Below are positions 1-64,000 of a stretch of 64,000 nt of DNA, piece by piece (positions within the stretch are counted from its first letter, which is position 1; the number at the start of each line of letters is the position of its first letter). The notes under the pieces were generated by a model, which ran no database searches, was not told where the DNA came from, and worked only from the letters and a program-made list of their open reading frames with translations. The stretch comes from Theileria orientalis strain Shintoku (Eukaryota > Apicomplexa > Aconoidasida > Piroplasmida > Theileriidae). Where the stretch lies: assembly GCF_000740895.1 (NCBI RefSeq), contig NC_025261.1:1674001-1738000 (forward strand), read 5' to 3'. The position numbers and the translations under genes are program-made.

Positions 1-592
1 GATACGTAGTGCCGAATGAAAAGAAGACGGAAAAGGAAACGGTAAACAAGGTTAAAAAAAATACAAGAAAAGTAGTAAACAAAGAAAAAAAAGAAAGTAA
101 AAAGGGTAAAAGGAGCGAAGAAAACGTAGTTAAGAAAGGAGAATTTGATTTAAAGTACTGGCTAGCCGTAACGCAACTGATGCTGATAGCAGCAAAGTTG
201 AAAAGAACAACAAACTATGAAATATACAAACACGTAAGAACATCAAATAGAAACACAGATAAAGATGGTAGATAGGCATCATAGTATCATATGATGATAA
301 ATATGTGAAGACGTAGTTATGTGTATGTGTGAGTATACGTGTAGCTAGGAAAAGGAATTAATAAAAAGTGACGAATGTGTAGATATTGTGGGTAGTCGAG
401 GAGGGATACGTGCACATAATTAGCGGAAATAGAACTAACTTGGTAATAGGGAAGAGCGGTCTCCTGTTTACGGACTACACAACGAACCTGAGCAACAACA
501 GTGGAAAGTATAACCTGAATAACCTAACACTGCTAAACAGTAACTTAAAGTTCTGCCTAAACGTAAGTGAAACGAAAGTTAAATGTAAATAA
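1..592 (+). CDS. 3' end of an unrecognised protein-coding gene (two exons, 5' partial)
   Basis: The reading frame is open from base 3 and runs to a GTAAG donor after base 233. A TAG acceptor ends at 382, and the second exon (383-592) continues in phase 0 to a TAA. The visible part is a Lys/Glu-rich basic stretch of about 45 residues followed by a more ordered segment (FDLKYWLAVTQLMLIAAKLK) and a C-terminal piece with many Asn residues. I do not recognise the family. The 5' part lies outside the window, so neither length nor start can be judged. The splice is supported by phase and by the canonical sites only. Confidence 0.55.
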
Positions 593-875
593 TTTATCAA
601 AAGGAGCTGTTTATTAAATAAATATAGGTCACACGGGAGTTCATAAGTGATATTGAGAAGGATGTTGATCTAGATGTACACGCAATGTTTAATATTTGTT
701 AATTAAAATAAATATGAAAACGTATTTTTGAATATAGAAGTAAATAAATAAATAAATGGGTGTGAATAAATGTGGAAATAGATTTGAAGAAAAAAAGAAA
801 AAAAAATGTTAAACCGGTCGAATAGTGTGTGGTACTATAACGAGTTTATAAAGTAAAAATTGTTGTAAATCAAAA
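593..875. other. AT-rich intergenic region
   Basis: This separates the unknown gene from the L7/L12 gene. It is rich in AATAAA-like words and A-runs. I see no RNA gene or further ORF. It should hold the terminator of the first gene and the promoter of the second. Confidence 0.5.
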
Positions 876-1888
876 ATGATTAATAAATTAATATTTAATA
901 AATATGTTAATACACATATCGGTAAAAGAGTTAAAAATTATAGCACTTTTGACGTCTTTAAAAAATTGCAAGATTCCACGACGTCGGCAGCGGAGAATGA
1001 CACAGATACCAGGAAGCCATCCTCAAAAGTAAGAATCAGTAGTATGAAACGATGATGAGAGCTAACCACACAGTAACGATTAATTATAGGTCATAAAGTT
1101 GGTCGACGAGATACTAAATCTAACGCTCATTGAGGCGGCAGATTTATGTAATCTGTGCCAAGAGAAGCTATCGGAAAGTGAGTTTGATCGACAGTAAATA
1201 GGAAAACGCAGCGACGGAAATGTGGTTAACCGACTAACAATGATTTAGATATTAGTAATGGCGCCAACTTCATACCGGGAAGGCACCCGTTTCCACACCC
1301 AAACACGTTCTTTCAAAGTAAGCGATTAAACAATCACTAGATAAAAGGCAATAAGGAAATGGATTCTTAAGATGTGTATTTAGTAAAAAAGACGAATTAG
1401 TGAATTGACATTGCGTAGATGTCGGCTTTATGCCGCCGGGACAAATGGTACCGAGCAACACTGGACCACTGCCAAACGTAGCAAACACACAGGACAGCGC
1501 AGCCAGCACTGCTGGCGTCGCTACCGATGCCACAAGTGATGCAAACGCAGCTGCCTCTAAACAGGATAAAAGGACCGACGTGAAGAGGAGCATCAAGTTA
1601 GTCGGATTCGACAAGGAGAAGAAGATAGAGATAATTAAAACGGTGAGGACGCTGCTGAACATAAACCTGAGGGAGTCGAAGGAGCTGATAGAGTCGTACC
1701 CAAAGGTTATTAAGAAAAGTAAGAGGCCCGCAGACAGTTACACAAATATTTAGTGACCGCACGCACATCAATAATCTGCGTACACGTGCAAAAGTAAATT
1801 ATAAAAATTATTAGATTTGGATGCCGATGAGGTTGAGAGGATAAGTAAGCTGATTATCGACTCTGGCGGACAGATTGAAGTGGAATAG
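876..1888 (+). CDS. MRPL12: Ribosomal protein L7/L12, organellar (probably mitochondrial)
   Basis: Large-subunit stalk protein that recruits translational GTPases. My exon model is 876-1028, 1090-1177, 1249-1317, 1419-1718 and 1815-1888, giving about 227 residues with all phases consistent. The N-terminus is basic and Asn/Lys-rich without acidic residues, as in a mitochondrial presequence. The second exon encodes the L12 dimerisation helix (VIKLVDEILNLTLIEAADLC). An Ala/Thr/Ser/Asp-rich hinge follows. The C-terminal domain has the hallmark KLVGFDKEKKIEIIKTVR and LRESKELIESYPKVIKK segments and ends LIIDSGGQIEVE. Apicoplast targeting is an alternative, but no hydrophobic signal peptide is visible. 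The family call is very sure; the compartment is inferred. Confidence 0.9.
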
Positions 1889-2041
1889 TGTTAAAGCTAG
1901 CTTATTGAAGTGAGTTAATTTGGTAAAAGCTATGAGAATGCGATCGTACTTTACCAACGTCTCCGTGTTTCTTTTACTCCAGAATTGCCTGGAGCTCAAT
2001 GCCGTGTGTGTGTTCCGTGAATTGTGCGGCAGTTTCTACCT

Positions 2042-5000
2042 CTATTTAATATTTTCAATATATGATTGCATTGACGTGAGGGGAGTGTCGTCGGTCTTGC
2101 CAGCAGTGATTTCACCAGGATTATCGCCGGTACCTTCGCCCATGTGCTTCCCAGCACTGCTGTCAACACCTTTATTAGCATCAGGATCCGAGGCAGTGAC
2201 AATACTGGTACTGGTGGCATAAGCATCAGCATCGACGGCCATACTGCCACCAGCACTATCGTCCATATCATCAACGGCCATGTCGACAGTGTCATTGCTA
2301 CTGGTGGTAACGTCGGTGACCATGCTGCTGGGGCTGCCACTGTCAGAACCGATGGAATCGCAGCAGTCCCTGAGCCCAGTGCTGGCGCTGTGACCTCTTG
2401 ACTTGTAGCCTAGGTGGCTGTCATGGGCAGAGGTTGTGGCGTCGGCGGGCCTGGCCTTGGAGGCGAGGCTGTTGAATATTTCCTTTATGTTCATGGTGCT
2501 GAACTTGGTGCTGCTCTTCAACTTCTTTCCACTCTTCAGCTCCTTGCCGAGCCTTTCCTTCTCGGCGCTGTCCATCTTCAGGCTCCTGGCGTCCACACCG
2601 CGGCTGCTTGGGAGTGGGCCCTCCGTGCTTGTGGTTGACTGAGGAGGATTGCAAGGGCCGTTCTGATGTCCCAGTTCCAGCTTTATCGGCGGGTTTTGCT
2701 GAGGCACGTGCGAGGTGAGCCCTCTGCCCATGCTGTGCGAGCTACTGCTGCTCCCAGCACTGCTGCTCCTCGTCAAAACAGGGTGAGTGTGTCTTTCCGG
2801 CCTCCGATTCCTGTAGCTGCGGTGATAACTGCCACTGCTGCTGCTGCTGCTGTGCGTGCTGTGACTAATGCTTCTTCGGCCACCGTGTCTTCCGTCGCGG
2901 TATCTGTAGTGGCCGTACCTGCCTTCATGTCGTGAATCGTACCTCCTGTCTCCGCCGTACCTACCGTTGCCGCTGCTGCGCCTGATGCTACTGCCATACT
3001 TGCTACCATCGCTGTGCCGTCTCTTATCACTGTGCCTGTTTGTGTCGCTGTATCTACTGCTACTGCTTCCAGACCTGCTACTGTCATCACCACGTCTGCT
3101 AGCGTCACCACTATACCTACTTTCATCGTGCCTGCCGTCAGCGTGAATGTGGTCATTGTGCCTGCCGTCAGCGTGAATGTGGTCATTGTGCCTGCCGTCA
3201 GCGTGAATGTGGTCATTGTGCCTGCTGTCTTCGTAGCTGCCATAGCTATATCTTCTATCGTGTTTGACGTCATGTTTATCCTCGAAGTTCCTTCCATCGT
3301 TCTTAACTGTGTAATTTCTGATGTCGTATTTGCCTTTGCCGTAATTAGAATCATATTTACTCTCATTGTATATACCGCCATGAGTGGTTTCATTTCTACC
3401 ATCTTCACGCTTAACGTATCGTCTATCATGGTATCCATTATCATGTTGATCACGGTATTCAGGATCATGGTTGGCGTCGTACCTGCCGTCCTGCTTATAG
3501 TCATACTTGCCGTCATTATGCTCACCGTCACTCCGTCTCCCAATGCTGTGATTATTATTGTTAGTCCAATTATCTTTACCAGAATCACTACTGGTATGTG
3601 TATAACGATCCTTACTATTGGTGGCACCGGATGCAGTGGGTGGCCTATTACACGTTTTGGTGTCTGCTCTATCAGTTGAACTGTTAGCAAGCACAATGTT
3701 TCTTTCGTTGCCCTCACTTAGAAAAGACGGAAGCATGTCAAGTAAACTTTTTTCGTTGCCAGGAAAACTACCGTTCAAATTTGAATTAACATCAAATAAC
3801 AGATTAAGACTCTTTTTCGCAAGACTGGGGATTAAACTCGGATTAATTGGATAAAGAGGACCAGAGTGGATGGCCGCAGCAAAATTAGTAATACTGTCGG
3901 TATAAATCCGAGGATCAAAGCCATTCTGAAAAGGGGCGTTATGGCTGAAGGCATCAACTCTAGAGTCATGGTCTCCAGCGGCACCGGTTTCAATAGTGGT
4001 CGAAAACTGTTTACCAGACTCCAAGGTCAAATCGTTCAAGTTGTTGACGTTTAAGAAGTTGTTGAACTCCTCGAGATCAAACTTTCTGTTTATTTCTATG
4101 CAATCGAACAGGTTCCGCTTTAACTCCAGCCTCAATCCGCTGTCGAGGTCGCCCAAACTGTTCATTTCACAGTAAATGACGTCGTTGTAGTCTACCAGGC
4201 CGTTGTAATTGATAAAGTTGTCCGGGTTGTACACAAACGAAAGGGGTAGCAGGTTGATTAAACACTTTAGGTGTAAGATGGCCAACTTCCTAAAATATAC
4301 AAACAGCTTCCCCAAAATGTACACAGTCCTTTCCCCGTCCCTAATATGCACCCAGGACCTCTTTGCATCGTTTCTGCTCCCGTTGCTATACGATTTGTAG
4401 AAGATGTAGACTGAGACGAAATGATTCATGTAATACTGGTAATACAGCTTCAAATAGTTAAAATACTTTATGTAGTAGTTTAAATTACTCGCTTCCACGA
4501 TCTGGTCCTCCTTTTTTCCTGATTTAATCCTCTTTCCATCCGATTTAGGCTTCTGCTTCGTTGACTTAGCCTTTTCGGATCTAGTTCTTTTAGAATCCAG
4601 GGTGTTTAAGAAATTTTTATCAGTTTCCAGCTCAGTTGGAATCGCCGAGATGTTAAACTTATTCAAATCTGACTCATTTCCGCTTAATTTATATTTAATT
4701 GCGCTTTCGCAGAGACGGTCAACATTGAATTTTAAAACCAGTTCCTTTCCAATTTTTAGTCTATTTTCCGCTATTACGTCCCTTTCTTGTGCCAAATCGT
4801 GAATAAATAGTTTTCTCAACTTTGTGTTGAAGGGGCTTACGTCGTTTACATATTTATCCAGAATGGCTGTAATCTTATTAATACACTCCAGCAATCTATC
4901 TAATGGTATATTTCCCAACTCAAAAAGAGATTTATTAAAGTTGAAATGCTTATATCTATTGAAAGTCAAGGAAGATTTATTGAATCTAAGGTTTTTTGGA

Positions 5001-5074
5001 TTACTACTTAAATCAGACCTTCCTTCTTCTTTCATATAGGATTTATTATAAGTTTTTCCTGTATATAAAATCAT
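2042..5074 (-). CDS. Hypothetical protein with long polar His/Arg/Ser-rich C-terminal tail
   Basis: A single open frame of 1010 codons starting at an ATG on the minus strand. The N-terminal ~370 residues look folded: they are rich in Leu/Tyr/Phe/Asn, with a segment dense in aromatic residues (NYYIKYFNYLKLYYQYYM) and a basic Lys-rich linker near residues 165-190. From about residue 480 the protein is low complexity: Asp/His/Tyr/Arg repeats, a threefold decapeptide RHNDHIHADG, Arg-Ser/Ser-Arg clusters, then Pro/Ser and Asp/Ala/Thr-rich stretches to the end. RS-type tails occur in splicing and RNA-processing factors, but no RRM, zinc finger or other known domain is evident, so no function is assigned. 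It is divergently arranged with the gene starting at 5228. Codon use is more GC-rich in the tail than in the head. Confidence 0.75.
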   Translation of the reverse strand: MILYTGKTYNKSYMKEEGRSDLSSNPKNLRFNKSSLTFNRYKHFNFNKSLFELGNIPLDRLLECINKITAILDKYVNDVSPFNTKLRKLFIHDLAQERDVIAENRLKIGKELVLKFNVDRLCESAIKYKLSGNESDLNKFNISAIPTELETDKNFLNTLDSKRTRSEKAKSTKQKPKSDGKRIKSGKKEDQIVEASNLNYYIKYFNYLKLYYQYYMNHFVSVYIFYKSYSNGSRNDAKRSWVHIRDGERTVYILGKLFVYFRKLAILHLKCLINLLPLSFVYNPDNFINYNGLVDYNDVIYCEMNSLGDLDSGLRLELKRNLFDCIEINRKFDLEEFNNFLNVNNLNDLTLESGKQFSTTIETGAAGDHDSRVDAFSHNAPFQNGFDPRIYTDSITNFAAAIHSGPLYPINPSLIPSLAKKSLNLLFDVNSNLNGSFPGNEKSLLDMLPSFLSEGNERNIVLANSSTDRADTKTCNRPPTASGATNSKDRYTHTSSDSGKDNWTNNNNHSIGRRSDGEHNDGKYDYKQDGRYDANHDPEYRDQHDNGYHDRRYVKREDGRNETTHGGIYNESKYDSNYGKGKYDIRNYTVKNDGRNFEDKHDVKHDRRYSYGSYEDSRHNDHIHADGRHNDHIHADGRHNDHIHADGRHDESRYSGDASRRGDDSSRSGSSSSRYSDTNRHSDKRRHSDGSKYGSSIRRSSGNGRYGGDRRYDSRHEGRYGHYRYRDGRHGGRRSISHSTHSSSSSSGSYHRSYRNRRPERHTHPVLTRSSSAGSSSSSHSMGRGLTSHVPQQNPPIKLELGHQNGPCNPPQSTTSTEGPLPSSRGVDARSLKMDSAEKERLGKELKSGKKLKSSTKFSTMNIKEIFNSLASKARPADATTSAHDSHLGYKSRGHSASTGLRDCCDSIGSDSGSPSSMVTDVTTSSNDTVDMAVDDMDDSAGGSMAVDADAYATSTSIVTASDPDANKGVDSSAGKHMGEGTGDNPGEITAGKTDDTPLTSMQSYIENIK
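3123..3212 (-). repeat. 30-bp in-frame tandem repeat, three copies
   Basis: Three consecutive 30-bp units, nearly identical (a single T/C change), followed by a partial fourth unit. They encode the decapeptide RHNDHIHADG within the tail of the 1010-residue protein. The unit length keeps the frame. Confidence 0.9.
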
Positions 5075-5227
5075 TTTACAATATACATATTAAACATTAC
5101 GATTAAGATGAAATCAATACAACAGAATATACATATACTTAAAAACTCATCTATAGTGTATACACATTTTATATAGTGTTGTTATGGAAAAGAACAATGT
5201 ATTTTGTGAAAAAATGTGTTGCTATTA

Positions 5228-5923
5228 ATGGACAATTTTAATGAAGATTGTATAAAATATTTAGGATATCCTTTTTCTTTTGATTTCATAGTTAAACTTC
5301 ACAAATATTTTGACTTATACTATCGCAATTTATTCTGTAAAATAGCTCCAATATGGTTAAAATTCATACACAATGAGTACAGTGATGAAAATAAAACTAT
5401 TTATGAAGTGGAAGATATAGATTGTCTGAAATTTAAGAGTTTATTCACAGGAGATGGTATAAACCTAAAGTGTATTTTTGATAAATTTAGAGACTTTATT
5501 TTTGCAAATTTAGGAGACACATTAGTGGAAAAGTTGAATTCCAATTCATACGATAAGTTAAAATTAAATGATAAACTGAATATATTGATTTGCCCATGCC
5601 TACTAGGTGTGTATAGATCAGATTCTTATCGCAGCTTTCTAATATTTCCGTTCTATTGTAAAATAAACAGTAATTTGAAGGTATCAAATGATATGATAGA
5701 ATTGTTTAAACGAATATCATCAAATCTGAAATTAAAGGATTCTAGTTTTAACTGTATGAATCCAAATGAAATAAAACTGGGATCTCTGGACAGTTTGCAG
5801 AGAATAATAAGTAAGAGCCAAGACATAAAGATATTGATATCAGTATATTTCAACACAAATACAGATTTTACACTGTTTGAACTGGATTTTAACAATTCAC
5901 TCAACTATCTGAATTCGACATGA
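5228..5923 (+). CDS. Hypothetical protein, 231 residues
   Basis: Open frame with AT-rich codons. The first in-frame ATG (MDNFNEDCIKYLGYPFSF) is used here; the frame extends four codons upstream without an ATG. A short upstream ORF beginning at about 5183 (MEKNNVFCEKMCCY) ends at 5227, just before the ATG. The protein is rich in Leu/Ile/Asn/Lys/Phe/Tyr, has no clear transmembrane helix or signal peptide, and contains several hydrophobic helices (LHKYFDLYYRNLFCKIAPIW). I do not recognise a family. The AT-rich, non-repetitive coding sequence and the position between two divergently or co-oriented genes make it a real gene rather than a chance ORF. Confidence 0.65.
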   Translation: MDNFNEDCIKYLGYPFSFDFIVKLHKYFDLYYRNLFCKIAPIWLKFIHNEYSDENKTIYEVEDIDCLKFKSLFTGDGINLKCIFDKFRDFIFANLGDTLVEKLNSNSYDKLKLNDKLNILICPCLLGVYRSDSYRSFLIFPFYCKINSNLKVSNDMIELFKRISSNLKLKDSSFNCMNPNEIKLGSLDSLQRIISKSQDIKILISVYFNTNTDFTLFELDFNNSLNYLNST

Positions 5924-6051
5924 TTTGACATATTTAGTCAAATTAAAGTTTATATTTGTGTTATACTAATATAAATTGATTGTTTAAAAGTTATATTGGC
6001 AATTTTATAGAAATTAATTAAAAAAGTATTTAAATGTAAGTGGAGTAAAAT

Positions 6052-9000
6052 ATGATTTGTGATAACTGCGGAGAAGTGTTTGAAGACGTTGAGAATGAAA
6101 TAACGTGCCCAGTGTGCGGTGTGCTACAAAACATAACGCAAACACAAACGGATTTCTTCTCAGGATATTACGCACAGTCGAAGAGAGCAGGAAGATTGAC
6201 ACAGCAAGCAGAAGACCTGGAATTGATTGGTGAAATAAAGGATGATAAAAGGATAAAGAGGTTGACCGATAAGTTAGACGATAAGCTGATTGAGCAGAAG
6301 CTAGAAAGTTTAAAGCAGAAGGAGCTGTGTATAATAGTGGGACTGCAGGAAATACTGATGAACTTATGTAAAATACTGGTAATAAAGTACGAGATAGTAC
6401 ACCTGATAGAGTCACACAGCAAGTATCTGTGGAAACGGTATCTAATTCATTATTTTAGCAATATGAACGAAAGGGGAGCAGATAGTGAAAGTGAGAGAGT
6501 TGGCTACGAGTCAACAACAGAAGGAAATTACAGTGAGATGTATCCTACTGAAGAAATGGATAACAGTAATGTGGAAGGAAGAGGATATGCTAACGGACAA
6601 CCGAGTGGAGAAAAAATGGCAAGAATTAATAGAGAGCTGGTGGAAACGGCGCAGAGAATACGGAGGCTCGAAAGAGAAGGAATAAACACGATAGCAGTAA
6701 TAATACTCATGAGCATGAACAAGTACAGATACGGAATGGTGTGCAGTGACATCTATAGGCTGATACTGCAAGGAAGAATACCGCTGAGAAGCGTCAACAG
6801 ACTGTTGTCGAAGGAAGTGATAAGTAAGCTGTACAAAACGTTCGTATTCCAGGGGCCGAAGGGGAAGATGAGCAGGTCGCTGCAGGAGGACTACTGCACA
6901 AACGTTTTCACGAACTCAATACACCCGAAATCAGTGAACTCTCTGAGAACAGCTCTGAACTACTACCTGAATAACGTACTGGCTTCGAGGAATAATAGCG
7001 ATAATGAGGACAAAAGGTGCAGCAAAGGCGACTATGAGTTGAATGTGACGGTGCTGTGCAGAAGAATAATACACTTCACGAGGCTGCCAAACATAGTGAT
7101 AATAGTGGTGGATAAACTAGTAAAGTATTTGGAATGCCAAAGTGGTAATGACTGTGGTGGTAGTAGTACAAACGGTACTGGTAACATAAAAGTTAATGGT
7201 AGTGTAAAAGGAACAGGTAGTAGAAAAGGAGGTGAAAGAGGTAGGAGCGAGGATAGGGAGTTGGATGGACAAATATACGGTACTCTACTAGGGTACCCTA
7301 AAAACGTAATAGGGTGTGCAATAGTACTGATAACATGTAGATTGCTGTGGCCAATATTCCACACGCAGCCTCCGGAGTTCGCATCAATAAGAAAGAGAAG
7401 AGCAAGTGCCAACAGCACGGCCGATAGCTTTAATAATACCGATGTTACAGATACCGCTAATACAATTAATGTTAGCAATACCACTAATAGCGCCAATACA
7501 AGTAATGCCAGCAATAGCGCTAATAATACCAATAACGCCAACATTACCAATACAAGTAATGCCAGTAATATGGCTAATAACGCCAACACCACCAATAAAA
7601 GTAATGGCGGAAGTGGTAGTACTAAAAAGAGTAATGGAAATAAAAAGAGTAAAAAAAGAATAGTAAAGGTAGTGGAGACAAATCCGAAGAGAATATACCA
7701 CGACCGCAAAGAAAATAGATGGAGAATAAGAACAGATGAGGAAATGGATAGCATAAGCGGTCAAAGTAGTGGGAACAGGAATAGTAGCACCGGTGATGAG
7801 GAAGAGATGAAAAAAATGAAACTTGAAGATATTGGAAACATAAATAGATACGGATATGTAAAAGCGTATTTAAATGTACTATACTACTACTACAGAAGTA
7901 GGAAGGGAAAGGTGGAAGAAAAAAAGCTGAGGGATGAGTTGAAGAGAGAGTTGCTTAGTGAAAGTGACTTGGACAGATTTAAGAAGTACATAGTTGAAAG
8001 CTACAAGAAAAGTAACTTTAGCTCGTTCCTATCGTCAATAATATATAGATACACAACAAACCACTTTCTGCTGTTTAAGCTATTACCAATATTTAATAAG
8101 AAAAGTGGCAATAGTGGTAGTAAGAATACAGAAGACAGCAGTAGTGGCGACGAGGATAAAGAAGCGGAAATAAACAACTATTTAAACTTGATGGGAGCCA
8201 GCAGTAACAACATGTACAAGCACCTGATGGATTATTACGGTGGTTCCAGTGGCCTGTCCACCAGCACCTGTAATACCAACAATTCTCCCAGTAGAACCGG
8301 TGGTGACACCGATTTACTGAACCTGATAAGAGATAACATGGTCGGAAATTGCGAAATATTCTACCTGATAACGAGTCTGTTCAACAACTACCCGAACTAC
8401 TCGGGCTTCTCGCCCGAAAAAAGCCTGGAATTTAACCACTTCCTACTCTCAACGAGGGATCAGAAGAGACAGATAATGAACATGGCGAGGGAGATAAAGT
8501 TGGTTAACGTAATTCAGAAGTATAACAACGTTTACACGGACGTAACGAATCAAATATTAAAGTACGCAGATATGCTCGAAGCGGAGGATGGTGCCAGTGA
8601 ACCTAAAAGTAAAAGAACAAGGAGCAGTGTCAGCGTTAATGATAGTGCCACGAGTGGCACTGGAGATAGGGATGGTGGCGACAGCTGTGAAAGTGAAACG
8701 TGCAACCTGTACGAACACGAGTTGGAGAGGATGGAAAACAGCTTTCAGGAATTGGGGAAAGTGACGGAGGTGGGATTCACGCTGCCCCCGAAGCCGTTTA
8801 ACCTAAAAAACAAGTCATACCGTAAGTAGTAGCTGTTGGACTAGCTAGTTACCGTTACACCCATGGACTCTATTAGTGTTAGTGGTACTGTTATCACTGG
8901 TATTGGTACTATTGGTATTGCTGTTATTGATGTTGCTAATACTACTAAAGTTACTGTTATTACTACTGGTATTGGTACTATTGGTATTGCTGTTATTGAT

Positions 9001-9219
9001 GTTGCTAATACTACTAAAGTTACTGTTACTACTAACACTAATGTTACCAACACTAACACTGCTAATATTACCAAAACTAACACTAACGATGTAGAGGGGT
9101 TGCCCGTGCTCTACCTGTTGCTACTCAAGTCAATAGCCAACTTCGTTGGAGTTGCACACTACCGAGTCCACCAATGCGTGGTGGAAGTCGAAAACTTTCT
9201 AATAAATCAAACAAAATGA
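6052..9219 (+). CDS. RRN7: RNA polymerase I initiation factor, Rrn7/TAF1B-like zinc-ribbon protein
   Basis: The main exon starts at 6052. It opens with a zinc ribbon with cysteines at residues 3, 6, 19 and 22 (CDNC...CPVC), as in Rrn7/TAF1B and TFIIB-type factors. The following segments fit the Rrn7 cyclin-fold pattern: LQEILMNLCKILVIKYEIV...LWKRYL near residues 95-135, and a helix followed by VCSDIYRLILQGRIPLRSVNRLL near 225-255. An Asn/Ser/Thr-rich insert (about residues 460-530) and Ser/Gly tracts expand the protein. The exon could end at a stop at 8827-8829. However, a GTAAGT donor at 8822 lies just before that stop, and a 119-codon frame (8863-9219) ending in a hydrophobic helical tail (LPVLYLLLLKSIANFVGVAHY) follows. 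Phase-compatible acceptors end at 8848 (27-nt intron) or 9094 (273-nt intron). Role, by homology: promoter recruitment of Pol I to rDNA in the nucleolus. A generic TFIIB-related factor is the alternative. Confidence 0.6.
8887..9030 (+). repeat. About 69-bp tandem repeat, two copies
   Basis: Two copies of a unit dominated by GTT, ATT, ACT and GGT codons (GIGTIGIAVIDVANTTKV), followed by the start of a third. It lies either in a late exon or in the last intron of the Rrn7-like gene. The open frame and the codon style resemble low-complexity coding inserts elsewhere in this window. Confidence 0.85.
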
Positions 9220-9521
9220 GTAGTGCATTTTCATATGTTTGTGTATTTGATGTACAATGGCCGTGTGTGTAGATGATGCGCTTTTATTTGTGTGTGTAGG
9301 TAATGTACTTTTATCGGTGTGTGTGTAGATAGCATGTATACAAATCGGTAAATTCAAAATTATAACTGTGCTTAAACACGCTGGTTACTATTCGGAGTCA
9401 AGTAACAGTATGACAAATTTTGTCAAAATAAAAGTAAAGAAAAAAACATTAAAATGCTAAATCAGCCAGGTAAAAATCAAATGGGCCTATCAACAGTAAA
9501 CGATTGTTGTGATTTTAAAAA
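9220..9521. other. Convergent intergenic region
   Basis: The 3' ends of the Rrn7-like gene (+) and the flippase gene (-) face each other here. The sequence holds TGTGTG runs and two similar GTGTGTGTAG(A/G)TA words between about 9268 and 9335. No gene is seen. Confidence 0.5.
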
Positions 9522-12500
9522 CTAAGAAACGATCAGCTTGACGTACTGAGGAGGCTTCAGCAGATTCGTTAGCCACTTCACAGCGTAAACGGGAACCCAG
9601 CCGAGGAAACTGATCACCCAGATCTTCCAGAAAAAGCTCTTGCGGGCGATGAACTCCATGTCGAAGTTGTTCCTGAAGACGAGCAGCGAGTAGAAGTAGA
9701 CGACCGAAGTGCACATGATGCCGATGATGGTGAGACGGTGCCAACTGTTCAGCTCGGCGACGAGGTTCAAAATCTCAAGAATGAAGAGCGAGGTGCAGCC
9801 GATGGCGATGAGGGAGACGAGCGAGTTCTCGAAGAGGATGATGGCGCCGGTCATGAGCACGGTGCCCTGGAAGAGCGAAATCCAGATCCAGATGAGAAAG
9901 GTCTTCACGTTCATCACGCGGCCGCGCCGCAGCTCGTGGTAGAGCTCGGGGAAGAGCATCACGTCCTCCTCGCAAATCTCCACGTCGAGCACGAGGCAGA
10001 ATATGGGAATCATGTTGTAGTAGGAGGTGAAGCCGACGAGGAGCCAGCCCTGGAAGAAGGCGATGGGAATGAAGTAGTAGATGCTGCTGAAGATCGCCTG
10101 CATGACGCTGATGATGACGCCGCGGTGCATGAGGAACTGGCTCATCTTGCTGCTGCGCTTGTACGAGTTCCTGCCGTGCCAGAGGAGCAGCCGCTTCAGG
10201 TGCGAGAACTCGACGAGCGAGTAGTCGCTCGAGAGCGAGGCCTGCAGGCCCTCCTTGCCGACGATCCCGATGCCCACGTTCGCCTCCGTGATCATGGGCA
10301 CGTCGTTGTCGCCGTCGCCGATGCAGCAGACGATCTGCTTGTTCGTCTTCAGCAGCTTCACGATGTCCGCCTTCATCTGCGGCGTGCAGCGGCAGCAGAG
10401 CACGCTGCTCGCGAGCGTGCTGCTCTTGAGCAGGAGCTTGCGCAGGCGGTCGAGCGCGACCGAGAGCACGAAGGAGTCGAGGATGAGCACCGAGTCCGCG
10501 GGGCCCATGCTGAAGTGCTCCAGGTTCCACTCGATCACCGAGGCCACCCGCTTCATGCACGCCTCGTAGCGCTCCCGCTCGCCCGGGTACTCGGACTCCG
10601 GGCGGTCGAAGTTGGGCCCGTCGTGCGCCGCCCGCGCGCCCGAGCGCCAGAGCCAGCGGTTCCGGGCCTGCGGGACAGAGGCCGCGTGTGCCGTCCTGTC
10701 GAAGCTGTTGATGAAGTCGATCACCTCCTTCTCCACGCGCTCGGGGTGCTTCTTCGAGGTGTCCGACGGGTTAATCAGCGGGTTCACCAGGCTCTCGACG
10801 CTGATCTGGTAGACCGTGTGGTGCCTCTGCTTCAGGCCCGCCGAGATCGCCACGCACTTCGCAGTGTCGATCTTGTCGCCCGTGAGCATCCAGATCTTGA
10901 TGCCCGCGTTCCTCAGGCTCTCCAGCGTGGCCGCCACGTTCCTCTGCAGCTGGTCGCGCACGCCCGTCAGGCCCACCAGCGTGAGCCCGTGCTCGAGCGT
11001 CGACTGCACGTTGCGTATCTTCTTCACGCGGTCCTCGAGACTCACGTTCGCCTCGCGGTACTTGGCCATGAAGACTGTGAACTCGTGGTCCGAGATTGGC
11101 CTGTAGGCGAAGACCAGCGTCCGCAGACCCAGCCGCGCCAGGTTGTCGCACTCCTCCGAGAGCCAGACGCTTCCCCTGGGGAGCAGGAAGGGTATGATAA
11201 CCACCTCCGCCCCCTTGATGAAGAAGTGCTTCCCTCCGCACGAGTCCTCGACGATTATGCCCATGCGCTTCGTCTCACTGCTGAAGGGTATCATGAACAG
11301 GATTTTGAACTCCAGGAGTAGTCCGTTAACCAGCAGGCGCATGCAGTAGTCGTCTCTGTGCACCAGCTTAAAGCCGCACAGGTGCGCGAACTTGACCAGT
11401 GCGATCTCGTCCGGCGAGCTGGCCTGGAACTCCACGTTGTCCTCCTCCTTTTCACTCTTCGCTCCGCCAACCGCTCTGTCTGAGCCGTCTGCGCTCGCAG
11501 AGTCGTTCAACCCGTATTCTCCCATGTTACTTCTGCTGGTTACGACACCGAAGTCCTTGTCCTGGCGTGCGCCGCTGTTACTTTCGAGCCCTTGGCCGTG
11601 GTAACCAACCCGAGTGGGACTTCCCACAGCATCTTCACGTGTTCCCATATTCGTCTCTCTCTCGTCTGTATTTGTGTTTTTGGTAGCAGCAGTTGTTCCG
11701 ACTGCTGGCGACTGTGGTTTCGGATCCTCCGTCGACAGTATTGGCCGCACGTTGTGGCAAATTCCGAGTGATAGAAGCGATAGGCACAGCCTACTCTCCA
11801 GGCTATCCCCTAGATTTGCGCCAAATATGTCCCTTATTACTTCCTTTTCGTCCCTATCATTCAATGCCCTTGCGCTTGAGGCGCCTTCTAGACTTGCGCC
11901 TCTCAGTGGTCCCCCTGTTTCGTCGTGCCTGCTTGAGTCCTTACTCGCTCCCTCGTATTGCCTAGCGACAACGCCGACACTGCCACCACCACCAGTGGCT
12001 GCGACGTTGCCTCGGCTGCTACCAATGCCGCGGGCACTGCCCTGGTTTCCAATCGCGATGCTGGTGCTGGTACCAACGCCACTTCCCCTAACACTTACAC
12101 CACTCCCGTGACTCCTATTACTGTGCTCCGTTTTATCGCCTACGCCGCGACCACTAGCACTCGCATGAATGGTTGTGAGATTCCCCAAACTGTTTGGTGG
12201 CGTCGTCGCCGTATTCGACGGCGGCCTTAGAAAGCTATCCATCTTGCTCTTTATGACTCCCACGTCCTCGTTTGTGTAAAATCCACGCGACACGTACAGC
12301 TTTTCCAGCGAAATAACGTTTTGCGTCAGCGTCCCTGTCTTGTCTGACAGCAGGTACTGTATTCTTCCTAGCTCCTCTGGTATCATTGTCGTTCTCGGCA
12401 TTGCCTTGGGTATCTTTTTATCCATCACGATGGCTCTGTTGTACACGTACTTTGCGATATCGAGGCTTATTCTCAGCGACAGTGGCACGATGGTTGAGAA

Positions 12501-14155
12501 CAGCAGCAGGTACTTCAGGAAGGTCACGTACCACTTCGCTTCGAAGCCCGTCGGCGCGAGCATGATTATTGTCATGCCCAGCATTAGGACTATCAGTATT
12601 ATGAACAGCCTGTTCAGCTCTCTTTCGAAGAGCCCGAACTTCGTCCTCGACCTCTTCGAGTTCAGACACGCCCTTGCGTCCTTGCCGATGTATATCACTA
12701 GCCCGTGTATTGTTCCACTTGCCACGATCGAGTTCATCCAGACCACGTTGTCCACGTTAAGCGACTCGACCACCAGGTCGTACTTGAGGCTCTTCACTCC
12801 AATGGTCGTGAATTCTGCATCCTTATCACATTTCACGCTACTGTTTCCTCTCGCCAGGTTACTGCTACTACTTCTTTTCACGTTGGTCATGCTGTTCGTT
12901 CTATCGTAGTTATCGGCGCCACTTGCAAGGTTAGTGTTGCCGGCAAGGTTAGTGGTGCTTCCAAGAGTAGTGGTACCGTTGCCCGTGACGTTACTGATTC
13001 TAGGACTGCCGCCGACATGGTTGTTGGTAACGGCAGCTGTATTGGTGGTAATATTCTCAAGGTTAGTCGTACTGGTAACGTTGTTGGTATTGTTCGTAAT
13101 ACTTCCGTTACTGGCAAGGTCGCTGGAGCTGCTCCTACTTATGACAAGGTCACTGTTTGCGTTATCGGTCTCATAGCCTCCCCTCGGTCTTTCATCTTCG
13201 CTCTTTACAGGGTAGTAGAACGTGATTTTGCCCAGGAAGTTGTAAAAATCCGGCTTAGGCTCCTCCACGGTGGCCACTGACAACAAATTAAATATGTCCT
13301 CCACGCTCATTGCCTGCGTCGTCGCCACTGCTCTCTTCAACTTCCAATCCGTCTCTCCATCTAGCTGATCTGTGCGCACAAAGGATGCTCCATTCGGCTC
13401 ACTCGTCTTCAACAGCAGTATGTCCGCAGGTACTCTTTCTCCCTGCTTCAGCATAAGCAACTGGCCCAGCTTTATCTTCTCTGAGGCCACGTCGACGTAT
13501 CCCTTATCCGAGAAATAACAAAACTGCTGCCGGTTGTGCTCCTTGTCCCTCACGTGGCGCTTATAGTCCTCTATGCCCTCCTTTAGGCTGTACACGAATA
13601 TGACCAGGGACAGTGGAAACATGTGTACAATTGGTGACTCGACACGCAATACTGGTACGAGTTGCGATAAACACATTGCCAAGTAGAAAAGATTGATGAA
13701 AGAACTACAGTAATTTACATGAATCTGATGTTACATTGTCATAACATAGTAATTATCTACTTATTTGAAAGAAATTATACAATGCGTTACCTAAATTGCG
13801 AATATAAAACCAGCGGTATAAAGGTAAGTATGTTATATTTCGAATTCACCAATCCATTGTATACTACAAATCATTATCATTTTGACTCTTATAAAGATTA
13901 ATTTATGTATTCAACTGATATTTTATTTATGTGTTAGAAGCTTAAACTAGCACCTATGCTGTAATTATATGTTAACTTACAAAATAGTTTTGGCAGAAAT
14001 CCTCCTTTAATTGATATACATCTAAATGACTTGTACGGTCTGCGATTAAATCTCGTGTAAAGGTAAAACCTTAAGCGATCTAGAAAGGTTGGTGGACGGT
14101 CAAGATTTGATAACAACCAATCTTGATCGTTTACTTTATCTTCAAAATCTTTCAT
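9522..14155 (-). CDS. P4-type phospholipid-transporting ATPase (flippase), Neo1/ATP9-like
   Basis: Exon model on the minus strand: 13981-14155, 13791-13863 and 9522-13704, all phases consistent, about 1476 residues. Family signatures: NSKYNILTFIPLVLY and FINLFYLAMCLSQLVPVLRV in the first helix hairpin; DQLDGETDWKLK (actuator loop, P4-type Asp-Gly-Glu-Thr); LSDKTGTLTQN with the phosphorylated Asp near residue 538; FIKGAE; MLTGDK; and GDGDNDVPMI. The C-terminal membrane domain has six hydrophobic segments. The LSQLVPVLRV segment resembles ATP9/Neo1 members. P4 enzymes move aminophospholipids to the cytosolic leaflet of Golgi, endosomal or plasma membranes; the substrate cannot be read from sequence. 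Two large low-complexity inserts are unusual: an Asn/Thr/Gly-rich one in the actuator region and a Gly/Ser/Thr-rich one of roughly 250 residues after the phosphorylation motif. Start chosen at the ATG of exon 1. Confidence 0.93.
13013..13043 (-). repeat. 31-nt coding module shared with the gyrase A gene
   Basis: Read on the minus strand, this is identical to 17798-17828 on the plus strand. It encodes NTAAVTNNHV in the actuator-region insert of the flippase. Weaker similarity continues for about 23 nt downstream (PR-SN residues). Confidence 0.9.
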
Positions 14156-19329
<5,174 letters not shown>

Positions 19330-19386
19330 CAGGGTGTACACATTAAGCATTGACGTACGCGCAGCATACCATGTACATTTAGCATA

Positions 19387-20918
19387 TTAGTTGTTGTTCG
19401 CGTAGGGGTATATTGATTTGTTCATGTAATTCGGCACAAAGTATCTGTTCAGCCTCTGCGAGTATCCGTTACTCCCGTCCACGTAATACGTCCCAGAGGG
19501 GTGACTGATTTGACGCGGCCTGTTTCTGTACAGGATGAGCAGGAATATGAAAAGTATAAAGAGCAGCGACTTCAAGTCTAGTTGTGAGATGAAATGCTTT
19601 ATTGAGGATGCGATAACGCTCGCGGAGATGAGTGAGATGTTCTCGTAGTTCAGGGAGTCCTTTTTCATGCAAATCTCCCACTCTCTGCACTGGTCAACCA
19701 GGGCCGGGATTTCCAAAACGCCGCACTTGTTCCTCTTATACTCGTTCAAACAAGTGAGCGATTCGTTATCGACAGTCTTCACGTTTCTCTAAGGCATTGT
19801 TAATGAATTTATCACATTTATCAAAAGCACTATCTGCTACCGATACACATTATCTATCTGCTACCGATACACATTATCTATTTGTTACCGATACACATTA
19901 TCTATTTGTTACCGATACACATTATCTATTTGTTGCTAATACTCATTACAGTTTGTACCAATAGGTGTGTGGCCTCTCATAAATAGCATATAGTTATATA
20001 CGGGAGTAACTAGCCGTGTGCGAATACTTAACTTACCTGAATGTGAGTTTCTATATCTCTCTTGACAATTAAGAAAATCGACACCACTACGTATATTAAT
20101 ATGATGGTCTTCGTCACGTTGAAGATAGTCTTCATCCAACTGTTTATCCTTTCCGGGTTAAAGAACCTCAGAAAGCCCTTGTTGCCGCCATTGCTGTACA
20201 TGATGTCGTCGCAGTAGTTGAGGGGGTAGTTGCAAGGGGCTGGCGTGGCGTACTGCCTCAGGCTCGACCTCCTCCTCCTGCTCCTCCTCCCGTCGCCGCA
20301 GTTGAAGTGGTAGCTCGAGGGGTATGTGTAGCTGGTGTTATTCGACACCGTTGAGCACTGCGAGGAGACCTTCGACAGGTCCTTGATGTCTATGATGTTG
20401 TCAAGCAGCTCCAGCGAGCCCTTGCTAGGGCTGCGTACGCTAGGTTGGCTGGCCAAATACTTGCTGCCCTTCCTGATGCTGTTCGCATTCTGCACGTAGT
20501 GTGCCCTTGGGGCCCTTTTAAAGTTACTTATCAGCCACCCTGACTTATTGCCTGCGCTGTCTGCATGGTCGCCTTTAAAACCGTCTTGATCGCCACCACT
20601 TTTGTCTACCACTGCATCGTAAGCCTCGTCAGACAAGGGTTCCTTGGCTTCCTTTTCTGTTTTTACGGTGATGCTGCTTCCGACAAACATCACTTCGTCG
20701 TCAGAAGGGTCTCCTTCGTTCAACTTGTAATTCGTACCTCTCTCGATGCCTGGCGCCATGTTTGCGCTCAAGTCGCCATTTATGCCACTTTCGTTGGCGT
20801 GTCCGCCACTATCGCAGTTATTTATGTCATTTGAGAAGTCATTTGAGCCGGAAAGGGACAGATAGGACATACCTTCATTCAAATTTTCATCTTCCATAAA
20901 TTTGCCCCGACTGTCCAT
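19387..20918 (-). CDS. Brl1/Brr6-like nuclear envelope protein
   Basis: Two exons on the minus strand: 20037-20918 and 19387-19788, phase 0, about 427 residues. The N-terminal ~210 residues are acidic and disordered, then Ser-rich with an Arg-Ser cluster (DGRRSRRRRSSLRQY). A hydrophobic helix (TIILIYVVVSIFLIV) follows. A cysteine-bearing domain comes next (LTCLNEYKRNKC...PALVDQCREWEICMKKD), then a second helix (LLFILFIFLLILY). Four spaced Cys between two membrane helices, with the Q-C-x-x-W-E-x-C-M core, is the signature of the Brl1/Brr6 di-sulfide bridge domain. These proteins act in the nuclear envelope during nuclear pore assembly and lipid homeostasis. The gene is divergent from the Rpn5 gene. 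Confidence 0.82.
19831..19946 (+). repeat. 24-bp minisatellite, about five units
   Basis: Tandem units of the type TATCTATTTGTTACCGATAC plus ACAT. The first is 20 bp and the last is diverged. The array sits wholly inside the only intron (19789-20036) of the Brl1/Brr6-like gene. Confidence 0.92.
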
Positions 20919-21362
20919 TTTTATACCAAGTGTACCAAATGAAAAAATAAAAGAAAGCGGAAAATATATTATTAATAACCGACGAGGATGTAGCTGTTTA
21001 GTAATGTTGGAAAAACTTAAATAGCAAGTTATTTTAATGGAATTCCTTTATACAAAACGTTTAAAAGTATTTTAAAGCTGATTCTAAAAAATAATTAACA
21101 ATTATTGCCTATTCCGAGATCAAATCAAAGTCTACACATTACAATAAGCTGAGGACGCAGGAAGCTTAGTAAAATTTTATCTTTGCCATCAAAAAACAAT
21201 AATAACAGAATATGTTCAATGGCTGTCTATAATAATAGTAAATAGGTAAATTATTTCCACATATGGAATATGTGGTTGCAATAGTTTGGAATTTATTTAT
21301 TTTAATATTGCCATTCGGCCGCTTGTTTAACCAGTTTATTTATTATTGTAATTTATTTTAAA
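20919..21362. other. Divergent promoter region
   Basis: About 440 bp of AT-rich sequence between the Brl1/Brr6-like (-) and Rpn5 (+) genes. No ORF or RNA gene is visible. Confidence 0.5.
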
Positions 21363-23738
21363 ATGTTCGAGGAAGACGATTTCGGAATTATAGACAGGGA
21401 TAGTTATCTGAAGGATCCTCCTCCCACCGAGGACTTGTCGGAATTGGCAGATTCGACCATCGAAAAGGCTAAGTCGAGCTTAACGGTATAGTTTGCGTAA
21501 ATGTTTATTTAAATATTAGTGTAAATGGCATAATTGACCTTGAATTACAAATCGGCATTTACACAACGTACTAACCATTAAATGTCGTATGAACAGTCGA
21601 AATGATGACTGGAATGTGCTAAGCTATATATGGAAACATTAGGGACTTAGTTAATTGTTATTCAGGACAAGTACGATGAGGAAAAGCTGAAGGAGGTGCT
21701 GTTCGACCTGATGATGGCGGAAAAAAAGTGCCGCCAGAACCTGGACGGAGAGTCAAACAAGAAAATATGCTGCTTCATAATAGAAGTGCTGTACAAATAC
21801 GGAGACTTCCCGAATCTGAACTACTACCTGACGCTGTTGAGCAGAAAAAGAGGCCAGCTAAAAGTAGCAATCAGCGGAATGGTAGCATTGGCAAAAGGAT
21901 GGCTTAAAGAGTTGCAAGATAAGGAAGTGAAGGCGGGTCTGTTCGAAACGCTCAATTCAATGACCCTGGGGAAAATATATTTGGAGGACCAGAGAGCAGA
22001 GTTGGTGTTCTCAGAAGCGAAGAACAAGGAGATGGAGGGAAAGGTGTCGGAGTCATTGGGACTAGTTCAGGACCTAGAGGTACGTTAATAGTAAGGATGA
22101 GAGTTATGAGCAAGAAATGATGTATATTAAGGTGATTACACCTGCGTTACGCAATACGCGTGTCTGATGAGAGTTGAAAATAAGTAGACGTTAACATATT
22201 TAAATGAGTCTTCAATGACTGAATCATTTGATAGGTTGAAACCTTTGGATGTCTAAGTAAAATGGAAAAGGTGCGCTACATATTGGAGCAGATGAGACTA
22301 AACCTGATGGTGGGAGACTACATAAGGTTCTTTATCGCCAGCCGCAAAATCAACGAGAAGCTGCTGGACGGAGACGACTTCTTCGAGGAAAAGCTGCGCT
22401 ACTACGAGTACATGGTGCACTACTACAAGCACGAAGGAAGCATCTTCGAAGTGGCGCAGTCGCATCACAAAAGGTACAACGCACTGGTTAAGGCGGAGCA
22501 TCCAACACACCTAGAGGTAAGCAAGAATAACTAATATAGAATAAAAAAGTACGCTAGAATAGAGAAGGCATAGTAGCAAAAGTAGAATAGGTAATATAAG
22601 AAGATAGAATAGAAAAGGATAGAATAGAAAATTATTTTATGATAGAGAAGATAGAATAGAAAAAGATAGAATAGAGAAGATAAAAGTGGTTGTAGCCATG
22701 TATTCCACGTATACATGAGTGTTTAGGAGTTGGAAAGAGTGCTCATATACCTGATAATATCGCCAATTAACGATGAAACGCGTACCTATATGAAAAAGGT
22801 AGACGAGGAGGAGGCGAAAAACCTGAAGAAGGTAGTGCTGATGAATGAGTTCTTTAAACAGTTTTTATCGGATTTACTGGTGCCATACCCACTCTCACAA
22901 GAACTACACAGTAAAGTGACATCACTGCTATCGAGTGTAGCAAAAGGATACCAATTTAAATCGAGTAGTGGAACGGAAAACATAAATGGAGTTAAAAACA
23001 TGGACAATGGAGGATACCAGGAAGAGTTGAAGCCAATTGCAGTGGATGAGTTGACAATGCTTAACGACAGAATAGTAAGGCACAACCTTCAGGTGATATC
23101 AAAGTACTACCTGAAGGTGACACTGCCAAGACTGTCAGAGTTGCTAGGAGTTAACGTACAGGTAAGTATGCTTAGTAGTTAGTTAGGTAAGTAGGTGGGA
23201 AGTACAACTAGATACACGGACATACACACTCAGATATTTACATATACACACACACATACACGCATATATACGTATATATGTGTTAACTATAATTGTTGCA
23301 TAGAAACTGGAAGAGGAAATCAGTAATTTGGTGTACACAAATAACATATTCGCAAAAATAGATAGGCCGGCAGGAATAGTTAAATTTGGAAAGAGACAAC
23401 AACCAGAAGTAGTATTAAACAAATGGTCAAACAGCATAGGAAAGTAAGTGTTAGATAGTTAGACTATTGAAGGATTAAAGGGAGGTAAATATAATATTTA
23501 TTACGGGTGATGTGTATGGAAGAGAGCCAGAGTAGTAGTAATAGTAGTAGGAGTCCTAGTATCAGTAGTAGTAGGAGCAATAGTAACAGTAGAAAATAAA
23601 CAACGGCATGAGGAGAGTAATGAATAACGTAGGCTGATGGAGTTGGTGGATCAATGCTCAAGATTAGTTCAAAAGGAGAAGATGATCCACGAAGCGAGAG
23701 CGAAGCAAGTGGAATTCGATTCCAAGTTCTTCTCGTAA
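21363..23738 (+). CDS. RPN5: 26S proteasome regulatory subunit Rpn5 (PSMD12)
   Basis: Lid subunit of the 19S regulatory particle, which contacts the deubiquitinase Rpn11 and the ATPase ring. Six exons with consistent phases: 21363-21485, 21666-22079, 22235-22516, 22727-23161, 23304-23443 and 23633-23738, about 499 residues. The N-terminus is acidic (MFEEDDFGIIDRDSY). The middle is built of helical repeats (ICCFIIEVLYKYGDFPNLN; VRYILEQMRLNLMVGDYIRF). The C-terminal PCI domain has the winged-helix segment RLSELLGV, IDRPAGIVKF, and the closing helix LMELVDQCSRLVQKEKMIHE, which matches PSMD12. Family length is about 455 residues, so it is only slightly long. The start is the first ATG after AT-rich intergenic DNA. 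Confidence 0.92.
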
Positions 23739-23889
23739 TAGAACAGTAATATTTTAAAGAAAACGAGTACATAAATAAAAGGAATAAAAGTCGTATATAT
23801 ATATAGTAGTTAGAGTGAGTAGAAAGTGTGTACAGTAAAAAAGGCGTACCCCCATGGCTAAGAAGTATTATTTTAAATTGTAGTTCAAA

Positions 23890-24813
23890 ATGCCTAAAAA
23901 CAAAGGTGAGTTGATGTGAATAATAAATAAGAGGAGTAGCTAAAAAGATTAGATAAATAAACAGAGGAAAAGATAGTGTATACTAGTCACCTATGAAAGA
24001 TAAAACAATTAAGCAACGAGGACGTTGCAACTGGAAATAGGGAAAATGTGACTAATGAAAATGATGTAGGAAAGGGAGGTAAAAATCGTAGACGCGGTAA
24101 AAACGATAATGAGGGAGAAAAGAGAGAATTGGTGTTTAAAATGGAAGACCAAGGTAAGAATTAGATAAGATGGCGGTGGCAGAAGCAAAGCTTGAATATG
24201 TGGCTCAGATAGGGGCTTTAGATAGATCGGATGAAATTAAATTCCCCAAATACGTTTTTAGAGTACGCCCAGGTGCTTCGGATGCTCGGTAACGGCCGTC
24301 TCGAGGCCTACTGTTTCGACGGGACAAAACGTCTATGCCACATAAGGTACTGAGTGCAGTTCGACGAGTAGTTAGTTAAGCGGAGCGTCCAACAACCACG
24401 ACTAGCAATATTCGACAGACCACGAGACCATAGTTATGTACTACCTAGCTATATTTACTTCACGGACGTTAACGTGCTTGTGGATGTTGCTACCATGTGT
24501 ATCAAATACCTAAATTGACTAACCGGCAATCAGGGGTAAAATGAGGAAGAGAGTATGGGTAAACGCGGGAGACATCATACTGGTCTCACTCAGGGACTTT
24601 CAGGACAGCAAGGCCGATGTAATCGCAAAATATTCAGCCGAGGAGGCACGCACGCTTAAGGCGTACGGGGAGCTGCCGGAAGCGACGAAGATCAACGAGA
24701 CAGACGTGTTCGACGACGAGGGCGACGGAGGAATAGACTTCCAGGACGTGTCGGACGAGGCGCAGGAGGAGTCAGAGGAGGAGGAGTCGGACTTCGATAT
24801 TGACGATTTGTAA
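23890..24813 (+). CDS. EIF1A: Translation initiation factor eIF1A
   Basis: Scanning and start-codon selection factor that binds the 40S A site. Four exons: 23890-23905, 24070-24153, 24262-24346 and 24534-24813, giving 154 residues, close to the family's ~145. The N-terminal tail [16 protein letters not shown] is split across a 16-nt first exon. The OB fold carries [32 protein letters not shown] and [19 protein letters not shown]. The C-terminal tail is acidic and ends DIDDL, as in eukaryotic eIF1A. All junctions are canonical and phase-consistent, so this model is firm. Confidence 0.95.
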
Positions 24814-25033
24814 AACCGAAGAGCAGGATGGTCTCTAGATGGCTTGAGGTGTTAAAATATTGTAGAAACAAAAGGTACACGCACCGCCGGAAAAATGTGC
24901 GTGTTTGTGCACTAATGTATTGTCGTTACTCTAGTAAGCGTAATCTAGTGAAAAAAACGAGTACGTACTAGATAAAAGTGTATTTGTAAGCGCATAGTTG
25001 ACTGTGGACTGTACGCAAAGGGTAAAAGAGGTA
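24814..25033. other. Convergent intergenic region
   Basis: This short gap lies between the 3' ends of eIF1A (+) and RPAC1 (-). No feature was recognised. Confidence 0.4.
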
Positions 25034-26787
25034 CTAAATTGAATCTTGAAGCTTATTCTTAAGTTTAATGGACTTTGTCTTCAAAATGTCAACGGCTTTC
25101 TACAGAGTATTAGTGAGAAGCAAAAGAGGTACCAAAAGTAAATCATAACTCGGAATTGACCCAGTGCTTTCAATGGAAACTGTAAAAGAATTAAGTGTAA
25201 CAGGTTGGTTGCTAAGGAGCTATACTAGTAATGATACTACTACTGATAGTAACAGTAAATAAAGGTACATGGTAATAAGGACGGTAATAGTAATAATATT
25301 TAATACTGGCGGCAGCAACAGTATTAATAAAACTGATAGTAGTAGTTAATGGCAATACTGACACTGGTATTAAAAACAATACCGAGGGCAATATTAACCA
25401 AGCGTAATGGCACAGGTGACAAATAGCAACTTACATATAATGTGGTTTACCAACTTAGATATCGTAACGTGTTTAGGGTACGTTTCAAGGCACTTTCGAC
25501 AACTGGTGCAGTTGAGAGGGTTCTCAACACTAATTTCACCTATATTTGAATTCAGGGTGTGAAAAAGAGTTTTAACAGATTCTTGAAAACCATTGCGTCT
25601 AATATAATGGAGAGATGAGTATGTGATAATTAACGTGATAAGTATAATAGGTAAAAAATACTGTTTTTAATGGAGAAAACGTCCATGGGACAAATGGTGG
25701 CCAAGTCCCTCTTCTCAGAGTCACTTAATTTAGGCGTGTCGTTAATCTCTGAATTAATAATGTACGAATTGAAGGCGTAACAGCTTACTTATTGACGGCA
25801 TGAACTTGTAGAACGCCGTTGAGACTGGAGACCATTTTGCGTGTACCTTCCCAGTCCCCTTTTCCAGATATACGTTTAGGTCAATTTCCTAAAGGCAGTT
25901 GAAGGCAACGATTAATAAATATTAATATTCACTAACGAACTGCAGTATTCAGTATACAATCGACTGTACCTGTCCTGGAGCAAGCTTGGTAATAAGTATA
26001 TTATCGTGTACAGGCTTCGGGGGATTGTTCTTGAAAGTGGCCTCCTGATTACTGGAAAGAGGAACCCATTTCAAGAAGCTGCTATACACTAAGGTATAAT
26101 TATTTTTTGAAACTACGCTGAGTCTACTATGTAACTGATTGTTGGTGAATAACAATTGTGTGATGACTTGTGTGTAGCTCATCGGTAACCTGGTAAATAA
26201 TTGCCAGAATTAGGCTCATTTCTGTCATATTTGACCTTTAGCTTAAAACAAACGCTATTTTTATCATTTATCTCCTCACAGTCTAATAGTCATTAGTTTG
26301 TATGAATAGGGACATGAGCAATGGAAAACGTACTCTTGAATGTGAATAAATCAGGGTTCACATTGAAGGGTATCAATCCCAGTCTGTGGGCCAGTAACTC
26401 GTCCTGAATTACGCCAGTATTCTGGTAAATCTGAAATGTGATTATAATCATAGTTTAGTGAGATTCATAGTAAGATCGTGCCGACTAATAACTATGTATT
26501 TAGTGGTGGAATGATGCGTTGACTGGATGAAATATTGATTAAATTAGCACCTGAACGGTTTCAACTGCAAGGGTAGGCACTTCTGACAGTAGAATCCTCC
26601 TCAAAGCATTTGCGAAGGAAACATCGAGGCCCTCGATTTCGACGATGGAATGCGACTCTGTTTTTTTCAAAAAATTTACACGCAAACTCTTAACCTTTTC
26701 TATAATTTTAGGATCTTTAGAAGAGTCTGAAGAATCTTCATAGCAGGGTTTAATTCCTGAAGATTCCAAAAAAACAGAATTTGCCAT
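25034..26787 (-). CDS. RPAC1: DNA-directed RNA polymerases I and III subunit RPAC1 (AC40)
   Basis: Alpha-like assembly subunit shared by Pol I and Pol III. The first exons on the minus strand are 26551-26787, 26334-26430, 26190-26282, 25970-26112 and 25789-25888, then one starting at 25748, with agreeing phases. The C-terminal exons between about 25700 and 25034 are clear in content but not fully resolved. Landmarks in order: [24 protein letters not shown], the alpha-motif; [94 protein letters not shown]; and [11 protein letters not shown]. The RPVHDDI/GKDHAKFSPVATA-type motifs are specific to RPAC1 rather than RPB3. The final exon ends [10 protein letters not shown] with a TAG at 25034-25036. 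The start is the first ATG in frame, at 26787. Confidence 0.9.
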
Positions 26788-27158
26788 GACTATACTATAC
26801 ACACTTGTGATTTATATAATATATAAATTAAAAATGAATGACAATTAAAAACAAATTTTAATGAAAATACTGGGTAAACATAAACATTAGCCATCATTGG
26901 TTAAATTGGATTCCTCACAACACATAATAGGGATTCTTTGACATTAGTTATTTTATTTTATATTTTTCATTTTTTCTTATTTAAATTTTTTGCTTAGAAT
27001 TTTTCATGACCTAATGGTTACGGTTAAATATTTAATTTAAATTCTACACATAACTAACATAAATGATAGCAACACATATCAAGAATATAAGTAACACGTA
27101 TATGTATTGAATTAAATTATTGGTGTTTAATTTCAAAAAAACGAAGATTTTATCTACT
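26788..27158. other. AT-rich intergenic region
   Basis: About 370 bp upstream of RPAC1 and downstream of the small membrane protein gene, with long T and A runs. No gene is seen. Confidence 0.45.
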
Positions 27159-27404
27159 TTACGATTTTTCAAAAACCTTTGTTTTATACAAAAATTCCAA
27201 ATACTCAGGAGTGTAATCCCTGTTTAGATCGAAGAAAAGTAAAACAGAGGCCAACGCAATGAATATGAAAAATACAATCCATATCATAATCACTCCGCAT
27301 GAAAAGACCGACTGCCCTGGCCTGAAGGAACAGAGGATTCCTAAAAGCAGGATGACTCCACATATAGAGAAAAATATGATCCACAAAAGCCTAACGAGTT
27401 CCAT
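27159..27404 (-). CDS. Small two-helix membrane protein, unknown function
   Basis: An 81-residue frame with two long hydrophobic segments (LLWIIFFSICGVILLLGILC, and IWIVFFIFIALASVLLFF) joined by a short polar loop (RPGQS), then a charged C-terminal tail of about 23 residues. The length and two-helix shape are like V-ATPase subunit e or other small ER/vacuolar proteins, but the sequence lacks motifs that would settle it. It stands alone in AT-rich DNA. The helical pattern and clean ATG argue for a real gene; extra exons cannot be excluded. Confidence 0.5.
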   Translation of the reverse strand: MELVRLLWIIFFSICGVILLLGILCSFRPGQSVFSCGVIMIWIVFFIFIALASVLLFFDLNRDYTPEYLEFLYKTKVFEKS

Positions 27405-28237
27405 CTTTATAAAATATTTAGGTTTGGTTGATTTAAGGATTTGAGTAAAGAGCCCTTGTAAATAGAAGTTGGATTTTAGTCCAGAAAATTATGAGTATCT
27501 CAGTTTCAAGTATTATGAATATTTAGTGAAGATCACCTATTTACTAAATAACAAAGTATCTTTGCCTAGGTATAATTGAGAATTTATTTTAGAAATGATT
27601 GAGTTAATTAGTACTCTCTTAGGTATCGTCTATCCCAAAAGTACAGCCACTTCAAGAAATGTACGTACTAGGACGTTACCGTAACTAGACAAATGGTAAT
27701 ATATAAATGACTAAATTAGCTTAATATACATTGAAATAAATGAAATAAGAGAGTTTTGGTGAAATAAAATGCTCCTGTTAAAAATTTAGCAGAGTTGAGT
27801 TGTGTGCTCATGGAGAGATTCCAGTGTGTATAAGACATAGATAACTCCATTAAATTGCTGATGATATGAATAAAAATATTATATTTAGTATTGTATGAAA
27901 GGAATTAATTGATTCGATGCAAGTCGTACACTATATGATTAAGAGTTATGAATATTCGTGTATTTACACACACCTGTAACACATTGGAAAGTAATTATTA
28001 AATAATTATATGCCTAAATTAGTAAGTAAATATAGTGTAAGTAAAACGTTTAAATAAAACCAAATTAGTGTATAATCAATAAATTAGTATACGTGCTGCC
28101 TTATAAAGTCAACCTTCCATGGATAAAAAGAGTTAAAAACATAAAATAATAATATATGTGATAATTGTTCATATTAGATGATAATATAAATTGGTATTTC
28201 ACATAGTATATGATTAATATATTGGAAAAGCATAAAT
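27405..28237. other. Long AT-rich divergent intergenic region
   Basis: About 830 bp between the small membrane protein gene (-) and the Utp18 gene (+). It is AT-rich with many stop codons in all frames. I searched by eye for tRNA, snRNA and snoRNA boxes and found none that held up. Confidence 0.45.
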
Positions 28238-30017
28238 ATGTCAGATTCAGAAAACCCGGACGGTACAAATCTATATATCGTGAAATTAAATAGATATATT
28301 ATATGTATGATTATTTGATGTTTTCACAAAAATATAATTTATTAGTACCGGAGGATAAAAATCGGATTTGGAGAGATTCCGATGATGAAAACGAGGTTAA
28401 AATAGATGAACCACAATGGTTAAAAAAGAGACGCACGGAACTCAAAGAAGAATTAGGAGAAAGAGAGGAAGATCAAGATAAAAGATTAAAGTTTTCAGGA
28501 GCCCTAACGAGAATAAAACCAACCAAATTTAAGTCAGGAGTAAGATTTAAAATAACGCATCAGCAGGCCTCAAAAGAACCAATAAGAATAAAGTAAATTT
28601 AAATATATAGTGTAAATGAATTACTAATACATAACCGTAAATAATAACTTATAGCGGAGGAGTAAGGGAAATAAAATTTGATCAAGATTGTAAATATATG
28701 TCAATACTAGGTTACAAGGAAAAGGGAATAAAGCTGTACCATATTAACGCAAGTAGCCTCTCAAACAAAAGTAAATCGGAAAACAGATTAAAACTAAATC
28801 GCAAAAAAGAATTAAATTTTAGTAACTTTGTAACAACAGGATCCTGTTTTAAAAATGATAACATACTAATAACAGGAAGAAATAAGAAGTTATTGAAATA
28901 CAATATATTAGAAGAGTAAGTTTAAAGTTAAATGATAACAATAAAACTAGTAATGAAATGATAAATATAATAATTATAGTTACGAATAGTAATTATGGTA
29001 ATTGAAAATCAGTAATATGGAAAAGTTGTAGAAAAGGAACGGATATATTCAGCGTGACTGTTCCAGAAAATGAAAAGGCATTTAAGGGAATATGTGCATC
29101 AGATAGACTAAACTTATACGCAATATCGTGCGTAAACACAGGGTAATAATAAGAAATATTAAGTAAATTGCAGTTAAATTACACAAATGTAACGTGAATG
29201 TATGTAGGACACTGTTGGTGTGTGATTTTAACGATAACGTACTGACACATAACTTTAAAATGGGATCAGAGTGTATTGTAAGTGTAAAATAAGTAGTTTA
29301 CATAGTATAATTGAAGCAAAGATAAGACATGATTGAGTATTAAGTAATGGTAAATGATATAGGGGTTTGGCTTCATTGATAAGACGCTGGTTTCGTGCGA
29401 TAAGGATTCAAACGTACACAGTAGTTATAAAATAGTTAGAAAGTAGTAGTGAGTTGGTTGAAATGATGATAGTGGAAACGAATTGGACATATTAATTGAA
29501 TAATGGGAAAATATTTATTCCGTAGATCTACGAGTTTGACCTGGTTGCGGGCAAGTGTAGGCAGAAGTTTAAAGATGCACACTCCCATGACATAACCTCG
29601 TTTTCAGTGTGGGACGCAGAAGAAAACGGGTTCTACGCAACAGGAACAAAGTCAGGATACGTGCAACTGTACAACTTAAATACAACAAGAGCGTTCAAAG
29701 TAGGGACTTAGAGAAAGTAGCTATGAGTAGAATAAGTAGTTGGAGGAATTTAGCTGATTTAAACGTAGGAGTTTGACAACATAACCACGGAAATAACGAG
29801 TGTGTGCGCAACCGAGGAGTTCACGCTGTTCTCGTCAATACATAAGAAGAATGGGCTGAGAGTAGTGTACAACAGAGGATACAACGTAGTGGCAAATTGG
29901 CCGAACAACATATCAAATCTGGGAAGAATAAGCACAGCAGCATTCTGTAGACAGTCAGACACGATAGTAACAGGAACAAGATCAGGAAGAGTCCAGTTCC
30001 ACAAGATCCTCAAGTAG
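28238..30017 (+). CDS. UTP18: U3 snoRNP WD-repeat protein Utp18
   Basis: Component of the UTP-B module of the small-subunit processome, acting in the nucleolus in 18S rRNA maturation. Firm exons are 28303-28592, 28655-28915, 29032-29142, 29208-29277, 29363-29413, 29526-29699 and 29769-30017; phases agree. A short first exon starting at the ATG at 28238 (MSDSENPD) is likely, but its junction is not resolved. Landmarks: an acidic N-terminal part (RIWRDSDDENEV), a basic linker, then a WD40 propeller including GGVREIKFDQDCKYMSILGY, LLVCDFNDNVL, HDITSFSVWDAEENGFYATG, SGYVQLYNL and a final blade with VVANWPNNISNLGRISTAAF...SGRVQFHKIL. That last blade, with the N-W-P...LG-R pattern, is typical of Utp18. 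Confidence 0.85.
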
Positions 30018-30836
30018 AACAGGGGAAACAAAATGGGACGATTTGGAGATGAAATAACGTAAAAATCGCAAGATAAGTAGTAAAGACAATTAATATGACT
30101 AAAGTGTAATTATATAAGAGATATGAGATAGATTTTTGGAAAAAGCGGAAATTTAGTAGTGTGTAAGTGAGGCAAGGGTGTGTGTAAAAAGAAAGGAATT
30201 AAATGTGCAGGATAAAAGTAAATTTAATTTTAAAAAGGAGAATGCGGTGAGTTAGAAGCGAGGAAATTGAAACGAACAATTGGTAAAAAGAAAGGATGCA
30301 GATAGACAAATATAATAAAAGATAGGCAAGGATGTCGGGCAGTAAGAAATTAAAAGGCAAAAAAGGAAAGAAGATGAAAGGAAGGACGGAGAAAACACAT
30401 TGATTTATCAGATAAGGAAGAAAAAGGGAAGTTTTAAAAAAAATTGGAAGAAGAATACGCACAGAACGAGAATAAAACAATGGTGATCAAAAAGTGGTGT
30501 ATTCTACCGAAAGAAACAAAAGTGCCTAAAAGTAAGACTGAGAGAAAAGAAACGGGAATAAACGATATATATGTCTATAACACGTGATGAAATGATGATT
30601 TAAGTGTAAAAAATGTGATTCGGTAATAAATGTGAAAAATGATGTGTGAGATTCAAGGGCTAAAAAAGCAGGAAGGAGAGGGAATTGAGAGACGAAACCG
30701 CGAAATTTGGGAGAAATAGGGAAGAAACAGTGGATTCGAGTAATAAAATTAACACTAATAATTTTTGCCTTAGTTGGATACCAAGGCTAACGTCCCCACA
30801 CCTATTAAAGAATAGAGATAATGTTTTGACCGTGAG
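30018..30836. other. Purine-rich intergenic region at the core/FAINT boundary
   Basis: About 820 bp without a gene. The + strand is strongly purine-rich (GAAAGGAAG, AAGGAGAGGG) up to about 30780. It separates the last housekeeping gene from the giant FAINT gene and should carry the latter's promoter and 5' UTR. Confidence 0.5.
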
Positions 30837-33800
30837 ATGCTTATATACAGACAGTTGTTGTATATAACGGCGCTAGCCGGGTATGTGTTTGGGTCGGACG
30901 TCAAATTGGACCTCTCAAGTACCGAGACGAACCAATTTGATGTCGCCAAATTGGAAAACGGCGAGTTTGAGACTACAAGAATAACGCCTAAGCACGGAAT
31001 AGAAGTGAAAGAGATACACGACGCTTCTAACGAGCTATGGTCACCTTTGTCGACCGATTTCTTCATGAAGTCGCTCGAAATCCACCAAAGGTCAGGCCAC
31101 GACGACTTGGGCCACTTGGTAGTCTGGAAGCCGAACCAAGAAGTATACCAAGCAAGTAAATCGCAATTAAACGAACGCAAAACAACAGTTTTTATACCAT
31201 ATAAAGTAAATAACCTCTTTTTCAAGAAGAAGGACAGGGTGTGGTTCCCATTGACACAATACCATTACGAAGTCCTAAAAAGCGATATGTCTTCTCGAGA
31301 TTCAGTGTTAGATTTAGATAACTTTGGGGGATGCAATGTGTCTGTAAATTATCTGTCCCACAGAGTTACTAAATACAAGCTTGTGCCAAAACACATGACG
31401 AGAATCTTGAGAGTTATACACAGAGACGACGTGCTCTGGAAGTCACAGGCAGAGCAGATGGTGAAGTCAGTGTATCTCTCATACAATAAGACGGGAGAAA
31501 TGGCACTGGTGAGCCTGAACCTGTCGGCGCCAAACGCGACCTACGACCCACTGGACGAGAAATCAAAGCGCTACTATTTGGATTCTCTGAGATACTACAG
31601 TAAAATGGGCAGAGGAAGCTGGGTCGAGGTGGGCCAGGACGAGTACGAGTACCAGATGAGCCTCCTGAGGAAGACCGCAGAGACTCAGGAAGTGAAGGTG
31701 CAGTTTGACCTGTCAAAAATGCCAGCCTCAGCAATCACGTTCACGAAGAACGAGTACTCCGCCAGAGGAATGGAAGTTACCTCGTACGCAATAAACGAAG
31801 GATTTAAGCTGAACCTGGTGAAGGATGGCCCACACACACTATGGTCATCCAGCGTCAACTCAGTGAAGGACCTGTGCGTGTACAACCTGGGCTCTAAGCG
31901 TGTCCTGGACCTGAGAGTGACGAAAGACTACGGACTCGAGACGAAGAGTGACTACCTGCTCTTCAAGAAGGAGGAACAGGGGCAGTGGGAAAAGCTGCCG
32001 GCAGAAGAGTACAAGTACCTCCTGTACTCGGGCGAGATACCGCTGGTGCTGGACATGGACGCCTCGGACTACCAGTACATGACGATCATAGGATACAAGG
32101 AGGACGGAGTGCCAGTGAGGATGATGAAGCCATTCAACGGATACCACTTCAACAAGGTGGTGCAGTCAGGAGCTCTTGTATGGGAGAGCAGGAGAATGCA
32201 GAGGTGCAGAAAGGCGCTGATATTCAACTACTCGAGGGACGGAAGAGCGACGAGCATGCACTACACACCGGACAGTGACACTGAGTGGACAGGGAACGAG
32301 TTCGCAGCGCTGCTCCTGGACGACCTGCTCAAGGGGAAGTCCTACGAGGCGTACTTCCGCAAGGCGGTGAGCACAGTGTACGACGAGACCTCGGGCAAGC
32401 AGGAGTCGGCAGGAGTCACCTGGGTGGAGATGACTGAAGCTGAGTACCAGGCGTCGTTCGCGTCACTGCAGCTGAAGATGTCGTTCTCGCTGGACCTGGA
32501 CACGCTGCCCTCAGCGTTCTACTACGAAGAACTGCCATCAAGCGGCGCTAGGTCGCCGCTTGATGGCGAGTCTGCGAAAGAAGACGCAGATCCCAAGACC
32601 AAAAGCAACTGGCCAGCAGTTGACGAGGTCCTCGCATCTAGAGGGATGGCACAGAGTAACCACAGAGACTACATAGTCTCGAAGTACGACTACAAGGGAG
32701 TGAAGAAGGTGTCACTGACGCCGAAGTTCAACAAGAACCTGACGAAGGTGGTGGAGGGCTCGGAAGTCATCTGGGAGAAGAAGAAGGGCTGCAACTGCCT
32801 CTCAGTGACCTTCAACAACGCACCGCAGCCGACGCTGCTGACAGTGTCCTCGACGAACGCAAACAAGGCGATAGTGCAGGCGAACTACTACTACAGAAAC
32901 CAGGGAAAGTGGGAAGAAGTAACCTTGAGCAGATACAGTGACCTGATGGAAGCGATGGCGGAAGTGGAAGACCACAAGTACTTCACAGTTAACCTGAAGA
33001 AACTGGGACCGACGAACAAGTACACGTACAACGTGATATACGAAGACGTACCCTACGCACAAATATTCCCGAACTTTGGATATCAAATGAGGAACCTGGT
33101 GGAAGGCGAGGAGCTTATATGGAGTCTGAATAACCCGAACGGAAAAGGATACGAAAACCTGTCCAGAGCAGACCTGACGCCATACAAGGACCCGAAGTTC
33201 GTGAAGTTGGCATCCACCACAGCAGACGTGGAGATAACGACGAGCTACTACGTAAAGGAAGAAGTTGTTGGAAGCAAATACGACGTTGATGATACCACAC
33301 AAGACGTTGATGCTAGCACAGATGACGTTGATTCTAGCACAGATGACGTTGATGCTAGCACAGATGACGTTGATTCTAGCACAGATGACGTTGATTCTAG
33401 CACAGATGACGTTGATTCTAGCAAATACGCAACACTAAAGGACAAGTGGAAGAATGTGGAAGTGGAGGAGTACTACAGTAAGCTGGAGAAGTTTAAGTCG
33501 GAGTACTGCAGCAGAGAGGAGGTGGTGGACCTGTGGGACGTGTACATGGGCCTGGAGCGCGACTACTACGAGTACGAAAAGAGGGACTACCTGGGTGTGC
33601 CGAAGTTTGGAGTGCTCACCTTTAAGGCGAGAGTGGAAAACCTGACGCTGAGTCTGAAGGAACAGAAGATATGGAAGGTGCCGAACACGAGGTACGCAAA
33701 GGAGGTGCTCTTCTTCCCGGCAGATGCGCCGACCTCAGTGGCAGTGCTCTACGACGACCACGACGAATACTTCCTCAGAGGAGGAGACGCAGGCCTCAAT

Positions 33801-36800
33801 GGAAGTGCCCAGTTCCCCAACACGGGGTCGGACAACTTCGTGGACACAGGAAGCGGCTTCGCGAAGGTGGACCACGAGGAGATGGTGAGGTCCTTTGAAA
33901 AGTACGTGAGCCCGAAGAGGGAAGTGGAGTTGGACCTGGGCGAGTACTACGACATGGTGAGCGAGTTCGAGGAGGAGTCAATAGAGACCTCAGGAACCGG
34001 GGCACCAAAGGGAGTGTACATGGAAAACGAAAAGGAAGGAGAAGGAGAAGGAGAAGCATTCACGCTGGGCAGCTTCAGCACTCTGAAGAGCAAGGACGCA
34101 AACGGAAACACAACGGTATTGGGCCTGGAGGCGTCGCTGAGTCCGAATGCAGAGGCGAAGAAGCAGAGCAGTGTGGGAAGAGATGCCTCATTCGACAGCG
34201 ATTCGGATGAATTTGATCTTGTGGACAATGATGGATCTGCAACCAGTAACGATAAGGTAGCCGTTGACAATAAGGTAACTGGTGACCAATCGGGACGCAC
34301 GAACGAATCGGTAACCGGTAACGAGTCCATAAATGGTGACAATAACATAACTGGTAACGAAACGTTAACTGGTAACGAATTAGCAACCGGTGACAATAAG
34401 GTAACAGGTAACGAATTAGCAACCGGTGACAATAAGGTAATGGGCAACGCAGCACTCGAGAAGGCAGGCGAGGCGCTGAGAAGAGCGACTGACGTGTCAG
34501 AGGCCTCAACTGAGAAGCTGAAGAAGATGGACCACAGGATCAGGCTGCGGAGCTACCTGGTGTCGAAGCTCCTGGAAAAGTACCCGTACACGACGCTGGG
34601 AGATAACGACTTCAACTGGTCAGTGTGGAACTACAGAGGAGTGGATTTCATAACACTCTCGCTGAACCCGAAGATGGTGCTGAAAGAGATAGTGGACAGA
34701 GACCAGAAGGTGACGACGTGCAAGATTTTCGACTCAGTGAAGGTATACTTCACACTGACAGATGAGCTAAGTCTGCTGGTGTACCACAGAACATTTGAAT
34801 CAAGTGACATGAAGATGCTGGCGTTCACCAAGGGAGAAGGGAAGTCGTGGTCGATTGCGCCATCAGCGCTCACGCACAGTCTGAGGACGCTGGTGAACTT
34901 CGCGTCGAGGCCGCTCTCAGTGGACCTGTACCACCTGTCGGACCACTGGTCCAAGAGAGGATTCAAAACGTACAGGTACGGAGCGTCGCAGTACCTGAAG
35001 CACAACGTGCTGGTGGCGAGCCCAGGATACCAGATACGCGAGGTCTACTACAGGTCGAAGCTGTTATACGAAGTGAACTCTGCGGACGCGGCGTACAGCA
35101 TGACGAGAACAGTCACAGAAGTAAGTGCGGGTTTCCGAAGCAACGCACAACTTAATACGGGTTTGCCTGATAAGTCGCAAAGTAGCACCGGTTGCGCAAA
35201 TAACGCACAAACTGGCACAGTGTTTGGAGGAAGAGAACCGATGCAGTCGGAGAACGAAGGCAGAGCCTCGGAGAGCATACTGCGAGTGAACTACTACCCG
35301 AACTTGCGCCCAAGGCTAGTGCACATAGCACTGTTGACGGCCTCAGGAGTGTCCAACAAGTACTACTCAGTGAGCAGCACGAGAGGCCCCGCGAATGGGA
35401 GTGGCGAGTCGCTCCTAGATGGGGATTTGGCCGCCAGTTTCGACTCTGGATCAGCTGTCGACGGTGATTTGGGTTACGATGCCAACACTTACACAACGAA
35501 CAATGCTAACACTTACACAAATGGCAACTCTAACTCCTACACAAATGGCAACTCTAACTCCTACACAAATGGCAACTCTAACTCCTACACAAATGGCAAC
35601 GCAAGGACTGAGCCGGTGACCACAGTGAAGAGTGTGGACATATTCGATTACTCGAGACTGTACGAGGAGTACGGGAGAATTAACGAGTGCAGCCTGGACG
35701 TGAGAGAAGCGAACAAGACGGAGGAGTACAGAGCGTTCACGGAAATGGTTAACGGCACAGAGTACACGCTGGTGAAGCCGAAGAAAGAAAGTACACTGGT
35801 GCTCGTGACAGACGGGCAGAAGGTACTCTGGGAAGCAGAGGAAGAAAAGGTGTCGTCAGTAGTGCTGTACCCGAAGGAAAGTCCGAAGTTGGTGCTCATA
35901 TACTGCGAAGAAACTCCAGTACACGCAGAGTTTAGTAGTACAGAGGCGACAGTACAGAAGGTAATAAGGCTCAAGTACAGCGAAAGCGTGCACGACTGGA
36001 AACAGGTAACGGAAGAAGAAGCACTGGAGACAGTTAACATGGCGAAGAGAGCGCTGAAGCCGTTCAACCTGGACCTGGACGGGCTGCACACGGAGCTTAT
36101 GAACCCGCGCAAATGGTACCACCTGGAAAGAAACTACCTGTTCGGAATGGCGTTCACAACGATAAGGCCGTCAAGCTACTCGGACATCGTGAAGGTGAAG
36201 TTTAAAAAGCAAGTGCTGTTCAACATAAGAGACACGTACGCACTATACGAAGAGGGAGAGAGCCCTGCCGACGCAAAATCTATATCGCATAACCAAGATT
36301 TCGGGTCGGAAATCGAGGGCACGACCCGCGGAAACAGAGTGCTAAACGTGGTCTACGGCTTCGGAGAGGAGCCGAAGATGGCAAGAGTGACGTACCTGAA
36401 GAACTTTGAAGTGCTCGACGCGTACTTCATGAGGCGCGACGAGGAGTGGGAGGAGATCACGCAGCCTGAGTTCGGAAGGTACCTGTACCTGCTGAAGAGA
36501 CTGAGTCTGGCGCCAGCAGTGCTGGACGTGGAGAACCCGGACCCGGTGATGTTCGAGACGACGGAGTTCGTGCACGGAGGAGACAGCGCGCCGAGCACCC
36601 TTATGGTGAGAATGACGCCGAGAGAAAAGTACCACGTGACGAAGGTGGTGAGCAGCGTGAGCGAGTTCGTGCGAGACTTAGACGACATGCAGAGCACGGA
36701 AACGCTGGACTACACGAACACGCTCTTCGCAGCGGAAGGGTCCAGCGTGGTGTACGCGGAGAAGACGAAGACGAGGCCGACGCTGCTGAGAGTGTACTTC

Positions 36801-39800
36801 GTGAAGAAGGACGACTTCCTGCAGCTGGGAAAGGCGCACTTCGTTAAAGGAGGCCTCGAGGCAGCAGCGCGCATGAGAGAAAGGCAGAAGGCCTCGAAGG
36901 CGGAGTTCGTAGAGTACCTGCTGACGCGAAGAAGGTACCTGGGAGACCTATACGAGGGGCAGCAGGAGTACCAGCAGATCACGGAGTTCGAGTACGAGAA
37001 ACTGCTGAACCGCGCAGGCCTGACGACGTATAACCTGGACGCGCACTACAGAGAAATTAACAGAACAGTGCAGCTGCACCCGTTCCACACGAACAACTAC
37101 ACGGACGACGTGCAGTCGGTGTACACCGGGAACGTGAACTTCGTGCACCCGAAGAGCGACCTGGACAGACTGATGTGCAGAGACAAGCTGGTCTGGGAGT
37201 CGACGATTGACGAACAGGGCCTGCTGGTGGCAACGTACCCGGCAAACTCGCCGAAGCAAGCAATGGTGAAGGCGCTGGACCACCGGAGCAGTAAGCTGTC
37301 GGCAAGGTACTACGCGTACGAAAACGGCGAGTGGGTGCAGAAGAGCACGGAGGAGAACAAGGTGCAGAATGACTCGGAGGACGAAGGCGACTCCAAGTCA
37401 GGACACGCGTCAGGGACGACGAGTTTTGGGCTCTCGCTGAAGGAGTTGGCGTTAAAGCACTTCGGATTGGGAAAGACCACAGCAGGCTCGGAACACGAGG
37501 GCTCAGCTGGCAGGCTGAAGGTGGACGTGAACGACAGGTCGCTGCACCTGAAGCTGAACAGCTTCACGTTCATGGAGGACCAAGTGTACACGACGGTGGT
37601 GGTGCCGGCTGAGGGAGCGAAGGTGGCAGGAGTATACGACAAAGGGGTCGAGATATGGGCGCCGAAGAGGAGATCCGCGTCCCCATCCACTTCCACGTCT
37701 TCGTTAGCAGGTGGGTCCACGTTGGCATCATCGTTACCAGGAGGTTCTACGTTATCAGGCTCATCGTCTTCGTTAGGGGATGGACCCACGTCGACAGAAA
37801 TGCCAACCAACACCGCAACGACAGAAACGACTGCCCATAGCGCGAGTGGAGAGTCAGCACCGCTGGACGACCTGGTAGTGGTGGATCCAGCAGAGGCATC
37901 ACAATCATTGGGAGCTGATTATAGCAGTGCACTCGGGGAGTCAGGCGAGCAGGCAGCTGGAGACGCGATGGATGACCTGGTGGTGGTAGATCCGGCTGAC
38001 AGGAAGGCCCCAAGCAGTGTTAGTGCCAGTGCCAGTGCCAATGTTACTGCTGGCCATGCCGCCAGTAGCACCCGTACTGGTGACAATAATAGCACTGGCC
38101 AGACCCGCACTGGTGACACTACCCAGGCCCTTACAGGTACCACCGCCGCCCACGGTGGCGACAAATCGTTGAATAAAGACACCGGATACCGTGAACCGCC
38201 GAAAGTGGTAAAACAGGCCCTGGAAGAAGAGGAGCTGATGAAGCTCTACTTCACCCCCTCAGTAAACCCGTCAGTCCTGGTGGTCTACTACAGAGACCTG
38301 GAGGGAATAGTGAGAGTGAAGGACTACGAGAAGAGGTGGGCAGTCTGGGAGGAGGCGCACGCGAAGTTCATGGCTAACTACATCAACATGCTAGAGTCAT
38401 CACTGACAGTAAACGTGAGTGAGCTGTTTGTGGAGGCGCCAGTAAACGTAAAGAAAGATAACCCGGAGGGCGAAGCAAGGGGGCCCTTGGGAAAAGGGGA
38501 CACGGAAATAGAAATAAAAGACCCAGCAACCAAGGAAGAAAACGTTGAAAAGATGAATGAAGAGTTGACGGTCACGGAGCGCCTGGTGGAAAGACTAGCA
38601 AACATGTCGATAGCAGAGGACGGCAGCGACATAGAAGTGAGTGACCCTGCGGCCAGTGGTAGTGTGGGTAACGTTGCAGGAGGAGGCGACGCCGTTACCA
38701 GAAACGCCACAGGAACGAAGAACACGGGCAGCAACGCAACGGTAAGCGCCCAGGGAGCGAAGAGAGCAGTCGCACACATGAGCCTGGAGCTGAAGGCGAA
38801 GTTTGACAAGAACAAGATAGCGCTGACGAGCTACAGCATCTCGGGCTTCCAAGTGACGACGCTGACGCCCAAGGGAAGCTACAACTTCACGAAGGTGTAC
38901 GCGAACAACAGAAAGGGGCAGGCGGAGTTGATATGGCAGAGCGCCGCGGAAGAAAGATGCTTCATCATGCACTTCGCGCCGAAGGTGGACCCGAAGGTGG
39001 TGCTGCTCTCGTACTCGACGAAGTCGGCATTCATAGAGACGAAGATGTTCTTCAAGGACAGAGCGAACGGCTGGGTGCACGACGCGGAATCAGACTACCA
39101 GGAATTCCTGAAGAAAATGCTGGAGTTGGAAGACGCGTTCGTGTATCACCTGGAGGACACACTGTCAGGGCTGCCGAACGAGAACTACACGTACGAGGAG
39201 ACGGAAATAGCGCAGGTTAAGTTCAGAACGTGCACGCCGAGGCTCAACAGGCATTTGGTGACGATAATGGACCGCCACGGGCACGTGTACGAAAGGGCTG
39301 AAGGAGAAAGAGTGCTGGATGTGCTCTCCTCGCCGCCACAAAACCCGCACTTCCTGCTGGTGCTGTACACAGTCGATGGAGGAGAAGAGGTTAAGTACAA
39401 GTACTTCAACAAGCCGGCGAAGTCGCCCTCGAGCGACGGAGAACTGAGCAGGTACAACTACAGGAACACGTGGAGACAGGTGGGCCGCTACGACTTCATG
39501 AGGCTCCTGAACGAACAAGTGAAGGCGTCGCAGGCGCGTGAGTTGGAGGACGGAGTGGAGGTGCTCGACAGGGAGTTGAGCCTGAGCGAAGTGCAGGCGA
39601 AGCTGCTGGAAAGGCTTAACGGGCTGAGAAGAGCAGAGGCAGAGAGGGAAACTGACGAGGAGGCGCACGAGAGAGTGCTGAGGAAGTTTGCACAAGGAGC
39701 TGCAGACCCGACGGCGTTTGACGCCCACGGACCGAAGGTGGAAAGGCACCCAGAAACCGCGACTGGTGGTGGTGACTCGTTCAAGCCACTGACTGAGACG

Positions 39801-42800
39801 TCGGATTCGGCCAAGCCAGCTGATGCAAATACGGATTCGGCCAAACAAGTTCACACTACCGATAGACTCGACAAGGCTAACACTCTCCATACGGCCAATA
39901 CACTCGACAAGGCTAACACTCTCCATACTGCCAATTTACAAGAACAATTGACCGATAGCCTTAGTACTGCAGACACTCTAGAAGTAACAGGATTCGCGCA
40001 AGAAAGCGTCGAGTTCCTGGATCAGATGTCAGGCTTCGGGCCGCTGGAAAAATACAAAGAGTTCGATCTGGACCTGAGCGTCCTGAGCAGTATGAACAGC
40101 CTGGCGGGCACGGAGTATAGAAGGAACGACTACGTGGAGGCAGGAGTGCAGAGAACAGTGCTGCGACTGAGGAAAAACAACCTGCTGAAGCAGGTGAAGC
40201 AGGGGTCGGAAGTGGTGTGGGACGCAACGTCGGCAAGGTCGACGGGAAGTCAGTACTCGGAGCACTCGAAAGGACGCAGAGACGCAACGAACAGCACCTG
40301 GTACTACAACAAAAGCGAAGACACAGTGACGCAAGGAGAGTCAGGCTCGCAAGGAGAGTCAGCCTCGAAGGGTAAAGAAGGCACTAGATTAGGCACCTTT
40401 GGAAAAAATGGTCAGTCAGTGGTGACATACGTGTACTTTGCACCGACGAATGACCCTAGGGTGCTGACGCTGTTCTTCGGAGACGAGGGCCACGGAGTAA
40501 CCTCAATGAAGTTCATCAAGGGAACCTCATGGATTCAGTACCCGTACGTGACGAAGGACCCGGTGAACGAGAAGGCACTGCTGGAGGCAACGAACAACGT
40601 GGTGCTGGACGTGGAGTGGGAGCCGCTGATTTTCAGAAACATCACAGTCTTCAAAAAGGTGCTCCTGAAGGACGGAGAAGCGTACCACATGAAAATATCC
40701 ATGAAGGAGACGCTGAAGAAGGTGGTGAAGGTAGTCTACGGAGAAAAGACGCTCTGGGAGAAGAAGGGCGACGAGGAGTTCAAGGCGACGTACCTGTACC
40801 CAGTCTCGAAGCCGAAGTTCGTGAGAGTGGACGTGAGCACGCGCGAGGGAGATAGGAGAGAGTACTACAGGTACTACTCGGAAGCATGGTTCCAGCTGAA
40901 GGAAAACTTCTACCAAAGCTCGCTCGAAAGGTACTACAAGCACCTGAGCACGGACTTTTTGGAAGTTAACATGAGCGAGGTGGAGCAGTACAGAAGGAAG
41001 ACGGCCTTCTACAAGGTGTACACGAAGAACCTCTACGACCTGGACTTCACGCTGCTCGCGCCGAACCACAGCTACCAGTTCTCGTCAGTGGTCTACAGGC
41101 CGGAAAAGCATGTGGACTTGACTGGCACCGGAGGCGCCAGGAGCGCAAGCGGAGGAGGCAAGGCAGTAGACGGAGCATTCACGGATGTGCCGTTCGTCGA
41201 CGACGAAGCGTTCAGCGGTCACGGGGCCACACAGGGCCAGAGCTCGCACGACCTGGTCGGAGAGAAGGCAGACGCAGACCTGAAGAAGCTGTACGAAACG
41301 ACGGTGAACGAGTTCATGGGAATGGCAGGATTCGCGCCGAAGGAAGACCCGAAGTTCCTGATACTGACGACGTACTCGTGGGCGAACCTGCTGGAGCAGG
41401 AAGGAGGAGACTACAGCTACTTCACGGGAGACGTGTCAGACCTGATGGACCAGCAGGGCAGAGAAGTAAACAAGCAGGTGTACCTCTCAGTGACGACGAA
41501 CTACTACTACAAGGAGGAGGGAGAGTGGTACATGGCGGACGCACACAGCTTCATGGAAAGGTGCAAGAGGTACGCGCACGACAACATGGAGCCCGAGGCG
41601 ATGTTCGACGTGGATCTGGACAACCTGGAGTTCAACAGAGACAAGTACGAGCTGAAGAAGGAGGAGTTCTGCGACACGATCTTCACAGGCCTGGGGCCGA
41701 AGAAGGGCTACAAGATAGGACACGTCTACCAGTACGGAAAAATAGTGTACAGAGTGGGCCCGTACCCGATAAGAGAGATGCTGTTCTACCCGGAAACTAA
41801 GGCGAGGTTCCTGAAGTTCTCTCACCAAATGAGCGAGAAGCTGGTAAACAACTACTTCTTCCTGAGCTATGAGCCATTCGGCCTGTACCAGAAGGATTAC
41901 CCGTCCTTCAGAGCGGAGCTTTACGAATATAACCGCAAGAAGAAGTCACTGGGAGGCCTGTTAGAGGAGGACGGCCTCAGCGAAGAAGACGATATCAACG
42001 TAGTCGACGCGCGAGGGCACGTTTCGACAGGCGGTGTAAGCGCAGGTGGTTACCCAACCGGTTACACTGGTGGTTACCCAACCGGTTATGCAAGTGGTTA
42101 CACAGGCGGTTATGCAAGTGGTTACACAGGCGGTGTAAGCGCGGGCACGCTGGTCTCGACAGACTCGAAGGGACAAGTGGTCGCAGGCGAAAGAGCCGAG
42201 GGCACAGAAGCATCAGGAGCTCCACAAGGAAACGCGCCTAGGAGGACAGGAAGGTCGCAACCGACTCTGGTGCTCTACGGACACAGCGAGAAGCTGTTCG
42301 AGGCGCGCGGAGAAAAAAACACGGCGTCGAAGGCACCAGCACACAGCTTCCTGTACCACGTGGACACGGAGAGGACTGCGACGACAGCGTACAGCTGCGA
42401 GTACGCGAAGGAAGCACCGGAGTTCCAAAGGGCAGTGAGAGTGTTCACGGGAAAAATGTGCGGACTCATGTACTACATCGTGGTCCCAGTGAACGGCTTC
42501 ACAGTGACCCAGGTCTTCTCGGAGACGAAGTCGCTGCTGAACGCGCACGAGGGAACGAAGGTGAAGGCAGTGGTCGCAGTGCCCTCCACGAACCCGATCT
42601 ACCTGCTGGTGTGGCACGAGGAGGAGCCAGCAGAGACGAACTGGAGCCTGTACCACCTCTCGGGAAACGTCTGGAAGGAACTGCGCCACTTCCCGCTGAG
42701 GCTGAAGATGTCGAACATCGCGAAGTACCACCTGGCGAAGGTGTACCCGGACAGGTTCTCTGGGGCCTCGCTGCCGCAGGCGAAGGTGGACTCTGGGGCG

Positions 42801-45800
42801 GCAACTACTACGGTTATGCCGGCTACGACTACGTTTACACAACCTACGACTAGTTTAACAGGTTCGCCAGTTGCTACTGCGGTTGCGCCAGCGGCACAGG
42901 CTACGTTGACTAGTCCGACAGGTTCTGCCGGTTCTGTTGCCCCAGCTACTGCAGCTACACCAGCCACGCAACCTTCAACGACCCAAGCTACGACTGGTCA
43001 GACGGATACCCAACCTACGACAGGTCAGACGGATACCCAACCTACGACAGGTCAGACGGATACCCAACCTACGACAGGTCAGACGGATACCCAACCTACG
43101 ACAGGTCAGACGGATACCCAACCTACGACAGGTCAGACGGATACCCAACCTACGACAGGTCAGACGGATACCCAACCTACGACAGGTCAGACGGATACCC
43201 AACCTACGACAGGTCAGACGGATACCCAACCTACGACAGGTCAGACGGATACGCCGAGGTCAGTCATGCCGATTGAGCCTCTGAGGTCACTCTTCAAGAC
43301 TGAACAGAGCCCGGCCGGGGACAGGTTCCTGATGCACGGGTACCCGCAGGGCCCAGAGCACTTCAAAGAAAAGTTCGGATTCAAGTACGACTTCTTCAAC
43401 TTCAGCCAGGTGGACGTGATGGACCAGGACGACGTCTTCAGAAAGTTGGACTTCTACACGGAGGCGGAGGACGCCTACAAGCTCGTGCTCATGGACTACG
43501 ACGAGTACAAGGTGGACAGGCTGACGGTGAACGAGAAGACGGTGTTCCAGCTGCCGGACGAGGACTTCTTTGACATCGTGGACGCGAGGTCCGGCTCTGC
43601 CCCCGGTCCCCAGGTAGCCCACGACCTTGCCAATACTAGGCCGTTGGCCACCACTACCGGCCAAAAGGCGGGCACCAAGGACACCCTTACGACTGACCCC
43701 GTAAAGTGCGCCAAGTTCGACTTTGACCTCGCCAAGGACAACCACTGCACTGACATGTACAGCGTCCACCACCTGACGCACCACGGCTACAAGCTGACTC
43801 TGGTCAAGGTGAAGGAGCACAACATGTTGATGCACCTGGTAGACGGAGACCACAAGGTGTGGACCAACGGCGGCCACCAGGTCGTGTTCAAGTTTGCGTT
43901 TTTGCCACCTAAGGAGCCTAGGGAGCTGTTCATGAGTGTGTACTGCATGGCGAGTCACAAGAAGTACCACCTCTTTTTGTACAAGGAGCACGGCGAGTGG
44001 AAGCGGCACCCCTACCCCCACGAGGCGCCTGAACACTTGAGGGAGTTGGTTGACCCAGCCAGTACCATATATGAGGGCGTCGCGCACTGCACTGCCCCCC
44101 CTAGTTACGGTGCTGCCCAGTTCGCTGGTACTGCCAACGTTACCGGTACTGCCCAGGTTGTGGGTACTGCCCAGGTTAAACCGGCTGGTACTACCAAGGT
44201 TACGGGTACTACCGGCAATCTTGCCACACCTGTCGACACTGCCCAGGTTGTCACAACTACCGGCAACCAAATGGTCACCACGGACAATCTTACGACGGAC
44301 CCAGTAAAGTGCGACAAGTTCGACCTCGACCTGGCCAAACACCACGAGTCAAACGAGTACTACTCGTACTGGAGAGCCATGTACTTCCACGGACACGAGT
44401 ACGCAGTGCTCAGAGTGAGACAGCACAAGGTGTTGAACCGTGTGAGGGACGGCGACCTGCCGGTATGGAGTCAGCACAAGGACCACTACGCAACTGAGCT
44501 TGGCCTGCTGCCGCCAGAAAAACCGACGCACGTGTGCGTGGGCGAGTATCACCAAAAAGACCACACAGTCAAGTACAAGTTCCTATACAAGTCGGAAGGA
44601 GAGTGGCACGAGTACTTCGCCCACCACTTGGTGCCCGAGTCTATGCTGAACGTGGCCAAGTTCCTGGCCTCAGGCGCCTCCACGGACTCGGCACTGAAAA
44701 CTGACCTGAAGCACAATAAGTCCAAGTTCGACACGGTGAAGGCAGTGGTGCTGAGCCCGAAGGAAAGACCCTATAAGCTGAGCGTGGTGTACTCCGAGGG
44801 CATACACGACAGGTACGCCTCGTTCCTGAAGGTCAACGGACAATGGGCGCCAGTGACACTGCCAATGTCAGACGACCTGACCCTGAGAATGAGGTACCTG
44901 GGCGCGAAGCTGAGGAGCGAGTCGATAGTGTTCGCAGGAGAGTACCCGTACGCAGTGGACGTGAACACGAAGATGCTCAAGTACAAGTACGGAACATTCG
45001 TGCACAACAGCGTGGTCTCGAGCAAGTGGCTCGCGACGCACAGCCCGGAGGAGGGGCACCTGGTGTACCTGCCAATAAACAACTTTAAGCTCCTGAGAGT
45101 GAGCTTCGGAAAGCATAAGCTCTTCAAGTACAACTTTAACACGAAGAGGGTGACGGCAGTGTACCTCACGAGGGCGGAAAACTGGAAGGAGACGGCGAGG
45201 AGCAACGAAGTCGAGAGAGTGACGGTATTCGCACTGGACAAGGAGGACAGGAAGTACAGAGCAAGCTGGAAGAAAAAGGGAGACAAGTGGGTGATGACGC
45301 ACGTGCCGACGGAAGAGGTGATGAAGATGCTGAACAACATAAGGAAGGCGAAGGAGATGCTGCCGAAGACGACGGAAAAGAGGGAGAGGAAGGAGGCGGA
45401 GGCAAACAAGGCCTTCGAGAACTTCATGGACTACACGGCCTCGGAAGGCACCTTGAACACGGCGAACAGGTTCACGCTCTCAGGAAAGGTGGAGAGGAAG
45501 GACGGAGCGCTGACCGTCAACGCGTACTTCAACTACCGCATAGAGCTCAACGAGATGGAGGTATTCCTGAGCAGTTTGAAGACGCAGTTCTTCAACTACG
45601 CAGTCCTCGAGGAGTGGTACAACTACAACATCGTGGTGGTGCCGGAGGGCTACAAGGCGACGGTGCTGAAGCACCTGGGCAGCGTGGTCTTCGACTCGAG
45701 GCAGTTGGCCGCCAATACGGATAGCGTTAACACTGCCGTCAATACGAATGCTGCTAATACGGATGCGGGTATCAATACGAATGCCGATAACACTAATAGC

Positions 45801-48800
45801 AACTCTAACAATAACACGTCAGCCAATACGAATACCGACAATAAGGCGAACAATAATACGACGGATAAAAGCAGAGACGAGTACTTCATCAAGGCAGTGT
45901 ACCTGACGCCCGCGAGTAATCCGTACAGAGTGTACCTGTACCTGAAAAACGGAAAGGGGGAGAGCAAGTACAAGTACCTGTGGAAGAGCGCAGTGACGGT
46001 GCCGAGTACCACGGAGAACACGACGGAGTTCGTGACAGTGTCGACGCGGTACGAGTGGCTGTCAGCAAATATGACGGAGACGGTGCTGGCGTACGTGAAG
46101 GCGAAGTTCACAAACGCACTGGACGCAAGCGAGTCGCTGAAGGTCTCATGCTACAAATACGACCTGAAGGTGGCAGCAAACGGAGACGTGCGCAGAAGTC
46201 ACACGGAAGAGAGTTTCAGCACAGGCAGTGCCAGTGGCAGCATGTTCGGCGGTAGCGCCGACACAGTGAGATACGGAGGCGACACGGTGCTTTCAACGAG
46301 CAGTAGCGGCAAGGTTGGAACGAGCGCAGACAGCGAGTTTGAGGACCAGTTCAGCGGAGACCCCATTGTACGTAGCGTAAGTGGGCACTCAGCCAAAGGA
46401 GTAGGCAGAGGATCGGCAAGTGTGTTTGCAACCCGAACTGCAAACGATTACACAACCGAATATACGATTGCAAGTCCAGGCAAATCTACAAGTGGCTTGA
46501 CAAGCGGATGCACGAGCGACTGCGTAATCACGGGCACGGTGCCTGGATTGACGACGTACAAGCAGCTGCAGAAGTTTGACTACTACGTCAACTTAGATTC
46601 GATGTACGCAAACATGTCATACAAGGGAATGTTCTCGTACATCGAGGAGGACTTCAAGGTGCTGGTCCCGTACAAGGACAACAAGGTGTCGCACGTGACA
46701 TTCGGAGTGGAGAAGCTGTTCACGCTTAAGTCGCAGTTCGACACGGTGAAGGCGCTGCTGCTGACGCCGCCAAGTAACCCGAGGAACCTGATAGTCTACT
46801 ACGTGGATGAGGAGGGCAACGACCACTACGCAGCGTACACGAAGATGAACCCGCTGCTTTACTACTGCAACGGAACCTTCGGAACGATGGAAAGGCTGTT
46901 TAAGCTAGGAATTGGCGTCAGCGGTAGCAACGTCAGCGGTAGCAACGTCAGCGGTAGCAACGTCAGCGGTAGCAACGCCGAGCGTACTTGGCAGTTGGAT
47001 CCAGATGCAGTTGACACTGCACTGGGTACTACAGCCGGTACTACACAGGGCACTAAAATGGGTTATGACATCCTTAACGATATTTATGACACTGGAAGGA
47101 CGGGCGTTGACAGCACGTTTAACGACTCGTACGCCCATGGTAACAGCAGCACCTCCGACTACTCGTACGCCCGTAGTAACAGCACATTTAACCAAGGTTA
47201 TGGCCGTAGTAGCAACGCAGGAAGGCAGTCGCACAAGAGGTTCGAGGGAGTGAAGAGGCAGTGGTTCGAACGGCCATTCTTCGGATCGCACGCAACAGCA
47301 ATAAGAAGAATACACGCAGCTCTGGACAAGTACTATAAGCTGTACCCGCACGCGGAAGGAGTGACCACAGTAGGTCAGAGGGATGGAGAGGGTAGAGGAA
47401 AAGGAGACTTCGTGCCGGACGTGTACTGCATGGAGTTGTACGTGTCAGGAAAGTTGTACGACCTGAAGAAAGGAGCAATCTACGACTTCTTCTACTACTA
47501 CGACGATAAAAACAAGGACCTGCTGAGGGTGTTCGTGGATGACGAGATTGTTCATGTGCCAGGAGTGTTGGAAGTGGTGGTGAGAGAAGGGAAGCCCACG
47601 AGCTTCCTGTTCATCACAGCGAAGGTGTCCGCAGCAGCGTCGCTGATGGTGTCCTCGATAGTGTACGGGTCGCAGGAGGTGATGGAGGTGTCAGACCAGC
47701 TGGTGGTGCTGGGACTACTGGTCTCGCCGCTCAGTGACCCCAAGGCGATGCTCGTCCACGCGAAAAACTTCTCAGGAAGGGACCTATACTACTACTTCGT
47801 GAAGAAGGATAACCACTGGGTGACGCCGGAGTCAGACCACTACAGCTTCCTGAAGATGAAGGTGCTGATGGAAGGCGCACGCGCAGAGCTGTCAGCGGCG
47901 CCAAGCGACTCCGCAGCGACGTTGAGAAGGAAGGAAGGAGTTGACGGAATGGCGTCAGGAACGATGGCATGGCCAGAGGGGTTGCCAGTAGGAAGGACAA
48001 TGTCGTCAGGAGTGTACCCGCAAGAAGCTAAGAACATGGACGTGTACATGTCAGGGACGCTGGTCGACGGAGAGACAGTGGCGCCATTCGTGTACGTCTA
48101 CAACGCTAGGAAAGTGGGAAGCGCACATGTGATGGAGCGAGGGAAGATAGTGGAGCACAAAAACGTGTTCGCAGTGGAGGCTGAAGACACGCAATACAGA
48201 ACAGTGTTCGCACTGAAGCCGAAGCACAAGGAGTACAAAGTGAGGACCTTGCACGTATCCAGAGAGCGTGTATTCGAAGTTGACGCAAGGGAGACGGTAA
48301 ACATGGTGGCATGGACGCCCTTCGCGAACCCGAAGTCAGTGATGGTGTCAGTGACGACGGCGACGGGAGGGACCAGGCACAACTTCTACGCGAAGAAAGG
48401 GAACGCGTGGACATTATGCACAGAGGACTGGCAGCTGAGCAGCCTGGTGCACGAGTTCGATATCTCGGAGGCGGACGCTGCCGATGACGCGTCGTCCCTC
48501 AGCATGGTGGAAAAGGTCAACTACGACCTGTACCTGACAGGGCTCGTGGAGTACGACAACTTCGTATACGTCTTCGACAAGGACAGCCTGGACAGCCTCT
48601 TCGTACTCAAGGGAGAGAAGCTGGAGCTGGTGAGAAACGCAGTGGAGTACAAGGTCAACGAGACGATCAACGTGCTCTTCGTGTGGCCGCAGCTGCCTAG
48701 GTACGTGGTGACGAACGTGGTGAGCTCCTCAGGAGTCCTCCTCGAGGTAGACAGGAACTCGATGCTGGTCGCGCTGCTGCTCTCGCCGCCCTACGACCCG

Positions 48801-51800
48801 GAGGTGATGGCGGTGCACCAGAACGACGCGAGCGGCAGCTTCTACAAGTACTTCATGAAGAGGGACGGCCAGTGGTACCTGCCGCTCGTGAACCCGCCGA
48901 GCTACTACAGGATGCGGCGCTGCCTCGAGGTCGCGGAGGCTGAGCGGTTCGAGGCGACGGGCGTCGCGCACTGCACTGCCCCCCCTAGTTACGGTGCTGC
49001 CCAGTTCGCTGGTACTGCCAACGTTACCGGTACTGCCCAGGTTGTGGGTACTGCCCAGGTTAAACCGGCTGGTACTACCAAGGTTACGGGTACTACCGGC
49101 AATCTTGCCACACCTGTCGACACTGCCCAGGTTGTCACAACTACCGGCAACCAAATGGTCACCACGGACAATCTTACGACGGACCCAGTAAAGTGCGACA
49201 AGTTCGACCTCGACCTGGCCAAACACCACGAGTCAAACGAGTACTACTCGTACTGGAGAGCCATGTACTTCCACGGACACGAGTACGCAGTGCTCAGAGT
49301 GAGACAGCACAAGGTGTTGAACCGTGTGAGGGACGGCGACCTGTTGGTATGGAGTCAGCACAAGGACCACTACGCAACTGAACTTGGCCTGCTGCCGCCA
49401 GAAAAACCGACGCACGTGTGCGTGGGCGAGTATCACCAAAAAGACCACACAGTCAAGTACAAGTTCCTATACAAGTCGGCAGGAGAGTGGCACGAGTACG
49501 CATCCAGAGATAGGGTGCCGCTGCAGCTGGTGTACTTGAGCGAGTTGAACTTCAACCACGTGTCGGAGTTGAGCCACGGAAACTTCACGCTTCACCTGAA
49601 CGAGGAGAACAAGACCACGGAAATGTACCGCTTCGAAGAGGTCAAGGTCGACTCTTTCAAGATGGCCTGGGGGCTGGTAAACAAGGGCTACAACCTGGAC
49701 GAGGTGTTGGCGGCCGTTGGCGCCGGCAAGGGAGCACCGGAAGCCTCAAGGGGCAGAGCCACGGAAACAGTGTTCAAGAATGAGAAGAACAGGCAAGTGC
49801 TGAGGTTCGCGTACACGCCAGTGCAAGACCCAGTGGCTTTCGGATGCTCATACGTGTTGGACGGGGAGACCCACTACGAGTTGTACGAGAAGGCGTCAGA
49901 AGGGTGGAACCCAATGTACACGATCTCGTACCTGAGAACGGCACTCGCGTACGCGCTGTCGGACGAGTACCACGAGGAGTACGTGAGGAATAACTGGAAG
50001 GAATTGACGCTGGAATTGTCGGAGAAGCGACTGGAGCAAGTAGAATTTGGGGTTACCACTCGTACTGGTGTTACCGCTGTTACCGGTCCCACAGTTGCTA
50101 CCGCTCGTACTGGTGTTACCGCTGTTACCGACGCCAAACATACTACCGACGCAAAGCAATTAGTCAACGAGTTCGCAGATCAAATGAGGACGGAGCGACT
50201 AGAAGAGGCAGCAGGTGCAACGAAGCACGTGACGTCGGTGCCGGTGCAGAAGGTGGTCTTCGACCTGCACTTTGACCTGTTGAACGAGTTCTACAGGCAC
50301 CGCTACGACCAGGAGCTGACGGTGGTGGGCGGCCTGACCTTCGTGACGTTCGTGCCGAAGGAAGGAGTGTCAGTGAGAGAGGTGATGTACCCGTTCGTGT
50401 CAGTGTACAGCCTCCCGACCGAGGAGACGCTGAATAAGATATCCGTGTACCCGCGAGACGAGCCTGAGTTGCTGCTGCTGCACCTGACGTACGCAGAAAC
50501 TCCCTCGCATTACGACTTTGCAGACCACCTATCGGGAGGCGCGTTATTGGATGTGGTGAATGCCAACTCACATAACGTGAATGTCAACCCACATAACGTG
50601 AACAACAAACCGCTAAACGTGGTAAGAAAGTTTGTGTTGGTCAAGGGAGAGAAGGAGGAAGATAACAGATGGGTGCTGAGCGAGGAGAAGTTTGACAGGA
50701 AAGTGGAGGACCACGCAGCAGAGCTGATGGCGCCAGAGCTCGAAGAGGCGACCTTGGATCTGTCGAAGCTGATGAACCTGGAAGGCTCAGAAGAGTACGA
50801 CGTGGTGAGAGACACGATCAAAGACACAGTGGATGTGCTGACAGTGTACACGAGAGCAGTGACAACGAAGGTGACGGAAGGAGATAATGTGGTGTGGGAA
50901 GCGGAGAAGGGACAGAGGCTGGATTCACTGTACATAATGCCAGTGGAGGACCCAGAGTTGCTGTCACTGGCATCCACGTCAAAGAGCCTCAGCTACTACG
51001 CAAGGCACGGAGGAAAGTGGGAGAGCGTGACGAGAGAAGCATTCTACTACATATCCTCCTACTACGTGACGGCAAGGCACACGCTGGACCTGAAGTACGT
51101 GACGGAGTACGACGAGGAGCTGAGTCCAGAGGACTACGAGCTGGAGCACAGCAAGGGGTACCCGGAAGAGTCACACCACCGTCTGAGCGAAGAGGACTCG
51201 GTGGTGAGTCAGACGTTCTCAATGCTGAGACAGTCGGCATTCGGAGAAGCAAGGAGCATGTTCGCAGAAGGCGACGAGGAGATGTCAGTGAAGTACACGA
51301 AGACGAGGTACCACGAGTACCTGGAGACGGGCGTGCTGAAGAGCGACAACAGGCTGTTCGGACTGGTGTACCCGAAGGAGGGCGTCGACAACAGCCTGAC
51401 GGTGCTGAAGCACAACGGAGACGTGATATACAGGCTCGCGGAAAACGAGAAGCTGGAGCAAGTGAACTACTACTCCTTCGACAGCCCAGTGCTGGTCTCG
51501 GTGGTGCTGCGCGTGGAAGTGGAGCCTCTGGAGGACCGTTCAGAGGCTGGAGCTAGGTGCCCTGCGATCACCTGTGGCACGAGTGCCAAGCGCGGTGCAG
51601 GAGCGGAGTGGGCGACGAGCGCAGAGCTAGGCGTGCACTGCACGTGTGCTTCGGACGTGTCGGACTCTGAGTGCGCGCTGCACCCACCGGCTGCGAGCGC
51701 TCAACACGGTGTGACAACGGGTGAACACGTGGCAAGCGGCACCCCTGACCATTTGACAACGGCCACCAGTGCTGCCGATGACGACGATTTTAAATCGTAC

Positions 51801-54800
51801 ACGATGATGCTCTACTTCGTCAGAGGAGCATACAGAAATGAGAGGAGGTGGCACCAAGTGGACGAGGAGCACTATAACACGGCACTGGAGCTGAACGAGT
51901 ACTCGAACAAAAAGGGCCTGGGCCTGATGTTCGGAAAGGAAGTGTACGTGCGAGAACGCGCAGTGCCGCGAGAAAGGGAGTTTAGCTTCGAGTTGGAAGC
52001 AGCCACGAGGATAACGAGCGAATACTACCTGAGGAGAATGTCGCAGTCAGGAGACTACTACGCGCTGGTGGTAAACCTGGGCCATAGAATGAAGGAGGTG
52101 ACAGAGGGCGGAGAGGCAGTGTTCAGGCCGCAGGAAGGAGAGGTGATAATAGACCTGTACTACGCGAAGGAGGCGGAAGCAAGCAGTTTGACAGTGAAGT
52201 GCGTGAAGGAGGAGGACGGAGTGACATACATGGAGTTCTTGCACATGGAGAAGGAAGGAGGCGCCTGGGCGAAGAAGGACGAGATCAGGGTGCCAGTGGA
52301 AACGATAGAAGTGCACGAGGCGACGCTGGCAACGCTGGCGACGAAGAGTGAGCGCACGTCGTTCGATTTCGACATAGCGAACTACGAGGAGACGTCGCCA
52401 GAAGAGGACAGCGGCAAAGAAAACAGGGGATACAAGGTGACTAAAATTAAAGGGAGCACTGAAGACATACTGGTGTTCGTCAACGAAGGCCACAGAATGG
52501 AGAGGCTGCTGGAAGGAGAAAACCTGCTGTACGAGGCGCCAGAAGAGTACGAGATCAAGTCGCTCCTGTTCACGCCACCGAAAGAGCCGAAGTTCCTGTC
52601 AATGAGGTACACAGACTGGGAGAAGAAGGGACTCGGGCACTACGCGTACTTTGAGAAGGAAGGAGGACTCTGGGAGCTGAAGAAGGTGCTGAGGGTGGCG
52701 CAGTCGGAAAGTACACCGAAGCACGAGATGGCGTTAGAAGAGTACAGCAAGGAGCACTACGAAGAAGACAAGAAGGCGCAGCCGGAGGAAAGGTCGTTTG
52801 CAGAAAAATTGGCAGAAGCATACAAGGCGTTGGCAAAGGCAGATAAGTCATTGATAATGACAATGGGACAGGGAGATAACGAGGCGGCAGCAAAAGTAAC
52901 CAAGTCGCGCAGAGATAGGGCACGTCAAGAGGAAGACAAGGTAATACCAGAGGCAAGTAGCGCCAATGTAAAAGTAGAAGGCGCCTATGTTACAGGTGCA
53001 TTTGACATGTACGGAGAAAAGGGAGTGGACTTTGACGACATCACAATAATTGACGGAAGAGAAGGGGAAGAAAGGGAACCAGTGGCGCAGGGAGAGAGGG
53101 CACTGGGAGGATTGGAAGACATGAAGAAGTTCGACTTTGACCTGAGAAGCGCGAAGACCGGAGAAACGGAGGACTACCTGCTGCTGGTGCAGAAGATGCC
53201 GCCAATTGAAACGGCGCTGCTCACGCCGAAGGAAAAGAGAAGGCTCGCGAGGCTGCACGATGGAGAAGAGACAGTGTGGACGTCGCCAGAAGATAGGCTC
53301 TGCAGACAGATGATGTTCGCGCCCTTCGAGAGGCCAGTGTTCGTGGGTCTGGCGACGGACAAGGGAGAAGGGTCGAACCCTCTGGACATGGAGTACACCT
53401 TCGTCCAGAAGGTGCGAGACGGAAAGTGGAGAGAGTGTAGAATCCCGTTCGTCAAGAGCAAGGAGACCCTGCCGCCGTGCGACCCGCGCTACTTCAGGAC
53501 GATGAAGCTGGACGTGGCAGGCCTGGTGGACCTGTCCCTGGGTAACAGAGACAGAGCCGCGATGGCGCCAGGAAGCGGCGTCGCCAAGGCCTACTACGCA
53601 GTGCCGAAGGACGTGATCGTCAACACGGTCTGCGACGGAGAGACCACGCTCTTCACGTCCCCAGTGATGAGCGTGGAGAAGGTGAAGGTGTACGCGACGC
53701 CGACGGACCTGTTCCTGGCGCTGACGACGGAGTTCGCGGACAACATGACCACGCACTACTACAGGTCGTCGCTGCTGGGCGAGGACGTTAGCGGTCAGAC
53801 CGGTTTGGCGTCTAGGGGGGTTCCGGACAGAGGCACGCTGGACGGGGTCACGGCGGTGGCCGGCGCCCCAGAGGCTGAGCAGCGGCCCGTGGACACGTCG
53901 TCGCCGCTGAGCAAGTACAGCGTGGCCTACGCGCTCAAGAGGCCGGGCCAAGGTGCTAGTGTCAACCCCAGCCTCGACCCTAGTCTGAGCGCCATGCTCG
54001 ACGCTAGCAGTACCTCAAACGCCAACATAAACGCCAGCAATACCACAGACGCCAACCTGAACGCCAACGCTAGCATGAACGCGTTCCTGCAAGACCACGC
54101 GCTAAGGTCGTTCGACTTTGACCTCAGCGCGGACAATCACTCGACGAAGCACTACAAGGTGAGAGTGACCGAGGGAGCGCACCCTGCAGTCGTGGTCGAG
54201 GTGAAGAGGTCAAGCGTGCTGGAGCGCCTGTACGACGACCACCTCCTGCTCTGGAAGAAGTCGAAGCAGAAGCACGTCAAGCTCGTGACGAAGTTCGCGT
54301 ACCTGCCGCCGAAGCACCCGAGTCACCTGTGCATGGGGCTGTACCACGTGTACGACCACAAGGTGAAGTACACGTTCTTCTACAAGTCGGGCAGAGTCTG
54401 GCACAGGTACAGGCCGGAAGAGGCGCTGCCGAATGGACTGTTCCTGGCCTTCAAGTCGATGAGAGGCGAAGCGCGCGCCGACGGCGGTTTGGCGCAGTCA
54501 GCCCATACAACTGTGGCAGCTGATGCGAGTGTAGCTTCTGTCACCGTAGCAACCGATGCGAGTGTAGCTTCTGTCACCGTAGCAACCGATGCGAGTGTAG
54601 CTTCTGCCACCGCGCCAAAATCAGCCGATAGTGTAGTCGCAACACAATCAAGCCTAGTACAGGAAACAAGCCGGGTAAGATCAGCCTTCGACTACGACCT
54701 ATCGGTGAGGAACCAGTCGACGCAGGACTACGAAGTCAACGTATACCAGTACCACGGCAACGAGACGCTGGCAGTGGTGACGCCGAAGCCGAGAGGAAAC

Positions 54801-57272
54801 CTGCACGCAGTGGTCGACGGAGAGGCGACGGTGTGGTCGAACGACGGAACGAAGAAGTTCATGGTATTCGCATACCTGCCATCAGACAGGCCTCAGCACT
54901 TCGCACTGAGGTTCTACGTGGAGACGCCGACGGACTACAGCGACGTGTACATGGACAAGTACCAGGGCCGCTGGATCCCGTCGTACACGCCGAGCAACAG
55001 ATTCCTGGACGAAAGCATCTTCCCGGAGGAGGCGTTGGAGGGCTATGGCGATGCCGACGACCTTACCTTGGGTGAGTCCAGCGCCCACTGCTCTGCGCCC
55101 GTCGCCCCCGTTGCGTCAACTAGTGGCGGTGCTAGTGCCCCTAAAGACACGGCCGGTATGGCCAAGGGCGCTGGTGCCAACGTTACCGGTGACCGGGGTG
55201 TCACGCCTGCGTCGTTGAACACAGTGGTCCAGTGCGCCAAGTTCGACTTTGACCTCGCCAAGGACAACCACTGCACTGACATGTACAGCGTCCACCACCT
55301 GACGCACCACGGCTACAAGCTGACTCTGGTCAAGGTGAAGGAGCACAACATGTTGATGCACCTGGTAGACGGAGACCACAAGGTGTGGACCAACGGCGGC
55401 CACCAGGTCGTGTTCAAGTTTGCGTTTTTGCCACCTAAGGAGCCTAGGGAGCTGTTCATGAGTGTGTACTGCATGGCGAGTCACAAGAAGTACCACCTCT
55501 TTTTGTACAAGGAGCACGGCGAGTGGAAGCGGCACCCCTACCCCCACGAGGTGCCGGAGAGGGCGAGGGCGCTCTCGGAGGTCCTCAGGATGTCGCACTT
55601 CAGCTTCAACCTGCGCGAAAAACCCACAGCCTCGTACAACAAGTACCGCATGGACTTCGACAACAAGGCGCTCCTGGAGCTCGACGAGTCGACGTACCTG
55701 GACGCAGTGTTCGACGGAGACACCATGGTGTGGACGAACCACGGAAGCAAGAAGGTGAAGGCGATGGTGTACTATCCGCTGAGTGAGCCGGCGCACGTGG
55801 CGCTGTCATACACGAGGGACGACGATGGGCCCTTCTTCGAGTACATGGAAAAGGTAAACGGGAAGTGGAAGCACGAGTTGACGCCGCAGAGTCTGAAGCA
55901 GATGCTCAACTCGACGCTGTCGCAGTCGAATGGCCCTGACGGGTCGAGCCCTGCTCCGAAGACTAGACAGGCGCCCTTGAAGGCAGGAAGGACGTGGACG
56001 AGGATCGACACGGCCGAGTTCTACAACAAGTTCATGCACGTGGCAGTCACGGGAACTTTCTCGAAGCTGGACCTGGGCACTAGGCCCGACGAGGGCATGT
56101 ACGAGGTGAAGGACGGCTTCGTGTACGGAAAGCCAATCAGAGTGTACAACCCGCTGCCAGGAAACCACGTCTACAGAATAACCAAGGGAAATGCGACGGT
56201 GTGGTCGTTCCTGGAGTTCAACGACCACGTGAAGTCGGTGCTGGCAGTCTACGATAAAATTGACGAGGAGGCAGACCCGAGGCTGCTGCAGGTGTACATA
56301 AAGAACAGAAACACAATCAGAGCACGCTACTTCAAGTGCAAGAGTAGCAAGCGCTGGGTGGAGGTGTCGGAGAAGGAGTACGCGCGGCTCTACAGGACAG
56401 TCATGCAAATATTCAACGGCGCAGTGACTGAGGAGAGCGCAGGCGACTACTGGGAGCACGAGTCGGCGGACAGCGAGGACGACTACGAAGCGAGCACGGC
56501 AGCAACCACCGACACTGAGGACCCGAGAGCATTCATAGGCTCCGAGGACCCGAGTCTGTGCAAGGTCGAGTACCAGAGTCTGTTCGACCGAATGGGCGAG
56601 ATGGCGAGGGACCTGAAGGAGTACGTGGAGTCGAAGTACGCCAAATACGCGGGTGTGGCCAAACCCAAGGTAGACACGCAGGAAGATACCACCACGTCTG
56701 CACCTGATGATACCGACGTGACTAAGCAGAAGGTAGACACGCAGAAATACGTAGAGCCGGGCATAGAGACGAAGGTTGACACGGACGAGAAGGTCGCCGG
56801 AGAACAAGCACACCCGCTGAACAAATTCCCCCAAGTAAATGGAGGTGAGTCTATAAGAGTTAATGTGATGAGAAACGATGGAACAACGAGCGAAGTGAAG
56901 TTGGGGTGCGACAACCGCCTGTACGCGCACCTGGTGGACAACGCGACGATATACGTGCCAGTGGAAGGAGACGAGATGGTGAAGGTGAAGCAGGACAACT
57001 ACGTGTTCTACTCACTCGAGTACGCAACGAAGAAGGCCCAGGCAGTGACGACGGAAGGACACGACGGAATTGTGACGAAGCTGATAGTGTCAGTGGAGAA
57101 CGGGGAGGCGATGAAGCACATAGGATTCGCGCTCATCAACGGAGCCTGGGAATCCTACGACGTCGAAGGAACAGAGCGCGAGTCTCTGGAGAAGGAAGTA
57201 GAGCGCGCGAAGATAAAGTCGAGCTCTCTGGACTTTAGACAGAGGTACCTGCGGACTCTGACGGCCAACTGA
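30837..57272 (+). CDS. Giant secreted multi-FAINT (DUF529) repeat protein, 8811 residues
   Basis: One uninterrupted frame of 26.4 kb. It begins with a signal peptide (MLIYRQLLYITALAGYVFG, likely cleaved before SDVKLDLSS). There is no transmembrane helix or GPI-type tail at the C-terminus (FRQRYLRTLTAN), so a soluble secreted product is predicted. The body is made of about 45 FAINT-like units counted by eye. Each has a start of the type F-D-L/F-D-L, a Tyr-rich strand, a turn of the type V-x-D/E-G-x-x-x-V-W, a hydrophobic strand with P at its end, and Y-x-x-x-x-G-x-W. Ser/Thr/Asn/Gly-rich linkers, many made of tandem repeats, separate them. FAINT proteins of Theileria are exported, many into the infected host cell, and their molecular roles are mostly unknown. 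Two cassette pairs are near-identical (44075/48959 and 43705/55231). The expected mass is near 1 MDa. Processing into fragments is possible but not visible. Confidence 0.9.
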   Translation: MLIYRQLLYITALAGYVFGSDVKLDLSSTETNQFDVAKLENGEFETTRITPKHGIEVKEIHDASNELWSPLSTDFFMKSLEIHQRSGHDDLGHLVVWKPNQEVYQASKSQLNERKTTVFIPYKVNNLFFKKKDRVWFPLTQYHYEVLKSDMSSRDSVLDLDNFGGCNVSVNYLSHRVTKYKLVPKHMTRILRVIHRDDVLWKSQAEQMVKSVYLSYNKTGEMALVSLNLSAPNATYDPLDEKSKRYYLDSLRYYSKMGRGSWVEVGQDEYEYQMSLLRKTAETQEVKVQFDLSKMPASAITFTKNEYSARGMEVTSYAINEGFKLNLVKDGPHTLWSSSVNSVKDLCVYNLGSKRVLDLRVTKDYGLETKSDYLLFKKEEQGQWEKLPAEEYKYLLYSGEIPLVLDMDASDYQYMTIIGYKEDGVPVRMMKPFNGYHFNKVVQSGALVWESRRMQRCRKALIFNYSRDGRATSMHYTPDSDTEWTGNEFAALLLDDLLKGKSYEAYFRKAVSTVYDETSGKQESAGVTWVEMTEAEYQASFASLQLKMSFSLDLDTLPSAFYYEELPSSGARSPLDGESAKEDADPKTKSNWPAVDEVLASRGMAQSNHRDYIVSKYDYKGVKKVSLTPKFNKNLTKVVEGSEVIWEKKKGCNCLSVTFNNAPQPTLLTVSSTNANKAIVQANYYYRNQGKWEEVTLSRYSDLMEAMAEVEDHKYFTVNLKKLGPTNKYTYNVIYEDVPYAQIFPNFGYQMRNLVEGEELIWSLNNPNGKGYENLSRADLTPYKDPKFVKLASTTADVEITTSYYVKEEVVGSKYDVDDTTQDVDASTDDVDSSTDDVDASTDDVDSSTDDVDSSTDDVDSSKYATLKDKWKNVEVEEYYSKLEKFKSEYCSREEVVDLWDVYMGLERDYYEYEKRDYLGVPKFGVLTFKARVENLTLSLKEQKIWKVPNTRYAKEVLFFPADAPTSVAVLYDDHDEYFLRGGDAGLNGSAQFPNTGSDNFVDTGSGFAKVDHEEMVRSFEKYVSPKREVELDLGEYYDMVSEFEEESIETSGTGAPKGVYMENEKEGEGEGEAFTLGSFSTLKSKDANGNTTVLGLEASLSPNAEAKKQSSVGRDASFDSDSDEFDLVDNDGSATSNDKVAVDNKVTGDQSGRTNESVTGNESINGDNNITGNETLTGNELATGDNKVTGNELATGDNKVMGNAALEKAGEALRRATDVSEASTEKLKKMDHRIRLRSYLVSKLLEKYPYTTLGDNDFNWSVWNYRGVDFITLSLNPKMVLKEIVDRDQKVTTCKIFDSVKVYFTLTDELSLLVYHRTFESSDMKMLAFTKGEGKSWSIAPSALTHSLRTLVNFASRPLSVDLYHLSDHWSKRGFKTYRYGASQYLKHNVLVASPGYQIREVYYRSKLLYEVNSADAAYSMTRTVTEVSAGFRSNAQLNTGLPDKSQSSTGCANNAQTGTVFGGREPMQSENEGRASESILRVNYYPNLRPRLVHIALLTASGVSNKYYSVSSTRGPANGSGESLLDGDLAASFDSGSAVDGDLGYDANTYTTNNANTYTNGNSNSYTNGNSNSYTNGNSNSYTNGNARTEPVTTVKSVDIFDYSRLYEEYGRINECSLDVREANKTEEYRAFTEMVNGTEYTLVKPKKESTLVLVTDGQKVLWEAEEEKVSSVVLYPKESPKLVLIYCEETPVHAEFSSTEATVQKVIRLKYSESVHDWKQVTEEEALETVNMAKRALKPFNLDLDGLHTELMNPRKWYHLERNYLFGMAFTTIRPSSYSDIVKVKFKKQVLFNIRDTYALYEEGESPADAKSISHNQDFGSEIEGTTRGNRVLNVVYGFGEEPKMARVTYLKNFEVLDAYFMRRDEEWEEITQPEFGRYLYLLKRLSLAPAVLDVENPDPVMFETTEFVHGGDSAPSTLMVRMTPREKYHVTKVVSSVSEFVRDLDDMQSTETLDYTNTLFAAEGSSVVYAEKTKTRPTLLRVYFVKKDDFLQLGKAHFVKGGLEAAARMRERQKASKAEFVEYLLTRRRYLGDLYEGQQEYQQITEFEYEKLLNRAGLTTYNLDAHYREINRTVQLHPFHTNNYTDDVQSVYTGNVNFVHPKSDLDRLMCRDKLVWESTIDEQGLLVATYPANSPKQAMVKALDHRSSKLSARYYAYENGEWVQKSTEENKVQNDSEDEGDSKSGHASGTTSFGLSLKELALKHFGLGKTTAGSEHEGSAGRLKVDVNDRSLHLKLNSFTFMEDQVYTTVVVPAEGAKVAGVYDKGVEIWAPKRRSASPSTSTSSLAGGSTLASSLPGGSTLSGSSSSLGDGPTSTEMPTNTATTETTAHSASGESAPLDDLVVVDPAEASQSLGADYSSALGESGEQAAGDAMDDLVVVDPADRKAPSSVSASASANVTAGHAASSTRTGDNNSTGQTRTGDTTQALTGTTAAHGGDKSLNKDTGYREPPKVVKQALEEEELMKLYFTPSVNPSVLVVYYRDLEGIVRVKDYEKRWAVWEEAHAKFMANYINMLESSLTVNVSELFVEAPVNVKKDNPEGEARGPLGKGDTEIEIKDPATKEENVEKMNEELTVTERLVERLANMSIAEDGSDIEVSDPAASGSVGNVAGGGDAVTRNATGTKNTGSNATVSAQGAKRAVAHMSLELKAKFDKNKIALTSYSISGFQVTTLTPKGSYNFTKVYANNRKGQAELIWQSAAEERCFIMHFAPKVDPKVVLLSYSTKSAFIETKMFFKDRANGWVHDAESDYQEFLKKMLELEDAFVYHLEDTLSGLPNENYTYEETEIAQVKFRTCTPRLNRHLVTIMDRHGHVYERAEGERVLDVLSSPPQNPHFLLVLYTVDGGEEVKYKYFNKPAKSPSSDGELSRYNYRNTWRQVGRYDFMRLLNEQVKASQARELEDGVEVLDRELSLSEVQAKLLERLNGLRRAEAERETDEEAHERVLRKFAQGAADPTAFDAHGPKVERHPETATGGGDSFKPLTETSDSAKPADANTDSAKQVHTTDRLDKANTLHTANTLDKANTLHTANLQEQLTDSLSTADTLEVTGFAQESVEFLDQMSGFGPLEKYKEFDLDLSVLSSMNSLAGTEYRRNDYVEAGVQRTVLRLRKNNLLKQVKQGSEVVWDATSARSTGSQYSEHSKGRRDATNSTWYYNKSEDTVTQGESGSQGESASKGKEGTRLGTFGKNGQSVVTYVYFAPTNDPRVLTLFFGDEGHGVTSMKFIKGTSWIQYPYVTKDPVNEKALLEATNNVVLDVEWEPLIFRNITVFKKVLLKDGEAYHMKISMKETLKKVVKVVYGEKTLWEKKGDEEFKATYLYPVSKPKFVRVDVSTREGDRREYYRYYSEAWFQLKENFYQSSLERYYKHLSTDFLEVNMSEVEQYRRKTAFYKVYTKNLYDLDFTLLAPNHSYQFSSVVYRPEKHVDLTGTGGARSASGGGKAVDGAFTDVPFVDDEAFSGHGATQGQSSHDLVGEKADADLKKLYETTVNEFMGMAGFAPKEDPKFLILTTYSWANLLEQEGGDYSYFTGDVSDLMDQQGREVNKQVYLSVTTNYYYKEEGEWYMADAHSFMERCKRYAHDNMEPEAMFDVDLDNLEFNRDKYELKKEEFCDTIFTGLGPKKGYKIGHVYQYGKIVYRVGPYPIREMLFYPETKARFLKFSHQMSEKLVNNYFFLSYEPFGLYQKDYPSFRAELYEYNRKKKSLGGLLEEDGLSEEDDINVVDARGHVSTGGVSAGGYPTGYTGGYPTGYASGYTGGYASGYTGGVSAGTLVSTDSKGQVVAGERAEGTEASGAPQGNAPRRTGRSQPTLVLYGHSEKLFEARGEKNTASKAPAHSFLYHVDTERTATTAYSCEYAKEAPEFQRAVRVFTGKMCGLMYYIVVPVNGFTVTQVFSETKSLLNAHEGTKVKAVVAVPSTNPIYLLVWHEEEPAETNWSLYHLSGNVWKELRHFPLRLKMSNIAKYHLAKVYPDRFSGASLPQAKVDSGAATTTVMPATTTFTQPTTSLTGSPVATAVAPAAQATLTSPTGSAGSVAPATAATPATQPSTTQATTGQTDTQPTTGQTDTQPTTGQTDTQPTTGQTDTQPTTGQTDTQPTTGQTDTQPTTGQTDTQPTTGQTDTQPTTGQTDTQPTTGQTDTPRSVMPIEPLRSLFKTEQSPAGDRFLMHGYPQGPEHFKEKFGFKYDFFNFSQVDVMDQDDVFRKLDFYTEAEDAYKLVLMDYDEYKVDRLTVNEKTVFQLPDEDFFDIVDARSGSAPGPQVAHDLANTRPLATTTGQKAGTKDTLTTDPVKCAKFDFDLAKDNHCTDMYSVHHLTHHGYKLTLVKVKEHNMLMHLVDGDHKVWTNGGHQVVFKFAFLPPKEPRELFMSVYCMASHKKYHLFLYKEHGEWKRHPYPHEAPEHLRELVDPASTIYEGVAHCTAPPSYGAAQFAGTANVTGTAQVVGTAQVKPAGTTKVTGTTGNLATPVDTAQVVTTTGNQMVTTDNLTTDPVKCDKFDLDLAKHHESNEYYSYWRAMYFHGHEYAVLRVRQHKVLNRVRDGDLPVWSQHKDHYATELGLLPPEKPTHVCVGEYHQKDHTVKYKFLYKSEGEWHEYFAHHLVPESMLNVAKFLASGASTDSALKTDLKHNKSKFDTVKAVVLSPKERPYKLSVVYSEGIHDRYASFLKVNGQWAPVTLPMSDDLTLRMRYLGAKLRSESIVFAGEYPYAVDVNTKMLKYKYGTFVHNSVVSSKWLATHSPEEGHLVYLPINNFKLLRVSFGKHKLFKYNFNTKRVTAVYLTRAENWKETARSNEVERVTVFALDKEDRKYRASWKKKGDKWVMTHVPTEEVMKMLNNIRKAKEMLPKTTEKRERKEAEANKAFENFMDYTASEGTLNTANRFTLSGKVERKDGALTVNAYFNYRIELNEMEVFLSSLKTQFFNYAVLEEWYNYNIVVVPEGYKATVLKHLGSVVFDSRQLAANTDSVNTAVNTNAANTDAGINTNADNTNSNSNNNTSANTNTDNKANNNTTDKSRDEYFIKAVYLTPASNPYRVYLYLKNGKGESKYKYLWKSAVTVPSTTENTTEFVTVSTRYEWLSANMTETVLAYVKAKFTNALDASESLKVSCYKYDLKVAANGDVRRSHTEESFSTGSASGSMFGGSADTVRYGGDTVLSTSSSGKVGTSADSEFEDQFSGDPIVRSVSGHSAKGVGRGSASVFATRTANDYTTEYTIASPGKSTSGLTSGCTSDCVITGTVPGLTTYKQLQKFDYYVNLDSMYANMSYKGMFSYIEEDFKVLVPYKDNKVSHVTFGVEKLFTLKSQFDTVKALLLTPPSNPRNLIVYYVDEEGNDHYAAYTKMNPLLYYCNGTFGTMERLFKLGIGVSGSNVSGSNVSGSNVSGSNAERTWQLDPDAVDTALGTTAGTTQGTKMGYDILNDIYDTGRTGVDSTFNDSYAHGNSSTSDYSYARSNSTFNQGYGRSSNAGRQSHKRFEGVKRQWFERPFFGSHATAIRRIHAALDKYYKLYPHAEGVTTVGQRDGEGRGKGDFVPDVYCMELYVSGKLYDLKKGAIYDFFYYYDDKNKDLLRVFVDDEIVHVPGVLEVVVREGKPTSFLFITAKVSAAASLMVSSIVYGSQEVMEVSDQLVVLGLLVSPLSDPKAMLVHAKNFSGRDLYYYFVKKDNHWVTPESDHYSFLKMKVLMEGARAELSAAPSDSAATLRRKEGVDGMASGTMAWPEGLPVGRTMSSGVYPQEAKNMDVYMSGTLVDGETVAPFVYVYNARKVGSAHVMERGKIVEHKNVFAVEAEDTQYRTVFALKPKHKEYKVRTLHVSRERVFEVDARETVNMVAWTPFANPKSVMVSVTTATGGTRHNFYAKKGNAWTLCTEDWQLSSLVHEFDISEADAADDASSLSMVEKVNYDLYLTGLVEYDNFVYVFDKDSLDSLFVLKGEKLELVRNAVEYKVNETINVLFVWPQLPRYVVTNVVSSSGVLLEVDRNSMLVALLLSPPYDPEVMAVHQNDASGSFYKYFMKRDGQWYLPLVNPPSYYRMRRCLEVAEAERFEATGVAHCTAPPSYGAAQFAGTANVTGTAQVVGTAQVKPAGTTKVTGTTGNLATPVDTAQVVTTTGNQMVTTDNLTTDPVKCDKFDLDLAKHHESNEYYSYWRAMYFHGHEYAVLRVRQHKVLNRVRDGDLLVWSQHKDHYATELGLLPPEKPTHVCVGEYHQKDHTVKYKFLYKSAGEWHEYASRDRVPLQLVYLSELNFNHVSELSHGNFTLHLNEENKTTEMYRFEEVKVDSFKMAWGLVNKGYNLDEVLAAVGAGKGAPEASRGRATETVFKNEKNRQVLRFAYTPVQDPVAFGCSYVLDGETHYELYEKASEGWNPMYTISYLRTALAYALSDEYHEEYVRNNWKELTLELSEKRLEQVEFGVTTRTGVTAVTGPTVATARTGVTAVTDAKHTTDAKQLVNEFADQMRTERLEEAAGATKHVTSVPVQKVVFDLHFDLLNEFYRHRYDQELTVVGGLTFVTFVPKEGVSVREVMYPFVSVYSLPTEETLNKISVYPRDEPELLLLHLTYAETPSHYDFADHLSGGALLDVVNANSHNVNVNPHNVNNKPLNVVRKFVLVKGEKEEDNRWVLSEEKFDRKVEDHAAELMAPELEEATLDLSKLMNLEGSEEYDVVRDTIKDTVDVLTVYTRAVTTKVTEGDNVVWEAEKGQRLDSLYIMPVEDPELLSLASTSKSLSYYARHGGKWESVTREAFYYISSYYVTARHTLDLKYVTEYDEELSPEDYELEHSKGYPEESHHRLSEEDSVVSQTFSMLRQSAFGEARSMFAEGDEEMSVKYTKTRYHEYLETGVLKSDNRLFGLVYPKEGVDNSLTVLKHNGDVIYRLAENEKLEQVNYYSFDSPVLVSVVLRVEVEPLEDRSEAGARCPAITCGTSAKRGAGAEWATSAELGVHCTCASDVSDSECALHPPAASAQHGVTTGEHVASGTPDHLTTATSAADDDDFKSYTMMLYFVRGAYRNERRWHQVDEEHYNTALELNEYSNKKGLGLMFGKEVYVRERAVPREREFSFELEAATRITSEYYLRRMSQSGDYYALVVNLGHRMKEVTEGGEAVFRPQEGEVIIDLYYAKEAEASSLTVKCVKEEDGVTYMEFLHMEKEGGAWAKKDEIRVPVETIEVHEATLATLATKSERTSFDFDIANYEETSPEEDSGKENRGYKVTKIKGSTEDILVFVNEGHRMERLLEGENLLYEAPEEYEIKSLLFTPPKEPKFLSMRYTDWEKKGLGHYAYFEKEGGLWELKKVLRVAQSESTPKHEMALEEYSKEHYEEDKKAQPEERSFAEKLAEAYKALAKADKSLIMTMGQGDNEAAAKVTKSRRDRARQEEDKVIPEASSANVKVEGAYVTGAFDMYGEKGVDFDDITIIDGREGEEREPVAQGERALGGLEDMKKFDFDLRSAKTGETEDYLLLVQKMPPIETALLTPKEKRRLARLHDGEETVWTSPEDRLCRQMMFAPFERPVFVGLATDKGEGSNPLDMEYTFVQKVRDGKWRECRIPFVKSKETLPPCDPRYFRTMKLDVAGLVDLSLGNRDRAAMAPGSGVAKAYYAVPKDVIVNTVCDGETTLFTSPVMSVEKVKVYATPTDLFLALTTEFADNMTTHYYRSSLLGEDVSGQTGLASRGVPDRGTLDGVTAVAGAPEAEQRPVDTSSPLSKYSVAYALKRPGQGASVNPSLDPSLSAMLDASSTSNANINASNTTDANLNANASMNAFLQDHALRSFDFDLSADNHSTKHYKVRVTEGAHPAVVVEVKRSSVLERLYDDHLLLWKKSKQKHVKLVTKFAYLPPKHPSHLCMGLYHVYDHKVKYTFFYKSGRVWHRYRPEEALPNGLFLAFKSMRGEARADGGLAQSAHTTVAADASVASVTVATDASVASVTVATDASVASATAPKSADSVVATQSSLVQETSRVRSAFDYDLSVRNQSTQDYEVNVYQYHGNETLAVVTPKPRGNLHAVVDGEATVWSNDGTKKFMVFAYLPSDRPQHFALRFYVETPTDYSDVYMDKYQGRWIPSYTPSNRFLDESIFPEEALEGYGDADDLTLGESSAHCSAPVAPVASTSGGASAPKDTAGMAKGAGANVTGDRGVTPASLNTVVQCAKFDFDLAKDNHCTDMYSVHHLTHHGYKLTLVKVKEHNMLMHLVDGDHKVWTNGGHQVVFKFAFLPPKEPRELFMSVYCMASHKKYHLFLYKEHGEWKRHPYPHEVPERARALSEVLRMSHFSFNLREKPTASYNKYRMDFDNKALLELDESTYLDAVFDGDTMVWTNHGSKKVKAMVYYPLSEPAHVALSYTRDDDGPFFEYMEKVNGKWKHELTPQSLKQMLNSTLSQSNGPDGSSPAPKTRQAPLKAGRTWTRIDTAEFYNKFMHVAVTGTFSKLDLGTRPDEGMYEVKDGFVYGKPIRVYNPLPGNHVYRITKGNATVWSFLEFNDHVKSVLAVYDKIDEEADPRLLQVYIKNRNTIRARYFKCKSSKRWVEVSEKEYARLYRTVMQIFNGAVTEESAGDYWEHESADSEDDYEASTAATTDTEDPRAFIGSEDPSLCKVEYQSLFDRMGEMARDLKEYVESKYAKYAGVAKPKVDTQEDTTTSAPDDTDVTKQKVDTQKYVEPGIETKVDTDEKVAGEQAHPLNKFPQVNGGESIRVNVMRNDGTTSEVKLGCDNRLYAHLVDNATIYVPVEGDEMVKVKQDNYVFYSLEYATKKAQAVTTEGHDGIVTKLIVSVENGEAMKHIGFALINGAWESYDVEGTERESLEKEVERAKIKSSSLDFRQRYLRTLTAN
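33289..33425 (+). repeat. 21-bp in-frame tandem repeat (TDDVDSS / TDDVDAS)
   Basis: About six units of 21 bp encoding an acidic heptapeptide in a linker of the giant FAINT protein. Units alternate Ser and Ala at one position. Confidence 0.9.
34230..34445 (+). repeat. Degenerate TGNE/TGDNKV repeat in a linker
   Basis: Imperfect repeats of ACTGGTAACGAA- and ACCGGTGACAAT-type words encode TGNELATGDNKV variants. The last two units are nearly identical. Confidence 0.8.
35497..35605 (+). repeat. 24-bp in-frame tandem repeat (NSNSYTNG)
   Basis: About four copies of an octapeptide unit, three of them nearly identical at nucleotide level, in a linker of the giant FAINT protein. Confidence 0.9.
39866..39938 (+). 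repeat. 36-bp direct repeat (LDKANTLHTANT)
   Basis: Two adjacent 36-bp copies with a single substitution at the end, in a Thr/Asn/Asp-rich linker. Confidence 0.85.
42030..42140 (+). repeat. Gly/Tyr/Thr-rich repeat (GGYPTGYT, GGYASGYT)
   Basis: Repeated 24-bp-type units in two sequence flavours inside a linker of the giant protein. It is bounded on both sides by the same GGVSAG word. Confidence 0.85.
42990..43252 (+). repeat. 27-bp minisatellite, ten in-frame copies (TTGQTDTQP)
   Basis: Ten consecutive nonapeptide units. The 27-bp units are almost perfectly identical (ACGACAGGTCAGACGGATAC plus CCAACCT), with one A/T difference in the first. It lies in a Thr/Pro/Ala-rich, possibly O-glycosylated linker. 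Confidence 0.95.
43705..44025 (+). repeat. FAINT cassette B, copy 1 (321 bp)
   Basis: Base-for-base identical, as far as I can read, to 55231-55551. It encodes a complete FAINT unit from KFDFDLAKDNHCTDMY to EWKRHPYPHE. Sequence on both sides is unrelated. Confidence 0.92.
44075..44615 (+). repeat. Linker plus FAINT cassette A, copy 1 (541 bp)
   Basis: Matches 48959-49499 with four substitutions. It encodes a Gly/Thr/Val/Ala linker (AQVVGTAQVKPAGTTKV) and a FAINT unit (KFDLDLAKHHESNEYYSYWR) up to SxGEWHEY. Confidence 0.92.
46912..46977 (+). repeat. 15-bp tandem repeat (VSGSN), four copies
   Basis: Four identical pentapeptide units written GTCAGCGGTAGCAAC in a linker of the giant FAINT protein. 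Confidence 0.92.
48959..49499 (+). repeat. Linker plus FAINT cassette A, copy 2 (541 bp)
   Basis: Copy of 44075-44615, 4884 bp downstream. The differences I see are two adjacent bases changing Pro to Leu, one silent, and one Glu to Ala. Confidence 0.92.
54529..54612 (+). repeat. 33-bp tandem repeat (ATDASVASVTV)
   Basis: Nearly three units of an undecapeptide repeat in the linker between two FAINT units. The last unit is diverged. Confidence 0.88.
55231..55551 (+). repeat. FAINT cassette B, copy 2 (321 bp)
   Basis: Identical copy of 43705-44025, 11.5 kb downstream in the same frame. It is preceded and followed by unrelated linker or FAINT sequence. Confidence 0.92.
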
Positions 57273-57290
57273 AGGCGACGTGTCAATGGC

Positions 57291-57343
57291 TAGTAGCGAG
57301 TTGTAGCCACAAATACTAGTAGCGAGTTGTAGCCACAAATACT
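57291..57343 (+). repeat. 26-bp direct repeat after the giant gene
   Basis: Two adjacent copies of AGTAGCGAGTTGTAGCCACA plus AATACT, 20 bp downstream of the FAINT stop codon. Non-coding. Confidence 0.9.
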
Positions 57344-57386
57344 TGTCGGAAGCAGTACGATATAGAAGATAGGCACCAGGCGATGT

Positions 57387-57480
57387 GGTACGTGGACGCC
57401 AGTCTATACGCGGTACGTAGGCACCAGTCTATACGCGGTACGTAGGCACCAGTCTATACGTGGTACGTAGGCACCGGACG
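57387..57480 (+). repeat. 25-bp minisatellite, about 3.6 units
   Basis: Tandem units of GGTACGTAGGCACCAGTCTA plus TACGC in the 3' region of the giant gene. The first unit has small changes and the last is truncated. Confidence 0.9.
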
Positions 57481-58952
57481 CCATAGGAGATAACCGGCAG
57501 GAACTGGACACGACTGGGTAGTAGCGACCGGTCAGTGGCCAGTGCTGGATTCATACACTAGGGGTGGTGACAGCACGTAGCCTAACAGTTGGTGCAAGTT
57601 TAATTACTGATATTTGGCGGTGGCCAGGAGGAAATGAGACCAGGAAATCGCAAAAACCGCACAAGGAATAACTAAGCAAGTCATAATAACGAAAAGAGCA
57701 ACGATTAAAACAAATCTAACGCCAAGGAAAACGAGGCGCAAAAGAGTTCCCAAGTCAGCGAGGCTGACGGGGACCAATGTCCTGTCGACAGAAATCAGGG
57801 TCGACACGCCAATAAAATAACATTGTGGACGACGCACTGAAAGGAGCGGCGGATAAAATAGTGTTAGGCGCCTGGGGCCGGACTCGAGTACCGCGGGAAA
57901 CCGCGGCGGACCCAAGGCGCGGGCGCTGAGTAAAATTGACAGAGCGCGCAGGCGCTGCTGCGCCGACAAGTCCCACAGGGCAGGCACGAGTGACACTCGG
58001 TGGATTGAGTGGCACTCGCAGTAATATTTTAATCTCCAAGAGTACACAGTAGGCATCAGTAAACATGTATATGAGTTGGCATAAGCAGGGGTATGAATAC
58101 ACAGCTAATGGTTAAGTATGTGTGCTAATACGAGCGTATGTAAGTGAGTACAGTAACGAATACACATCTTTACGAGAAATTATGGAAGAATTAAGTGACA
58201 TCAATGACGACAGTGGCAGTAATAACAGCAGTAAAAGCAATGGCAGCAATGAAAGCAATGACGACAATGAAAACAGTAAAAGCAATGACAGCAGTGGCAG
58301 TAATGAGTTGCCAGTAGACAAAAATTATGTGTAAAACAAAAAAGTATGAGATAAAGAAAAATAAAAAGCACAAAAGGAAAAAATGAACAGAAGTTAAATG
58401 GTATTGAAAAGGCTGTGAAGATATATGAAAGGAAAAGATGGGACAATGTATGAAAATAAAAAAAAAGTATGGTGATTAGAAGTAGGAACGAGGGCAAAAA
58501 GTCACCATTACCGCATAAAACGAATAGAAGACCGGAAAATAAATATATAAATAAATGTAAAATATTATAAATATGAGTAAAATAAAAAAAGTAAAAATAA
58601 TAAAAGGGAAAAATGGGAAATAGAAGAGGAATAGTTAGGATAAAATAATAAATTACACATTGAACAGTAAAAGTGGAAAAAGATAAAACAACCAAATAAT
58701 TAATTAATTAAATGAATAAATCGCAGAGAATAAATAAAGGTGACTAATAAAAGAATTAAAAAAGAAGGAGTAAAGTAAAGGAAATGAAATCTCCAATAAT
58801 ATTAAATAAAATTAAATAATAATTAAACTGAAGGTGGATTAATAAAAGATGTGTAAAATAATGATGAAAAAATTAAAGTAGATCTAAGGATGGATAAATA
58901 ATCGAGGATTCTATGGGGAGTAAGATAAGTTAGTCAGCACCAATTGCGGAAA
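57481..58952. other. Intergenic region with a GC-rich hairpin cluster
   Basis: About 1.5 kb between the giant FAINT gene and the Tpr-like gene. The part from about 57860 to 58020 is distinctly GC-rich and self-complementary. The part from 58330 to 58900 is A/G-rich. A short frame (58182-58334: MEELSDINDD followed by Ser/Asn/Gly repeats) exists but has weak support. A minus-strand frame (57604-58056) ends in hydrophobic residues and may be fortuitous. Confidence 0.5.
57860..58020. ncRNA. Possible structured non-coding RNA (strand unknown)
   Basis: Perfect stem CCGCGG (57891-57896) / CCGCGG (57901-57906) closed by a GAAA tetraloop; stem GGCGC/GCGCC (57951-57955 with 57960-57964) around TGCT; and stem CGAGTG/CACTCG (57987-57992 with 58013-58018). 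GC-rich islands in AT-rich intergenic DNA often mark structural RNAs. I looked for SRP RNA, RNase P/MRP, telomerase template and spliceosomal RNA motifs and found no convincing match. The hairpins could also be a terminator or chance. Confidence 0.25.
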
Positions 58953-61022
58953 ATGGAGAGAGCGGAAGCCCTAGCAGTGGACCCGGAGTCGGGTCTAAGG
59001 CAAGAAAACATGAGGCAGAAAATGAGAAGGGTGGTGGAAAAAATGAGCTGGAGTTTTGGAAAAATCGTCGCAATGTTCATCGCGGGGCTGACGGTTATGC
59101 AGCCGTACCACGCGGCGATAGCGGGCTCGAGGTTCGCAATAAGAAGGTTCGCAGTGCCGGAGGAGCTCTCTTCGATATACGTGTCCAAGTACCACACAGC
59201 GCTGCATACGCTTAACATGTTCGGAGTGATCGTGGTGAACGTGTACATGTGGTTCTACGGCTCAACACACCTGAGGTTCAACCCGCTGCTCTCAGTCTTC
59301 ACGAACTTCCTGGTCTCGGCGGCGCACATAGGCCTGGTGATAGCATACATGGTGAGGTCGGAGAGGGACCTGACGATGTACTACTGGTTCTCAGCAGCAG
59401 GAGCCTTCATATCGGGAGTGAACCAGGCGTTCGTGGCCTCGGTGGGCGTCGAGTACCTGTCGTTCTTCGTGTGCGGCCTGCAGTTCACAGGGATAGGAGT
59501 GACGCTCTTCCACTCCCTCTTCATGTCACTCGCGAAGCTGGCGCCGACTCTGGACGTGGACTACTGGATAATAGCAGTGCAGCTGATGCTGTGCGCATCA
59601 GTGGCAGTGACGTCGCTGCTGCTATGGAACAACTACTTCGGCCAGGGAGATTTAAGTAGAATGCTCCAGGGGAAAACGATAGAGGGAGACAAGAAGGACC
59701 AAATACCGGAAATAGATGTTAGTAGAGGGGCAGGGTTGTATATAGACAAAGAACAGAAAGTGAACAAACGTAGTGCTGGAGCGACACCTAGAGCCACAGT
59801 CCCAGCTAATGGTAGAGGCAAAGCTAGGGGTAGAGTTAAGCGTAAAGTTGTGTTCATGCCCAGGATGCAAGGTAGGAATCCTGGCGCCAGGAATGCGAGG
59901 ACCGCTAGGAGTCGTAGTAGACGTGCACGTGACTTGAGATCAGCAGATGTCCCTGTGACGCTAGCAAGCACCAGAATGGAATCGACAGATGATTTGAGCA
60001 TGTCGCACGGATTATCCAGAGAGGACAGTTTGCCAAGCACAAGTCAGCATTTAGACGGCAGCGAGTTTGCAAATGGAGAGTACGGAGAACATGAGTCAAC
60101 TGAATATCCGGCGAGGCTGGCAGCATCGACGAGTGATTACTATGGCTATGACATAAGTTCGCTACCTGACGGAAGACAGACTAATTACGGTAACGGAGGT
60201 ACACGTTATAGCAGTGGACGCAGCACTACCGGTAGGAACGTAGGATTGAGCGTGGATCACGCGGGTCAAGGAGTTGAAATCGCCGATCCAGGAAGAGCAG
60301 ATAGGCACACAGTGCAGCAACCGAAGCCTAACATATTTATTAGTTTGAAGATAGCGAGGTCGCCAATACTGATGTCGGCGTTCTCAATGAGCATGGCCTT
60401 CTTCTTCTACCCCTCAGTGGCACCGTATAAGCTGGCGGAACTAGTGGAAGCGCACAAAATTGACCTCTCAGTGCTAGTGGTGGCGGCAGTGCCGACAATC
60501 GCAGTGTGTGTGCTCTGTCTGATCGAAAGCGGCCCGAATAAAAGGTGGGAGGGAAAAGACCAGTACTGGCACTACTACTGGTACCTGGCGCTGCCGTACC
60601 TCTTCGCCTGCGTCTCCTTCGCAGTGGCCATGCACTACCCAACCACGCGCTACGCGAGGTTCGTGAGGAACCCAGTGGCACTGGCCTTCCTGGTGGACCT
60701 GATGATAGCGTGCTACTCGCTGCTGAAGACGGTGGGATACGCGGGAGCGGGAATGCAGGAGGGCCGGAGAAACCCGACCATCTCGACCTTCAACATGATG
60801 TTCTCGTTCCTGCTCCTGTTCACAGGAGTGTTTTGGGGCTCGGGCTACATAAAGCTCTACAACAGGTACACGCCAGAAGAGTGGCCAACGAGAGGAATGT
60901 CGGCGGTCAAGGCGTTTGTGTACTGGGCGAAGCACTCCTTCGACGCAGGATTCACGAACTTCACGAAGATAGTGACCAATGACCTGATGAGGGACATAAT
61001 GGCGACGACGCCCTCTGAGTGA
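58953..61022 (+). CDS. Tpr-like multi-pass membrane protein of Theileria
   Basis: A single exon of 690 codons; ATG at 58953 chosen (MERAEALAVDPESG). The protein has an N-terminal block of about six hydrophobic helices, starting near FGKIVAMFIAGLTVMQPYHA and including NPLLSVFTNFLVSAAHIGLVIAYM and YLSFFVCGLQFTGIGVTLF. A basic, Ser/Arg-rich loop of about 200 residues follows (KARGRVKRKVVFMPRMQGR). A C-terminal block of about five helices comes next (SPILMSAFSMSMAFFFYPSV; NMMFSFLLLFTGVFWGSGYI), ending PEEWPTRGMSAVKAFVYW and a polar tail. The arrangement and the C-terminal W-P-T-x-G-M region fit my knowledge of Tpr-related Theileria proteins; a two-halved transporter such as a nucleoside transporter is the alternative. 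Its substrate and location are unknown. It is flanked on both sides by FAINT genes in the same orientation. Confidence 0.6.
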   Translation: MERAEALAVDPESGLRQENMRQKMRRVVEKMSWSFGKIVAMFIAGLTVMQPYHAAIAGSRFAIRRFAVPEELSSIYVSKYHTALHTLNMFGVIVVNVYMWFYGSTHLRFNPLLSVFTNFLVSAAHIGLVIAYMVRSERDLTMYYWFSAAGAFISGVNQAFVASVGVEYLSFFVCGLQFTGIGVTLFHSLFMSLAKLAPTLDVDYWIIAVQLMLCASVAVTSLLLWNNYFGQGDLSRMLQGKTIEGDKKDQIPEIDVSRGAGLYIDKEQKVNKRSAGATPRATVPANGRGKARGRVKRKVVFMPRMQGRNPGARNARTARSRSRRARDLRSADVPVTLASTRMESTDDLSMSHGLSREDSLPSTSQHLDGSEFANGEYGEHESTEYPARLAASTSDYYGYDISSLPDGRQTNYGNGGTRYSSGRSTTGRNVGLSVDHAGQGVEIADPGRADRHTVQQPKPNIFISLKIARSPILMSAFSMSMAFFFYPSVAPYKLAELVEAHKIDLSVLVVAAVPTIAVCVLCLIESGPNKRWEGKDQYWHYYWYLALPYLFACVSFAVAMHYPTTRYARFVRNPVALAFLVDLMIACYSLLKTVGYAGAGMQEGRRNPTISTFNMMFSFLLLFTGVFWGSGYIKLYNRYTPEEWPTRGMSAVKAFVYWAKHSFDAGFTNFTKIVTNDLMRDIMATTPSE

Positions 61023-61945
61023 CCCCAAGGTCTATCGGTCAACCAGCTGTCCATTCAACCAGCTGTCCATTCAACTAGCCGTTAATGAGCGAAGACATTT
61101 AACATAACACGTAGAACTAGCAGTCACTCACAAGCATGTTAATGCCTTGTAATAACACGTAGAACTAGAGGTCAAATCAAACCAAGCAAATACAATACCG
61201 AAAGCTGGTGTGTAAAATAGTATATGTAGCCAGGTCAGCGCACACGGAATGTACAATAGAGTGTTGTTTACTAGACCAGAGGGGCAGCAAATCACGTTGA
61301 AGGGCATCCCCGGTAAAATACATGTAATGAAGCCTAAATATTTTAAGAAAATGTAAATACGTGCGTAAATCGATTAGTTTATAAGTGTATGTTTATTAGG
61401 TAATTAATAAGAACATGGTTTATAGAAGCTGTAAAGAGGGAATCTGAGAATTTGAAAATCAAAAACGGTATGAATACGTACACATCTGAATGATATTGAA
61501 GAAATAAATATTAAATAGTAAGAATAATTAGAAGAAGACAGAATATAGGAAATCGGTGGTGAAAAATAAAAGAAAAGTTAAAATATGAAAAAAAGAAGAA
61601 TAACAATATAAAAGAAAGAAAAAAATAAAAAAGAAAGAAGATGTAGTAAACATTTTGTTAGACAACTAATAAAATGAGTAAAAAGGAACAGGTAGGTTAA
61701 AGAAAAAAAAGAAATTGAATAAAAAGGCAACAGTGTGCCGTAATAAGTTAAGAAGTAAAATGGTAAATGGAGAGGAAATTTTCATATTTTTTCGTTTTAA
61801 CCTAGTTAAAATGAAAAGGAAAAGGTAAATTAAGAAATATAAATAAAAAGAATCTGTGCAAACTATATAACGGATAAATAAAAAAGATTATCCCCCACAC
61901 AGATCTACACATTTTTAATTATCTGTAGTTTGCCCATGTTTTAAA
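61023..61945. other. Intergenic region with short direct repeats and a polypurine stretch
   Basis: Just after the Tpr-like gene, a 16-bp word (CAACCAGCTGTCCATT) occurs twice in tandem with a third diverged copy (about 61039-61080). The word AACACGTAGAACTAG occurs at about 61107 and 61156. From about 61430 to 61870 the + strand is rich in A and G. No gene is seen. The region leads into the second FAINT gene. Confidence 0.6.
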
Positions 61946-64000
61946 ATGAATTGGCTTTATTGCTCACTCTTGTCTGTGCTTTGCACTGGGATACTGCTGA
62001 GCTATTGCAGTGAAACGGTCAAAGGCGCTGTAAATAGCCAAGATTTATTCACATTCGATTTGTCTAACCTAAAGCAATCAAAAGCATATAAATTACAACA
62101 CAACCTCAACTTCTCAACAACTACTTCGGTCCTAGAGCCCGTTGAAGGGAAAAAATTGACAAAATTAGTCGACGGTCACGAAAATGTAGCCACCTTTTTA
62201 AATGATCAATTAGTCACAAAAGTAGTATTCTCGCCGAGTGTAAACCCGTCTCTTCTTTCAGTAACATACATAAAAGGCAGTGCGCTCTACACGAGGAGGT
62301 TCAGGAAGATGTTCGGTTGGAACGAGATAACGGTGGACGACTACAACTACCTGATGTTCGAGCTGTCGAGAACGCAGGCGGAAGTGACGATGGACGTGCA
62401 AAACCTGGACCTAAGAAAGTTCACAGTGAGACGCGAAAAATACAGCAAGTACGAGCTGTTAAACGTGACGGTGCCGAAGGCGTACAACGTTACGAGAGTG
62501 ATGAACGGACACCAGCTGGTGTGGGAGTCGAACAACGAGGAAAAGCTTAACTCGGCATTCGTGTCGACAGACTCCACGCCAGCAATGCTGTGCATTTCAG
62601 TGTCAACAGGGAACGTGATGAGGCTTAGAACATACACGAACTTCAACGGAGTGTTTAACGAAGTGAACATGTCGGAATTCAGATTCGTACTGCAAAGTTT
62701 CATGGCGAAAATGTCGAAGGACGCAGAAGACGGGGCAGCAGACTCTAAAGATGGGCCTGCGGAAAAAACACTCGATTTAACGGACTTGGACGTGTCGGAA
62801 GTGGAGATGACGTATGGAGTGTTAGACAGAATGTCGTTTGTAAACATACATCCATTGAACGCAGCTAAAATAACAGAAGATAAGATACAAAAGAAAGTAA
62901 ACAGGGTAATGGTGGACGGATATGAGTTGTGGGCATCAACAGGCACATCAAGATGCCTAAACGTGGCCTACACAGTGGAAAGTGAGCCTAGATTGTATAA
63001 CGTGCTGGTGTCGGAAGAGACCGAAGGAAAAACCAAGGACAGGTTCCTCTACTTCATGAGAGAAAACGGAACTTTCTACTCACTTCCGGAAGTGGAGTAC
63101 CAGAAGAAGGTGGCAGAGTTGGCACAGAAGGGAAGAACAGTGATGACCAGGCCAGTGGTGGGAGCGAGTGAAGTTTTTGACCTGGACCTTCTGGCGAAGA
63201 AGCTGGGCAAGGAGGACCTCAGAACACTGAAATTCACGCCAACCTACGGAACGAGAGTGTCCACAGTGGTCTCTGGGAAGGACCTGGTGTGGGTGGGCTC
63301 CAGCCGCGAGAAGCTGGATCACCTCTACTTCTTCAAAACGGGAAACACGAACCTGGTGCAGCTGGTGGTGACTGACGCGAACAACAGCCCGTCAACAAAG
63401 TTCTTCATGTACGAGGAGCACTCGGAGGAAGAATGGGCAGGTGAGAAGACTGCGGCAGTCGACAGCAGCAAGGTTGACAGCGCGACCTACACCAAGGTTG
63501 GTGGAAAGCCCCAATACAGAACATACACGAAGAACGAGGCGAAATCGGAGTCAATGGCCCTTAGAACAAAGCCAGGAGCGCCGGCACCAGGCCCCGCAAC
63601 TGAGAAAGTTCTCAGTGCCTACAAGTGGCTGTGGGTCTCAAGTCCACTGTTTTACAGCAACGTGGCACACGTGCAGCTGGTGAAGAACTACGTGTCAGTT
63701 GACGTGGAGGGAAAACTTAATCGGGGAGTGCTCTACCACAAAAAGGGCTCAGTGGGCAGAGTCTTCGTGCGCACGTACACGACATACCCTTCGAACTCAG
63801 TGACGTCACTGTTCGACAGTGAAAAGTGTATGTGGACGGCCTCAGAAAACGAGGAGGCGCTGAGCGTGTGCCTGTTTGAGCCGAGAGAGGCAGACCCGAA
63901 GCACGAAGTTAAGGGAGAACGCGGCCAGCCGCTGGAAGGGGAGCTGAAGAAGCTGGCGGAGTTGTACGTCAAGGTGGGCGACAAGGTCAGGAGAGTGTTC
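61946..64000 (+). CDS. Secreted FAINT-domain protein, 3' partial
   Basis: Open from an ATG at 61946 to the window end, 685 codons without a stop. The N-terminus is a signal peptide (MNWLYCSLLSVLCTGILLSY, with CSETVKG after it). At least five FAINT-type units follow, for example FTFDLSNLKQSKAYKL...VVFSPSVNPSLLSVTYI near residues 35-110, VTMDVQNLDLRKFTV...GHQLVWESNN, LDLTDLDVSEVEMTY...DGYELWAS and FDLDLLAKKLGKEDLR...GKDLVWVGS. Codon use is the GC-rich style of the giant FAINT gene. It probably belongs to the same tandem family and may itself be long. Its function is unknown beyond predicted secretion. Confidence 0.88.
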   Translation, partial: MNWLYCSLLSVLCTGILLSYCSETVKGAVNSQDLFTFDLSNLKQSKAYKLQHNLNFSTTTSVLEPVEGKKLTKLVDGHENVATFLNDQLVTKVVFSPSVNPSLLSVTYIKGSALYTRRFRKMFGWNEITVDDYNYLMFELSRTQAEVTMDVQNLDLRKFTVRREKYSKYELLNVTVPKAYNVTRVMNGHQLVWESNNEEKLNSAFVSTDSTPAMLCISVSTGNVMRLRTYTNFNGVFNEVNMSEFRFVLQSFMAKMSKDAEDGAADSKDGPAEKTLDLTDLDVSEVEMTYGVLDRMSFVNIHPLNAAKITEDKIQKKVNRVMVDGYELWASTGTSRCLNVAYTVESEPRLYNVLVSEETEGKTKDRFLYFMRENGTFYSLPEVEYQKKVAELAQKGRTVMTRPVVGASEVFDLDLLAKKLGKEDLRTLKFTPTYGTRVSTVVSGKDLVWVGSSREKLDHLYFFKTGNTNLVQLVVTDANNSPSTKFFMYEEHSEEEWAGEKTAAVDSSKVDSATYTKVGGKPQYRTYTKNEAKSESMALRTKPGAPAPGPATEKVLSAYKWLWVSSPLFYSNVAHVQLVKNYVSVDVEGKLNRGVLYHKKGSVGRVFVRTYTTYPSNSVTSLFDSEKCMWTASENEEALSVCLFEPREADPKHEVKGERGQPLEGELKKLAELYVKVGDKVRRVF

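What the first reader, a model, noticed from the sequence alone, without database searches (positions are those of the whole stretch)
30837..57272. A single-exon, 8811-codon secreted FAINT protein
The sequence shows one continuous frame of 26.4 kb with a signal peptide, about 45 FAINT-like units and no membrane anchor. FAINT proteins described in Theileria usually have one to a few such units (family knowledge). A near-megadalton secreted repeat protein would be an outlier and might act as a scaffold, a filament, a surface coat, or a polyprotein processed into many effectors. The neighbouring genes have many introns; this one has none.
Basis: partly seen in the sequence, partly recalled or inferred. 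Interest (0 to 1): 0.85.

Follow-up and report, generated by a model that had tools for sequence, protein, structure and literature searches.

The report
Giant secreted FAINT-repeat protein of Theileria
A cattle blood parasite carries one uninterrupted 26-kilobase gene for a nearly one-megadalton, probably secreted protein built from about forty copies of the parasite-specific FAINT domain, and two far-apart pairs of these copies are kept nearly identical within each strain although they differ between strains.

Summary
The frame is real: 30837-57272 (+), 8811 codons, no internal stop, 988 kDa, coding signal in 172 of 174 windows. The genome is Theileria orientalis Shintoku. The gene is already annotated as TOT_020000802 and its 26,436 bp equals the longest gene in a published table, but the deposited protein has 7144 residues because 18 in-frame stretches (1667 residues) were called introns. 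All 18 are stop-free multiples of three with exon-like GC, and 1086 of the 1667 residues align to the Fish Creek (Chitose) orthologue MACJ_001635 (7801 aa), so the single-exon reading is better supported. A unit profile finds 41 FAINT units at E<1e-3 (42 at <0.01, 46 at <0.1); its controls give none at E<0.01. One unit is predicted as a nine-strand beta domain (pLDDT 92). In 38 of 42 units the best match is the same position in Fish Creek. The four exceptions form two distant pairs, 94-99% identical within each genotype but 68-77% between genotypes: intragenic concerted evolution, apparently unreported. Function is inferred: a secreted, multivalent scaffold at the host-parasite interface, working like Babesia SBP3. 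The polyprotein idea gains little support; expression and location are untested.

The parts
30837..57272 (+). Single open frame, 8811 codons plus stop, 988 kDa (TOT_020000802 re-read without introns)
   Evidence: matches P0002 and P0003
30837..30896 (+). Probable signal peptide (about residues 1-20)
   Evidence: hydrophobic N-terminus, first 30 residues identical in Fish Creek; no dedicated predictor run
30909..56363 (+). Array of 42 FAINT units (E<0.01), first at residues 25-136, last at 8412-8509, median start-to-start 188 residues
43705..44032 (+). Homogenised unit pair A, copy 1 (residues 4290-4399), 99.4% identical DNA to copy 2
55231..55558 (+). Homogenised unit pair A, copy 2 (residues 8132-8241)
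44075..44615 (+). Homogenised unit pair B, copy 1 (residues 4413-4593, upstream linker plus unit), 99.3% identical DNA to copy 2
48959..49499 (+). Homogenised unit pair B, copy 2 (residues 6041-6221)
42981..43252 (+). 27-base tandem array, 10.1 copies, in frame (9-residue repeat), inside a linker; the surrounding stretch 4012-4147 aligns to Fish Creek for only 26 of 136 residues
33282..33423 (+). 21-base tandem array, 6.8 copies, acidic linker
33978..34538 (+). One of 18 in-frame stretches left out of the deposited protein as an intron; 108 of 187 residues align to Fish Creek protein
37710..38225 (+). Another such stretch; 100 of 172 residues align to Fish Creek protein
52347..53093 (+). Largest such stretch, 249 residues, 216 align to Fish Creek protein; contains a FAINT unit (residues 7194-7280)

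Best explanation
This is one intact gene for a giant, modular, probably secreted protein of T. orientalis. Shown: the frame is open and coding; it holds about 42 FAINT units separated by variable linkers (median 96 residues); the unit order is the same in the Ikeda-type strain Shintoku and the Chitose-type strain Fish Creek; and two distant pairs of units are homogenised within each of these strains. Inferred: the chain passes the secretory route by its signal peptide, is stored in and released from spherical bodies or similar organelles, and acts in the infected host cell or at the parasite surface as a soluble beads-on-a-string scaffold. Each beta-domain unit offers a ligand surface, and the many divergent units together cross-link host or parasite partners with high avidity. 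The homogenised pairs are inferred to be maintained by repeated gene conversion inside the gene, starting from two unit duplications older than the split of the genotypes.
For: Open and coding. Same gene deposited as TOT_020000802, orthologue MACJ_001635 on Fish Creek chromosome 2; 7701 aligned residues, 67.3% identical. Published longest gene 26,436 bp in Shintoku, 23,559 in Fish Creek, 25,877 in Goon Nure (PMC9323827 table). 18 of 18 removed stretches are multiples of three, with GT and AG within 6 bases of the expected ends, GC 0.46-0.69 against a mean intron GC of 34.12%. Units with controls and two-way cross-validation (14 and 17 units found at E<1e-3 by a model trained on the other half). 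Units are better conserved than linkers between strains: 72% identity with 3770 of 3951 residues aligned, against 62% with 3931 of 4860. One-to-one unit orthology 38 of 42. Pairs: DNA 99.3% over 541 and 99.4% over 328 bases with sharp edges, exact tracts of 125 and 108 residues in Fish Creek, no further copy found in the genome. Compact beta fold, pLDDT 92.2, pTM 0.84. By analogy, BoSBP3-like (signal peptide, three FAINT domains, intronless, no TM or GPI) is secreted from spherical bodies into the infected erythrocyte (PMC5870374 passages).
Against: No transcript, peptide or localisation data were seen. In the published table the longest exon is shorter than the longest gene in all three strains (11,241, 16,092 and 25,364 against 26,436, 23,559 and 25,877 bp), so annotators placed introns or other breaks there; if MACJ_001635 is the Fish Creek entry, its gene is 153 bp longer than its coding length. 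The SBP3 analogy is loose: the cysteine-rich region of SBP3 is absent (cysteine 0.6%). Ligand binding by FAINT units is unproven; in p104 the FAINT part is not what binds EB1 (PMC3649978 passage). The predicted unit has no clear structural match that would suggest a ligand. The between-strain identity of the paired units (0.70-0.76) lies inside the range of the other units (0.60-0.91), so their divergence alone is not unusual.
Confidence: 0.5

Rival explanations
1. Multi-exon gene: the 18 stretches are real introns and the protein is the deposited 7144-residue form.
For: That is the deposited model; each stretch has GT and AG near its ends; longest exon 11,241 bp in the published table.
Against: 18 of 18 lengths are multiples of three, and the 1667 codons hold no stop; GC is exon-like; 1086 of 1667 residues align to Fish Creek protein residues, 528 identical (summed by hand; three short or repetitive stretches align poorly); one stretch contains a FAINT unit, residues 7194-7280. 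A gene finder working in an open frame would pick such false introns.
Confidence: 0.1
2. Secreted polyprotein, cut in the linkers into many FAINT effectors.
For: Linkers are long, variable and low-complexity in places. RxLx[EDQ] motifs are more frequent in linkers than in shuffles (8 against 2.7 +/- 1.6). Dibasic sites occur in 24 of 43 linkers. SBP3 of B. bovis gave several bands in Western blots, read by the authors as possible processing or degradation (PMC7561165 passage).
Against: Dibasic sites are at chance level (52 against 51.4 +/- 6.9) and equally frequent in number inside units (49); RxLx[EDQ] occurs in only 6 of 43 linkers, and there are 9 such sites in the Shintoku frame against 5 in Fish Creek.
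Confidence: 0.12
3. Surface or extracellular adhesin or decoy antigen, whose size and paired units serve immune evasion through recombination between units.
For: Linker length variation and strain-specific sequence in the homogenised pairs.
Against: No anchor seen; 38 of 42 units are stable one-to-one orthologues, unlike a reshuffling antigen; no donor copies elsewhere found.
Confidence: 0.18
4. Assembly artefact: neighbouring FAINT genes falsely joined, or the near-identical pairs copied by the assembler.
For: Two near-identical tracts of 328 and 541 bases lie inside the frame.
Against: The independent Fish Creek assembly has the same order and the same two pairs with different sequence; the Shintoku copies differ at 2 and 4 bases, so they are not one copy used twice.
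Confidence: 0.03

Closest known systems
TOT_020000802 (T. orientalis Shintoku) and MACJ_001635 (T. orientalis Fish Creek)
   Same: The same gene and its orthologue; N-terminus, unit order and unit pairs shared
   Different: Deposited Shintoku protein lacks 1667 residues called introns; the two are named only uncharacterized or hypothetical
FAINT-domain proteins (PF04385, DUF529) of Theileria
   Same: Pfam gathering score passed; several units per protein; the giant's unit profile also finds units in 27 other frames of the loci examined
   Different: 8811 aa and about 42 units; next longest FAINT frame among 150 scored hits 3239 aa. T. equi has 560 PF04385 hits in 271 proteins (PMC3505731 passage)
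Babesia spherical body protein 3 (SBP3, BoSBP3-like)
   Same: Signal peptide, FAINT domains, no TM or GPI anchor, intronless gene (PMC5870374 passages)
   Different: 1079 aa, three FAINT domains, cysteine-rich region; the giant has 0.6% cysteine
Theileria p104
   Same: Protein with a signal peptide and several FAINT domains (PMC3649978 passages)
   Different: p104 has an SxIP EB1-binding motif and a predicted GPI anchor; neither was seen in the giant

Membership tests
FAINT (PF04385) | Score above Pfam gathering threshold | tested here: met
   134.7 and 105.7 bits for the two overlapping halves against 20.7
FAINT (PF04385) | Repeated units along the chain | tested here: met
   41/42/46 units at E<1e-3/0.01/0.1, controls 0/0/at most 1
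Babesia SBP3-type spherical body protein | Signal peptide, FAINT domains, no TM, single exon | tested here: inconclusive
   Frame, hydrophobicity and N-terminus fit; no signal-peptide predictor and no cDNA
Babesia SBP3-type spherical body protein | Cysteine-rich region | tested here: not met
   Cysteine is 0.6% of the chain, 29 in linkers and 23 in units; local clusters were not scanned for
Babesia SBP3-type spherical body protein | Spherical body location and release into erythrocyte | not testable with these tools
   No localisation data
SVSP (subtelomeric variable secreted protein) | Subtelomeric position | tested here: not met
   C2:1704837-1731272 of a 2,216,979-base contig, about 486 kb from its nearer end
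SVSP | Glutamine- and proline-rich composition (feature recalled) | tested here: not met
   Q 2.6%, P 3.9%
p104 | SxIP motif | tested here: not met
   0 in linkers and 0 in units
TashAT/TpHN | AT-hook or Tash_PEST domain beside FAINT | tested here: inconclusive
   Pfam scan at E<=1 lists FAINT and two weak matches far below their cut-offs; short AT-hooks can be missed

The most novel reading that the evidence does not exclude
A near-megadalton secreted cable whose two distant pairs of FAINT modules are kept matched by gene conversion inside one gene, so that the protein carries strain-specific but internally identical binding modules at fixed positions. Such matched modules could let it bridge identical ligands, for example to nucleate ordered assemblies in the infected red cell such as the intra-erythrocytic bars or veils described for this species (recalled; my one paper search for them gave no usable passage).
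Probability: 0.12. Interest if true: 0.85.

Novelty: new variant of a known kind. Interest (0 to 1): 0.55.

Why it matters
FAINT domains occur in more than a hundred proteins per Theileria genome (142 in Shintoku, PMC9323827 passage; 166 in T. annulata, PMC2826314 passage), yet Pfam lists them as a domain of unknown function and no solved chain matched by sequence. This gene is an extreme natural display of the domain: its diverged copies alone give an alignment good enough for a confident fold prediction. The gene-model question matters for proteomics, since 1667 residues are missing from the deposited protein. The homogenised pairs offer a simple test of intragenic gene conversion in a piroplasm, and raise the question why only two of the many possible unit pairs are kept alike in two genotypes.

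Tried and rejected
Outside relatives: three protein searches. Residues 1-5000 with candidates sized to the whole frame gave only P0002 and P0003 among 2074 candidates; residues 1-2800 (7978 candidates scored) and a C-terminal piece of 771 residues (7995 scored) gave nothing at E<=0.001. In some searches the candidates were capped, and all three searches need shared 5-residue words, so orthologues in T. parva or T. annulata are not excluded.

Hold-out model: a profile trained only on other FAINT genes drifted to 242 positions and found 7 (E<1e-3) or 20 (E<0.1) units in the giant, against 0 and at most 1 in controls. It supports membership but not the count, and its 23 and 22 matches in two other frames were not borne out by the giant's profile (none and 1). 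The first self-trained model also drifted in length, so counts are taken from the compact model. In cross-validation the C-half model had one block-shuffle match at 0.0033.

GC-biased conversion: unit GC3 correlates with within-gene similarity (Spearman 0.54), but this falls to 0.23 (0.20 without the four pair members) after allowing for position and length, so I do not claim it.

Literature: TOT_020000802 in 0 papers; Theileria with FAINT and megadalton gave 3 papers, none seen to describe such a protein (listing for two; passages of PMC7561165); Theileria with gene conversion and intragenic gave 1 unrelated paper. Only open-access papers are held; the Shintoku genome paper was not. Bars and veils: no passage found. 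An arbitrary AT-rich DNA pattern search led nowhere.

Full report
What is there. The frame at 30837-57272 (+) is open from ATG to stop: 8811 residues, 988 kDa, pI 5.5, no ambiguous base. Third-position GC is 0.72. GC is 0.51-0.59 in all 12 2-kb bins that lie wholly inside the frame, and below 0.45 in 14 of the 18 bins that lie wholly outside; the other four are 0.47, 0.50, 0.50 and 0.61. By a codon model trained on one half and tested on the other, the annotated frame wins 172 of 174 windows; the two exceptions overlap the in-frame 27-base tandem array. With the frame's own positional composition the chance of no stop in 8811 codons is about 10^-154.

Which gene. The window lies in a 9,010,364-base assembly of 6 contigs, on a contig of 2,216,979 bases; both numbers equal those of T. 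orientalis Shintoku and its chromosome 2 in PMC9323827 (passages). The table there gives a longest Shintoku gene of 26,436 bp, exactly this length. The protein search returns TOT_020000802 of Shintoku (7144 aa) and MACJ_001635 on a 2,233,854-base contig, the length of Fish Creek chromosome 2 (7801 aa). The table's longest genes in Fish Creek (23,559 bp) and Goon Nure (25,877 bp) are of similar size; that these entries are the orthologues is inference.

Introns. The deposited 7144-residue protein equals the frame minus 18 stretches totalling 1667 residues, apart from two residues, one in each of two matched blocks. All 18 lengths are multiples of three, none holds a stop, all have GT and AG within 6 bases of the expected ends, and GC is 0.46-0.69, against a mean intron GC of 34.12% in the published table. 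1086 of the 1667 residues align to the Fish Creek protein, 528 identical (summed by hand). One stretch holds a FAINT unit (residues 7194-7280). I conclude that these introns are probably gene-finder errors. Against this: no RNA data were available, and in the published table the longest exon is shorter than the longest gene in all three strains.

FAINT units. PF04385 passes its threshold in both halves but resolves only 10 stretches at E<=1. A compact profile built from this protein and its orthologue finds 41, 42 and 46 units at E<1e-3, 0.01 and 0.1; reversed and fully shuffled sequences give 0, 0 and 0, block-shuffled 0, 0 and 1. Models trained on one half find 14 units in the N half and 17 in the C half at E<1e-3; one of them had a block-shuffle match at 0.0033. 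A model from other genes only was weaker (7 at E<1e-3). Units are spaced by a median of 188 residues start to start, with linkers of median 96 residues. The same profile finds units in 27 other frames of the loci fetched, among them the next FAINT gene downstream (5 units, L029).

Size in context. Of 426 first-look candidates 150 were scored; the frames they lie in have 94 distinct lengths, median 738, next longest 3239. Whether other long FAINT frames are as densely built is unsettled: the two profiles disagree on the 2687- and 2401-aa frames. By the giant's profile the next richest frames among the loci I chose hold 10 and 9 units (1698 and 1710 aa).

Fold. One unit (30 units of this gene aligned, mean column identity 20%) is predicted as a nine-stranded beta domain with pLDDT 92.2 and pTM 0.84. 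A two-unit model places a short helix between two such domains (pTM 0.67). No PDB chain matches convincingly by sequence or fold.

Concerted evolution. Unit by unit, 38 of 42 have the same-position unit of Fish Creek as best partner among all units of both strains. The four exceptions form two pairs: residues 4290-4399 with 8132-8241 (pair A), and 4413-4593 with 6041-6221 (pair B). In Shintoku DNA the tracts are 99.4% identical over 328 bases and 99.3% over 541 bases, falling to about 25-40% directly outside. In Fish Creek the same two pairs are identical over 108 and 125 residues. Over whole units, pair A is 99% identical within Shintoku and 99% within Fish Creek, pair B 94% and 97%, whereas between strains these units are 68-70% (A) and 72-77% (B) identical. 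That between-strain level is ordinary for this gene: other units range from 0.60 to 0.91. What is unusual is the within-strain identity of the same two pairs in both strains. The upstream linker of pair B is also shared within each strain. One search found no further copy in the genome, though that search is not exhaustive. The simplest account is two duplications older than the genotype split, kept alike since by exchange inside the gene. A link with the gene's high GC is not supported once position and length are allowed for.

How it may work. A conserved N-terminus resembling a signal peptide (first 30 residues identical in the two strains), no hydrophobic C-terminus and FAINT family membership point to secretion. 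The closest tested protein in the passages I saw is BoSBP3-like, an intronless FAINT protein released from spherical bodies into the infected erythrocyte (PMC5870374 passages). I take the giant to be a soluble, multivalent scaffold used in the infected cell or at the parasite surface. This step is inference, and the ligand is unknown. In p104 the EB1-binding part lies outside the FAINT region (PMC3649978 passage), so a FAINT unit should not be assumed to bind microtubule proteins. Polyprotein processing is disfavoured, not excluded: of six patterns tested in 43 linkers, dibasic sites are at chance level and RxLx[EDQ], though above chance, occurs in 6.

Novelty. The gene, its length and its PF04385 content are on record. 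The single-exon reading, the unit count with controls, the predicted fold of its units and the paired homogenisation are not described in what I saw of the papers found (searches; open-access library only; listings and passages, no whole text read). I call it a new variant of a known kind.

Noticed in passing
61946-64000 (+), continuing in L029: The next long frame downstream with a Pfam hit is another FAINT gene (PF04385, 42.9 bits; 717-codon frame with 5 units by the giant's profile).
   Followed up: partly
L012 (2687-aa frame) and L020 (2401-aa frame): Two other long FAINT frames gave 23 and 22 matches with a drifted profile trained on other genes but none and 1 with the giant's profile; they may hold a different FAINT subtype.
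   Followed up: no
57290-57475: Short tandem arrays (26-base, 2.1 copies; 25-base, 3.6 copies) just after the stop codon of the giant gene.
   Followed up: no
P0003 residues 5993-6100: Fish Creek has a cysteine-containing tandem repeat of period 39 residues, not among the twelve longest exact repeats listed for Shintoku.
   Followed up: no
9522-13682 (-): P-type ATPase of the phospholipid-translocating kind (PhoLip_ATPase_C, 121.5 bits); this stretch includes the GC-richest flank bin (0.61).
   Followed up: no
16868-18397 (+): Topoisomerase IV/gyrase A-type domain (PF00521, 81.5 bits), profile positions 243-432 only, probably one exon of a larger gene.
   Followed up: no
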